From contig NC_092640.1 in assembly GCF_039555335.1 (NCBI RefSeq), positions 41,531,099 through 41,595,098 of the forward strand: a stretch of 64,000 bases of DNA, read 5' to 3'. Both the position numbers and the translations under genes were made by a program. The DNA is from Amphiura filiformis (Eukaryota; Echinodermata; Ophiuroidea; Amphilepidida; Amphiuridae). Shown piece after piece: positions 1-64,000 of this stretch (within the stretch, counting starts at the first letter, position 1; every line of letters starts with the position of its first letter). The notes beneath the pieces were generated by a model. That model did no database searches, was not told the DNA's origin, and worked only from the letters and a program-made list of their open reading frames with translations.

Positions 1-780
1 ATATACTTTTTTTGTCAGATTTATGGAAAAAATGTTACAGCAGTTTATGCCACACCACCTCTGATTTTCAACAATTTGTGAAATGTAACACAAAGGTACC
101 CCAGTTTATGACACAGGACCATATACAAGGAATCCAGCCAGCACGAGATAGATTTCTGTCAAAATGAGCAGTTTTTGAGAAAATCACCAAATTTGATTTT
201 CCAAATCGATGAAAACAGCATTTTTATGTTCTAAAGACACAAAATTAGAAAAAGTTTTCTCAATTTTTTTAAAATCAGGACAGTATACTGTTTTCATCCC
301 CAATTTTAGTCCAAATTGGAGCATATCAAATTTTGATCCTTTTTGACCCATTTTTTAAAGAAGACAAAATTCTAATATTTTAAACAAAAAAATGTTTCTA
401 GTTTTGTTATCAACGATTTGGAAGTTTATGGAAAGTTTTATGGTGAACGAACAAAAATTGGCATGGAAAATCAAATTTGGCGCTTTTCTCAAAAACAACA
501 AAATGCACGTACCATCATTGCTTTCAAAGATACAATACAAAACAATGTCTTAAATTTCCCACTTTTATAGTGATCCTACATGCCCCCTTAAAACATTTTT
601 GTGGTTGCTGGGTACATTATAATTAGGCCTATATTAAACAGAATATATAATTTTTCAACTCGCATAGAACAAGTTTGAACAAAAACATGTAACAAAACCT
701 TCATGAGGATGTGTTAAAGAGAGTTGACTAAAATAGGGTTGACGAAAGTTTCTTGGTAAACGTGCGCATATACGTGCATC
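1..780. other. AT-rich stretch, no gene recognised
   Basis: No open frame with recognisable protein content, splice pattern or RNA was seen. The only open frame longer than 60 codons has no family resemblance. The palindromic octamer TAGGCCTA occurs at 624-631. Confidence 0.6.
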
Positions 781-784
781 ATCA

Positions 785-1115
785 GTGGCGTATATGCCGG
801 GGGAGGGGGGGCAATTGACCCCTGGCAAAAATGGCCTATTTGGGCCCGCCCTCTAGTGCAAGGAAAAAAAAGAGGAAAACTGGGGGTGAAAGAGGAAAAA
901 AGAGAGGAGAGAGGGAGAGGAGGGGCAAAGAGATGGGGAATCCATACGATATGCAATACCATACGATTATTATCAAAAGCCTGGCAAAATTGTCTATTTG
1001 GGCCCCGCCCCCCCCCCCCAAGTGCATGGAAATTTGGTGGATTTGGGCCCCCACCCCATGCAGGCCCCCCTATAAAAAAAATCCCAGCTACGCCGTTGTG
1101 TATCATCATGATCAT
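785..1115. repeat. G/C-run interspersed repeat remnant
   Basis: Two similar sub-blocks (around 790-860 and 990-1095) carry long G or C runs and the words 'ggcaaaa(t)...atttgggcccgcccc'. A related G-run block with similar wording occurs near 54800-54905. Open frames here come from low-complexity poly-Pro/poly-Gly coding and overlap on both strands, so no gene is called. Confidence 0.45.
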
Positions 1116-1339
1116 TGTCACTAACTTGACTAACATGGCTCATTTGAAATATAAAAAAAAACATGTTGTGTTCTCATCTGATACCAAATTTGCTGTTGTA
1201 GCACTTTTCAAAGTTCAGGATGCTTTTCATGTTTGGGCCGTGTCCCTTTAAATATTTAACGATACTCTCAAAACAACTGATGCGCAGTCAGCAGTTATTA
1301 ACCTCTAAACATCAATGCTGTCTATTGCATGGGAGCATT

Positions 1340-2495
1340 AAGGGTGACTTACAAATAAATGCTATCTACAGCTGATGGAAGTATCGATGACCTAGTAGCA
1401 ATGTTATCTACTGCTGATGACTTACGAGCAATGCTATTATACTACTGATAGTGGCATTTGTGACTTACTGGCAATGCTATCTACTGCTAGGGCGCATTGA
1501 TGACTTACTAGCAATAGTAATACTATCTACTAATGATGACTTACTGGCAATGCTATCTACTGCTGATGGGTGCATTGATGACTTACTGGCAATGCTATAT
1601 ACTGCTGACGGGTGCATTGATGACTTCAATAGTAATACAATATACTAATGATGACTTACTGGCAACGCTATCTGCTACTGACGGTGTCATTGGTGACCAA
1701 CGCTATCTACCATTGATGACTTACTGGCAATGCTATCTGCTACTGACGGTGTCATTGGTGACCAACGCTATCTACCATTGATGACTTACTGGCAATGCTA
1801 TATGCTACTGATGGTGGCATTGATGACCAACGCTATCTACCATTGATGACTTAGGCCTACTGGCAACGCTATCTACTACTGATGGTGACAATGATAACTT
1901 ACTGGCAATGTTATCTACTGCTGATGGGTGCATTGATAACGTACTAGCAATAGTAATGCTATCCACTAATGATGACTTACTGGAAATGCTATCTGCTACT
2001 GACGGTGGCATTGATGACTTACTAGCAATGCTATCTGCTACTGATGGTGGCATTGCTGACCAACGCTATCTACCATTGATGACTTACTGGCAACGCTATC
2101 TACTACTGATTGTGACAATGATAACTTACTGCCAATGTTATCTACTGCTGACGGGTGCATTGATGACTTACTAGCAATAGTAATACTATCTACTAATGAT
2201 GATTTACTGGAAATGCTATCTGCTACTGACGGTGGCATTGATGACTTACTGGCAATGTTATCTACTGCTAATGGGTGCATTGATGACCTACTAGCAATAG
2301 TAATGCTATATACTGATGATGACTTACTGGCAACGCTATCTGCTACTGATTGTGGCATTGATGACTTACTAGCAATGCTATATACTGCTAATGGGTGCAT
2401 TGATGACTTACTAGCAATACTATCTAATAATGATGATTTACTGGCAATGCTATCTACTACTGATGGCGGCATTGATAACTTACTAGCAATGCTAT
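1340..2495. repeat. 42-bp-period minisatellite with higher-order variants
   Basis: About 1.15 kb of degenerate tandem units. The core is a 42-bp period (gatgacttactggcaatgc.. then ..ctgctgatgggtgcatt) that translates as a 14-residue repeat such as DDLLAMLSTADGCI. Shortened units alternate with it, and a 65-bp compound unit recurs at about 1692 and 1757 (ggtgaccaacgctatctacc). Because 42 is divisible by three, several overlapping frames on both strands stay open. There is no signal peptide, splice context or non-repeat coding flank, so it is annotated as a repeat and not a gene. Confidence 0.9.
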
Positions 2496-3200
2496 GCCGA
2501 GAGAAGTGAGGTACCCAGCAGTCTTTCTCCCTATGGGTATAATATAGTACACGGTCTGTATAGCATAATGCTATCTACTTCTGATGGAAACACTGCCAAT
2601 GGACACATTTTCGCAAAATTCAAAAAAGGGGGAAGGGCTGATGTATGATGAGGGCCAAGATCGTATACCATCCTCTTGTAAAGTCAGTGGCGTTATATGC
2701 AGTTACAGTTACCATGGTTACTGTGACTAAGGCCCTAAAAACCCGCCTAAAAAAACATGTTTGTTTCCTGTATAGCAGGTCTAAAAAGTCAAATGCGAAA
2801 TGCGTTATTTTATTGTTTTTAATCCATGTCCTCAAATGAAAAACAAATACCCTTTTTACTGCAAATTGGAATGGGAATTTACAGTAGGTCTCTCCGACAC
2901 TCACACGAAAAGTCATATTTGATTTAGCTTCATGGGAAACTAAGACAATGTTTTTCTACACAGGATCTATGGATTTCAACTGCAATATGACTTGGCAACC
3001 AAAGGATTTACACAAAGCATTGAGCGTTTCAAGAACAGCAACCAAGATTTCATGAATTTGTATTACTCCAGTACCGGTAATGAATATATTATTTTTTCAA
3101 AAGCCTATATAATAGGTATCTGTCATTTTAGGAAACCTACTACAGGACGTATCACCTAATACCATTTCGATCATTAACTTCTGTGATCAGTTTTCACACA
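2496..3200. other. Intergenic, no gene recognised
   Basis: Contains short, unconvincing open frames on both strands (2620-2916 minus, 2645-2839 plus) that largely antisense each other and match no family known to me. No splice-linked coding was seen. Confidence 0.5.
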
Positions 3201-3208
3201 ATGGAATA

Positions 3209-3475
3209 GGGTACTTGGCGCAATGGTTAGGGTACTTGCCTTTAGTGCATGAGGTCCCGGTTCGATTCCCGGCGGTCGTGATTTGCTGGGATATTTAAAA
3301 AAAAAAAAAAGTCTGAAATTAATTGGCAACTTCTGTAGATTAAATTCAGATTTCCGCTCTCCCCATGGTTCATTTAGAATTGGGTAAATGAATCATGAAA
3401 GTACTCCGTCCTTCGGAGGGGACGTTAAGCCGTCGGTCCCGTGTATAGAGAGCCATAACTGCACATGTATCTCGC
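3209..3475 (+). repeat. tRNA-derived SINE
   Basis: The head at about 3211-3281 has a pol III A box (TGGCGCAATGGTTAGGG) and a perfect B box (GGTTCGATTCC). An A-rich linker follows at 3296-3310, then a body containing the words ccttcggaggggacgttaag and ccgtcggtcccgtgta. I recognise this tRNA head plus conserved central domain organisation as typical of invertebrate SINEs, but I do not assign a named family. The head is not a plausible functional tRNA because its acceptor arms do not pair cleanly. Confidence 0.75.
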
Positions 3476-3649
3476 AGTCAGTTTCGAAAAGAGTAGGGTG
3501 TTAACCCCTGACTGTTCCCAACCCACCCCGGTGTTCAAATGGACCCCAATGGAAATAAGCTTCAATAGAGGCTTTCTTGGGTTATCCAGGGTTGTCAAAA
3601 CCCGAACAAATCAAATTAAAAATATTGGTGAAAGACAGTTTCTTCTATA

Positions 3650-3975
3650 AATACAACTGCAACATTGGATCCTCTGGAATTGGAATGAGCAAAATTTCTT
3701 TCTGGTTTAGGCACACAGGTTAGAAAGAATCTATACAATGACAACTAAATTCTGTCATTTTTTTTTAATCTTTTTTTTACTCAAGATCAGATGAATATTA
3801 TACGGTTATGGTTTATACATAGGTCACAAAATGTTACGGCAGAACTGCCCCCTCCCTCACAGATTCCCCATAACACCCCGACTTTGTTTTTGGCGCTGTA
3901 ATTACAATGTTCCACTTTTATGCGTCACCCAATGACCCCTATTTTATTGTCTTTATTTACATTATGGTGGCACAT
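3650..3975. other. Intergenic, no gene recognised
   Basis: AT-rich DNA between the SINE and the kinase remnant. It has T-runs and no coding signal that I can support. Confidence 0.45.
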
Positions 3976-3980
3976 GCATG

Positions 3981-4677
3981 TCACTGCCGTGTTTGACAGC
4001 TCCTCTTCCAGGATCGCCCCGTCCTCGCCTCCCATGCATCCACCCAACCCAGATACTGATAACCGAATGGCCCACCGCCACACGGTTTTTCTTCATGTTT
4101 CTCTTTTTGCTGGTATCGCTTTGCGTAAATATATGACAGCTCGCTGGCAACTACTGCTACTTGTTTCCTTTGACTTGGATCTTTATCCATACATCCTTTG
4201 ACCAGAGCCCTTAGGATGTCATTCTTGCAGAAATGCCCTATATCATCGATGAGATACCCGAAGGCGTAGGTGTCAGTAGTAGCCTCGGTTTGTCCTGTTA
4301 TTCCGTCGATCAATTCTGGTGCTTTGAAAGGTAAGCTCTCTCTATATACAGCCTTGTCCTGGTCAGATAATTGTAACGGAGCTGACGATGACGGAGTATC
4401 CAAGGGCTCTGCAGACCCAAAGTCAATGAGTTTTGCATGCCATGTTCTTCCCTGAAGTCGATGTAAGTGTGCTCTTATCGCCAACAAATTCAAGAATGAT
4501 CGCCGGTGAAGTATCGTGGTCAATGAAGCCGATCAGTTCGGGAAAGGCAATGCAGTGATGCAACTTCCGCAGAATTTCGGCTTCCTTGATCAGTATGGAT
4601 CTATAGGCTCCGCACAGTGACATCGCCCCGATATCTTCATGGTAAAAATCGCCATGGTAGGTTGAATCCACAGCCAC
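3981..4677 (-). pseudogene. Broken protein kinase domain lacking the catalytic loop
   Basis: The minus strand encodes kinase-like sequence in two frames. The first (4677 down to 4423) has an alpha-C-like KEAEILRKLHH segment, a beta-4/5 region and a hinge-like AIILEFVGDKSTL. The second (4523 down to 3981) has the metal-binding AKLIDFGSA, an APE motif (PFKAPELI), a subdomain IX-like DTYAFGYLI and a subdomain XI-like CMDKDPSQRKQ. The frames switch near 4450-4480, exactly where the HRD catalytic-loop segment (subdomain VIb) should be, and no HRD is present. The glycine loop and ATP-site lysine are also not visible upstream of 4677. A deletion with frameshift explains this best, so the locus cannot encode an active kinase as read. 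It has no introns within the domain, so either an intronless family or a retrocopy is possible. Plus-strand open frames over the same bases are shadows. Confidence 0.75.
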
Positions 4678-4689
4678 CCATGCCCATTT

Positions 4690-5180
4690 TATTCGGACCT
4701 TATGAGATGCATAATTAGCGAAGTGACCTGACTAAGGCTACTGACAATAGACGGGGTAATTGATTTCTCGCTGTGTGAGTAAGCTTGTATACGACATTGC
4801 GGTCAATGGTTACTATACTGTCTCCACTTGAGTGAGTGCCGCTATAGCCTGCTGCGCGCTGTAGTCCATACAGGACCAACGCAATATAAAATTAGAGTTT
4901 TGGTCAAATTTTGAGTTCAAAGCGCACGGCCAATTTTCAAAGCGCACGCTAACGACTATCATATATCTGTTCAACACGTATTTTCAAGTGTATGAGACCA
5001 CATCTGGTTTCTTGAGAAAAATTCATTTACGGGAGATATTCATCATTTTCTAACCCAGTATCCGAAGATTTTCGTCTGATATCAAAATCGTGCATAGCAA
5101 TTCACGTGTATCGATCCCGTGTATTCATTTTAATGTCTCTGCTGCACCAAATAATTATTAGCCAGGCGATGTCGATGTGC
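4690..5180. repeat. Interspersed repeat, copy 1 (second copy 8860-9372)
   Basis: The stretch 4885-5178 is strongly similar to 9073-9372. Shared words include atttacgggagatattcatc, the ctggtttctt context, and tgtatcgatcccgtgtattc. Similarity extends more weakly upstream to about 4720 and 8865 (gactaaggct). The copies diverge sharply near 5178/9372, giving a shared boundary. No protein was recognised. Confidence 0.7.
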
Positions 5181-5309
5181 TCCGTTGGATTGAGTCGCTT
5201 GACAGCAACTAGGTCATGGCACGATCGCAGCTTATTTAAGGTGACTGTACTGCTTGATCCTTGGCCAAGAACAAAGTTCTCCCAATTGCCATTGGCTATT
5301 AATTATTTA

Positions 5310-5998
5310 ATTATTAAAATACCCCATGATAGTGAGGAGAAAGACCTGGGAGTATTAATCACAGAAGATGGGAAGGCAAGTAAGCAGTGTGCTGCAGCAA
5401 CCAACAAAGCAATGACCAAGCTAAGAATAATCAAGAGGAGCTTTAAGTATTTCAACAAGGAGAGCTTTAGTCTGCTCTACAAGACGTACATCCGCCCCCA
5501 CCTAGAGTATTGCGTTCAAGCCTGGTGCCCAAACTACAGGAAGGATATAGACATGATTGAGAAAGTACAGCGCAGGGCAACAAAGCTGATTCCAAGTCTG
5601 AGAACCAAAGAATACACCCAAAGGCTGAAAGATCAAGAGTTGAAGTTGTACAGTCTAGAATGGAGACGATTGAGACGTGATTGAGACCTTCAAAATCTTA
5701 AACGGTCTGGAGGGCATTCAGGAGCAGACTATGTTCACAAGAGACGAGAATCATCTGCGGGGACACAGTGACAAGCTGTTTAAACCAGCACTGAAGAAAG
5801 GGCTGAACTGTAGGAGCAAGTTCTTCTCCATAAGAGTTGTCAACCACACTGGAACAGTCTCCCAGGAAATGTTGTGATGGCAAAATCTGTAAATGAATTC
5901 AAGAATAAGATATTTGGATATGGGGTCATAAAGGCTAATTAACCTAACTATTGCCCATCAACCTAAGTGTAAGTGTAAGTGTAAGTGTTACTAGGGCG
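5310..5998 (+). mobile_element. CR1/L2-type non-LTR retrotransposon, 5'-truncated RT tail
   Basis: The reading frame holds the typical C-terminal end of CR1/L2-class reverse transcriptases: KDLGVLITEDGK, then LYKTYIRPHLEYCVQAWCP (thumb/connection region), then KVQRRATKLIPSL, then a GHSDKL-type block and a VVNHTGTVSQEML block, ending in SVNEFKNKI. A frameshift around 5675 splits it (frame ending 5684, continuing from 5677). The palm catalytic motif and endonuclease are absent, as expected for 5' truncation. The 3' end is a short tandem tail (gtaagt-type hexamers, 5968-5997), which is characteristic of this clade. The element is dead. Confidence 0.85.
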
Positions 5999-5999
5999 T

Positions 6000-7180
6000 A
6001 TAACGCGTGTTACATGCCATTATTTACTAGGCATGGCTTACGCACACGGAGGAGGGGAATTGACGTCTCCGACTTCGAAAAGTTTCATTGAAAAGGGGAA
6101 CATAGCTTTTTATTATTTAAATGGAGGAAAATACACTTTCAATTGATGAAGGTAGGCCTAATATAAGATTTTATAAATCAAAGAGGGGTAGGCCTATGAA
6201 GTTCTACACACGCAAACTCGAAAACGGAGTGCAACAAGAAGGGAAGAGACCTGACAATCAGACAGAAGAAGCGAATTAGACAATCTTAAAGAAAGGGAGA
6301 GAGAGAGGAGGAGAGGGAGAGATAGAGAAAGATTTTGCGTTTTGGGAGATGTTTTTTTAGAGTTATGGTAGGAGTAGATCATTATCTTTATCCATAGCAC
6401 ATAAATTATGAAAATTGATTGATGTCGGTGCGAGTTGCGTGAAGGAATTTGCGTTTGAACGCCTATGCCGTTGAGCTGGCGACAAGTACGAGTCCCGGAT
6501 GGATCTTTCTTCTTGTGGAAAGGATCTCCCAATCAAGATCAGTAGATCTGTGACACTCGTCTTCCAGTCGAAGTCATTAATACCATCCTCGCTGCGTGCA
6601 TGATCTTACACACTTTCTTTATTAAGTTGGTGTGGGGATCCAAAACCCCGGAACAATATTCTAGAGTAGTTAGAGTAGGCCTTTCCAATGCCTTGTTCCC
6701 GGGGCCTTGTTGTGGCGGCTTCCTTAGTATCTTTAGTGCATAAGTTTAAATTCACTGTTCTTGTAATATGAGTGTTCCACTTGAGTCAAGTCAAGTCATT
6801 TAGACTCACGAACTCGAACAAGTCAAGTCACTACAAAATCGTGACTCGAGTCAAGTCATTAACTCAAACTACAGCACTGAAAAATAGGACTGTTTTAAAC
6901 CGTATTTCCGTTATATATTTGACATTCTAAAAATGTCACTTTCTTTGGTCTGAACCCTTTCCTACTAGTGCAGCCCTCCCCGTTTGGATATCTCAAGACC
7001 AAATAAACAGGTTACAACATTGAACGGGGGCAATGGGGCAATGGGACAGGGGAGAAGGACACATTTAAAGTAGGCCTACCCATGTCAAAGTCTCCCAACA
7101 ATTTTGTTCGGTATTGAAGTTCTTCGCATGTGTAATTTGCAATAGGTACCCACAGCAAACCAGTGCATATATCGGCGTAC
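6000..7180. other. Intergenic, no gene recognised
   Basis: Contains a purine-rich GA tract (about 6290-6335), a degenerate 'gagtcaagtca' repeat patch (6776-6860), and TAGGCCTA octamers at 6153, 6189 and 7071. The minus-strand frame 6194-6532 is a low-complexity SLSLSL product of the GA tract. No gene is supported. Confidence 0.5.
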
Positions 7181-7182
7181 CT

Positions 7183-7686
7183 GTACACACTTAAAACGAT
7201 GGGGTCAAAATATCAACCCTTTTACGAGGTCAGTTTTATTTAACCCTATTTGTGGTTAAATCTACCACGGTCGGTGTTATTTTCTGTGTTTTGGCATCAT
7301 ATCATATTGACCCCTAAAAGGGTCATATTTAAATGACCCCAAATATAATCATTTTTCGACCCACGTTCCGGGGTCATTTTCTAACCTGGACCCCTGGATA
7401 TAGTCGGTTCAACCTCATTAGGGGTCATTTTCTAATTGTGACCCCTGCATATAGTCATTTTTTGACACTAAAAGGGTTATTTTTCAACTGACTATATTAG
7501 GGGTCAAATCATTTTTTGACTCCAAATAGAGTCATTTTAACAACAATTTGGGTCATATTTTTCATTAGATCACCGTAGTCAAATTTCATTTGACCCTTCT
7601 TTAGTCGGTGCATAATTGACAGTCGGCTGCGGGGTCAAAAATGACCCTTTTGGGGTTATTTTTGACCCCGTATTTTTAAGTGTGTA
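7183..7686. repeat. Foldback element built of degenerate GACCCC/GGGTCA words
   Basis: Ends are inverted: tacacacttaaaa at 7183 and ttttaagtgtgta at 7674-7686. The interior is a run of short, mutually complementary words (ggggtcatttt and tgacccc, aaaagggtca) spaced every 30-60 bp, so the whole 500 bp can fold on itself at many registers. It resembles the element at 25.4-25.9 kb in design but not in sequence. Classed as a non-autonomous foldback or MITE-like element. Confidence 0.75.
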
Positions 7687-8449
7687 GGCTTACACAATTC
7701 ACCTCCATCAACCTGAAGTAAGACAATATTAAATCATGCATGTTTTATTGTCTATGGTTTAATTAATTTCGCAAAGTAAAGCTATTAAAAGACTATATTA
7801 ATGAAATACTTCTAATTAAAAATAAATTGCAAAATTTGCAAGTTTAAAAAGCGCAACCCCAGGGGACGACTATAAGTTTGAAACCTAAAGGCCTGGTGTT
7901 AATGTGGGCATTAACTCGACGGTGATATTGGAGACTTCAAGGAAAAGGTGCGAAAAGGGTTTGTATGGTGCCATATTTGTAGGACAAACCGCGCAGATGC
8001 CGTGTGGGTCGCGCGGAGGGAGATATCCGATGCATTATTTAAGTCATCTGGCATTACTATAGCCCTGCGGGGCTTTTCTAGAATTAGACATACAGCAAAA
8101 GCATGCAAGTCTTTACTATAGAAGTTTCATAATTCGTCGCTGTCACTTCCACTCGCTTGTTTTAATAACAGCCAAGAGCATGAAGACAACAATATAATGT
8201 TGCCAATATTATTAATCTATTAATGTTCTCTTTTAATTTTAATTCTGTAAAAACCTTGAAAAAGGTTGTTGTACTAACGGGAGCAAGCACCGAGCGCGTA
8301 TCTCTGACTGGTCACTACTGGCAATTGATGTTGACTGATGTTTGACTAGTTGGGATTTTGTCATAGCTCTGAAGTAGAACTGTAGTTTTCAATGTGAGAA
8401 ATTTGGTTCAGAGATATAAACTCATGTTTTGATCGAAATTATAAGCAGA
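7687..8449. other. Upstream region of mosaic gene A
   Basis: No independent gene was recognised. The last 75 bp before the ATG at 8450 are similar to the sequence just before the ATG of gene B at 22456 (shared 'gttttcaatgtgag', 'agatataaactcatgtttt' versus 'aaatatatagacttatgtta', and 'gtaagcagaatgga'-type ending). The promoter and 5'UTR therefore belong to the duplicated unit. Confidence 0.55.
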
Positions 8450-11400
8450 ATGGAAAGCATATCAACTCTATTGCTAGTCATTTTTGGAGGTAAGTCAAAT
8501 TTTGATGGATTTATCAACGTTTTAAAATAGTTATTTAAAAAGGTCTTTTATTGTCCTAAAAGTATTAATTTAGTACTTTTTTGCTTTTCCGTTTCACTTG
8601 GTTTTTGCTTTCCTGTCGTTTAAAGAGAGCTGGTGATATGAGAGTCATGGACGTTTCCCCCCCTTATATCAATCTTTAAAATAGCATTTATAGAGCCGAT
8701 ACCAATCCTGTTGTGTGTCAGCTTTATCTGTCTACAATATTTGAGCGCAAACACCTTCGATACGCCTTATCCGGTGGGTACTCGGTTCAGTAAAGTAGGA
8801 TGGCCATTGTGTTCCGACCTGTTTAATAGTTTTAAACGCATAATGGGCTGAAGGACATCCGACTAAGGCTAATGACATTAGCCTGTGACTGACCTTTGTA
8901 CGGTCAGCGAGCATACATACGCCATGGTCATCTGCTTTTAGACTGCCTCTACGATAGTCTCCTACACAGCCAGTTTGTGTCAGTCGGTCTGACACTCGTC
9001 GATCCTGTATGTTCGTGATAGCCACATACAGTCTGGCCCGAGACTACCTCCACGAGGGTCTACGCTGCGCTATTTAAAATCTGAATTTTGGTCACTTTTT
9101 CAGCTCAAGACGCACGCTAGTTTCTCAAGACGCTAGCTAACGACGATAATATCCGTTGAACATATATGTTCAAGTGCAAGGAACCAGATCTGGTTTCTTT
9201 ATACGAAATCATTTACGGGAGATATTCATCATTTTCTACCCCGGTATCCAAAGATTTATCGTCTGAATATCAATCGTGCATAGCATATTTACGTGTATCG
9301 ATCCCGTGTATTCATTTCAGTGTCTCTGGTTGTATAATGTAATTATTAACCGGGCGATGTCGGTGTGCGACAACGAATGCCGCTGTGAACAAATTCCATC
9401 CCATTTTGCTTGCTTGATGTTTGACGTCATTCTCCCGCAACGGTTAATACCTATCCGTTAGATGCGTGGTAATATTTGCATGAAGATATTGGTATAGCAA
9501 TTAATGATGGACTCTCCATTACTGCAATTATTACCTCCTACTTCGTACATAATTTATTGAATAGCTGAGTGATTAAGAATGTGATGAGCATTGTGCATGC
9601 ATGCATGCATGACACACAGCGTATAGGTTTTTAAAATGAAATAATTAAAAATTAGCCAAATGCCACTTGGCTAAGGAATGAAATAACGGACGGTGCTTGG
9701 GCAAGAGCCTTTCAGTCACTGCGTTTTCACAAAAAGTAACAAAATCTACCGAATAAAAAACACATAAGCATAAAAGATGCCAAATTGTGGGATAGGCTTT
9801 TACGACGGGAGTTCATAACAATTACTGGGTTTAATAGCTCGCCCTCGACAAGTTTAGAACTGGCAAGCTTTCGTCAGGAGTAGCACTGATTTCTTCAGGA
9901 CAAAGTACCTAATAAAGAGACATGTAGGCCGCCCTTGCCTACTGACATGACTGATGGCTCTGAAAAGAGCCGTTCACTGAAGACTGCCCCTTGGCAACAG
10001 AGGACAAGCAGATCTCGCCTATCTGCTAAATTTAAAGGTTTGGTGGCTCTGAAAAGGGCCGTTTACTGAAGACTGCCCTTGTCAACAGAAAACAAGCAGA
10101 CCTCGCCTATCTGCCGATGCAACTGCGGAGTTGAAAAATAGTATGTGTGTCTTCATCCTTTTTCGAACTTGGTCCCATTTAGAAATTCTCATTTTAATAT
10201 AAAAATATGCAATTTGTATCGTTTCGTAACCACTTTCAATAAAATTATGGCCCGTGATTGTCGACAAGGTCCGCAGGCAAATTATTATATCGATCATTTG
10301 ATGTTAATAGTGTCTACTCATTGTATGGTAGTTAAACGATTGCACTTTAACAAACATGTTGCTTCACTGTTTGTTTGTTTGTTTATGTTGACCGATAGAG
10401 AGCGATACTGATCGATAAAGCAGTTACTACCTGGCCTGAAAGAGTGACTGATTGTAGACGCCACCTCATCTGAGACGAATATTCGTCTCAGACCTGCATC
10501 ATGACCCGGAAGTTTCCAGTCCATGTTTTTCGGTACCACTTCTCCTTTATTATGTTGTAGTCCACAGAGTCAAAAGCCTTTTCAATTTCTAAATCGACTT
10601 TGAACTGAAATTTCTTATGTTATTTTATCGCAGTGTTTTCCATAAACTCGTCAAAAGGCCACGTATGTTTACTGATAAAAAGACCCAACCAAGCAGGTGA
10701 ATTGCAATGGTCTCTTTCACGCAAAGAACGATGTTATTGTCAGCGCGTGGTAGCGCCTGTTATTTTAAGCGACTGTAGGAATGAGAACCCTGGAAATGAG
10801 ACACTCGACAGTTTGTGGTATACCAATGATCCCGATCCTCTAGTCTTCAGAGATAACTGGACGGTTGAAAAACTGGATGAGTTATTAGAAAGAACTGGCT
10901 TTTGTGGTAAGTTTATATAATTTACTCTCCAAAGGTAGTTTTATAGTTTGTGGAAGTAGCGTCGGGCATATAAGGCCAAATAAAAAAATAAACATGTTTC
11001 ACGTCCCCTCCCGCTTCCTTTTTTGAGGTTTCCTGAAATATATTTTTATTTTTTGAAATTCACTTATAACTTTTCAAAAAAATATGTCTAGGAAGTTGGG
11101 ATGCTTTCTGTAGCCTTGTTAAGATACAAGAAACATTTTAGGAAGGTTTTGTGATCATTAGAGGGGGTGTAACTCTCATATCAACAAATAAAAAGGACCT
11201 CCTCCTTTTTCAGGCATTATTGTATGTACGCTAAAACAGCTCTAATTATGGGTATTTACATCAATTTTGCGATAAAAAATAGAAAATAAAAAGCCCCTCT
11301 TCCTCCTTTTTTGAAAACCCGGACGTGAAACATGTTTTATTTTTTACTTGGCCTAACCAACTTTTAAAGGCCAGTGACCCGATTGACAGCCTCATCTCCC

Positions 11401-14400
11401 GATATACCTTGTACGAGATGAAATATCATTATAATAGATCTTATTATTCTTTTTACCATTCTGAATTTTCATTTTCCAAATCTATGTATTTCCTAAGAAA
11501 TCGTGAAAAAACGTCGAATTGTGGTCACCAGCCCGGGGGTACTCGAATAAGAAACTGTGGTACCTGTGCCTACTGTAGTAGGACACCGGGGTCTATCGGT
11601 GGAGATTTTTGTCCAAAAAAGGTGTCATTTAGTGGTGCTCCAAGAAAATGGGGATCATTATGTGTTGGACGCTAAATATTGGGTGACATTGCTCGTGAAA
11701 AAATAACTTTCTGGGCAAAAAAATTTACTCACTTGTACTGGATTAAAATGAGGTATGGATTTTTTCAAAATGTAATAATTTAAGAACGGAGGGGTCAATT
11801 GTCGAGTTTTTAAAGATAGAGGTACGTGGTTATTGTTTTATTACTCAAATTGTGTTTCTTTGTGGGATTAAAATACTTAAAAATACCCTTTCAGAGACAC
11901 CTGTAGTAAATTCCAAATGTCCAACAAAGAACACGATCAAGACTATTGAGTAACAGCAGCATTAAAATTTCATGACAATATGACTACAAATAAATGTAAA
12001 TATTTTGCGAAATTTACTTATAGCTTAATAAATGCGTATCACTTGTTGAGAGTGAAATTATACAAAATAATGCACGCGTACTGAGATGTTGATGCGTCTA
12101 ATGCACTCCCCGTCAGGGCTCGTGCACTACGCATCAACATCTCAGTACAAATTATCACTAAAAATGTTGGAAAATACAAGCAAATACAAATGCATCAACC
12201 CACAAGAAAAATGAACGCATACGAAAGCACTGCAAGTAGTACAAGGAGTGCGCGCCCGTGCATATACAGGGTGTATCAAAATGATTGGTACTCATCAGCT
12301 TTGATGTTGAATGAAACGCCTGCTTCTTCCACATTTAACATTAGATCCTGTTGATATCTAGAGTTTTATCATGACCTTTTTATTTAAAAATAACATAATC
12401 TATAAATAAGGTGGATGTTATCCTGCATTTTGATGTGGCAGTCTTTGTCATGCTCATTGGATATTCATAGATACCAATCATTTTGATACACCCTGTAATA
12501 CAATTAATGCATGTTTTGCATTTTTCTAACGGTTGCCTTGATTGGTTCTCTCTATCCAAAAGGGTATGAATAGATAATGTTACTTAACGGCAACCATACC
12601 AGTTATACATTTCTACTTTTTTACCAAATACAGATATTGATGAGTGTGATTCTACCCCTTGTCAATACGGAGGGACATGTTACGATAAAATTGGTGGTTA
12701 CGTCTGCACATGCGCAAGAGGATTTGAAGGTGTCGTCTGTGAAATCGGTAGGCTGTTTTCGTTTCGTATCAGTGTTATTTCTATACATTGGTTCGCCTCA
12801 AGTTCTGTAGTGACGAAGGTGCGTATTTCGCTGGTCGCAGTATCGAATATTAATAGCGCAGTGTACACGCATGCGTACAAGGGCGGTTTGTCGGCCGCTA
12901 GCAGCGCAACCGTGAAAAAGCAATGACGTCACACCCGAACTTCAGGCACGGTTGTTTGATGGTATGTAAACCTACTTCATTTTAAAGTAAAAGTGAACAC
13001 TGATGGCGCTATCTTAAATCGTCTTTTCATCAAGGGAAAGACACTGGTAAAATGGCATTAGCCTTTTCGAGATATGGCGGACACAAAAGGATAGCACTGC
13101 ACGAAATGGATTAAGTCTTTTGAATTTGCCGGGTTTAACCCATATTGAAGACTGGCCTCGTATTGTGTACGCCATATCTCGAAAACGCTAATTAAAACAT
13201 CAGAAAAAGAGTAATAAATAGGAAGGACATTTTCAAGTAACCTTTTATCATGAAATGTAAGGAGTAACTAATAATTATTATTTGGATAAATCAAATTTAA
13301 TATATAAGTAAATAGCGCCCTCAATGTGTACACCATTATACTGTTTATAAACTAAAAATCACCACAAGCATGTATTACGTTATGATAATGTAATAGCCGA
13401 TAGCAAGGCATCGAACCATTCCAATTGTACATTATTACTTTTCTACAGATATTGATGAGTGTGCTTCTACCCCTTGTCAGAACGGAGGGACATGTAACGA
13501 TCAAATTGTTGGTTACGTCTGCACATGCGCAAGCGGATTTGAAGGCGTCGTCTGTGAAATCGGTAGGCTGTTTTCGTTTCTTATCGGTGTTATGATTGGT
13601 CCGTCTCAAGTTCGGTAGTGACGAAGGTGCGTATTTCGCTGTAATGTTAATCGCACACAGTGTACAAGCACGCGTACAAGGGCGTCTTGTCGGCACGCTT
13701 GTAGCGCAACCGCGAAAGAGCAATGACGTCACTACCGAACTTCAGGTGAACCAAAGAATATACCTTTTAAACCCTGTATACATAACATACAACAGTGCTA
13801 TTTATATAATATTACTTCTGTGCTTTTATATTATCATTTTCATTCTCTGACGTTTCTTAGTCGATGTAATTTCTGTACCTTATCCCAGACAAAACCTTGT
13901 GTACATAACACAGACCAGGGTTATTTCCATAATATTACTTCTGGGCTTTAATATAATTTTCATTTTCTGATTAGATACGGAAAATCCAGCAATTTTCAAC
14001 ATACCAGCAAACATTATACAAAGCACAGATACTGGTGCGTCTGGTGCTACAGTTTCATGGACGGAGCCAACTGCGTCGGATAACTCCGAATCTCAAACAC
14101 TGACCTCTACTCATAACTCTGGATCGATATTTCCGTTGGGTATCACCATTGTAAAATACACGTCTATGGACTCGGCGGGAAATTTTGTAGAGGAAATTTT
14201 TAGCGTGACTGTAGAAGGTATGAAGTGTGGCATTTAGTATACATTTAGAACAACAAAAACTATCTTTAAAATGCTTTAGATATCGTCATACGTTCAGTTA
14301 AATCTCGGTTAAATTTTATAGAGATGGCTTCCGCTGGCTTCTGCTCGGGTGCCGGGCGGTCCACAGGCGGGTGTGGTTGGGATCAGGAAAGTTGACTCAA

Positions 14401-17400
14401 CTTTCCTGTTGGGATCCATACCTTAGCTGATTATACATTACATGTAATATGATTATACATGATTATACATTACATTACATGATTATACATTACATGTAAG
14501 CAGTCAAGTTAGCTCAATCGATAAGGCGTTCGACTATAGTGCGAACCCTGGCGGTGCCTAGTACGCTCTCGTGAAAAATATTGAGTTAGCTTGAAATTCC
14601 CCTGGACAAGGAACTTACTGCTAATTTGTCTCGTTGTAACCCGTACGAAACTCGGGAAGCTGATCCTGGTTGCGAAAGTTATTTGTGGAATGTCGTACGC
14701 TCTTGAAGCAGCAAAGTCCCTGAATTGTTGTTTATTGGTTTATGGAATGAAGTGGGGCCGTAGTGGTCAGCGACAACCTGTAAAGTGGGCCGAGGCTGGT
14801 GGATCAACGTCTAGGCGTTGTGCCTGTGCGTAGCGCAATATAGGTCACTGCGCTTTTTTGTTTGTTCGTTCATCATGCTAATATCAGGCTTTTTATACAA
14901 CCATATATCCCGCGATACAACTTTCGTATTTTTACAGATAATGAGAGTCCAATTATTCATAATATACCAAGTGATATCACTGCATACACTGTAGACGGGG
15001 CACCAACGGCGTCTGTTACATGGACGGAGCCCAACGTAATAGATAATTCTGGACTCCAAACTACCCTGGTATCTTCTCATAATTCCGGAGCATTGTTTGC
15101 GGTTGGCACAACGACGGTGACGTATACGGCGACCGATAGTGCTGACAATATCGCTACTGCTGATTTTGGAATAACAGTCATACAACGTAAGATGATAATT
15201 ATATAATAAAGGTATTGTTTTTAGCCAGACACCTTTGTTTCATAACCATGAAGGTATAGGACATTTTTTTTTTTTGCTATAGCCCCCGAATGAAATTTAT
15301 TTAATTATGTTTGTACTCACTCAGGTAGCATTGTGTATGAATTTTACATCCGGACTAGAGGCTATTCTTTTTTTATGGGCATTTTAGTGTCTAAAATGGC
15401 CCAAAATGAGGGTTTTTCAATATTGCCGTCCATTTCTAATCGTCACCCCCATAGGCTTTACATGTAAAATAAAAAGGCTCGTAAAAATTTAATAGCCTCT
15501 AGTTCGGATGTAAAATTCACACAAAATGCTTTTTGAGTGATTACAAAGATAATTTAATACTTTTCATTCGGGGGCTATGTGGAATTTTTTTTTATGTATT
15601 CCTTGTACAATGACATTTCACAATAAAATGTCCATTGGAAACAAAGGTGCAGAGTCGACCAGTCTCGTTATTGCCATCCGATTGGTTCAAATACTGAGTG
15701 CACGTATTACGTCGATATGCGCGCGCTGAACCGTGTTATATCGTGTCATATCACACGGTTATAAACCAATAAGCATGATAAGATTGACACAGGAACTTTC
15801 TAAAGTGTTTAAGAATAGAAAATTAAACCCTTGATCTCAATACAAAATATTTACCGAAATTATTGTCACTCAGCTATTGTTACTACAGCATTCTTCATCG
15901 GAATGACCCCATCTAGTGTCGCGTGACGAAATGATGGGGTCAGAGGCATTTGGTAACTTGGAAGTGCCGCCGTCCTTATGGATGGTTGGTTGGCGCGAGC
16001 TCTGATGTAGATGACCTCCGCAACTCGGGCGCCCTATCCAAGAACTTTATTCAAGTCATCGTGATGACCTGGTGACTCCGTGGATAAGTTGGATGACCTT
16101 GGACGAAGTGGAGTTCAGACGTCTGTTTTCAAAATATCTGGTTCTGAGAGAACGTTCAATCCGGGGGGACTCGACTTTGGAACGGAAGTGACGGGGATGT
16201 GCCGACAGCAGTTCGAATCTAGGTGTCTTTCGGTGAGAGCCTAGACACCAAAAAAGGGGGTCTTTTGGTGAGAAGGCTGGTTAACACCGCAAAACCTCGT
16301 CTACACGCATACGCATATAGAGTGCTTCTGATGAAAGCTAAATTATTCCAGGCGCCATTATGGAATTAGAGCAAATAAATTACAGATCCAAGCATATACA
16401 AACATTGTAAGACCAATCTATTGTATTGGTATATTTACGCATGTTACGTATTTTAAATTTCATCAAAACACTATAATATGCTTACGAGGTTTTACGGTAT
16501 GTTACCAAAAAACGGGTTTTTTCCGTAATACTGTGAAAATATTTTAGTCAAAATATAAAAATTGATACAAAATTGTCAAACATCATCAAAATTTAAAGTT
16601 TTTTGAACAATTGGAAGAAAAATAATGAAAAAACGGGGTCATTCGGTGAGAGATTATCAGAAATTTGTCCAAAAATCTTGAAAAAAGGGGGTCTTTTGGT
16701 GACAGGAAAACAAAAAAGAGGTCATAGGGTGAGAGGGAGTTCAGTAAAACAAAAAAGGGGCCATTGGGTGAGCGGGATTTCAAAAATGGGAGTCAATGTG
16801 GCCACACATCCCCGTCACCCATTTTTAGTGAGTGCATCCCCGGGCGTTCAGTGCTTCTGATGTATTGTGATATGTCCCTAGCACGGAATCATATACACTG
16901 GACCAATGACGTCCTGTTTCTCTGTTTTGTCTTTTGATCCCACTCAAAATTGATGCAATGTCCTAGTTGAACTTTATTCTAAACGGAAAGGTTTCTATAC
17001 AAAAACGATTCTCTTATAAACCATCATGCGCACAGTTTCCACTTCGATACACCTGAGCACACATTTTCGTCCAAGATCTCTCAAGCAAGCAGTGAATTGT
17101 CTCCGCACAGTCTCTGATTACACTTCACGGTTGAGTACATAGCAATGTAAGAGCTGTGGAGCTTCTAGCTGAAAAATGGGCCTCTTTGATTGGTTTTTGT
17201 CGAAACCTCAAGTGTTCCCTTCATCCAATCAAGAATTTTTTTTATATCAAACGAAAACTAACACTTCCCCCCAAAACACTTTTCGTCACTAGGTCAACAG
17301 ATAACGCAATTCAATGTCATAGCAAGGTGAATGTGGAAAATCTGTTGAAAACTACCTATCCAAGCACATTTTTTGACCAAAATGAAGGTTTTAAAAGTCA

Positions 17401-19791
17401 AAACCTCTGTTCCTTACAATATTTTTCAAATTTTATATCATTAAATGAAATGGCCCCTTATATTTTCCATAAAAGTGTCACTAGAATGAGCAATGGCCAA
17501 TTCTCTTTAAATTGCAAATCTTGTGCAAAAAGTTACTATTTTTGCCTGTTTTGTCATACGGTTGTAAATTCAATGAACTATGACTTTGCTAAAGAGCGCT
17601 TACAAATTAATATGAACCTGTACCTTAACCACTTGTTAACAATGTTTCCACTCTGTAGCGTTTTGGGGTACGTGGGGTTCGTGGAGTGACTGCAACACAG
17701 AATGTGGCTGGGGAACTCAAACAAGAACAAGAACGTGTGAGATGCAGGGCACTGGTTCATGTCCCGGATCAGCTAGTGAATCTACATCATGTATTTTACG
17801 TGAGTATTCCACGCAACATATGAGCTATAAGCCATCGTATTAATCTAATTATTGGGAACTTTTAAGAAGATCGTAGTTCACTTCATTACGGCACAGTACA
17901 AACTAGAAACAAAATTTGTTTTTAATTAAATGAATAGTAAATATAGATTATTTTGAACATTTTTTCATAGTGAATGTTCACTTTCTCTGAATAGTGATCT
18001 CTTCTAACTGCAACGAATTCGTACAATTATTATACCCGAATGTATAATACCTGAATATGGTTAAATATCACTAATTTGAGCTAGACAGTGCTTGAAAAAA
18101 GAAAAAAGAGAGGGACTATTTTCTTGAACATGTTGAATGGTATCTGAAAAAAGGTGCTCAAAAATCACTGAAAAAAACCAAGCTGTATTGCCAAAATATG
18201 CCAATTTCAGAGTAACCTGCAGAAATGACATGTTTTCTGCCAATATTTTGCAGTTTTGATAAAAAGTTCCGCCAAATTAATCCGCTGCACATCGATTTCC
18301 CCCACTCAGGCTGTGTACTCCCATTTAGTCCCAAAAACAAAAGAAGAAAAACAAGCTCAGGTCATCATAATTTGAAATTTTTGGGGATTCAACTTCATAT
18401 GCTCTAGTTGATAATAATGTCCTTTTCACTGTGAGAGTTAAATGTATGAGCAAATCGTGCTTGAAGTTACCTATATGTGATGCGATCAAGCAAAATCAGG
18501 GAATAACTCGGGAATATTGATTTTGAGATATAGCCAAAGAAAGAAAATAATTATTTCCTTTAAGTTTCCTGTTGTTTTGGAAACTCTTTAATTACTCTTA
18601 TCTTTGGAAACGGTTGTTCAATTTCAATGGGGTTTTCTGCAAAATGCAGCTTTATAGATGCTTTTGACTATCCTATAAGAAACTGAAAATTTGATATTTT
18701 CGAGTTCCGACTGATTTTGCTTGATCGCATCACATATTTCAAATGAAACTGTGTTATATAAACGAATCCAATTTCACGCATTCCTACACCTCAATGGCAG
18801 CCATATCTGGGTCCCCGTTGGCTTCATCCCACCTAAAATGTAAAATGATGAGGCCTTAACGGGAATTTTAAACTGCATTCCATCACCCGTGTTGCACGTA
18901 GACAAAAGAATGATGAACGTTTATAACATAATAATACAATATAAAATAGATTTTAAGCGGCTTTAATCCACCCAATTAGGCAGTCACAACACCAGTTTGG
19001 TGCGAAGGGGGACCCAGTAATGGCCGAAAGAATTCTGACCATCACTTGGCTCGTTGGATTCGTCTATAGAATTAGTGGTATTGAACCATAATAATAGCCC
19101 AATAATACATTATAAGGGAGTGTTCATAAATACTTGAAAAATAGGGAGATCAAAAAAAATTGGGTCCTAAAGAGGGGATCAAAAAAATTCTATTCTTAAT
19201 AGGACCTTAATAAAATGTTATGGTAAAATAAAATAAAATGTATAATATGAGTACATATTATACATTTTATTTCAAGCTTCAAATCAACAAAATTTGCGCA
19301 CTTTAAAATTAAAATGTAACACTATAACTCCAATGTATAATAACGCCAAATGGTCATTTTAGCTAATGAGTTAATAAAATATATTTTTGGTTTGTTTTGT
19401 AGGACATGAAGGTGGGAGGCGGGATTAAAAAATAGACCATAAAAAGTGGGATAAAATATTCAGGGGATCTAACCTTTTTTGATGTCAGAGGTTCCAACTT
19501 TTCCAACCCTGCCACCAAAGTATTTATGAACACTCGATAAGAGCAGAGACACTTTAATACACTTTGCAATTAAAACAAACGAGGAACCTTTATATAACTT
19601 TTTCAGGAGACTGGTGTCGAAAGAATGGACGTTGCGGACCTTCTTATCCATCTGATAATGGTCAAGAGGCTAAATGTGTTGGTCATTGTTGTTCAACCCG
19701 TTCTTGGTGTGGGTCAGGGTCTCATTGCACCTCGCTGTTGTACAAAGATTATAGATGTTGCACTGGACTCACTTGTACTGGACCGTGTTGA
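8450..19791 (+). CDS. Mosaic gene A: signal, 5-Cys domain, 2 EGF, 2 HYR, TSP1, hevein-like
   Basis: Predicted spliced CDS of 452 residues from eight exons: 8450-8489, 10634-10906, 12634-12747, 13449-13562, 13975-14217, 14938-15186, 17659-17799, 19607-19791. Every junction has AG/GT and is phase 1. Exon 1 encodes a hydrophobic leader ([13 protein letters not shown]). Exon 2 is a 91-codon module with five Cys and no family that I recognise. Exons 3 and 4 are calcium-binding EGF modules (DIDEC start, CxDxxxxYxCxC hydroxylation motif). Exons 5 and 6 are HYR domains ([24 protein letters not shown]) without the usual cysteines. Exon 7 is TSP1 with the WGTWGSW C-mannosylation-type motif. Its sixth Cys is supplied by DWC in exon 8. 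The rest of exon 8 is a 10-Cys domain with the hevein core CCSTRSWCG. Secretion and glycan binding are inferred; the exon chain is read directly but has no transcript support. The gene is the first of three tandem paralogues. Confidence 0.8.
8860..9372. repeat. Interspersed repeat, copy 2 (within gene A intron 1)
   Basis: Similar to 4690-5180 as described there. The conserved part runs 9073-9372. It lies in the first intron of gene A and has no equivalent recognised in genes B or C, so it probably inserted after duplication. Confidence 0.65.
9945..10066 (-). promoter_or_regulatory. Two histone-type mRNA 3' stem-loops in tandem
   Basis: Read on the minus strand, 9955-9970 is GGCTCTTTTCAGAGCC followed by ATCA, an exact match to the metazoan replication-dependent histone 3' stem-loop. 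A second copy about 90 bp upstream on the minus strand (about 10048-10063) reads GGCCCTTTTCAGAGCC followed by ACCA. It has one mispair in the stem but the canonical flank. The surrounding 90 bp (gaagactgcccc, acaagcag, ctcgcctatctgc) is also duplicated. No histone coding sequence was found on the minus side within the window, so these are orphan copies, possibly a histone 3' end relic. They lie in intron 1 of gene A. Confidence 0.55.
12079..12147. repeat. Short perfect inverted repeat
   Basis: The arm tactgagatgttgatgcgt at 12079 is mirrored by acgcatcaacatctcagta ending at 12147, giving a 19-bp stem with a loop of about 31 bases. It sits in intron 2 of gene A. It is probably a MITE core. Confidence 0.75.
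12265..12498. mobile_element. MITE with ~25-bp terminal inverted repeats and TA flanks
   Basis: The left end tacagggtgtatcaaaatga is mirrored by tcattttgatacaccctgta at the right end, and flanking TA dinucleotides are compatible with a Tc1/mariner-type target. The 230-bp interior has no coding. Located in intron 2 of gene A. The superfamily assignment is inference from TIR and TA only. Confidence 0.75.
12790..12955. mobile_element. Short MITE after EGF exon 3 of gene A, copy 1
   Basis: Ends are inverted: cctcaagttctgtagtgac near 12790 against cacccgaacttcagg near 12950. The interior contains aatgacgtcac and gcgtacaagggcg words. A second copy (13605-13746) follows the next EGF exon in the same relative place, showing that exon and MITE duplicated together. 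Confidence 0.7.
13605..13746. mobile_element. Short MITE after EGF exon 4 of gene A, copy 2
   Basis: Ends are ctcaagttcggtagtgac and gtcactaccgaacttcagg, nearly perfect inverted repeats. It is similar to 12790-12955 throughout. No coding. Position immediately downstream of the second EGF exon. Confidence 0.75.
14500..14850 (+). repeat. tRNA-headed SINE (family also at 58.0 and 59.8 kb)
   Basis: The head has an A box-like ttagctcaatcgataagg and a B box-like gcgaaccctggcgg. The body from 14570 to 14850 (atattgagttagcttg, gtccctgaattgttgttta, tggaatga.gtgggccgtag, gtgcctgtgcgtag) recurs at 59755-59960. The head recurs in better condition at 57995-58062. Located in intron 5 of gene A. The part of the body carrying a 'gtaacccgtacg' block is absent from the 59.8 kb copy. 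Confidence 0.75.
15260..15592. mobile_element. Foldback MITE in gene A intron 6
   Basis: Terminal inverted repeats: gctatagcccccgaatgaaa near the left end and tttcattcgggggctatgt at the right. The complementarity continues inward (gcctctag, tacatccgga). About 330 bp, no coding. Confidence 0.75.
16240..16830. repeat. Degenerate 'ggggtcttttggtgag' repeat tract
   Basis: A word of the type aaaaaagggggtcttttggtgag recurs with variation at about 16250, 16620, 16680, 16715 and 16755, separated by AT-rich spacers, and ends near cacatccccgtcaccc. It is part of a larger insertion in gene A (roughly 16160-17617) that is missing from the matching intron of gene B. Confidence 0.55.
16987..17617 (+). repeat. 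Interspersed element shared with the 3' flank of the LRR receptor
   Basis: This stretch matches the reverse complement of 43905-44488 over about 580 bp (aaaggtttctatacaaaaac, gcagtgaattgtctccgcac, gagctgtggagcttctagct, ttgctaaagagcgcttacaa). Both copies share an open frame with a [15 protein letters not shown] segment, but no family was recognised. In gene A it ends exactly where paralogue B shows its SINE head, so it replaced most of that SINE. Confidence 0.75.
18473..18737. mobile_element. MITE with 26-bp terminal inverted repeats
   Basis: Left end atatgtgatgcgatcaagca, right end tgcttgatcgcatcacatat, continuing with aaatcag/ctgattt. About 265 bp in intron 7 of gene A. No coding. Confidence 0.85.
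18756..19069. mobile_element. MITE with 'acgaatcca' inverted ends (half copy at 26985-27070)
   Basis: Left end tataaacgaatccaa, right end ttggattcgtctata. The left part (cattcctacacctcaatggc) recurs at 26996-27040 in intron 2 of gene B as a truncated copy. Confidence 0.65.
19114..19537. mobile_element. MITE with 'gagtgttcataaatact' ends
   Basis: gagtgttcataaatact at the left end is mirrored by agtatttatgaacactc at the right. About 420 bp with GATC-containing internal words. Located directly upstream of the last exon of gene A. Confidence 0.8.
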
Positions 19792-20224
19792 AGGAATTTG
19801 ATGTAAAGTTGTCGGAACGCAGGCACCAAAGTGTTTATTTGATCATTTTACATGCGTAGTTTCTGCAATCTGTATTATGTTAAGCACCCCCATACATACA
19901 CAAAACGTTGCGTGATGCCTGGTCACACATGTATGCAGTACTTCAGGACATGGTCGCAATTCACGAAAACTACGATTCACCATAATTCTTTAATGAACTC
20001 AGAAGAGAGATTGCGATGTTCCATACGCGGTACGTGCGTTCATGTATCGCATGAGGCTGTACATACTCAAACAACGATTTTAAGTACGGCGTTTGACCCT
20101 CAAAATTTGGTCACAAGAGGGCGACAAACAGGGTTTCTTTTAATTTAGTCTGATTATAAAATAGGACTATAAACTTGTCGCTTAAAATTAATTGTTTTTA
20201 GTGCTTGCCGAATGTTATGATGTA

Positions 20225-21220
20225 AAAAAAACTCGAAAATATTTCGGTGGATGAAGGACCACTACATGCATAATCATGACTTTGTTCTCAAATTGGTTAT
20301 TTTTTGTGGTGATAATTAGTCGCGTTACATAAACTATCGTTACGTCGACGCCGTAAAAAACTGTCAATTTCAATGTCCACCATGGGTATATTATATACTC
20401 CGCAGCATCAAAGATTTAAATCGCAATCTCTTTTTCATATGGCCGATCTCACACGCATGTCAATGGACAATCTGTACGTATGAACCGCACGTATGAACCA
20501 AGTCAAATTTCCACACCTCACTGTTGCTTTATTGTTATGATTGCTTATAAACAAAAGGATCATATGAATTGTTAGACATTCCTTCGTATGTTTAATATTC
20601 TTGATGTTGTCCACACGTTCATTTCATACGTGCAAAATGTTCAAAACTGGCTAAATAAGCAACCTTGCTCCGTCAAAGGAGAATGGTTTTGAAGGACCCA
20701 ATACACACATAATTTTTTATGTACACGTAACACATTGTGTCAATACGGTCGTATTGGCACGGTAAATACTGTGCTGGGATGGATATTCTGTATTACAGCA
20801 TACGTATGGTCACGGTGTACCCTGTTGTCAAAATACCACGTACTTAAGTACAGTAAATAATAGCGCCCTCTGTTGGTCATAATTCACTTTAGTACGTATT
20901 TTCAACGTAGTGAATAAATATTTGAGGTAATATGCGACCCCATATACGTACTAAAGTGAATTATGACCAACAGAGGGAGTTATTACTGTACGTGGTATTT
21001 TGACAACGGGGTACACCATGACCATACGTATGCTGTAATACACAATATCATCCCAGCACAGTATTTACCGTGCCAATACGACCGTATTGACACAATGTGT
21101 TACGTGTACATTATGAAAATTATGTGTGTATCGGGTGTTTTGAATATATAGATAGAATATATATATATCCATATACCGTGATCGTACACGGGCGTACGAT
21201 CACGGTATATGGAAATCGCA
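20225..21220. mobile_element. Composite foldback element (family also at 53.6-54.5 kb) with nested inverted repeats
   Basis: The outer part resembles 53610-54509 (actacat.cat.atcatgactt, caatgg.caatctgt, caaaaggatcata, ggagaatggttttgaa). Nested in it are arms of roughly 200 bp (about 20701-20900 and 20945-21130) that are near-perfect reverse complements, for example gcgccctctgttggtcataa. A separate 19-bp hairpin (ccatataccgtgatcgtac, loop acgggc) lies at about 21169-21212. No coding. It lies between genes A and B. Confidence 0.75.
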
Positions 21221-22455
21221 ACCTCTCTATTAACCATCACCATCATTGGCATTATTGAAACCACCCAGATATTCTAAATGATTCTTTATAATCAATTACA
21301 TTGAGGCGAATGTTCACGCCGCAGCGGTGATATGAACTGCTCACCGTCGGCATTGGACAAAGACTGCGTCACATTATACAACACAAATAATTACGTGTCG
21401 CTCGTTTAAGAAAAAAAATTATGTTACATAATTAGGCTATGTAAAAGCGTGCTTTGTATGGTTATTGTGTATTTTACATTTTACAGTTTCAAAATACTGT
21501 GTACGATTTACCTAAATTTAGTACACTAGCAGGATTGCATAATAATGAAGTAATTTAAAGTGTTTGTTCAATTTTATTTTTACATAAATGATGTACATAT
21601 TTATTCCTACATAATGTTTTCTCTGTGTATCATTGACCAAATTACGATATGATAGTATGCATCAATAAACATGATTGTGTATTATGCATGCTTGGAGGTT
21701 AATGACTACTACGCATCAGTTGTTTTGAGGATATTGTGAAATATCTAAACATTTTCGTTTTTGGGAACTAAAGAATATCAAGTTCTTCAGGGATGCCCCG
21801 CTTTGTATGTTCCACTTAGTCCCACAGTCAAATACAATGAAATTAAGAATTCCAAAATTTGATTTAAAAAAAATAAGAATATCATCTGTAAAGGCTAATT
21901 AAAAAACATGCCTGGCGACTTGTTCCGGGTTTTGTTGGAGCTGGTCACATAATTATATGGAAGCCAATTCTATACTGACCGACCCTTGTACAATATTCTT
22001 ATTAATTTATTTTTTTTAAATTCTGAAAATGTATTGATCTTCCATTGTACTCTCAGTCACGTATTTCCCCTTGACATGAACATTTGTCATCTAATACTCC
22101 TGTCAGACTTTCACGCCGCTTGCCGCAGCGGCGTGACGTATCAGCCAATGAAAAACCTTGATTGATTGTGTGATTTTGTCTGAAATGCTCGCTAGCGGCA
22201 AGCGGCATAATAATATGAAACGGCATAAGAGCAAAACGACCTTTGCTTCATCAACATCCAACTATAAATAATTTAAAGAAGACGTCGATTAACATCAATA
22301 TATAATAGCAGCTCGATATACGAGTTAAGTAGAATAATAATGTACCTTTCAGATTACCATTGTCATTTGGCGTTTTTTGTTTTCAATGTGAGCGTGTAAG
22401 TAATTTATTTGAGAGAAATATATAGACTTATGTTATGATCTAGATTGTAAGCAGA
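21221..22455. other. Region between gene A and gene B
   Basis: No gene was recognised. It contains a GC-rich inverted pair (cgccgcttgccgcagcggcg near 22115, and gctagcggcaagcgg near 22190) and, just before the ATG of gene B, sequence similar to that upstream of gene A. Confidence 0.5.
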
Positions 22456-25400
22456 ATGGAAAGCATGTCAACTAGTCCTATATTGCTTGTCATTTTAGGA
22501 GGTAAGTTATATTTTGAAAGATTCATAGTTTTAATACAACTGTTGAATCGAATAGCTAATTATCGATTATGTGAGCCTATTGTAGTCTATTGTTTCAAAA
22601 GAGCGGGGTGACACCTCCAGACAAACAACAGTCATATTTGTCTATTTTGTAGCCAATGGTACTACACCCCCTGATCAATTTTGTGACTAGTTTTCCATTT
22701 TTCTCAAAAAATAACTACACACTGGTAACAAAAGTAATGTATATTATAGGGCAAGGAATCCAATTACTTCACTGAAATTTCAGTGATTCAAGACAAGTGG
22801 TTCATTAAGAAATGAGGTACATTCTAGCGGTACCTCTTTTCTTATCATAAATAACATACCGCCTGTCCTGAGTCACTGAAATCCCAGTGTAGTTATAAGT
22901 GGATTCCTTGCCCCTATAATATACATAACTTTTGTTACCAGTGCAATTATTTTTTTTTTAAAATGCAAAAATAGTCACAAATTTATCAAGGGGTGTAGTA
23001 CCACCTTAACTAAAAAAACTGTAGTTGGCTATATGGGAATATATCTACTGAAACATACTATAAAAGGGGGTGCTAGAATCACAAAATACTTCTTTTAGTT
23101 CAATGATATATCAAAACAAACAAAAGTCATGGGTGTTTTTCCCTTCCCGAGAAAAATCATGGGGCGGGTGTGACACCCCTTATATAAAGCTTTAGGATTT
23201 CCTTTATAAACATCTCAAAAAGTAACTATCCCCCCTTAAATAATGGCCATTATTAAAAAAGGGGCTAGTGTATTACAAATCTGTAAAATGCGTTGGAAGC
23301 AGATTTAATTTCTGCGCACTTCGACACCTCATTTGATACGATAGCTCAGAAAACAATAAAACGCCGGTCAATTTAATGTAGTGAGGTCTAGATTTTAAAG
23401 TTGCACTTACATACAAATTTTTACAATACAAAAACACTCAGATATCATTACACAGATTTCCTTTCATTACACTGAATGCAAAATCAATAGAATTTACTGC
23501 AACTTTCAAATCTTGGGCTACATTGATTTAAATGTACGCTGTGACGTCAATATTTAGTCAATTGCTACAAATGAGGTATTAAAATGTGCAGAAATAAATT
23601 CTGCTTCCAACGCATTTTACAGATTTGTAATATAATCACCTGTTTTTGAACAATGGTTATTATTTAAGGGGGGGGGGGGGTAGTTACTTTTTTGAGATGT
23701 TTAGAACCCATGTTAATATTACTGTGTCAGCTTTATTTGTCTCAATATTTGAGTGCAATAACCGATAGGTCGTGCTCCCTTAAGCCTTTAAGGGAGTACT
23801 ACACCCCTGACCAATTTTGTGCCTATTTTTGCATTTTTCTCAAAAATTACAGCACATTGGTGACAAGTAAGATATGTTTATTATAGGGACAAGGACCACA
23901 ACTACTGTACTGAAAATTCAGCAACTCAAAGCAAGTAGTTATTGATTTATTGATCAAATATTGGTTTTCCTCATTTTTGACTGTAACTCCACAACTGTTG
24001 TCTGTGCTGAAATAGAATTTCCAGTGCAGTAGTTGTAGTCCTTGCCCCTATAATATACATATCTTACTTGTCCCCAATGCGCTATAGTTTTTGAGAAAAA
24101 TGCAAAAATAGGCACAAAATTGGTCAAGGGTGTAGTACCCCCTTAAAGCGATACAGAAAAGCTTGCTTGGTTTTCATAAACAGTAGCAACAAGGGGGCAA
24201 AACTGCCGAGTCATTCCGCTGACCAGGATGCTTGCGCAATTTTGATACTGAAAGGCCCAAAATATGGTTAGTTTTAAGTCTAAATCAGGTCTGAATTTCT
24301 CTCATACTTGTCCCCCTTTCCCAGCTCGGTACGCTTCTCACAAGTAACCAAGATGTATTAATTTAATGTTGCGTGTGTATTTATGTATACATGTATTTAG
24401 GCTCCTAAGGTGGTACTACACCCCCTGATTTCTGACTAATTTAGCATTTTTCTCAAAAAATAACTAAAAGTTATGTATATTATAGAGGCAAGGAATCCAA
24501 TTACTTCACTGAAATTTCAATGATTCAAGACAAGTGGTTCATTATATATATGTTAAGAAATGAGGTACATTCTAGCGATACCTCTTATCATGAATAACGT
24601 ACCGCTTGTCTTGAGTCAGAGTGTAGCAATTTCAGTGTAGCAACTGGATTCCCCTTGCCCCTATAATATACATAACCTTTGTTACCAGTGTGTTGTTATT
24701 TTTTGAGAAAAATGCAAAAATAGTCACAAATTTATCAAGGGGTAGTACCACCTTAAATCAGGAAGATTCCACGCTGTATTCTTTTTGTGTAATTCTTATT
24801 GCCATGAGTTTATAAATTGTTTTTTGAGAGAGAAGAAAATGCATTATTGTATAATGTCACAGTCTGTACATATTTAGGCTCTTAAAAATCAAGAGGATTC
24901 CACGTTATATTCTTATATTGTATAATGTATTTATGAAATCTCCAGAGTAGTCAAGGACATTTATTTACCTTGATTATTTTAAAGCATTGTAGGCATATTT
25001 GTGAACTCGATTTTGTCAGTCAGAAAAGGCGCGTACTCCTAAGACAACGCTAAACGCAAGTAATGCTTTGTGATTGATTAACTATTAATGAAACAAGAGT
25101 GCATAAATAATGCAGTCATAACTTCAAAGCAGTCGCACTAACCTTTAATTAATAATAAATAATTCTACGATTCCAGTGCTTCTTTTTTTTTAAAGGACAA
25201 GGCTCTTAACTGATTTTAAAATTCGTATTTTCATTAACCACATTATAAATAATTGATAGTGTGTACTCTTTGTATGGTAGTACTACGATTTGTTGTTTTG
25301 CCGTTTGATAAAAGCTGGATTTGGTATTGAAAAAGCATTTAAATAAGATATAGAAGAAGGGAGCAAGAAGAAGATATCAGTTTAAAATGGGTTGACGAGT

Positions 25401-28400
25401 GAACCAAAAGAGTGAATATTTATGTGATCAAAAACTAGTAAAAATCACTCCAAAAGAGTAACACTTTCACTCTAAAAGAGTTAATTTAACTCCAAAGAGT
25501 AAAAAAAATCGTTCCAAAAGAATGACATCTGCACTCTTCAAAGGACCACTCCAAAAAGAGCTGTCTCTCTCATGACTCCTTAATTAGAGAGTGGTCATTT
25601 AATTCTTTTGGAATGATTTTGCACTTTTGGAGCTATGAAATTCACTCCTTTTAGAATTTCACTCTTTTGAAGAGTGAATTTCACTCTAAAAGAGTGATAC
25701 TTTAGGAAGCCACGAGAGGGATAACTCTTTTTTGAATGATCCTTTAAATGGCTCCTTAGAAAAGTGAAAAAGTCACTCTTTTGGAGTGAAATGCACTCTT
25801 TCGGGAGTGAAAATTGCACTCTTTTTGAGTAATTTTCACTCCTTTTGGAGTGAATAAATACTCCGTCTTTTAGTTCACTCTTTTACATTTCTGGTTATAT
25901 CAAACGCTGGAAATTACAAAATGAATACTGCATGTACGTAATTAATTTACATACTCACATGCCGGCAATTCAGTCGTTACACAAGGGAATGTGATTTATT
26001 ATTTGTGCCACAGCTCATGCTGACCGATAGAGATCGATAAAGCGGTTACTACTTGGCTTGATAGATTTGAGACTATTGCACTCCGCGCCCGTGCAATAGT
26101 CCATTTTCCATTGCACTCACGCGAGGCTACCATAGCAACGCTACAGACGGGAGCGTATAGCGGGCACGGTGATCACCTCGACTCGCCAATTATAGGTGTT
26201 GATATCGCTTTTAAATTAAATACAGTTTGTAATATTTATTTAACTTATTCTGTTTTCCTGGTGATTTACAAAATTAAGTGGAAGAAAAAGAATTTTTATA
26301 TGAGTTATATAAAACAAATAATTTAATGTTTTTATTCGTTCAATGGAAAGAGTATTTTCATTCGGTGAAATTTGAACAGTTCCATTCAGCGAGGCTTTCC
26401 ATTCAACTCGGCAAAGCCTCATTGAATGGAACAGTCCATATTTTACCTCATGAAAATATTCTTACCATTGTATTCATAAACATTCAATATTTGTATAATA
26501 GTTCAATAGTTGCAAGCCTTATACCTTTTAGTTTCAACTTTGAACAGAAATTTCTTGTATATTTTATCGCAGTTTTATACATAAGCTCATCAAAAGGCCA
26601 CGTATGTTTGCTGATAAAAAGACCCAACCACGCAGGTGAATCTCAATGGTCTCTTCCACGCAAAGAACGCTGTTATTGTCAGCGCGTGGTAGCGCCTGTT
26701 ATTTTAAGTGACTGTAGGAATGAGAACCCAGTGAATGAGACTCTTGACAGCTTGTGGTATACCAATGATTCCGTTCCTCTAGTCTTCAGAGATAATTGGA
26801 CGGTTAAAAAACTGGATGAGTTATTAGAAAGAACTGGCTTTTGTGGTAAGTTTATATAATTAATACTCAATAAACAGGGCCGGGGTTATCTTTTTGGGGC
26901 CCTGTGCCAGGCCAAATTTGGGAAGGCATGTGCACGCAAGTGGCCAAGTTTTGGGTTTATACAAATAGGGGCCTACTATAGACGAATCCGACGAGCCACA
27001 TTCCTACACCTCATTGACGGCCATAGCTGGGGCCATCCATCCATTTATGTGACGCCAGTATCATAGGCGTGCAGTGTTTACCGCTTCCATGACGCGGCGC
27101 AAGTGCTACGTGCTCCGATGCGCTCACGATAGTGAGCGTCTTGGATCGCAATCCAAACGAACTAAGCTAGTTTGGCGCCATATAAAATCGACATGGCAGC
27201 GGAATTTAGAGGGCGACGAGCATATTTTGTTTTGATTTTACCAGGACATTTGCGTGAGAAAAATGTCAATTTCAGACTATTTTAGCCCAAAATGAAGGTG
27301 AATTTTACTATAAAAAGGGCCAGTGCCATATTTTGGTCCAAAACATTGTGTTTTCAGGCTAAAAAGGAACATACAAATGTTGGGGCTCTGAGCCCGGGCC
27401 CATCTGGTCCAATGGTAAATCCGGCCCTATCAATAAAGGCGGGTGACCCAAGGAAATGTGGTTGATTGTGTGTGGGAACGCTAAAATTGAGTGTCATTGC
27501 CTCTGAAAAGCATCTTTCCGGGCAAAAATTTGCCCAATTTATGAATAGGCATAAAGGCCTGGTTCGCAATTCTATGGAAATTTCACATTATGCAGAATCC
27601 ATATACGATTGTTTCGCACATGAACGATTAGGTCGAAAGAGCGGTATTGTATCAATTCTATGATTGCACACATACGCAGACATGACAAGTGATGAGTACA
27701 GCCTACTTGTAGTGTAGTACAATACATTAAAAAAGGGTAAAAGTGCGTGGTAGTTGCTTTATTACTCAATACATGCATGTTTCTTTATGGCATGAAAATA
27801 CTCAAAATGCTCTTTCAGAGACACCCTGCAGTAAATTCCAAGTGTCCAACAAAGAAAACAATCATGACTATTGAGTGACAGCAGCATTAAAATTTCATGA
27901 CAATGTTCAAAATTCATCAACTACAAATAAATGTAAATATTCTTTGGTGTTTATTTGCCATTTTGCGATTTTTTTTAAAGATTATGTTACTTAACCGCCG
28001 ATATCAAGGCATTGATTCATTCCAGTTGTACTACTTTTCTACCAAATACAGATATTGATGAGTGTGCTTCTACCCCTTGTCAGAACGGAGGGACATGTTA
28101 CGATAAAATTGATGGTTACGTCTGCACATGCGCAAGAGGATTTCAAGGCGTCGTCTGTGAAATCGGTATATTGTTTAGGTTTCTCAGTAGATGTTATTTT
28201 CTGTACCTTATCACACACACAAAACCTTGTGTACATGACACAGAACATTGTTATTTCCATAATATTACTTCTGGGCTTTAATATAATTTTCATTTTCTGA
28301 TTAGATACGGAAAATCCAGCAATTTTCAACATACCAGCAAACATTACACAAAGCACAGACACTGGTGCGTCCGGTGCTACAGTTTGGTGGACGGAGCCAA

Positions 28401-30787
28401 CTGCGTCAGACAACTCACTATCTCAAACACTGACCTCTACTCATAACTCTGGATCGATGTTTCCGTTGGGTCTTACCATTGTAAAATACACGTCAATGGA
28501 CTCGGCGGGAAATTTTGTGGAGGAGATATTTAGCGTGACTGTGAAAGGTACACCAATGTGTGACATTTAGTATGCATAATCTTAATGCTTTAGATATCGG
28601 CATGATTATGTTGTTTGTTCAGTTTTGATATGGAGCTAAACTTATACGAAATCCACTAGCCAGTTATTTGGTTTTAGAAATCATCCATATACATGGCCAA
28701 TGGATCTCAAAGTTTCACGGGGAAAGACTCGCTGAATACTCGAACAGAAATAGACGGATAACAAAATATACCTTCACAATAATCTTTAATTCCGCATCAT
28801 CAAATCAACAAAGTATCACAACATAATATAGATTACGGATTGAGTACGCTTGCGGTCCGTCTCCTTCAATAACTGGCTATCGACTACACAAGGTCGGAGG
28901 CGAGCGTGATTGATGATAGAAAAACCGCGCAGCGATATATTTAAATAGCCTAAGTGAAAAATAGAAAGAAAATAGCGCCATAACAGTTTGCTCTGGCAGT
29001 CTCGGTTGCTTATTTAGGGACGTGTTCCGCTGGCTTTTGCTGGCTAGCCGGTGATCGACAAGCGGATGAGGTTTGAAGCTATACCATAGTTGATTATACA
29101 TTACATGTAATCATTTGTTCGTTCCTCAGGCATTATATACAACTTTCATTTATTTTTTACAGATAATGAGAGTCCAATTATTCATAATATACCAAGTGAT
29201 ATCACTGCATACACTTTAGACGGGGCACCAACGGCGTCTGTTACCTGGACGGAGCCCTACGTAATAGATAATTCTGGACTTCCAACTACCCTGGTATCTT
29301 CTCACAATTCTGGAACATTGTTTGCAGTTGGCACAACAACAGTGACGTATACGGCGACCGATAGTGCTGACAATATCGCTACTGCTGATTTTGGAATAAC
29401 AGTCATACAACGTAAGATGATCAATAGAAAATCTCTTGACCTCAATACAAATTTTTACCTCCGAAATTGTAAGCTGTTGTTACTACAGCCATGACAGCTG
29501 GACATCTGGTGTCGTGTAACATGATGTTCGAGTCATGAACCTTAGGTAACTTATAGTGCCCCCTTTCTTTTTCAGAGATACTTCAATAGTTGGTACGTGC
29601 CCTGTTAGATGGCCTCCGTAATTCCTCTCTAGCTCTCAAACATGTCAAAGTGTCAGGCTCCCTGTCCAAGATTTTAACATTGTCCAAGTCAACGTGATGG
29701 CCTGGTGACTCTGTTACCATGTTGGAAGACGTGGAGCTGTAACGTCTGTACTCAAGACATCTGGTTCTAACATGTCTAAGAGAACAATGTATTATTGTGA
29801 TTGAAATATAAAAAGTAATCCCGCCCGGGAATCGAACCCTGGACCTCAGGTTTACGAGACCTGTGCCGTAACCACTTGTTAATATTTCTATTCTGTAGCA
29901 TTTTGGGGCACATGGGGTTCGTGGAGTGACTGTAACACAGAATGTGGCTGGGGAACTCAAACAAGAACAAGAACGTGTGAGATGCAGGGCACTGGTTCAT
30001 GTCCTGGATCAGCTAGTGAATCTACATCATGTATTCTACGTGAGTATCCCCACAAAAATATGAACAAAGGTGTTGCTCTAATCGTTGGAAGTGTTGAGAA
30101 TATCCTAGTTCACTTCATGACGTTAAGCATGTTTACACCCTAGAAATAAAATTCGTTTTCGAAGAAATGAATAGTACAGTAATGTGGATTATGTTCACCT
30201 TTTACTAGTGATTATTCACCTTCTCATACAGTAATTCGAAATAACGATATCATACGAACTATATATAAACGCTAAATAATTTAGATGCATTTGTAGGATT
30301 GTAGATTATAAAAAATATACATTCGCCCTTTGAACGGATCCGCCAACGACCAAAACGAGGTTTCTTTCTGCAAATGCATGCGCAAAAATGTGCATTTTTG
30401 TTTCTCGCGCTTTTTTCAACGCATAAGCGGTAATTAAATCATGCGTTTGACAGGCGTACGCACACACTGCACACACTTTGCGAGTAGAACCTCGTTCTGA
30501 GATGACCGTACGATTGGCGAATAGTCGAGAGCGAAAGGCACTTTAATACACTTTGCAATTAAAACAAAATAATGATGAACATTTATTATTTCTTTTCAGG
30601 AGATTGGTGTCGAGCAGATGGACGTTGCGGACCTTCTTATCCATCTGTAAATGGTCAAGAAGGTAGATGTATTGCCATGTGTTGTTCAACTGTCGCATGG
30701 TGTGGGCAAACCAGTACACATTGCAGCTTTCAGCTGCACAGAGATTATAGATGTTGTACTGGACTCACTTGTCCTGGACCGTGTTGA
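22456..30787 (+). CDS. Mosaic gene B: signal, 5-Cys domain, EGF, 2 HYR, TSP1, hevein-like
   Basis: Predicted CDS of 417 residues from seven phase-1 exons: 22456-22501, 26573-26845, 28052-28165, 28305-28547, 29163-29411, 29899-30039, 30600-30787. The leader is MESMSTSPILLVILG. Exon 2 is 273 bp like that of A and keeps all five Cys. There is a single calcium-binding EGF exon where A has two. The HYR exons are near-identical to those of A (243 and 249 bp). The TSP1 exon is 141 bp. The last exon supplies the sixth TSP1 Cys and then a 10-Cys domain with CCSTVAWCGQTSTHC, matching the CC-x5-C-x6-C spacing of hevein. A candidate AATAAA at 31895 is conserved in position relative to gene C but is now displaced by a retroelement insertion. 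The product is expected to be secreted. No transcript evidence is available here. Confidence 0.8.
22657..23008. mobile_element. Foldback MITE family 1, copy 1 (gene B intron 1)
   Basis: Ends ggtactacaccccctgatca and aaggggtgtagtaccacctt are inverted, and complementarity continues for well over 100 bp (aggcaaggaatcc.., ggattccttgcccc). Four copies occur in the window. Confidence 0.9.
23208..23702. mobile_element. Foldback element, ~490 bp
   Basis: aaacatctcaaaaagtaact at the left end pairs with agttacttttttgagatgtt at the right. Inner arms also pair (acaaatctgtaaaatgcgtt with aacgcattttacagatttgt). No coding. Lies between two family-1 foldbacks in intron 1 of gene B. Confidence 0.85.
23789..24146. 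mobile_element. Foldback MITE family 1, copy 2
   Basis: Left end agggagtactacacccctga, right end aagggtgtagtaccccctt. It keeps the internal 'tgcatttttctcaaaa' and 'cccctataatatacat' arms but has a diverged centre. Confidence 0.85.
24406..24756. mobile_element. Foldback MITE family 1, copy 3
   Basis: Left end taaggtggtactacacccc, right end ggggtagtaccaccttaa. The interior is nearly the same as copy 1 (tgaggtacattctagcg.tac). Confidence 0.9.
25396..25885. repeat. Foldback of repeated 'CACTCTTTTGGAGTG' palindromic words
   Basis: About 490 bp in which short words such as cactccaaaagagt and actcttttggagtga recur every 20-40 bp in both orientations. The first half is rich in one orientation and the second half in the other, so the whole can fold as one hairpin or many small ones. 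No coding. Design parallels 7183-7686. Confidence 0.75.
29815..29885 (-). repeat. tRNA-like SINE head abutting the TSP1 exon of gene B
   Basis: Minus strand: acaagtggttacgg (A-box side), anticodon-arm-like ggtctcgtaaacctgaggtc, then a B box gggttcgattcccgg. The head starts only about 15 bp from the TSP1 splice acceptor, so its 5' end sits beside the polypyrimidine tract. Gene C has the equivalent at 38140-38203 and gene A retains only accttaaccacttgttaac. The insertion therefore predates the duplications. Confidence 0.7.
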
Positions 30788-31377
30788 AGAAATTTGATGT
30801 AAAGTTGACGGAACGTCGACACCAAAGTCATAGAAGTGTTTATTTGATCATTACTGAGTTTCTGCAAGGTTAAACACTAAGCACATACAGGAAAGCTTGC
30901 GTACATCACCCACACCCCCACCCCGTACCACCCTGACACAGAAACGTGCAGATATTGTATATGATTTGAGAAAGAATATTTGGATCAGCGCCTGATCTCT
31001 TCTAGACCATCACTCGAAACGTTATTAGGTGTGGTTATAAGCATTTTTGATGCACTGCGCTTGGATCGCTATACACTCATACACTAATAATAAAAACAAA
31101 CCTTATAAGCATGTAATAACTATTAATGTTCTGCTATAATGAAAGACAGTGACAAAAATACTAGAAAAAAAAAATACAGAAAATGTCGTACTGCGCAGGT
31201 CAGCAACCAATGACGGCGCGCTTTTGCCCTTCGTCAGACGCGATTTAGTCTTTTTATCTCAGTCTTTCATTATATCTAGATGATTGAACTCTGATTCTAA
31301 CCGTCAGAAACAAAATGGCGGATTTCAATGTCATTAGTGTTTATCATAATTCAGTTGCACACTATTACATTAAAAAT
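30788..31377. other. 3' flank of gene B
   Basis: Shared with the flank of gene C: the 'caccaaagtcatag.agtgtt' and 'actgagtttctgca' words follow the stop codon in both. It marks the extent of the duplicated unit. No gene. Confidence 0.55.
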
Positions 31378-31869
31378 TGAGCTTTACAACGTCTTTGTTT
31401 TATCAATATTACTCTACGGAGCAGAACCCTGGATATTGAAAAGAGAGGATAAAAATCGACTGCTCACTTTCGAGATGATGTGCCTTAGGAAGATAATGGG
31501 AGTAACACGGAGACACAGGATCCGAAACGCCACCCTCCGCAAAACCCTGGGAGTTGAGTTTTCCATCTTGGACAGAATAACATGGAAGAGAATGTATTAT
31601 TTTGGCCACATCCAGAGAATGCCTCCCTCACGCCTTCCCAAGATGGCCTTTGAATGTCACATCCAGGGAGTCAGACCTAGAGTTAGACCACCAAAGAGGT
31701 GGAGAGACTGCCTACTAGCTGACCATGCTGACTGCAAAAGAGCCAACATAAACTCCATAGTAAATGCCAACCGTACAGCGGAAGACAGAACAGTTTCGCG
31801 GGACACTGTGATGCGGATGCCACCATTCCCCAGTTGGAGTGAACGGCATAGGTTAAGGACATTAAAAAT
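31378..31869 (+). mobile_element. 5'-truncated non-LTR retrotransposon RT tail with 11-bp target duplication
   Basis: The open frame encodes the C-terminal end of an endonuclease/reverse-transcriptase ORF: LSILLYGAEPWILKRED, then MMCLRKIMGVTRRHRIRNA, then RMYYFGHIQRM, then RPPKRWRDC, a layout I know from RTE/I-like non-LTR elements. The catalytic palm is missing. Both ends carry acattaaaaat (31367-31377 and 31859-31869), a clean target-site duplication. The same place downstream of gene C (39409-39427) has an uninterrupted 'empty' site. There is no poly(A) tail. Confidence 0.85.
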
Positions 31870-32079
31870 GCATTAATTTTTTTTAGATTTTAGAAATAAA
31901 GTTTGTCTCTATCAGATAGACGATAGAGTTCGTTAATAAACAAGGTGGGTTATACAGTAGTCTGCACACAAGAATAGTGAAAAACTTGTATATCTTTTTT
32001 GTATATTTATGTATACTTGATAGTATTGTGAAAAATCTAAACAATTTCCTTTTGGAACTAAAGAATATTCTTTAGGGCT

Positions 32080-32700
32080 GCCATGTGTAGCTGCCGTGTG
32101 TTAAATGAGTACAGTATACTATGGGGGACATTGCAAAGTGTTCAGAGGGCAGCTATTTGCGCTTACCCACTTCTGGGACTACTTAGTGCCACAGTTTAAA
32201 AGCTGCCATGTGTAGCTGTCATGTGTTAACTGTTTACAATATACTATGGGGGACATTGCAAATTGTTCACAGGGCAGCTTTTTGCACTTACCTACTTCTG
32301 TGGTGACAGCTTAGTGCCAGAAGTGGGTATGTGGAATAGCTGCCATGTGTTAAACGAGTAGATATACTGTGGGGAAATTACTAAATGGAAACAGGGCAGC
32401 AATTTGCACTTATCTACTTCTGTGACTACTTAGTGCAAGAAGTGGGTAAGTGAAATAGCTGTTATGTTTAACTGCAATGTGTAAAAATAATGAGTACAAC
32501 ATAATGAGGAGGATTGCCAAATGTTCACAGGGCAGCTATTTGTACTTATCCACTTCTGTCACTGCTTAGTGCCAGAAATGGGTAAGGCGAAATAGCTGCC
32601 ATGCGTTAGATGAGTACAATACACTGTATGTAAATTCCCAAATGTTCACAGGGGGCAGCAATTTGCACTTACCCACTTCCGGCGCTATAAAGCAGTCCAT
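32080..32700. repeat. ~125-bp tandem repeat, about five units
   Basis: Units begin near agctgccatgtg(tagctg) at about 32078, 32200, 32338, 32456 and 32597, each followed by gagtac.atatactgtggg, ttcacagggcagc and tttgcacttacccacttctg. Unit identity is moderate. No coding. Confidence 0.8.
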
Positions 32701-32739
32701 ATTTTACCCCTGGTGGGTTCAGTCTTCACTGACAATGTG

Positions 32740-33190
32740 TACGCATGATGGTTCCAATTAGGGGTACTTTTCAAGAAATGTCCGCGGAATTTTCGAGGAC
32801 AAAATTGTTCGCGATTGTCCAAATTAGGGGTGTTTTGGAGCAAAATTGTCCTTGAAATGAAAAATAGGGTATATTTCTAGGACTTTCGTCTGTGTTTTAC
32901 CGTTACAGTTTTTGTTATTGTCCTCATTTCCTCGTGAAATAGGGGTAAAAATTCAAAAGCGTCCTTAAATGTTAAAAATAGGGGTATTTATTTCGAAAAA
33001 ATGTCCTTGATTCCTCGTGATAAAGGGGGGGAAATGAAAATGCGTCCTCAAAATGATAAAAATAGGGGAGGTATTTGGGGCAAATTTTCCTTGATTTCGC
33101 GCAAAATAGGGGGTAAAATTGCTGCAAATGTCCTCGATTCCTCGTGAAATAAGGGTCATTTTTAAATCCTGGAACGGTCATACGTCCTAC
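32740..33190. repeat. Degenerate ~60-bp tandem repeat ('aaataggggtaaaa...gtccttgattcctcgtg')
   Basis: Words such as aaaataggggtatttatttc and gtccttgattcctcgtg recur about every 55-65 bp over 450 bp. Open frames on the minus strand (32965-33202) are repeat translations. Confidence 0.7.
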
Positions 33191-33219
33191 CTTTAAATAC
33201 AAACTGAACCCGCCGGGAT

Positions 33220-33345
33220 TTTACCAACGTTTAGCTTAAATGTGGTTCTAGCATGACACATGATACCGACTGTTAACATTGGACGACTAATTGCCTCAGC
33301 CGAAGGTCACTTTCTAGAAAGCTGGAGCTGGACTGAACATGATGT
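33220..33345. repeat. Segment of the duplicated 3' flank of gene B (partner at 39548-39685)
   Basis: Both contain ttaccaacgtttagct, agcatgacacatg, gacgactaattgcctca and agaaagctggagc-type words in the same order. This shows that homology between the gene B and gene C units extends about 2.5 kb past the stop codon of B, interrupted by repeats. Confidence 0.7.
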
Positions 33346-33891
33346 AATTCCAAGGCCCATGTAGATCCAAGGCCCACAGAAGTGCTGAACCTGCAAAAAC
33401 AACAATGATCAATGGGAATACAAAAGTGCACTAGAACGAGTGATGAAAATCACTGCATATAAGCAGATACGATAAACCAAACAACCAATGTAGGTACAAA
33501 AACAGGCAAAGTTCGATGGCCAAAAATTGCCACAAAAGTGTCAGGAAAACAGTACACTGGAAGTGACGAAAATCACTGTGCACATAGCAGTCAAACAACA
33601 CCAAACAGAAAAAAACCCACAACCGACGTTTCGAGCAGATAAACTGCTCTTCTTCAGGGACAGACAACAAAATATAGAACAAACAACAAGAACTATATAC
33701 TGTAGTTTAAAAACAAATTCAAGTCAAAAATTGAAGGCAAGTTCAAATTGAACTAAGTAGTAAACAAGACAGCAAACTCAGAGCAAAATAAGCTGTGTCT
33801 TCACTTAATGGGAGCGAGTTCAGTAGTGAACTGAAAGGTTGATTTGAGAAAGTGATGTGATGTAGCACGAAACGTCATTTTAGGTATATAT

Positions 33892-34579
33892 TTAAGGGAT
33901 CTGGAATGAGCGTTTTAGCGTTTCGACAGTATTTATTGTGGGACATGAGAGCACATCAGATATATCGAAATGCATTCTGAATACGAAGAATGTCTTTCTG
34001 ATATCAAATAATTTTCATTTTTTGAAATTCACGATATAATACAAATTTTATGACAAATTATTAAAATTTGATATTTTTCATATTTTTGTTATATAACAGT
34101 CCTCGAAGTAAATTTAATAAATCTAATGATATATTCTTAATATAAAGTGTATGTAGCTGGGAGGTAAAGCCGACGATCAATTGAACATTTTGACTTTTCA
34201 TATTGAAGATATGGATTTTTTTCCCAAAAAGACCTAATTTGTTTTGGTGTTTTGGGAAAAAAATCCATATCTTCAATACGAAAGGTCAAAATTTTCAATT
34301 GATCGTCGGCTTTTCATCCCACCTACATACACTTTAAGTATAAACAGGAAAGTTGAAAATCATCAGATTTATAAAGTTTACTTCGAGTACTGTTAAATAT
34401 CAAAAATATCAATTTTAATGATTTGCCATAAAATGTGTATTACATTGCGAATTTCAAAAAATCAAAATTATTTGATATCAGAAGGACATTCTTCGTATTC
34501 AGAATGCAATTCGATATGTCTGATGTGCTCTAATGTCCCACAATAAATACTGTCCAAACGTTCATACCCCGTCCCTTAA
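33892..34579. mobile_element. Foldback element family 2, full copy (~690 bp)
   Basis: Arms of about 330 bp: agcacatcagatatatcgaa and attctgaatacgaagaatgt on the left match reversed wording on the right (tgtctgatgtgctc, acattcttcgtattcagaat). The centre pairs as ggatttttttccca and tgggaaaaaaatcc. Partial relatives at 36043-36305, 49359-49769 and 51395-51600. Confidence 0.9.
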
Positions 34580-35399
34580 CATCATTTTACCAAATACTCA
34601 ATTGGATTTGTTTACATGAAATTTTACAAATTATATCTATTGACAATCCTGCCCGGACAATCCTGATGAACTTATTTAGTTAATCTGTTGAAGAACTTCT
34701 ACACTTTATGCTTGTATACTTTACTTATGGAAGTTCTAATGTACTTGGTCAAAAACAACTTATCGCGAAACCAGTAACATGTGTTTTAGGTGGGTTAGAT
34801 GTTAAGAATTGGTAGATATTCTGCTGTAAATTTAGGGATTAGGTTCTAAACAAAGTTTAATATGTACTATATAGAAAATAGAGTGTTGCCATAAGAAGAG
34901 AATTAGAATTTTCATCACAAATTGTCAACATTAATTTTGAATTATTTCTCCCAATAAGACTGATTAACCGAATATAAATCTATAATAATTATGATATATA
35001 TACTGGGCATCGACAAAGGTGGAATGGAGGACATTGACAATCGTGATTCTTTTCTTTTTTTTTTGGCATGAATGTTCAAGAGATCAATGTATATAAAATG
35101 ACACCAGGTGGCATCAATATTCCTAATGGCTAAAATAACAAAAACGTAACTCGGATTCTTAATTATCTACTGTTTTTAATAAATTAAATCGCATCGTTCC
35201 ATATCTTAAAACCATAGCAACCGCCAAAATTATGAAAATTGCTAGTCATTATGAAAAAGTAACATATATCTAGTTTTCAACATTAAACAAGCACTGCAAC
35301 GTCGTACTTAAATAAAGGATAAAATTGGGAGTCGTATTTTCGGCTCTTTTTATGACGCTCGCACTGTGTGGAAATTGAAAAATAGAATTGAAAGTTATA
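34580..35399. other. Upstream region of gene C
   Basis: AT-rich with no gene recognised. The ATG of gene C is at 35400. Its 5' flank shows only short resemblance to those of A and B. Confidence 0.5.
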
Positions 35400-38300
35400 A
35401 TGGACTTAAACGTTTCTTTAATTCTAACAATCATCATTGGTAAGTTTGTATCTTATTAAAAAACTTTTTCTTCGTTCAGTTAGTCTCATGCAGAAATTAT
35501 AAATAACACCCGTTATGTGCTTAAAACTGATAAACGTAAATATCCAGAGAAAATACCTTCCTGGATAGGTAGTTGTTAGTCTCAGTTTCAAGCCAAAAAG
35601 GCAATCGTCAGACGACACGGTGAAATGCTTTAGTGGGACTACCATCTCTTGGGAATGTGAATAAATCGAGGGTTGACAAACAGAAGGCCTTAACTCAAAA
35701 AGTGCCTTTTTGAGAAAAATGAGTAAAAATAATATTTTGCATTGAAATGTGACCAAGTATTATTGTGCTATAGATGCAATAGGAAGTTGATTGAGTTAAG
35801 GCTTTATGATTTTAAGAATCTGTGGGTATTACAGATTATTTTGGTACCAAAATCTCAAAATGCCCAAAAGTGAGTTAAGGCCTTCTGTTTGTCAACCCTC
35901 GAAATATACATTCCATGGTGTCAACACAGCCAAAGTCTATTTCATGATTTTATATCATCCAGCAAATCAATAAAATACGTAAGTACACTTATATTTTCAA
36001 AATACTTTTCTCCAATAGTTTATTTTTAGCGACAGGAAATCATTAAGGGATCGGATACCAACGTTTGAACGGTATTTTTGTGGGACATTGCATTGTGTCC
36101 TTCTGACATCAAATAAGTTTGAAGTTTTTTGAAAAATGGCAAATTATCAAAATTTCTATTTCTTTAAACTTTGATATTTTACAGTCCTCGAAATAAACTT
36201 TAGAAATCTAAAGATATGTACTTAAAGTGTAAATAGCTGGGAGGTAAAACCGTCCATTATATGAACCTTTTGATCATCCGTATTGAAGATACACAGTTGT
36301 TCCTCCCCCCTAGACCTAAAAATTTAAGGTTGAGGTCAAAACCATTTACCCTAAAATGGCGTAAAAATTTAAGGTTGTAGTCGAAATCCTTTACCATTAT
36401 AGCTTCTAAATCGACTTTGAACTGAATTTTTTTTATTATCGCAGTGTTTCCCATAAACTCATCAAAAGGTCACGTATGTTTTCTGATAAAAAGACACAAC
36501 CAAACCGGTGAATTGCAATGGTCTCTTTCACGCAAAGAACGCTGTTATTGTCAAGGTGTGGTAGCGCCTGATATTTTAAGTGACTGTAGAAATGACAACC
36601 CTGACAGTTTTTGGTATACCAATGATCCCGGTCCTCTAGTCTTCAGAGATAATTGGACGGTTGAAAGACTGGATGAGTTATTGGAAAGAACTGGGTTATG
36701 TGGTAAGTTTATTCAATTTTTTATTTTTATTTATATCATTCGGCCGAAGCCAGGCTAAACCCAATAGTGCTCAGAGGCTACTAAATTCAAGGGATGCCTC
36801 CAGATATGACGGGACAGGGATATGGGAAGAGGTCCGATTTTAGAAGCAGGAGGAAAACCGGAGCACCCGGAGAAAAACCTGCGAGGACGAGCATGGATCG
36901 GCAACCAAACTCACATGTGGCACCGCGGGGAATTGAACCCGGGCCACAGTGGTGAGAAGACCACTGCACTAACCCGCAATTAGTGCTCACCAAGGAGGTT
37001 AATAGCTATCTAGGCGACAACCCGTCAGCTTTATCGTAATGATAACAGCTGTTAATGCATTGATATGTCTTGACATAAAAAAATGTAACTTTACACCTGC
37101 TGTTTGTGGAAGTAGCGTTGGGCATATCCATCTTTTAACGGCCCGTGACCCGATCGACCGCACCCCCGATTTACCTTATTGTAAGCGATGAGATATCATA
37201 TAAATATGTCATATTATTCTTATTATCTTCCTGAAATTTCATGTTCCAAATTAATGTATTTCCGAAGAAATTCTTATTTTAAAAAAATGTAAAATTTTGG
37301 GGTCCACAGTCGTTTACAATGGAAATATGCTCCAATTTTAATCAAACTGGTCTCAAATCGTTCCCTTGAGAAAAGTTGCATTTCTTGGATTTTTTACATA
37401 GGTAACGTCACAAAATAGGTCAAGGTCAACAGGGCTCAATGGAATTCGATCATCTTTGTCATGTTACCAAGGTAACAATCCACCTGAGATATGGCAAACT
37501 ATTCTTTTTAAAATATTTCTGCAAGCGGAGCAATATGAAACCATTTGTATCAAAATGAGAGCATTTTTCAATTTTTGTCCCCCTGTGCAATCCAAATTTC
37601 GACAGTTGACCTTTTCCGCCATAACTCAAAATTGAAATTTGAAATTTTGTGACTAATTTTGCATTTTTCTCAAAAAGTAACTGCTCACTGGTAACAAAAG
37701 TTATATACATGTAGGTATATTAGGGGCAAGGAATCCAATTACTTCACTGAAATTTCAGTGATTCAAGACAAGTGGTTTAAGAAATGAGGTACATTCTAGC
37801 GGTACCTCTTTTCTTATCATAAATAACGTACTGCTTGTCTTGAGTCACTGAAATTCCAGTGTAGTAACTGGATTACTCGCCCCTATAATATACATAACTT
37901 TTAATTATCTGTGTGTTATTATTTTTTTTTTTTATTTCAATAGTCACAAATTTATCAAGAGGTGTAGTACCACCTTAAAGAAAATGTCTAAAATGGTTAA
38001 AATGAAGAGTCATTATAATAGGATATAAATGTTGTAATATTGTCAATGTTACAGGAAAAACAGTACGGAAATTAATATATTGAACACAATTTCCACCAGG
38101 TTCGCCGTCGCAAATAATAAAGGAGACAAATAAAAAAAAGTGACTCCCGGAATGGAACCCACGACCTCAGGTTTATGAGACCTGGGCCTTAAACACTTGT
38201 TAAAATGTTCTCTTTCAATAGTGATTTGGGGCACATGGGGTTCGTGGAGCAACTGTAACGCAGGGTGTGGCTGGGGAACTCGAACAAGAACCAGAACCTG

Positions 38301-39169
38301 TGAAAAGCATGGCCCTGGTTCGTGTCCCGGATCAGTTAGTAAAGATAGTGAATCATCATCGTGTATTCTACGTGAGTATTCCCCACAAAATATGAAGAAG
38401 CCAATTTATTGCTGTAATCGTTGGAATTTATAAGAATGATCATAATTTGCTTCATAACGGTACATGTACAAATTAGAAACAACACTCGTTTTCAAAGAAA
38501 ATGATAGTAACATGGATTATGTTGTTCTCCTTTTACTAGTGATTATTCATCTACTTATAGATCGCTTGACATCATTGTTTATCAAAAAAGGCGAGGGACT
38601 GGTCTATCGATACGCTTGAACGAACCACTACACTGCTCAATGGCTTTCTTGTACTATATGAAACGTGGTGGGCGATTTAAAATGCACATGCCCTGAGCAA
38701 ACTACGATGCGTACGCACACTGCAGGGCAAAGAAAAATGGAAATTGCCATTATTCGAGCGCATACTGCCGGGCAATGACGTAACAATTCTTGTTGTTGCG
38801 CAGTGCGCGGCTCTGACGGATACTTGCGCGTTATACATTTCCATATAATAATTGTTATTTTTATGTCAAGTGGTCTATAGAGATTTGAACTGATTTCGTA
38901 GGGGGGTTGGGTGGAGAGAGGTGGGTATACTCGTAAACGAGAAGCAATCTTTATCGAAGAACCTTTATTATAACTTTTCAGGAGACTGGTGTCGTGCCGA
39001 TAAACATTGTGGACCTTCTTATCACTCTGCCAATGGTCAAGAAGCCAAATGTCCTGCAGCATGTTGCTCAACACGCTCATGGTGTGGGCAAACCAATGAC
39101 CATTGCGGCTACCAGCTGTACAGAGATTATAGATGTTGTACTGGACTCACTTGTTCTGGGCCGTGTTGA
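35400..39169 (+). CDS. Mosaic gene C: signal, 5-Cys domain, TSP1, hevein-like (no EGF/HYR)
   Basis: Predicted CDS of 211 residues from four phase-1 exons: 35400-35439, 36445-36702, 38222-38371, 38982-39169. The leader is MDLNVSLILTIIIG. Exon 2 keeps the five Cys of A and B but is 15 bp shorter, lacking the GNETL-type insert. It splices directly in phase to TSP1 ([10 protein letters not shown], 150 bp, with three extra residues before the last cysteines). The final exon reads DWCRADKHCG and carries the [15 protein letters not shown] hevein core plus RCCTGLTC and the terminal GPC. No EGF- or HYR-like exon was found between 36703 and 38221, so the loss (or ancestral absence) looks real. AATAAA at 39449 is a candidate polyadenylation signal, about 280 bp past the stop. 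It is the most compact member and the only one without a large repeat load between its TSP1 and last exons. Confidence 0.8.
35667..35902. mobile_element. MITE with ~32-bp perfect terminal inverted repeats
   Basis: cgagggttgacaaacagaag at the left end and cttctgtttgtcaaccctcg at the right, with gccttaactca/tgagttaaggc continuing inward. 236 bp in intron 1 of gene C. No coding. Confidence 0.9.
36043..36305. mobile_element. Foldback family 2, truncated copy
   Basis: Retains the left-arm words taagggatcgg, tttttgtgggacatt, agtcctcgaaataaacttta and gtaaatagctgggaggtaaa. The right arm is missing. In intron 1 of gene C. Confidence 0.7.
36718..36990 (-). repeat. tRNA-derived SINE in gene C intron 2
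   Basis: On the minus strand the head at about 36990-36905 has ggttagtgcagtgg (A-box-like) and cccgggttcaattccccg (B box). It is followed by a body with gcaggtttttctccgggtgc, tccggttttcctcctgc and a 3' end near tttagcctggcttcggccg, with an A/T-rich tail at 36715-36740. The body is of a type common in invertebrate tRNA SINEs. Confidence 0.8.
37645..37976. mobile_element. Foldback MITE family 1, copy 4 (gene C intron 2)
   Basis: Shares the arms cactggtaacaaaagttata, aggggcaaggaatccaatta and acctcttttcttatcataaa with copies 1 and 3, and ends gaggtgtagtaccacctt. The leftmost 20-odd bases of the left arm are missing. Confidence 0.85.
38135..38203 (-). repeat. tRNA-like SINE head abutting the TSP1 exon of gene C
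   Basis: Minus strand: caagtgtttaagg, ggtctcataaacctgaggtc (resembling an elongator tRNA-Met anticodon arm) and gtgggttccattccggga (decayed B box). Orthologous in position to 29815-29885 in gene B. Confidence 0.65.
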
Positions 39170-40010
39170 AGACATTTGATGTAAAGTTGCGGAACTCCAG
39201 CACCAAAGTCATAGTAGTGTTTAATTGATAAATATTACTGAGTTTCTGCACCCCAAACATACACAAAAGCTTGCGTACATCACCACACCCCAACATACAC
39301 ATACCCCGCCACAGAAAGGTACAGCAATTCAAAACCTGAGCGCAAGAAGACCGTAAGTCCACTTGCGCTCAGGTCTTCAATTATTGTTTATCATTATTCA
39401 TTTGCACACTATTACACTAAAATGCATTACCTTTTTTTAGATTTTAAAAATAAAGTTAGTCTCTATCAAATAGACACAATAATACGACGATAGAACACGT
39501 CAATCAACACGAATACGGCGGGTTATAGTTTTCACAAACAATGGCATTTAATTTACCAACGTTTAGCTCAAAAATGGTTCCAGCATGACACATGTTACCA
39601 ACTGTCCACATTTGACGACTAATTGCCTCAAACGAAGGTCACATTCTGGAAAGCTGGAGCGGGACTGAACAAAGTCATTATGATGTAACTGATTCCTATC
39701 TGAGGTATCATTCGTGCACAACTGCACGGAATTAGCCTAGCCAAGAAATATTATATTGATTGATTATACAGTTTTAAAGTTCGGAATGAAGTCTTTACTC
39801 TAGTGTGACCATAGACTGTAGTGTGTCTCATGTACCCTCATGAATATCTTACGTCAAGAGGACTGAACCCTATTTGGGTCATCATGGTCATACTGCTCCT
39901 GGTCATATGACAAACTGGTAAACATGATCGTCATGGTCATCTCAGGGACAGGAAAAGAATTCTTTGGAAGTAAACTGTCAAGACGCATTGGAATTATTTG
40001 TAACGTAAGT
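39170..40010. other. 3' flank of gene C
   Basis: Holds the uninterrupted homologue of the gene B retroelement insertion site (about 39409-39427), the candidate AATAAA at 39449, and the duplicated flank block at 39548-39685. No further gene was recognised. Confidence 0.55.
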
Positions 40011-40124
40011 CGTGCTCACACGGTCGGACTTAAGTCACTTATTACCGGTAATAAGTCACTATTACCGGCTATAAGTCGCTTATTACCGGTAATAACTCAC
40101 TTATATCCGACCGTGTGAACACGA
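40011..40124. mobile_element. Small foldback MITE (114 bp)
   Basis: cgtgctcacacggtcggact at the left and tccgaccgtgtgaacacga at the right are inverted. The centre contains four repeats of (t)tattaccgg(t). No coding. Confidence 0.8.
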
Positions 40125-40180
40125 ATGTATTGTTATTTTATTTAATTTTAATCCGATTACTTTTATACAGTGCAAAGATA

Positions 40181-40490
40181 ATTCGCCCTAACGTGACGTA
40201 ATTAATCGAATTAACTACCATATCAATAGATTAATACATTTTTGACTAAATCGCCCTGCACTACAATGTTCACGCGGTACCGATGCATTAAACCATAGAT
40301 GTCAAAGAAATGCTGATCACCTGTAAAATTAGTATCTTTGAAAAGAGCGGTATTGTATTCAATCTATGTTTGCTGACATACACAGGTGATTAATGCAATC
40401 TGCTTGTAGTGCAGGGCGGTCTATTCAAAAATTGTATTCATCTATTGCTATGGTAGTTAATCCGATTATGACGTCACTTCGACGGCGAAT
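40181..40490. mobile_element. MITE family 3, copy 1
   Basis: Left end attcgccctaacgtgacgta, right end acgtcacttcgacggcgaat. Internal arms cgccctgcactacaa and ttgtagtgcagggcg pair. Two more copies at 49829-50189 and 50278-50585. Confidence 0.85.
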
Positions 40491-40616
40491 AGTACTCGTA
40501 TATCGAGTTCATGAATGTGACCGTATATAATATAGTCACTTAATGATAGTAATTTATGATTATACACTTATTACTTTATAAATTCTACTCTAAATATGAA
40601 GAGCTTTGTTACAAAC

Positions 40617-40824
40617 CCCTTACATCCACTTGAGCAATTTTGAGAATATATCAAAAAATCATCAAAAAGTCACTGATATAAGGGGTTTTTCAACAAAAGA
40701 AATTTTGACGGGATGCTGTTCCTACCCAAGCATCCCGCCAATTTTGCTGCAAACCCCCATTTATCAGGTCTTTTTTGATAATTTTTTTTGATGTTATCTC
40801 AAAATTGCTCAAGTGGATGTAAGG
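40617..40824. mobile_element. Foldback MITE, ~210 bp
   Basis: ccttacatccacttgagcaa and ttgctcaagtggatgtaagg are perfect inverted ends, and atcaaaaaatcatcaaaaa pairs with ttttgatgttatc further in. Confidence 0.85.
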
Positions 40825-40930
40825 AGGCGATTATGTTTAAAAGACCTATACCAAGAAAACGTATTTTAATAAACACTTCAACAGGTTTCTTGTTGTAATT
40901 ATTTTGTTTATGATTCTGAGATTTTTAACA

Positions 40931-41170
40931 GTTATGTGAGATATGAATATGATAGTGAATTTGCAAAGAGGGCGTGCATGACGGTGACGCGATTGAGGTA
41001 GAATATACGATATATCTTGAATCGATAGAATTAGACTCCTCCGGGGAAACCAATAAGTCATCGGGTAGTTCTAACAAGTAATTCCCACCCAATGTTATCG
41101 CACTAAGCCTAACGGTGGTCAAAATGTCCACGTGGCAATCCCTCATTTCAAATATATAGTTTTGGTTTCT
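40931..41170 (-). pseudogene. Deleted partial copy of the LRR receptor gene and its 3' flank
   Basis: 41019-41130 is closely similar to 46030-46145, inside the LRR receptor coding region (tagaattagactcct, gggtagttctaacaagt, attcccacccaatgttatcg, ctaagcctaacg). 40931-40990 resembles 43613-43697, the receptor's 3' flank (gttatgtgagatatga, tttgcaaagagggc). The two segments are about 2.3 kb apart at the parent locus but adjoin here, so the copy lost everything between. Only about 40 codons of LRR remain. Just after it, 41143-41170 is the reverse complement of 43537-43565, a further rearranged piece of the same flank. Confidence 0.8.
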
Positions 41171-41554
41171 CTATTGTTCAGAAACCAAAAATCAAGGGAT
41201 TAAAATGTGGAGATGAAGTGGTATGCAATCATAACACTATTGTGCTGGGAGGACACAAGAGGGTATATATAATCAAAAGTATAATGGCCTATAACCATAC
41301 GTATATAATAGCCTATTGTGCTCACATTTTCATTATCGATATCTATCAACGCGGGCGACTTTTGCCGTAGATGGCACACTTCCATGACACCATAAAATTA
41401 CACCGAGTTCCGAGATCGTTGGATATATACGAGACCTAGGCCTACATGTAGAAATCATGTGCATATATTGAGGGGTGGGGGTGTTTTGTTTATTTGTCTG
41501 AAATATATACGATGCATGATGATGTAGATGATTTGATTATGAATTAGATTATTC

Positions 41555-41832
41555 CCCGGAAAGCACAACCCATACCTCTTACCTATGTTCCCTCCGCCAC
41601 CTATATATAACCTCCTCCTCCCCCTCCCCACACTCGATATCGACTCTTCCCTATTATTCCACCCCACTCTTGAGCTCCCCTCTCCCCCTCCTTCCCTTCC
41701 CACTTCCAATGCTCTCTCCCCTCTGTTTCTCCTTCTCCCTTACCCTTACCCCTCCCCCCTCACACACACACATACCCTCTTTCCCTGGCGATCTCTTCTA
41801 TCTCTCTCTCTCTCTCTATTCTCCAATAAATA
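41555..41832. repeat. Pyrimidine-rich low-complexity tract
   Basis: C/T-rich on the plus strand with (CT)n near 41797-41817 and (CA)n near 41760-41772. All open frames here are Pro/Leu/Ser-rich translations of the tract. Confidence 0.85.
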
Positions 41833-41833
41833 A

Positions 41834-43036
41834 ACAGTTAGCAGCCTGGACAACCGATTCTTTAGAAATGCTTAGTCGCGCTGAAAGTCGATCGATACAT
41901 GTTAAAATCAGCACAATTCAGAGATACACCTTTTGCTATGAAATTAATTTTCTCGGTCAAATATAAAGCAATATTTTTTTTCTTCAGTAATGTCAGTTAA
42001 AAACTTGGTGCTTGGATATACATTTTTTACAAATCCTGGTGTTAAAATTAAGCATCAAATTGTGTCTTTTAGTGTGATATTTTTGATTTTTATAGGCCTT
42101 CAGTTCGCACGCGAGCTTTTTACGGAATTCATTTTTAGCCTCTCAAACTAATATAGTTTGCTAAAGAAAGATATTTCCCACCTCTGTAAAGCACATCGTG
42201 TGGGTCTATATATTATAGTTTTGTTAGAATTTCCGTTTTTATTTTACCCTTTTCCCTTCCTACTCCGAAAATGTCTAACTCAGTACTTTTATCTCGAGAG
42301 CAACCAACAGAAATAGTCGATATTTCCTTTGTTGTTTATCCAGGTCAATTTTCCATTGAAAGCAAATTGCCCGACCAGCGATTTGGTAGCCCAAATCCCC
42401 AATTGAGTGTTCTGGTTAAACATGATCAGTAGGAGCGCTATAGGCCTGGGAATTTCTTTGCTATATTGAAGTTCTAGCAACACTGTAGCCATGCCGGTAT
42501 TCCTATTAAACCCAGGGATATCGATCCACAATGCTAGTATTAGCCTTAGATTTCACTCGTTGATTTTGAAAAATGGTCAGCCGGCAGTTAAAATAGTGAA
42601 ATGAAAACGCAAATTCTGACAAAACTATGATATAACGCTCACGGTGATGTGCGTTAGAAAGTTGGGAAAAATCCTTCATTAGCGAACTATCTTACTTTGA
42701 AAAGCTAAAAGGTTGATCCCAAAAAGGCTCGCGGACAGAGTTTAAGCCTATCAAAATCGAAAATCTTACACTAAATGACTAAATTTCACGCCTAAGTTTA
42801 ACACTAGAATTTGAAAAAAAAAAATACAGTATCAAGCACTACAATTTTTCCTGACATTTACTGAAAAAATGAAAATGATTGCTTTTCATTTGGCCGAGAA
42901 AATTAATTTTACATCGAAAAGGTGTAACTAAAAATTTAGCTCATTTCAACACCAAATTCGATCGTTTGTATTGCCTCATTAAATGACTGAGTGAGCCTTG
43001 CCAAACAAAAGAATCGGTTGTGCAGGCTGCTAACTG
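41834..43036. mobile_element. 1.2-kb non-autonomous DNA element with ~30-bp terminal inverted repeats
   Basis: Left end acagttagcagcctggacaa and right end tgtgcaggctgctaactgt, continuing inward with ccgattcttt/aagaatcgg. The interior is AT-rich and has no transposase-like frame. The target duplication is not clear. Confidence 0.8.
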
Positions 43037-43904
43037 TAAATTGAATAAAAGTTAGTTTAAACCAGCTTCCTATGATATTGATCTTCCGTCATGCGACATG
43101 CACATAAATAGAGCTGTGTATAATAGTGTTGATATCAATGAAGTCATAATCTGTCAAGTGGCTATTGTAATGTCTGTGGAAATATTTCGATGGTCTATAT
43201 ATTTTCACAGTGAAATCAGCTTAGGCTAATTCGTAGTCTCAAGTCAATGCTTTCAAACTAAATCAATGCTTTCAAATGTAGACTGCTTTGTTCGACTTCT
43301 CTGCTCGTGAATATTGCACTGCGAAATTTAAACATTTCTTTTGTATACTTAGAGTAAGTAACTTCAAATCAAATAATTTTACGATCCACACCACTTATAA
43401 GAAACTGAAACCAAAACCGAAACTGACTGACACAAATGTTCGGTTTTAAACAAAAGGTAGAAACAATGAGTTCGATATCTTATGATTCAAGTGGTTAGGC
43501 AGGACAATAGGAAACCACGTGACCAAAACCAAAACCAAAACTAAAACTATATATTTGAAATGAGGCAATGTCTTCAAACGATCTTGATGTAAAAATTGTG
43601 TTTATAATTATGAGGTTATGTGAGATATGATTATGATAGTTACAAACATGTACAACATGAAGTTTGCAAAGAGGGCTACGTAGGTGTGACGGTGATGCAC
43701 AATATAACGCAGGTTGTGTAGTTTCATCAAGTAAAAATATGAAAAATTAAATTGTTGCACTTCCTCCTCAGTAGACCTTGAAGTCTGTGGGGGTGGGTGT
43801 GTGTGTGTGGGTGTCAAAATACAACATGATTGATAACATTAATTTTAAAACCAACGATATCATATCTTGCTCAGATTACGTGGAATGATGGTTTCAAAAA
43901 TGTG
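43037..43904. other. 3' flank of the LRR receptor
   Basis: No gene was recognised. It contains repeated 'aaaccaaaacc' words (43405-43545) and a (GT)n-rich patch at 43790-43812. Parts are duplicated near 40.9-41.2 kb (see the partial copy there). Confidence 0.5.
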
Positions 43905-44488
43905 AATAACATATCAATTTGTAAGCGCTCTTTAGCAAAGTCATAGTTCATTGAATTTACAACCGTATGACAAAACAGGCGAAAAAAGTAACTTTTTGCA
44001 CAAGATTTGCAATTTAAAGAGAATCGGCCATTGCTCATTCTAGTGACGCTAGTATATGGATAATATAAGTGTGCCTTTTCATTTAATGACATAATATTTG
44101 AAAAATATTTAAGCAACACTTGAGGTTTTGACTTTTAAAACCTACATTTTGGTCAAAAAATGTGCTTGGATAGGTAGTTTTCAATAGATTTTCCACATTC
44201 GCCTTGTTATAACATCTGTTGACTTAGTGACGAAGAGTGTTTTTCGTTTGATATAAAAAAATTCTGATTGGATGAAGGGGACACTTGAGGTTTCGACAAA
44301 AACCAATCAAAGAGGCCCATTTCTCAGCTAGAAGCTCCACAGCTCTTACATTGCTATGCACTCAACCGTAGTATAATGTAATCAAAGACTGTGCGGAGAC
44401 AATTCACTGCTTGTTTGAGAGCTCTTGGACGAAAATGTGTGTTCATGTGTATCGAAGGTTTTTGTATAGAAACCTTTCCATATGACTT
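43905..44488 (-). repeat. Interspersed element, second copy (partner in gene A intron 6)
   Basis: Reverse-complement match to 16987-17617. The right end falls within a few bases of the stop codon of the LRR receptor, so the receptor's natural 3'UTR begins inside this element. The plus-strand-A copy has a 60-bp stretch (ctcttataaaccatcatgcg) that this copy lacks. Confidence 0.7.
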
Positions 44489-47400
44489 CAGTTCAGCAAC
44501 TGGGAAATTGTGGAACTCTTCTCGATCTTTTCAAGACGATCCTCAATAGCAGTGGCAAGAGTATACAAAAACGGATTAATCGCTGAATTGATAGGTAATA
44601 TTAAACCTACCGTCCACGCATACATTTCTGGTCCAACAGTGAATAAACCACATTGCACGAACAAACATACCAAGGCTAATGGTACCCAGCACATGAAATC
44701 TGTCAAAATTACGGCTGCCATTTTAAAGGCCATTCGCAGTTCTAGCGTTTTCTGCATACTCTGAACCGATTGTGAAGAAGCTCGGGCGATTTGGAAAATT
44801 CTGATGTAGAATACAGGTATGGTAGCAAAACAGCACAAGTTTAAGCCGATGTAGATGATAATTGCTAAGTAACTTGTTACTCTATGACCGGTTACTTCTG
44901 CAATTTTGTAGGGAATTTCATTTATGTAACTTTCGGAAACAAGGCTATATTCTTGAGTTGGATATGACGTTAAATTGACCTTGTGAATGGCCGGCAAATC
45001 ATCGTAAGGAAGCTTTCCATAATACACATCAACAGATGTCAAAATTAGCATATTTATTCCCATTGACATATCTGACAAAGCAAGATTATAAATTAGTACA
45101 TTTTGTACTTTATTTCCCATGCCTTTAGATATTCGACAGCAGACGACAGAAAGATTGAAGGCAACAGCAGCTAAACCAACAATCCACATTGTAAGTTGCA
45201 GTATCCTATACGGTAACATACGCTTACATGTTAAGAATGCAGGGCGTGACGCGGTCGTTGGTAGGCAAGTGGCATTACCGTCGATAAAACAACATGCTGC
45301 AAATTTATCTACCAGAAACTGAATATTTGTCAAATTTGTAAATGACTGTAATGTTAAAGATTGAAGAGGATTTTGTCTTAAATCGCATGTGATCGGCTTC
45401 TTATGCGTAGATTCTTCAATTTCTGTTGTGCCACTAAAATTTACAGTTTCTATAAGATTTTCAGATAATATCAGAAGATTCAATGACGGAAAATGTCCAA
45501 ATACCTCCATACCGACTTTACTAAGCTTATTATGTTTTAATTCCATCGTAACTAAATTATTTAAGCCATTAAAAGTCTCATGTTCAACATAAGCAATATT
45601 ATTATCAGATAAATTCAGATCAGTAAGCCGGTGTAAGTTTTTGAATGCGAAGGATTCAATACGACTTATATTGTTTGAGTTAAGAAATAGATATTCCAAA
45701 TTTTCAATATCATCGAATGTATGATTAGGTATCAGTTTGATATCGTTACGATGCAAAACCAAATACCGTAATTTTGTCATATTCTTCACACTTTTAAAAC
45801 TTGACTCCGTTAGCTGGTTATTATCAAGTTGCAAAACTATCAGATTTACGCACAATGTGAGCGAAGGTATTTGAATCAGCATATTGCTGGACAATGATAA
45901 GACTTCTAGGGACGCCAATGGTTTGAAGATATCCGATGGCAAATTACCAAGCTGGTTGTATCCAATGCTTAGTATCCGTAGTTGAGAAGTCGCGTTAAAC
46001 ACATTTTCCTTAAGGTACAATAGATCATTAATCGATAGAATTAGACTCCTTAGTCTTAGACATGAATCCAATAAGTCATTGGGTAGTTCTAACAAGTTAT
46101 TCCCACCCAATGTTATCGCACTAAGCCTAACGTTGGTGTCAAAAACTCCATGTGGTAATGTCGTCAAATTATTGAAGCCTAAACGAACCTGATGCAACGC
46201 AACATTTGATATGAATAATTCTGGCGGTAACATGGTAATATTGTTATTTGACAAATCTAAGACTCTTAATTGAGTCAAGTTTTGAAACGTTGTGACATCT
46301 AGGGCAGACACAAAATTGTAGTCTAGAAGAAGATCTGTTAGCTTAGATAGGGAATTAAATATCCCAATTGGTAGTTCGACCAACATATTCAAGGACAAAA
46401 ACAATTCCCGCAGTTCGAACATATTGGCAAACAAATCTTGATGCAGCACAGAAATTCTATTTTCAAATAAACTTAGATAAGTCAAGTTTGTTATCTGGTA
46501 GAATATGTTATATGGTAACTGGTGATGTAAACGATTACCACCCATTGAAACCTGCGTCACCGAGTGCGGTATGGAATTCGGTCTTATTTCGACAAATTTG
46601 TTATTAAAAGCTATGAAACCCCAAAGATTTGTTAATGACGACATATTTGGACAAACCGTCATTTGGTTGTATTCGATTCTAATAAAAACTAAGTTAACAA
46701 GGCTGTTGAAAACCTCATCATGTACAGATGCAATTTGATTATGCTCCAAACGAAGAAATTGCAGCTGTGTTAAGGATCTAAACACATTTACGGATAAAGT
46801 TTGTATATAATTATAAGACAAAATTAGAACCTGTAAATTAAAGGTCGAGTTAAAGGTTCCCACACCAAGTGACGTTAATAGGTTTCCTTGCACAGTAAAA
46901 ACGTACAAAGTCTCTATATTCAGCAAAGGTAACTGCGTCAAATAATTCAGATCGAGTTTCAACTCAAAGATCCTGAAGCCATTGAAAATGTCATCTGGTA
47001 GATATTCGATTTTATTCTTCCCGATATCTAACATTTCCAATTGTGTAAGGTTACTAAATATACCGGATGGTAACGTGGCAATGAAATTGTTTCGTAGATT
47101 AAGTTGCAATAGATTATCAAGACCATGAAATAGCCCGTATTGTAATTCCCTTATCTGATTGTTATCCAAATATAAATATCTCAATTCCGTAAGGTTGCTG
47201 AAAATGCCTAATGGTAATATAACTAATCGATTTGAGGTTAGAGAAAGTGAATGAGACGAAATGTTCTTGAAAGCATCATATGGCAAATTATTGATGTCAT
47301 TAAAATCCAATGCAAGAGTAAACAATTCTATGGGACCGATAAACGCACCCGGTGGAACACCAACTAATCCGTTTGCCCCTAAGAATAGGTACTTAAGATG

Positions 47401-49136
47401 AAACATTAAGCCGAACACAGCATTCAAGTTTGTTAAATTGTTCTGATGCAAGTCAAGAGCAATTAAACTTGACAGATTGTCGAACACACCATCCGGTAAA
47501 TTTGTTATTTGATTACGATCCAAATAGAGAGTCGATAGTTTGCTAATACTGTTAAATAACCCTGCCTTTATTGTAGTCAGTTTGTTGTCGTTAAGTGTTA
47601 GTAATTGGAGATTCAAAATCGGATTAAATATCGTCTGCGGTAAAGTACTTATCTTGTTTCTCGACAAATCTAAGAGTTTTAAATTTACAAGGCCTGTAAA
47701 GACATCACTCGGCAATGTTGAAAACAAGTTCTTGTTCAAAAAAGATGTACCAATCTGGTTTGGGTACTAAACATTGTAGACTGTAACCCAATTAGATTGA
47801 TAGAACTCATATCAAGTACAAACAAGTTAAAACTCGAATTGGTAAAGATATTATAAAGCTTAGTGTCCGAAATAAAATTATGAGCGATTATTAATACCTC
47901 AAGATAATCACATGAGGCAAATATATCATCTGGTATATCCGCTATGTTATTGTGTTTGATATGCAAGTATCTCAGAGACGACATAGCTCGAAACGAATCT
48001 ATGGGTAATGATATTAATTCATTTCTATTTAAGACTAAATCCGTAAGGTTCACTAAATACATAGCAGTATCAGATATCATGTTAATTTGATTACGCCCCA
48101 AATCAAGATACATAAGAACTTGTTTAAGGGGAAACAATACCAGAGGTGTGATTGACGTTAGGTTATTGTGGCTTAAAACCAGATACTTCAATTTTCTCTG
48201 GTATTGGAAAATTCCATCAGGCAATGATATTATTTTATTTCTACTCATATCTAAATAGATCAATTTTTCAAGGGAGCTGAATAATTGCTTTGGTAATAAT
48301 TCGAGATTGTTTTGTCTCATCAGTAACTTACGTAATTCCGGAAAACACCAGAATGCATCCAGTTCAATAGCGTTTAGACCATTTTTCATAAAAGACAATC
48401 CCGCAATGTTTGGGTCACAACCAAGAAAGAAATGAGATGTTTTCTCCGAGCATTTTGTTATCCACTCTTTATGACTCAATGTACAAAAACACTTGTCCGG
48501 GCAGACTGTGGTATACTCATATACAGACAAATGAAGGGGGTACGGCTTCGTAGGATCCGTAATTGCAACATGGTATAACAATACCCATCTAAGTTGGTAC
48601 CATTTAATTTCGGCATAATCTTTAACACTACAAATCTCTGTCTCATTATCCCAAAATGCGTGCGCTTCTAGATCAAATTCAACATATCCCATCATCAAAT
48701 GAAATATCAGAGAGCTCCCTACTAAAGTAGCATTACACTCATTACCCAACAACGACACAATTTTAGACTTGTTATTCGCAATTTGCTCAACGGCAAAAGT
48801 AGATCTATTCGTACTAAGATACTCGTCTAGAATATCAAACGAAAACCGCGAATCATGTACCGTGTCTATTTGTATAGTACACGGTGTTTTGTCGGCTTCT
48901 GCTGTTAGTCGATAAAGAGTGTTATAATAATATACAAAGATATGTTTGAAACAATGATTATTGACAGTCTTTATGTTAACGGGCATATCAAAATATTGAA
49001 AGATTTTTTTCCTGTCCCAAACAGATTCAAAAGCAGAATTACCATCTGGAATGTAATTAGAACAAGATAGGGTTATGAACGATAGAAGAACAATGCACCC
49101 TAATCCATATTTCAAATACAAACCCATGATTGGCAT
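44488..49136 (-). CDS. Giant LRR-containing rhodopsin-type receptor (LGR-like), one frameshift, TM3-TM4 missing
   Basis: Intronless as read; about 1550 residues in two frames. 49136-47736 encodes a leader (GCIVLLSFITLSC), a ~200-residue unique N-terminal region, a cysteine-rich LRRNT-like block (CPDKCFC) and about ten LRRs. 47739-44488 continues with about thirty more LRRs of LxxLxLxxNxIxxLPxxxF type and a hinge (FAACCFIDGNATC). The last ~240 residues form a rhodopsin-class bundle. The frames join across the A6 run at 47738-47743: one more base would restore the repeat register, so it is an assembly error or a recent mutation. Helices visible: TM1 (MWIVGLAAVAFNL), TM2 (IYNLALSDMSMGIN, with the LALSD motif), TM5 (IIYIGLNLCCF), TM6 (AVILTDFMCWVPL) and TM7 (LPINSAINPFLYT, the NPxxY-like site). 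TM3, the DRY/ERW motif and TM4 are absent. LGR/relaxin-type receptors are the closest family that I recognise. Confidence 0.85.
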
Positions 49137-49358
49137 ACAGGCTGCCTACAACATGTATAACAAGGCCATAGATAGTGCTCGATCTGAGGTTACTGTTCCG
49201 AACCCAGGCTACTTTTTGTACATTACAATACACACAGCCCGCAGTATGGCCCTCTATAACATTAATTCGAAGGGAAGCGTAAGTACTGGAATCGAAGTGG
49301 TATTATAAACCTGAAATAGCGAAAACAATATAAAATTGATTAAGCTTACTAGCCTCAT

Positions 49359-49769
49359 TAAGGGCTCGGTCACCCAACTTTGCACAGTATTTTTGTGGGA
49401 CTTGAGAGCACATCAGACACACCTAATTGCACTCTAAATACGAGGAATGTCCGTCTGATATCAAATAATTTTGATTTTGTGAAATTCGCGATATAATACA
49501 AATTTTATTGCAAATTATTAAAAATTGCATTCAAGCATCTTCGAAGTAAACTTTATAAATCTAATGATATACTTAAAAGTGTATGTAGCTGGGATGAAAA
49601 GCCGACCGATCTTATTGAAGATATACATGAAGTTTCATAAAAGACCTAAATATTTCGGTCTTTTGATATCATAAGGACATTTCTCGTGTTCAGAACGCAA
49701 TTGGGCGTGCCTGATGTGCATGGGGTCCCATAAAAATACTGTGCAAATGTGGGTGACCGAGCTCGTAAA
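49359..49769. mobile_element. Foldback family 2 relative
   Basis: Left end agggctcggtcacccaactt, right end gtgggtgaccgagctcgt. Internal tttttgtgggacttgagagc and gtatgtagctgggatgaaaa are shared with 33892-34579. Lies 220 bp upstream of the LRR receptor start. Confidence 0.8.
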
Positions 49770-49828
49770 GGAGAAATACAAGAATTCTGAAGACGTTTGA
49801 AAGCAATGCTTTTAATAACGTGCTGTAA

Positions 49829-50189
49829 TTCGCTGTCGAAATGACGTATTAATCGGATTAACTACCATAGCACTTCGCCGTCGAAGTAACGTCATAATCG
49901 GATTAACTACCATAGCAATAGAAGAATACAATTTCTGAATATATCGCCCTGCTCTACAACCAGATTGCATTCATCACCTGTGTATGTTTGCAATCATAGA
50001 TTGAATACAACACCACTCTTTCCAATGATACTAATCTTACAGGTGCGAGTGATCAGCATTTCGTTGACATCTATGGTTCAATGCATAGGTACCACGTGAA
50101 CGCTGTAGTGCAGGGCGATCTATTCAAAAATTGTATTCATCTATTACTACGGTAGTTAATCCGATTAATACGTTACTTCGACAGCGAAT
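49829..50189. mobile_element. MITE family 3, copy 2
   Basis: Left end attcgctgtcgaaatgacgt, right end acgttacttcgacagcgaat. The left end is locally duplicated (second left arm at about 49867). Confidence 0.85.
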
Positions 50190-50277
50190 AATTGTTACTA
50201 ATTTTGTTTCTTAGTTTACTTCTATTTCTACCGCTTTACAACATGTGCAACAACAACAACAACAGCGCAGCACAATA

Positions 50278-50585
50278 ATTCGCCTTCTAAGTGACGTAGT
50301 TAATCAGATTAACTGCCATGAATACAATTTTGACTATATCGCCCTGCACTACAACGTTTACGCGGTACCGATGCATTGAACCATAGATGTCAAAGAAAGG
50401 CTGATCACTAGCACCAGTAAGATTAGTATCTTTGAAAAGAGCGGTATTGTATTCAATCTATGTTTGCTGACTTACACAGGTGATGAGTGCAACCTGCTTG
50501 TAGTGCAGAGTGATCTATTCAAAAATTGTATTCATCAATTGCTATGGTAGTAAATCCGATTATGACGTCACTTCGACGGCGAATA
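50278..50585. mobile_element. MITE family 3, copy 3
   Basis: Left end attcgccttctaagtgacgt, right end acgtcacttcgacggcgaat. The interior is almost the same as copy 1 (cgatgcattgaaccatagat, tttgaaaagagcggtattgt). Confidence 0.88.
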
Positions 50586-50607
50586 AGTAACTTTTCCTAC
50601 TTCTGCT

Positions 50608-50609
50608 AT

Positions 50610-50645
<36 letters not shown>
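50608..50645. repeat. (GAT)n microsatellite
   Basis: About twelve uninterrupted gat triplets. Confidence 0.95.
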
Positions 50646-51055
50646 GAGCAAAGATGGTACTTACCAACATACGTGTGCATCAAAAGCATTGAGGTAGCAA
50701 AGTGCGAGTAAAATCGTTTGCATGCATTTTTTGGTTGTCAAACCGATGCTTACTTCAGTGTCGTTTTTTTCTCGCGCAATACTTCATTCGATTTATATCA
50801 TGTTGCATTTACCTTTATTATTCATTCGTTATCAAGGCCAGATTGTGCGATCCAGTCCGTTAATCAAAAATTAATCGCTCATGGCTATGTTGAAGTATAA
50901 ATTCAGCTGGACATAAAATACTGCTATTTTCAGACACATCGAAAGATGCTCTTTTAAAGTGCTTAATTGAATGGGATATTACAAGCAGCTGAATTCTATG
51001 ACGAAAGTTGTCAAATTTCGAAAGATGTTAAGGGTTGACGAGGTATTGTTGGTCG

Positions 51056-51398
51056 AAGCAACCAAAAAATCGATTGTCATTATCTAAATCAATATATTAT
51101 TCAAAAATAACACTTTGATGTTTTGCAAAAGTGCATTTTACAAATAATATACTTTGAAAAAGTGCTTAATTTATTGTTGCTAATGAATTATGTACGTTTT
51201 GCAAAAGTGTTGTTGTTTCAGCCTTTTTTACAACATAACTCAAGAACCACAGGACCTACAAAAATATGTCTGTAATATTTGGATTCTTCTACACGCTCGC
51301 TATAAATTGAGCAATGCAGTTTTTGCCAAAGCTCACTACCATTCGTCAGATGCTGTGAACTACCAAATCACAACAGTTTAAAATAATTAATAACCTTA
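51056..51398. repeat. Interspersed repeat, copy 1 (second copy 63275-63595)
   Basis: Shared words in order: aaccaaaaa.tcgatt, aaataacactttgat, caaaagtgttgtt.tttcag, cataactcaagaaccacagg, cacaggacctacaaaa, agatgctgtgaactac. No coding. Confidence 0.85.
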
Positions 51399-51600
51399 AA
51401 GGCTCTGAGACCCACCTTTGCACAGTATTTTTGTGGGACCTGAGAGCACATCAGACACACCAATGTGCACATAGAATACGAGAAATGTCCTTTTGATTAT
51501 GAAATATGCGATATGATACACATTTTACGGCAAATGATTACAAATCGACATTTTTGACATTTAAAAGCCTTCGAAGTCCGAAAATTAAACTCTTGTGGCA
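51395..51600. mobile_element. Foldback family 2, truncated copy
   Basis: Has aaggctctgagacccacctt, tttttgtgggacctgagagc and acatttttgacatt-type arms. The right arm is not recognisable. Confidence 0.6.
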
Positions 51601-51768
51601 GATAGATAACACACACGAGTAGGAAGAATTTCCCCGATGGTTTTACTCAAACCGAAGTTGATGTCACTAAATATGATTTTTTTTTTGTTAGGTTATATAA
51701 TCGTGTTTTTGGAAACTTCATGCAAATCTTAAACACGAAACGTCAAATTTTCATCCTTGCTTTTCAGA

Positions 51769-52901
51769 TATCCAGATATCCAAGGTCAACGTTTACACAG
51801 GGGTCAATATTAAAAACTGGTCCAATTTTGTCCAAACTTATGCCATTTCTTCACTGGTAAACCTCACATCCATGGAGCTCAGAAAATCAATTTCATCACA
51901 TGATTTCATCATCTACCTTAATTTGGCTGGAAACAAACTTGCCAATTTGAATTCTTTGAAGGGGATGTATGGTCTACAAACATTGATTGTGCCTGGCAGC
52001 GCAATAACTACGCTACATGCCTCTCTGATGAAAAACCCATACCACTTGATGCATGTTGAATTTGCAAATATCCCATTTGCATGTACCTGTGATATAATAC
52101 CCCTGCAACATTGGATACTGACAGATACAAAAACATATATAGATCCACACCCTCCATACCATTGTAAGTCTCCTGCAAGCAGAGAGAATCTTGGTATTAC
52201 CGAATTTAGTTTAGACTGTCGTCTGCATCTTGAATTCTACATTGTCCCAAGCTTGTCAGGTTTAATTGTTATTGGTGTAATAGTTGTTGTAACTTATACA
52301 TATCGATGGCGCATACATTACAAATGCTGGACTTTGTGTTATCAGAGAAGATATCAGCGATATATAGATAATGATGATGATGCTGATATCAACAGCGATG
52401 ATGAGGAGGATGTTGATGGCCCATATGAAGCACCGATATCATGCTTATGTTGCCTACCACAAAGATAGTGAAGCATGGATAAATGATCAACTCGTTGCAA
52501 ACATTGAAGATGGACCAGAACGGTTCCGGCTTTGTCTTAAAGAAAGAGGTGACATCCCAGCAGGGCATTATATTTTCAATGCCATATGTCATGGTATTCA
52601 GCATAGTCGCAAAACTATCGCAGTTTTATCCGAGAATTTCATGGATGATGGATGGTGTCATTATCAGCTACATTTTGCACGAATGAGAATGGTAATGGAC
52701 AATGCTGATATACTCATTATTGTACAGATTGGGGAAATTCCTGATCGTAAAAAGACATTGTTGCTTCGTCAGTTATTATATTACAAGGAAGTGTTGAAGT
52801 GGCCTGAAGATCTGGATGGACAAGAGTTGTTCTGGAATCAGTTGAAGATGAAACTACGTAAACCTCTACGAGTCGATCGTAGATTTGAAGAGGATCGATG
52901 A
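51769..52901 (+). pseudogene. Toll-like receptor last exon: LRRCT, TM, TIR, with frameshift
   Basis: A good acceptor (tgcttttcag, ending 51768) precedes an open phase-1 frame. It encodes LRR remnants (YLNLAGNKLANL), an LRR C-terminal cap (FACTCDIIPLQHW, then CKSPASRENLG and FSLDC), a membrane helix (VPSLSGLIVIGVIVVVTYTY), a basic stop-transfer stretch and an acidic DNDDDADINSDDEED run. That frame stops at 52468. The TIR domain is in another frame (open 52371-52901): box 1 YHAYVAYHKD, box 2/BB loop LCLKERGDIPAG, middle SRKTIAVLSENFM, box 3 FWNQLKMKL. The shift lies in the gat-rich acidic stretch or just after (about 52370-52440). Either a real indel makes this a pseudogene, or it is a sequence error in a repetitive stretch. 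No upstream ectodomain exon was found in the window, so the gene may be 5'-truncated by the repeats at 51.06-51.60 kb. Confidence 0.8.
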
Positions 52902-52904
52902 GAC

Positions 52905-53600
52905 AAAAAAAATGGTTTGTCTCTGGTCTCATAGGAGGTCCAACATGTAATGCAGGATAAAAAGCTCTACTCTAGTTTTTCATGGTCTTGGTCGATGTTG
53001 GGCCCAACCCTCTGCTGGTTATACTCGTACTGTTCGCCATCATCATACCATGCCTCTCTTCTGTGTTTCTACTTTCTCTACATCTTCTGCTGAGAAGACT
53101 GAACAAATAGTGATGAAATCCCACTCCGCTGCCACCAGTGTAACGTGATTAAGGCATACAGTGATCCCCAAACCAGGAAACAGTGAGACTTGGTTTCTCT
53201 GTTGCAATCTGGTTTATTCTTGTGGAGGAATCAGCCTGGGATGAGTTGAAAACTATATAGCATGAGCAGCTGGTATAGCTACGTATATATAGATATATAT
53301 TATACTGGTGTAGGAGCTCGGCTAGTTGTTGCTGTGCCCGCAGGTTGCCGTACTTATGATAACACGAAAATATCACCTATTTATACTGTTTTATGGGAGG
53401 GCAGAAATGTGCAATTAAATCAAGTAGAAGAAACTTTATGTTGCCTTATATTATCTGAAATTAAGTCCCGTTCAGAGCACATCTACGACCCATTGGGTAT
53501 AGAATTAGATAATAAACTTTAATCTTGTTACTACAGATAAAAGCTTTTATATATAGTTCTTCAGTGAAAGTCAAGTACAAGAAACGTACATTTTGCCTGA
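52905..53600. other. 3' flank of the TIR gene
   Basis: No gene was recognised. From about 53440 it carries wording (ctgaaattaagtcccgttca, gagcacatctacgacccatt) that recurs at 55610, 57465, 57795 and 61080. Confidence 0.5.
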
Positions 53601-53609
53601 TATAATAGA

Positions 53610-54509
53610 GACATTGCGATTTTCCAAACGCAGCACGTGGAACGTACGTTTTCGCGTACTTTTTTACGTACGTTAATAAGGTGTTAAATATTGCTAGTCT
53701 CGGATCCAGACTGGATTGTGCTCATCCGTCACGAAGGAGAACAAGACAGCTAGAAAAAAGACTATAATATTTGATCTAATCAAACAGCTTCTAACCTAGA
53801 TCGATAGAGGGCATAGTGATTGAAAAAATAACAGTGAGCTGAGTCTCTGCCTAAATTCAAACAGACTTTTGATTTTGATTAAAATTTTGACCTACATGCT
53901 GATTAAACCTAATAGTTTTTTGTGCTCCCCAAATATTATAGCTGCCCAAAAAGATATATTTTGGTAGATTAAAGATCACTACATAGGCCTACATACATCA
54001 TGACTTTACTTTCAAAATGAGACTTTTTCGTCCTGAAAATTGGGCGCGTTGCATGGACTTAGACATGAGGTAAAATCAGCATATTTTAACGTAGCATCTG
54101 CGTTTTTTATTCTACATTGGAATCAAAATGGGATATCGCAATGTCATTTTTTTAACGCAAAGTATCACACACATTTCAATGGGCAATCTCTGCGTGTGAA
54201 TATTGCGTTTAAATTTAGTCCATTTTTAACACATCGCTGTACCTTTATTATAATGATTTGTTACAAACAAAAAGGATCATAATAATAATTAGACTTTCCT
54301 TCATATGTTCATTATCTTTGACTGTCTTTAACATATTGTGAAATGGACACATTTTTTTGCATTTTCAACGATGTATCTACGTCGATTTCGCACGTGAAAT
54401 ATCTTCAAAAATAGCTAAATACGTGACCTCGCTTCGATACAGGAGAGTGGTTTTGAATAGATCAACGTACGTCCGATGTCTACGCGTACGTTTGGAAATC
54501 GCAATGTCC
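53610..54509. mobile_element. ~900-bp element with inverted ends (relative at 20.2-21.2 kb)
   Basis: Left end gacattgcgattttccaaac, right end gtttggaaatcgcaatgtc; inner acgtacgttttcgcgtac and gtacgtccgatgtctacgcg are also palindrome-rich. No transposase. Confidence 0.8.
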
Positions 54510-55110
54510 AGTTCAGTTCAGATCACATATTACAACCCATGTAGCTAGTATAAAATTAAATATGATCATGATAAATTTTACTACATGTAGAATATCACCC
54601 ACAATCCTGGTAGTGGCGCAGATTTCTTTTTGACCTTGAGGGGATGGGGTTGGAAAAATTCTTGAAATATAGTGAATCCGGCACCTTTTGGCGACAGAAT
54701 AAGTTTATGGTACAAATGCGCGCGAAGCGCGCGAAAAATTTGGGCTTTGTGGGCTAAAATGGCCAAATATGAGGTTAATTTGATCAGAAACCCACATACA
54801 GGCGTCAACATTGGGGGGGGGGGGGGATGATTGTATGGACCATCCCCCTGGCAAAATATTGGGGGAATTTATCCCTCCCATTCCCCTGGGATCTACGCCT
54901 ATGAATCCTGGAAAAAAATGTTGGCACACTTTGGCTGTCCTTTGGTGTATTTCTACCCCACATCCGCAATTCAATGTGGAAAAAAGCCATGTTGTCGGCA
55001 CGTCCGTAAGAGGGACCCGCCAACACTGAAAGATGGGAAGTAAGTAATGGTGAGATACAGAATTGTGCAGTATACTTCGGTTATATTTATAAATGCGCTT
55101 TTATAAATAG
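54510..55110. repeat. G-run block plus a copy of a locally repeated unit
   Basis: 54811-54830 is a long G run. 54905-55060 holds one copy of the unit gcacactttggctgtccttt..gaaagatgggaagtaagtaa, which recurs at 55740-55862, 57505-57645 and 61017-61290. Confidence 0.65.
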
Positions 55111-55499
55111 CCTACGCACGTGACTCATATAGGCACGACATACCAAGACCAGCAAGCCTCATGCATTGATCACTATACAGAATAGGATAGGAACTCTGTG
55201 GATGGATAAATATCATCATAGCAAACTCATTACACTGGGGGCGGGGATTCCGAATTTGTAATATGTTATCAACATTTTGAAAGTATTTGACGACGAAAAA
55301 ATATTCAACGACGGAAACGTTTACTATAATTACAAAGTTGAACAAAATATACAATTTTGCTGGACAGTAGTCTCATGTTGTTCCGCCTTTGCATTTAAAT
55401 GTATAGGAAGACTACCCACTTCGAGACTTACTGCCTACAAGCTGTTATGGCAGCGTGAGGTGGTCACGTGCGTATTTATAAAAGCGCATTTATAACCGA

Positions 55500-56110
55500 A
55501 GTACACTGTTGTAGCTGCTAGTACAAAATGAAATATAAATTTTACTACATATATTGTTCTAATGCAGAGAGGCTTTAAGAAACTTAAGGTTTGCCTTATT
55601 ATATATTGTCTGAAATTGAGTCCAGTTCAAAGCACACCTTACGACCCATTAGGTTTAAATGTATAATAGATTTTACTATTTTTAGACTACAGAAGCTTCC
55701 AGATAAAGGCTTTAAGAGTTGGTTCGTAAAGACACTTTAGTTGTCTTTTGGTGTATATCTGCCCATGTTCTCCATATTAAATGTTGAAAAAAGCCACGTT
55801 ATTAGCAGGTCCGCGTGACTCTCCGATATTGACAGAAGGGAAGTAGGAAATGATGAGATACAGGGGGAGTCTGTGATTTTCATTATATTGCATGCATGTT
55901 AATGTTCCACCATGTTCATTCGCCTTTCCGAATTTGATAGGGCAATCATTTCACTTGTTTAGTACAGGTCATAGTGTATGAGAACTATATTTTCTAGGAT
56001 TGCAGGCAGCGAGTATAAAATAAAATATCAATTTTACTATATACATGTATTGTTTCACAACAGATAAAAAGCTTTCGAGTTTCGTCCCTTCTTCAATGAA
56101 AATCAACTCA
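55500..56110. repeat. Locally repeated unit, further copies
   Basis: Contains gctagtacaaaat.aaatat..aattttactac, gtctgaaattgagtccagttca, acgacccattagg, actacagaagctt..agataaaggcttt and aagccacgtt..gcaggtcc in the same order as elsewhere between 53.4 and 61.3 kb. No coding identified. Confidence 0.65.
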
Positions 56111-56119
56111 GAAGAAACT

Positions 56120-57440
56120 TACGAGGGGCAGTCAGTATGTAATAAGAGTTGACTCGTGACGTCATATGTGGATTGTTTTCATGGCATTTCTCAATGATTA
56201 CATAAAAACTGTACCTTTATCTTTCAAACAACACATGTAAAATTTATATCACAAACATGATTACGTAACAGCATTAGCATAAATTCAGTGATCTAGAGTC
56301 ACCTGCTGAAATTGAGTCGTTTTTGTTAAGGGAAATAAGAGGCTGAAATGAGGTATTGTTGTATTTTTTATATTTTCTCGGGAATTACAGTATGGAGAAT
56401 GCTGCCTTTTGAAACAGTAATAGAACACAAACTACCAATTCATTAAACCATGTTTGTTGGGCTCTAAAGGTTTTAGTTTATTTAAAATACGTGGTCAAAT
56501 ATGTCTTATTTTTGACAAAAACAAGGCTTTTCTGTCTATAAAAATCTTGATATTGCCACAAAAAAAAAACCGCGGAAAGTTTTTTTGCCAGTTCTGTTGA
56601 CTAATCTCCAAACATTAAAACGGGAGTCTCCCTAGAAAATATTTGAATCTGTGATTAAAATATAACTGTTATTCTACTATGGTTACATTTATACAAAAAG
56701 TAGTGGAACAGAGAGAGAAAAAGAGAGAGAGAGGCCATCTTTTGAATGAGAAATTTATTTTTAAAACTTTTCTGTTCATTTCAGGTTGAGATCATCCATA
56801 AAAATTCATATGAAAATTAAAATTTTCACAGCATTTTGTAATATTTTAGGCCCTATTTACATGGAATTTGACAAATTTTCGTGCATTTCCAGCATGTTGT
56901 ATCGGTCATCCTACCTTTTTGTTTGATTTGCACCAGTTATCATCGCACTGAGTACCAGCTCTCACACGTGACCAGTCATTACATTTTAATCTGTTTCATT
57001 TTGGAGATAATTAACGTCATTTGTAATAAGTGCTTTTTCATTTTCGCCATTTTTGCAGAATAATTTTGCTTCCATTCAAGCCCTAAAGTTGTTTAAGTTA
57101 CCAGACGTCACATTTCCACCCAAGTTTAATGCAAGTCTCATATTTTACCAAAATGCCCAAAACTAGCCATATGCACCTTGTACTTTTGCTGTTCTTGGAC
57201 AACACGTGTCTTTGCTGTAATTTAAAAGGCCCGCCTTTTTGCGTGATTTTGCAGTGTCCCTAGTCTATTGATGTTATGCTAATGCTGTTACGTAATCATG
57301 TGTGCTATATAATTTTACATGTGTTGTTTGAAAGACAAAGGTAGGCCTACAGTGTTTATGTAATCATTGAGAAATGCCATGAAAACAATCCACATATGAC
57401 GTCACGAGTCAACTCTTATTATATACTGAATACCCTCGTA
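56120..57440. mobile_element. 1.3-kb non-autonomous DNA element with ~170-bp terminal inverted repeats
   Basis: Left end tacgaggggcagtcagtatg, right end catactgaa-type ..taccctcgta; inner words gagttgactcgtgacgtcat and atgacgtcacgagtcaactc are exact reverse complements, as are catgattacgtaacagcatt and aatgctgttacgtaatcatg. The interior has no transposase-like frame. Confidence 0.88.
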
Positions 57441-57464
57441 TGTTTTGCTTTATGTTATATGAAA

Positions 57465-57900
57465 TTGAGTCCAGTTTAGAGCACGTCTTATAAGCCACAA
57501 TCCTGGAAAAACGGTTGGCGCACTATGGCCGTCTTTTGGCGCATAATTACTGCCTCCATATGCCGGAAAACCCCAAGTTGTCGCAACGTCCGTGAAAGAG
57601 ACCCACCATCATTGAAAGATGGGAAGTAGGTAATGGTGAGATACAGTGGTACTATAGTTTCTCCAAAATTGTAGGTAGCTAGTACAAAATTAAATATGCA
57701 ATTTTACGCCATGTATTTTTCCACTACAGATAAAAATCTTTCGAGATTGGTTCCTTCTTTATTTAGTGAATATCAGGTCTGCTTCATTATATATTGTCTG
57801 AAATTAAGTCCAGTTCAAAGCACATCTTTACGACCCATTAGGTATAAATCTAAATATAACTTTTACTATTTTTCAGTATGGTTCGACTATATTTACAAAT
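57465..57900. repeat. Locally repeated unit, copy near 57.5 kb
   Basis: Has the ordered blocks described at 55500-56110, including a second 'ctgaaattaagtccagttca' at 57798. Confidence 0.65.
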
Positions 57901-57989
57901 ACGTATTTATAAATACGCACGTAACCACCTCCGCGCTGCACAAAAAGCTTGCAGACAGACAGTCTGGAAGAGCCCTTCTACAAGCAGTC

Positions 57990-58070
57990 ACGTTAGCTCA
58001 ATCGATAAGGCTTTCGACTGTGGTGTGAGAGGTTGCGGATTCGAACCCTGGCGGTGCCTACTATTAGGCA
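57990..58070 (+). repeat. tRNA-like SINE head
   Basis: cgttagctcaatcgataagg (A box) and ggattcgaaccctggcggtg (B box) with tRNA-like spacing. The same head as at 14510-14560, but in better condition. The conserved body does not follow here; it occurs alone at 59755-59960. It lacks a clean acceptor stem, so it is not called a functional tRNA. Confidence 0.7.
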
Positions 58071-58193
58071 TGTCACAGTGGCTGCACAATACTTCTGCCA
58101 CACTGTGCATGCAAGCATAACAGTAAATTGAAAAGCGCGCGCATGAAAGTTGTTCAATTTTGGCAAACATCCATGTCGAAAAATTAATTTCCT

Positions 58194-58454
58194 CATATGT
58201 GACCCCTCGGCACAACTGAGCCCGGATGTCGCCAGTGCCACTATTGAGATATGCTCCATCGAACTTAACAATAAACAATAGGAAACAAAGGATTTATTGA
58301 CTGTTTTATTGATTTTTCACTACTCAAATGTCAAGTATTATAGACATGATATACATCATTTTAAAACTAATTTCAAGCAGAATATTTTGGTTGAATATCT
58401 CAAAAATGATGATTGGCGACTTTAGGGCTCAGTTGTGCCGAGGGGTCACATATG
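58194..58454. mobile_element. MITE with ~30-bp terminal inverted repeats
   Basis: catatgtgacccctcggcac at the left and gtgccgaggggtcacatatg at the right, continuing inward with aactgagcc/ggctcagtt. 260 bp, no coding. Confidence 0.9.
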
Positions 58455-58459
58455 TGCTA

Positions 58460-59750
58460 TTTATCACAATTGTTTGAATTTTTGATATATGGTGTGTGAA
58501 ACCTTTCTGTGACTACCATCGGTTTTTTTTAAAATAAATATTGCTTCGTTTAAGAGCTACTACCTGTTTTTATGGATTGTTGAAGATGCATCATAAATCA
58601 ATAAATATAGGCCTTTTGAAAAATCAAGACCTACCACCATTTAGCTGAAATACTAATCTTTCTAAGCATGTAAATTATTTCCGTCGACAACGAATGGCAC
58701 ACTTGAGGAAAACGATCTGAAACAAAACATTTTTTAAGTGAGTTTAAAGGGAGTAATATTCCAAACCACAATAGCTCTAAGCCATTGTGTGTGTCCCAGG
58801 CCACACCATTTTTGTATACGTGGTATAGTAAGAGAGGCTATTCCTTTTAACGTTTCTCTTCCCATGTCAATCCAGATAACAAAATGTTAATTTAAAGTCT
58901 CATTGCAAATGAATTTTTATTTTTACTTTTCGGATTTGGCTTTGAGCAATGGTGACACATACCATATTTACAGAAAAAATGAAAATTCTATTCCAGACAC
59001 CGTCAAAATGTCAAAGTTTGTATTTTTTGTATTATATTAAAGTAATTAACTGCAGATTCTTTACTCAACATCATAGCACGTTCATACTTGACAAATTTAT
59101 GATGAATGAAAAGACTTTCATTAAATAGTGAAAAAAAAAAATTACTCATGCCTAATTTACATAATAATATCATGAATACATAATTAGCTGTAATAAGCTA
59201 ATTTGCATAATTGATTACTTTTTGCGTATTTTTTGTTATCAATTGAAAGAACTTTGTATACATATGTGTGCGAAAAAAACCGCACCCTGATATCATGTAC
59301 GGTTTTCTCTTGGCATCAATTTTGCATATTAATTAGCTGAACTTAGTCATTTTTTCAACTTTAATTTGTCTGCAGATTGGCCGCAATTGCTAAAATAGTA
59401 TATTTGGTTAATTTATTATAATTATTCAATGATAGATTTTTTTAATTTTGTTTTCTTTGACGAAGTCAGAAAAGGTAGGCATTCAACCTGTGATACTTAA
59501 ATTAACGCTGCTTTTTCAAGCAAGTGTCTAAATACACCTTCAAAATCTCAAAATGTGCCAATTTTGACATTATAGCATTTTGTGGCAGATTTGCATTCCA
59601 TTTATGAGCATCTTAAAATTGACACTACATCACAATGCATTGGCCGATTTCAATTCGGTTTTTTGATTTGTGATGCTTTGATAAAGGTCATTCATGTAGA
59701 AACATTAAATAACGTGTTTCTGCTGCCCTTATTTTTGAGGTGATATACCT
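58460..59750. other. AT-rich stretch, no gene recognised
   Basis: No open frame with recognisable content was seen. There are scattered runs such as taattagct/agctaatt near 59155-59215 and 59335. Confidence 0.5.
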
Positions 59751-59754
59751 ACTA

Positions 59755-59960
59755 GTATGCTGTCGTGGAAAAATATTGAGCTAGCTTGATCTTCCCCTGG
59801 TCCTTGAAGTCCCTGAATTGTTGTTTAATGGTTTATGGAATGATGTGGGCCGTAGTGGTCAACGATAACCTGTAAAGTGTGCTGAGGCATTTGGATTAAC
59901 GTCTATATGCGTCGTGCCTGTGCGTAGGGCACTATAAATCACTGCGTTTTTTCGGTTTTT
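59755..59960 (+). repeat. SINE body copy (partner 14570-14850)
   Basis: aaatattgag.tagcttga, cctgaattgttgttta.tggtt, gtagtggtca.cgataacctg and gtgcctgtgcgtagg in the same order as at 14.6-14.85 kb. The tRNA head is missing here. Confidence 0.75.
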
Positions 59961-60083
59961 TTTTACATAGCGGGTGGTATTCCTATACGTTTGTAATGGC
60001 GGTAAACAACGCGAGAATGTGCAGTAAAATTGTCTTTTTGTCCAACTTTGTGATATTATTGTAAACGTTTCCGTCAATTTTTT

Positions 60084-60758
60084 GTTAAAGGCCCATTCAG
60101 TGATTTGCTCATCCGGACGATCGTAAAAATCATCAAAATTCAGATTTTGGTACCTTTGTAATTGGCATAGATGTGCTAACATAGCCTGCTAGTGGTTCGG
60201 TCGAAAGCCGTGTATTTTAAACAAAATAAAGCATTTACATGAATCTGGACTTTTGATACTGACAGTACAAAAAGTCCGACTCGAGATCGAAAGAAGCTCA
60301 CTCTCCACCATACCAACACGCGTTGCGTATTGTTTCTACTACTTATTACATCAGTAGCTACTATTTTAAACAAAATACACAATTTTAACTGTTTTTCATA
60401 TTTGAATTGACCGTTAGTTTGCCTCGGTGACGTTTAATTGCTTATTTTGTTTTCTACTACAAAAATTAAGCGTCTGTTTTAAATCAATTTAGACTCTACT
60501 TCCCCGTGTTAGAAACACTGGACTAGGAAGTTTTCCAGTCGATTGGTGGCGCACTGTACGAAAATCTCGATTTTCTCGAGTCGATCTGAGTTGAAGTAGA
60601 AAACCTTTCTAAAACTTCTGTTTTTGGACTAATTTGTCGATGTATTCAGGGAAAAGTGGTTTAATGAAATTCTGTAGACTTATTCTTTATTTCTAAGCAA
60701 CTCTGACAAATTTCCATTTTTTTAATGTTCCTGTGAAATCACTGAAAGGGCCTTTAAC
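60084..60758. mobile_element. ~675-bp element with inverted ends
   Basis: gttaaaggcccattcagtgat at the left pairs with atcactgaaagggcctttaac at the right. No transposase-like frame. The minus-strand open frames inside have no recognised content. Confidence 0.7.
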
Positions 60759-60959
60759 ATATTAAAAATTCGGAATCGCCCATGTGTAATAATAATTTTG
60801 CTATTCAATTCATTCTTAAATTTGAAGATATTTATCTAAGTTCCTGTCCTTTTCAATGGCATGGGGATTTGGTCACACTTGCTGGCCTTGGTATGTCGTG
60901 CCCATGGGTCACGTGCGTATTTATAAATACGTATTAAAATCGAAGGTAGCTGTTGTTAG

Positions 60960-61300
60960 ATTACCATATGAGTATAGAAGCTTACTGATAAAAGCTTTTA
61001 AGAGTTTGGTATTTAAAGACACTTTGGCGTATCTCTGCCCGCTTCCCATATTCAATATTGAAAAATAAAGCCATGTTCTTACGACGCATTAGGTATAAAT
61101 CTAAATATAAATGTTATTATTGTTTGACTAGGCTACCATATGACTACAGAAGCTTACTGAAAGCTTTTACAGTTGTTAAAGACACTCAGCTCTCATTTGG
61201 TGTATCTCTGTCCCCGCTCCCCATATTCAATGCTGGACAAAGCCATAATTACTGGCAGGTCAGTGGGACCCTCCAACATTGACAGATGGGGAGTGTATTG
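60960..61300. repeat. Locally repeated unit, last copies
   Basis: Two partial copies: 60960-61075 and 61085-61290, each with accatatga.tatagaagcttactga, aaagacactt and ccatattcaat.ttg.a.aaagccat. Degenerate relatives of the blocks at 55.7 kb. Confidence 0.6.
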
Positions 61301-61459
61301 ACCTGGAATTAAGGGGGGGGGGCAGGGGGCACGTCCCCCACTTTTCGGCAAAATGACCCATTTTTGCTGAACCATGAAATGGTATCAGCCTTTATGAGTG
61401 TATCTTACTTACTAAAAAAGTACTTCCTTACTTACAGACTGACTAACCATTTGGTCTAA

Positions 61460-62100
61460 AATGGGCATATCTCAAAATACCACTTAGGTATGACCCCGCG
61501 AGTGGTGTTAAATGAAAGAGAAAAAAATAAAGAATATAGGCCCTAATCAAAATATTTTCCCACCCGGGGTGGCTCTCATAATAAGCCCTGGGTCAATATT
61601 CATATGGGTCCTTTTTATATCTCAAAATGCCAAGAAGGTATGTACCCCCGAGTGGTGTCAAATGAAAGAGAAAAGTAAAGAATATAATAAAAATGATTTC
61701 CCCACCGGGGGTCACACTTCTCATAAGACCCGGGTCAATTTTCCTATTTTGGGTCCTTTTCATATCACGAAATGCCAAAAAGGTGTGACTCCCTGAGTGG
61801 TGTCAAAAGAAAGACAAAAAAGTAAAGAATATAATTGAAATAATTTCCCAATCGGGGGTGACACTCCTCAAAAAACCTGGGTCGATTTTCATAATTGTGG
61901 GTCCTTTTCATATATCTTGAACTGCCAAGAAAATACGACCCCCGAAGTGAAAAAAGAGAAAAAAGTACAAAATATATAATAAAAAATAATTTCCCCACCG
62001 GGGTGATACTGCTTATAAGGCTTAGGTCAACATTCCTTTTTTGGGTCCTACTCATATATCCCAAGAAGGTATGAACCCCCAGGTGACAAATGGTATACCA
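61460..62100. repeat. ~147-bp tandem repeat, about 4.5 units
   Basis: Units begin near tatctcaaaatgcc at about 61468, 61617, 61763, 61912 and 62053, each with aaggtatgacccccgagtgg, gaaagagaaaaaagtaaaga, tttccccaccggggg and ggtcctttt.atat. Minus- and plus-strand open frames are repeat translations. Confidence 0.85.
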
Positions 62101-62242
62101 CAATATATACTGCCGAAGCCTCATGGTTCAGCTTTGGTGCGGTAACCGCTCTAGTTTGTTCTTTTCAGCCACTTTTTGACAATTTTGACATATTTCAAGC
62201 CGGATTGTTGACGGTAATGCATGCTATGCTGTCACGTCAAGG

Positions 62243-62690
62243 CCCGGGGGGCACTTGTATTTCAAGGTGGACACCATGCTCGTGTACGCCTACAAAAACA
62301 AGTAAAAAGGGTTGTGTTTCAGCATTGGGCAAGTACAGCGCTGTACCTGTTTAGGGTGTCAAAAACGCCAAAAATCAGGAAAAAGAGTATACTTTTCCAA
62401 GCAAAATACTTGCTTAGGGTACCAAAGTTTAATAGCAAAATAAAAAAGGATGAAATAGGCTATGTTTGGCTTCTATTAGAACACATCGTAGGGTAAAATA
62501 TTAAGAAACATCAAACTACTAATATTAAACAAGAACCTGAACATGAATTTTACTTTCTTTGTGTTAAAAAAATGTCAAAATACTTGTTTAGGGTATGTTT
62601 TGCACGCGATGAGTAATACTCGTTTAGGGTGCGTTTCAAGAGACCATACATGACCATGTGTCCATATCACGTAATGTAAGTGCCCCCCGG
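62243..62690. repeat. Element bounded by inverted 'ccggggggcactt' ends
   Basis: cccggggggcacttg at the left and aagtgccccccgg at the right. The interior repeats a 'cttgtttagggt' word (62340, 62410, 62580, 62625). No coding recognised. Confidence 0.65.
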
Positions 62691-62699
62691 TAAACGTAA

Positions 62700-63270
62700 A
62701 TGTAAAACCTAAACTAAGAATGTATTATTTCTGATATAGATTAAATCATAAAAGTCGCTAAATTTTCCAACATTGCTGATTAATTTATTTTACATTATTC
62801 ACTGAAATATACACATAATTTAGCATCAGAACTTTTATATCTAGGCCTATTATGTGTCCTTATCCGGACGCCACAACTTTTAGCTACGCCACTGTCTAAC
62901 TAGTCTTTGACAAAGACGCTCGGTGTCAATCACCGAAGGGGGGGTTCGCGCCGAAGAGGCAACCCCTGCCTCCCCCAAATTACGTAAATCACCACTTTTT
63001 GCGGTAATTTTGCGCTAAATAAGTCGATTTTGCCCCATTCACTTCCCCCAATGCCCCCCGAAGTGCCGCCATTGGTAACTCGCAGGTAAGAAACAGTTTC
63101 CCAGTTTGTAACACAAACTACTGATGTCTAAATGGCTTTAAATGGATTTGTTATCAGTTCAAAAAATTAGTAGCAAAATCAGTGATAAATAAGTTGCTGT
63201 TCAAAGTTTAAAAATGAGGTCCTTTTTACTTTTTTTACAGCCCTATATACGGGTTACCCGTGATAATAAG
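62700..63270. other. No gene recognised
   Basis: Contains a C/G-run patch near 62935-63060 and TAGGCCTA at 62842. No coding signal. Confidence 0.45.
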
Positions 63271-63274
63271 CAAC

Positions 63275-63595
63275 AACCAAAAAGTCGATTTTAATTATCT
63301 AAATCAATACATTATTGAAAAATAACACTTTGATTCTACACTTTGAAAATATGCTTGATTTATTGTTGTGAATGAGTTATAGGCCTACGTTTTACAAAAG
63401 TGTTGTTATTTCAGTCCTCTTTACAATATAACTCAAGAACCACAGGACCTACAAAAGTATCTGTGATATTTGAATTCTTCTGCACACTCGCTATGAAATG
63501 ATCAATGCAATGTTTGCCAAAGGTCACTACCATTCGCAAGATGCTGTGAACTACTAAATCGCAACAGTTTAAAATAGTTACTAACCTTAAATAAT
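63275..63595. repeat. Interspersed repeat, copy 2 (first copy 51056-51398)
   Basis: See the entry at 51056. The end of both copies is ttaaaata.tta.taacctta. The minus-strand frame 63411-63599 is not conserved in the other copy. Confidence 0.8.
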
Positions 63596-64000
63596 CCATT
63601 CTATCAATACGGGCCTGTTTGTAATTAGAATTACAGCTGCCAAGTCAGGAAATTATTTTCCCTAATTTTTGGGCAAGGAAAAATGAAATTGCCCACCCAA
63701 TTATTTCGTAAGCACCTTCTGTTACAAAAGATAGTAAATCATTGCGCCCTCAGGTTGAATAATTGTTCTTGTATTATAGAGTTGCATTAATAATTTGAAA
63801 TGAGGGCGGCTGTCACATTGTCAGGTGGATTGTCAGGCGGTACGCGACATATACGAGGCTGACAAAACTACTGGATGAAAGCCCGTTTTAAGTTTGTTGT
63901 CGAGCTCCAACGGTCTTAGAAAACCATATTTTGCTTTCACAGCACAACACATAACGCATTTTTGCTCCAACTTGACTTTCACTTTGCACCGCCACAAACT
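63596..64000. other. Window end, no gene recognised
   Basis: No supported feature. Confidence 0.4.

Follow-up and report, generated by a model that had tools for sequence, protein, structure and literature searches.

Hevein domains are familiar chiefly as lectins of plants and fungi. A hevein-like domain also occurs in amphioxus PGRP3, where chitin binding was observed by assay and was absent in a W53A/W55A double mutant, and where four ligand residues, of Ser, aromatic, aromatic and Tyr/His type, were mapped in the portions of that report available to us (PMC4610682). The same portions present the plant-like domain as found in no other chordate, and hence argue for its horizontal transfer from plants (PMC4610682). 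Here we analyze a window of 64,000 nucleotides of the echinoderm Amphiura filiformis (contig NC_092640.1, positions 41,531,099 to 41,595,098), in which three tandem genes on the plus strand (g1, g2 and g3; window positions 8450-39169) appear to encode secreted proteins that end in a plant-hevein-like domain after a TSP1 module, an unusual combination. The sequence-only reading that pointed to this region knew of no animal family described in which a hevein-like module comes straight after TSP1. That statement is uncontradicted in our protein searches, which detect only relatives of a given length range that have exact 5-residue words in common with the query, and among the literature matches listed, which were judged mainly by title and abstract opening.

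Gene structure and constraint in the tandem family

The gene models comprise 8 exons and 452 aa (g1), 7 exons and 417 aa (g2) and 4 exons and 211 aa (g3), and share an exon order of signal peptide, orphan 5-Cys module, variable middle, TSP1 and last exon. Every one of the 16 introns is in phase 1 and bounded by GT-AG sites. Paralogous exons are 77-96% identical at the DNA level in alignments that take in short flanks, and most intron sequence was not alignable between paralogues at the BLAST threshold used. The g3 model is identical letter for letter to the A. filiformis 'uncharacterized protein' P0002, and the 'hyalin-like' A. filiformis protein P0003 corresponds to the 3' part of g2, from inside its first HYR to the stop; both are NCBI records. 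Exon identity and common architecture support tandem duplication as the origin of the copies, as had been proposed, and the introns, the Pfam domains and the full (g3) and partial (g2) public matches bear out the initial description of three same-strand mosaic genes.

No public protein was found for g1 at the lengths searched. Only one of 15 candidates reached E <= 0.001 with the TSP1-hevein region of g2, a TSP1-type-repeat protein; at E <= 10, the g3 query retained two of 73 candidates, both from A. filiformis, and the g1 N-terminal region none of 81. In the published account of the A. filiformis genome (PMC11310086), the available main text contains none of the words hyalin, HYR, thrombospondin and chitin. 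Within the searched range, the family is so far known from A. filiformis only.

Exon 1 of g1 (8450..8489) supplies the start codon and the hydrophobic core of the putative signal peptide, ends in a phase 1 GTAAGT donor and lies in a region 80% identical to that of g2 exon 1 (22456..22501), which was placed from its sequence and splice site. Exon 1 of g3, misplaced in the sequence-only reading, was corrected to 35400..35439, one of three candidates in a scan of donors and hydrophobicity, confirmed by identity to P0002. Hydropathy supports the predicted secretion of all three products: their N-termini reach an 11-residue mean of 3.0-3.2, and after residue 30 no 19-residue stretch exceeds 1.42.

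The 5-Cys module is encoded by exon 2 at 10634..10906 in g1 (AG/GTAAGT boundaries, phase 1-1; DNA identity 92% to the g2 and 87% to the g3 copy), at 26573..26845 in g2 (from paralogue identity and splice sites) and at 36445..36702 in g3 (within P0002). Protein searches of the scope given above found no relative outside A. filiformis. Against the PDB, the single sequence had no match up to E 10 and the profile four with unrelated names (best E 0.43), and a model built from a three-row alignment (pLDDT 65) gave 11 Foldseek matches at E 4.0-9.9, for which no fold is claimed. Constrained among copies and without a relative found outside A. filiformis, the module is a candidate new domain family. 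Because it brings an odd cysteine, every member has an odd total (33 in g1, 27 in g2 and 21 in g3), which is why we propose that the proteins perhaps oligomerize through disulfides.

An EGF/HYR middle had been ascribed to each gene, and it is present in g1 and g2 but not in g3. Above curated cut-offs, Pfam identifies two EGF modules in g1 (12634..12747, PF00008/PF07645; 13449..13562, PF00008; both with splice sites), one in g2 (28052..28165, PF00008), and two HYR modules (PF02494) in each of g1 (13975..14217 and 14938..15186; 1e-32) and g2 (28305..28547, partly within P0003, and 29163..29411, covered by it; 1e-31). Pfam and tblastn detected no HYR in g3, and tblastn and blastn no trace or remnant of either module, leading us to reject decayed EGF/HYR exons in this gene.

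TSP_1 (PF00090, cut-off 21.6 bits) is matched in all three proteins, by exons at 17659..17799 in g1 (27.0 bits, E 5.2e-6), 29899..30039 in g2 (27.5 bits, E 4e-6; within P0003) and 38222..38371 in g3 (22.9 bits, E 9.9e-5; within P0002). Each copy carries WxxW twice, and the alignment contains RTRTRTC or TRTRTC (RxRxR motif). The exon encodes five Cys; judged by spacing against the TSP1 cysteine pattern, the sixth is most likely the Cys that comes first in the last exon, a position the Pfam alignment does not reach. Ten Cys therefore remain for the C-terminal domain, as originally counted, the first of them just five residues beyond the putative sixth TSP1 Cys. A Pfam scan found no amidase/PGRP family or other catalytic domain in the three proteins, NCBIfam had no match to the g3 protein, and Rfam and tRNA scans gave no matches.

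The exons common to all three genes are under purifying selection, with dN/dS of 0.26-0.41 over the 5-Cys, TSP1 and last exons combined. The HYR exons show 0.17; the EGF exons show 0.53, 0.81 and one undefined value, which does not establish constraint on EGF. The suggestion that the family is diversifying holds in part: amino-acid changes are concentrated in the lectin core (16/27 columns vs 7/34, Fisher p 0.003, with segments picked after looking at the data), but synonymous change is likewise elevated in the core (pS 0.37-0.61) and exceeds pN (0.25-0.31), and positive selection is not claimed.

The C-terminal domain and amphioxus PGRP3

The last exons lie at 19607..19791 (g1), 30600..30787 (g2, within P0003) and 38982..39169 (g3, within P0002). 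In a PDB profile search their domain has a single significant solved relative, the hevein-like domain with which amphioxus PGRP3 binds chitin (E 1.9e-6), followed by six weaker matches at E 0.13-1.8, all hevein-type plant lectins and none significant alone. Single-sequence phmmer with the g1 exon also retrieves the amphioxus structure (4z8i, E 2.7e-5), along with five chance matches to a viral protease (E 2.4-3.6). Shuffles with cysteines fixed never reached the observed similarity to the PGRP3 stretch (0/5000 for each of the three copies, z 7.6-12.1), that stretch being the one printed by the phmmer match and hence chosen by it; cysteine content alone is thereby rejected as the source of the likeness. 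The core framework C ... C ... CCS ... WCG ... C is invariant in the three copies and aligns to 4z8i. Together these results support the earlier 'hevein-like' label and a relation to the PGRP3 domain. Chitin_bind_1 (PF00187, cut-off 27.8 bits) has no match in the g1 exon and scores under the cut-off in g2 (12.4 bits, E 0.2) and g3 (15.4 bits, E 0.023), as does the 58-residue amphioxus fragment itself (22.4 bits). An AlphaFold model from a three-row alignment (pLDDT 51, pTM 0.29) was too poor for a fold test.

The equivalents of PGRP3 Ser51, Trp55 and His62 are invariant, and that of Trp53 is replaced by Arg in g1, Val in g2 and Arg in g3, leaving the four-residue ligand set incomplete. Glycan binding, as originally suggested, is likely from the resemblance to PGRP3 and the three residues kept, but the case is weakened by the loss of the Trp53 equivalent, which may have reduced, changed or abolished the predicted binding. 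By score, the echinoderm domain is nearer to the amphioxus domain than to any plant chain in the PDB copy searched, making common deuterostome ancestry a testable alternative and bearing on whether hevein-like domains entered animals from plants.

Proposed function and rival explanations

Starting from the established gene structure, domain content, relation of the last domain to that of PGRP3 and purifying selection, we infer sugar binding, oligomerization and a biological role. The reading we favor, with a probability of about 0.5, is that the tandem genes encode small secreted proteins that bind glycans and have a hevein-like head, a TSP1/EGF/HYR scaffold and possible disulfide linking. The C-terminal domain would serve as the head, its ligands most likely being glycans that contain GlcNAc (chitin, peptidoglycan or host glycoproteins); TSP1 with optional EGF/HYR would form a stalk or scaffold tethering it to matrix or cell surfaces, and the 5-Cys module could join chains by disulfides for higher avidity. 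The copies would have arisen by tandem duplication, the middle changing length as symmetric phase-1 exons were gained or lost. The proteins might recognize microbes on surfaces or within the coelom, or act as matrix lectins; a defence role is plausible. Having four, three or no middle modules, the three copies offer a natural series on what the scaffold contributes to the putative lectin head.

A function in matrix or adhesion is a serious alternative, and it is possible, if tentative, that the proteins are structural components of matrix, mucus or tube-foot adhesive built from HYR, EGF and TSP1, the hevein-like domain being a glycan tie or a mere disulfide-rich cap. The 'hyalin-like' name of the public g2 fragment, the strong constraint on the HYR exons and the ligand Trp missing from all three copies point that way; g3, however, does without any HYR or EGF, which are thus not essential, and the proteins are small and unrepetitive next to hyalin, which is larger and more repetitive. 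In the available text on sea-star footprint proteins, Sfp7 has one hyalin domain along with two EGF domains, and Sfp5 contains three hyalin repeats, but chitin, thrombospondin and TSP1 are absent as words from the main text (PMC9382459).

We regard as doubtful an extension of the favored glycan-binding reading to a new animal lectin architecture of disulfide-linked secreted recognition proteins, whose head would share descent with the PGRP domain, deuterostome-ancestral and not plant-derived in amphioxus, and in which an early internal last exon would release the 5-Cys module alone. Candidates for this exon, both hypothetical and running to AATAAA, lie at 11895..11994 in g1 (acceptor, short frame, stop 11951-11953; block 81-86% identical to g2) and 27819..27931 in g2 (stop 27872-27874; similar to the g1 block). 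If the extension is true, the short form from this conserved exon carries six Cys.

It is unlikely that the proteins are antimicrobial effectors whose hevein-like tail attacks fungal or bacterial walls as plant hevein-type peptides do. Hevein-like peptides are known in 6C, 8C and 10C classes and nematode hevein-type domains are joined to GH18 chitinases (PMC5297725), and the activity of amphioxus PGRP3 on S. aureus peptidoglycan rises about five-fold through its domain (PMC4610682), in the parts available of both sources; the tail described here, however, is attached to a scaffold and is not a free peptide, and Pfam detects no catalytic domain beside it. Misjoined chains from separate genes, or partly pseudogenised copies, are very improbable, for although g1 lacks a public protein at the searched lengths and that of g2 starts inside its first HYR, g3 equals a public protein over its whole length, every frame, splice site and shared Cys is intact in g1 and g2, and dN/dS is well under 1 across most exons.

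Comparison with known systems

Echinoderm hyalin-type HYR/EGF proteins, including the sea-star footprint proteins, are likewise secreted and combine HYR with EGF, but the available text mentions no hevein-like domain in the latter (PMC9382459), and HYR/EGF are optional in the genes described here. Nematode hevein-type domains also place hevein in an animal but, unlike these, are fused to GH18 chitinase and in two cases also to LysM, in the part of the source available (PMC5297725). Hevein/CBM18 (PF00187), nettle agglutinin and pokeweed lectins share the core cysteine framework as weak profile matches, whereas the echinoderm domain falls under the Pfam cut-off and has 10 Cys, another tail and one aromatic ligand residue replaced. 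The best match in PDB sequence searches is amphioxus BbtPGRP3 (also BbtPGRP1/2; PDB 4z8i/4zxm). Without a PGRP/amidase domain in Pfam, the A. filiformis proteins are not chimeric PGRPs of its type: the PGRP3 domain is N-terminal to a peptidoglycan amidase, whereas theirs follows TSP1 at the C-terminus, is without the first ligand Trp and carries a CC-x4-C-x2-C tail in place of the short fourth disulfide loop of PGRP3. They nevertheless share with PGRP3 the GRCGP-YP opening in g1 and g2 (CGPSY in g3), the CCS--WCG--HC core and the Ser, Trp and His ligand positions.

Gene models, public records and constraint

Self-comparison of the window yields three repeated blocks on the same strand, with identity falling mostly on exons and their short flanks. 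Splice-site reading of 8450..39169 (+) resolves these blocks into three gene models, in which all 16 introns lie in phase 1 and have GT-AG ends. The first gene (g1, +, 452 aa) chains a signal-peptide exon, an exon for a five-cysteine module, two EGF exons, two HYR exons, a TSP1 exon and a last exon; g2 (+, 417 aa) follows the same order with a single EGF, and g3 (+, 211 aa) comprises signal peptide, five-cysteine module, TSP1 and last exon. The HYR, EGF and TSP1 matches exceed the curated Pfam cut-offs, and both the first module and the last domain fall under the cut-off for every Pfam family. Secretion was called from N-terminal hydropathy only.

Searching some 5.8 billion proteins with g3 as query gave 73 candidates, of which two had E ≤ 10, both from the brittle star Amphiura filiformis. 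Public protein P0002 is identical to the g3 model over all 211 residues, short first exon included, and P0003 ('hyalin-like', 222 aa) corresponds to g2 from within its first HYR domain through the stop. Public annotation hence bears out, for all of g3 and the 3' portion of g2, the exon joining proposed by the sequence-only reading, and the observation of three genes is confirmed and sharpened by splice sites, Pfam matches and public proteins. No public protein was found for g1 at lengths of about 116-791 aa, the combined span of the searches; the g1 chain and the 5' part of the g2 chain are predicted from sequence.

Across the five-cysteine, TSP1 and last exons jointly, dN/dS is 0.31 (g1-g2), 0.26 (g1-g3) and 0.41 (g2-g3), and the HYR exons give 0.17 (g1-g2). 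The TSP1 protein is the same in g1 and g2, with five silent changes. Because dN/dS is low and the TSP1 changes are silent, the shared exons look like working coding sequence rather than chance frames. dN peaks in the last exon (0.17-0.21, with dS of 0.41-0.69). The three EGF comparisons (0.81, 0.53 and one undefined) involve too few changes for constraint to show; recent exchange may account for the absence of any silent difference, over about 24 sites, between the second g1 EGF and that of g2.

Repeats also occur in the window. By eye, a tRNA-like stretch, perhaps a short interspersed repeat, lies just 5' of the TSP1 exon in g2 (29800-29880) and g3 (38130-38210), with only its tail visible ahead of that of g1; ARAGORN called no tRNA at these stretches. 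An element present in inverted copies (17042-17614 and 43910-44457, 88% identical) has one copy stopping about 45 bases 5' of the g1 TSP1 exon, and 1358-2495 holds a tandem array with units of roughly 42, 120 and 227 bases.

The last domain and the hevein family

On our reading of the spacing, the first cysteine of the last exon would occupy the place of the sixth TSP1 cysteine, given the TSP1 pattern that we assume; ten further cysteines begin after five residues beyond it. A single-sequence search of PDB chains returned seven entries: two of amphioxus PGRP3, which carries a hevein-like chitin-binding domain (E of 2.7e-5 and 9.2e-5), and five viral protease entries rejected as chance matches (E of 2.4-3.6). 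A three-copy profile returned eight, with PGRP3 at 1.9e-6 and 5.7e-6 and the remaining six (E of 0.13-1.8) being lectin-C, -D and agglutinin-isolectin entries, which we take, in part from PMC4610682, to be hevein-type plant lectins. When non-cysteine residues were shuffled with cysteines fixed, the observed score against the PGRP3 stretch printed by the single-sequence search was reached in 0 of 5000 shuffles for every copy.

According to the parts of PMC4610682 consulted, PGRP3 has a crystal structure, binds chitin through Ser51, Trp53, Trp55 and His62, and loses binding in a double Trp mutant. The ligand Ser, second Trp and His are retained in all three genes, whereas the first Trp is replaced by Arg, Val and Arg in g1, g2 and g3. 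This absent aromatic, a poor AlphaFold model and the lack of a Pfam call speak against a hevein relation; the amphioxus fragment also scores under the Pfam cut-off, which is therefore a poor test for animal members. The earlier interpretation as glycan-binding or defence proteins is partly supported. Membership of the last domain in the hevein family is well supported by sequence comparison, and a complete ligand chemistry, with the first aromatic missing, is not.

The first module and a possible short product

The first module spans about 87 residues with five cysteines; relative to the g1 copy, identity is 91% for g2 and 88% for g3. Two copies scanned alone against Pfam gave a best E of 0.17, the PDB search found nothing related, and in protein searches only g3's own public protein matched; a structural search with the fold model, itself weak, was negative. 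The module is a candidate orphan domain among otherwise known module kinds. Cysteine totals are 33, 27 and 21 in g1, g2 and g3 (six for TSP1, six for each EGF, ten for the tail), and since the total is odd in all three chains, at least one cysteine per chain is free or bonded between chains.

Between exon 2, which encodes this module, and the first EGF exon lies a conserved block (g1 11822-12004, g2 27743-27941; about 160-200 bases, 81-86% identity) with no match in the g3 stretch. It contains an acceptor and a brief reading frame that matches exon 2 in phase and stops after 19 or 18 residues, with AATAAA 36 or 52 bases 3' of the stop (counted by eye). Both frames add one cysteine, making six with exon 2, and splicing exon 2 to the block may yield a small secreted peptide. 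The block may be an alternative last exon (candidates 11895..11994 and 27819..27931), or a relic of the end of an older gene with one module, onto which the mosaic was joined. A one-base indel distinguishes the two frames, and coding constraint therefore cannot be acting on both.

Possible roles and known systems

The predicted proteins would be secreted, presenting a glycan-binding head on a scaffold that differs in length between copies, and may form oligomers. The family is compatible alike with roles in defence, in adhesion and in binding to matrix; an adhesive role is kept alive by sea-star footprint proteins, which carry hyalin and EGF domains in the portion of PMC9382459 consulted. TIR-type and LRR/7TM receptor-type frames are also present in the window, and their chromosomal closeness is weak evidence of a shared role. 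At 44488-49145 (-), a long leucine-rich-repeat sequence is spread over a pair of overlapping frames free of stops, with a rhodopsin-type 7TM match, barely over its cut-off, at the end of the downstream frame. At 51701-52901 (+), a frame resembling a membrane protein by eye, with no Pfam match, is overlapped in another phase by a TIR-domain frame, which may point to a Toll-like receptor remnant or to an undetected intron. Protein-kinase-like sequence lies in two overlapping frames at 3981-4731 (-), the scanned one reaching 20.5 bits against Pkinase, below the 31.7 cut-off.

In the parts of the sources consulted, animal hevein-type domains comprise those of amphioxus PGRP1-3 (PMC4610682) and nematode domains linked to chitinase (PMC5297725). 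Among the matches listed in the open-licence literature, mostly judged by titles and abstract starts, no report of a fusion between TSP1 and a hevein domain, or of this family, appears, leaving uncontradicted there the view that no such animal family has been described. The amphioxus domain was inferred to be a plant transfer since no other chordate example was known (PMC4610682, in part); with a related domain in an echinoderm, common ancestry becomes a possible alternative. The family combines known kinds, mosaic extracellular proteins and hevein-type lectins, with one orphan domain.
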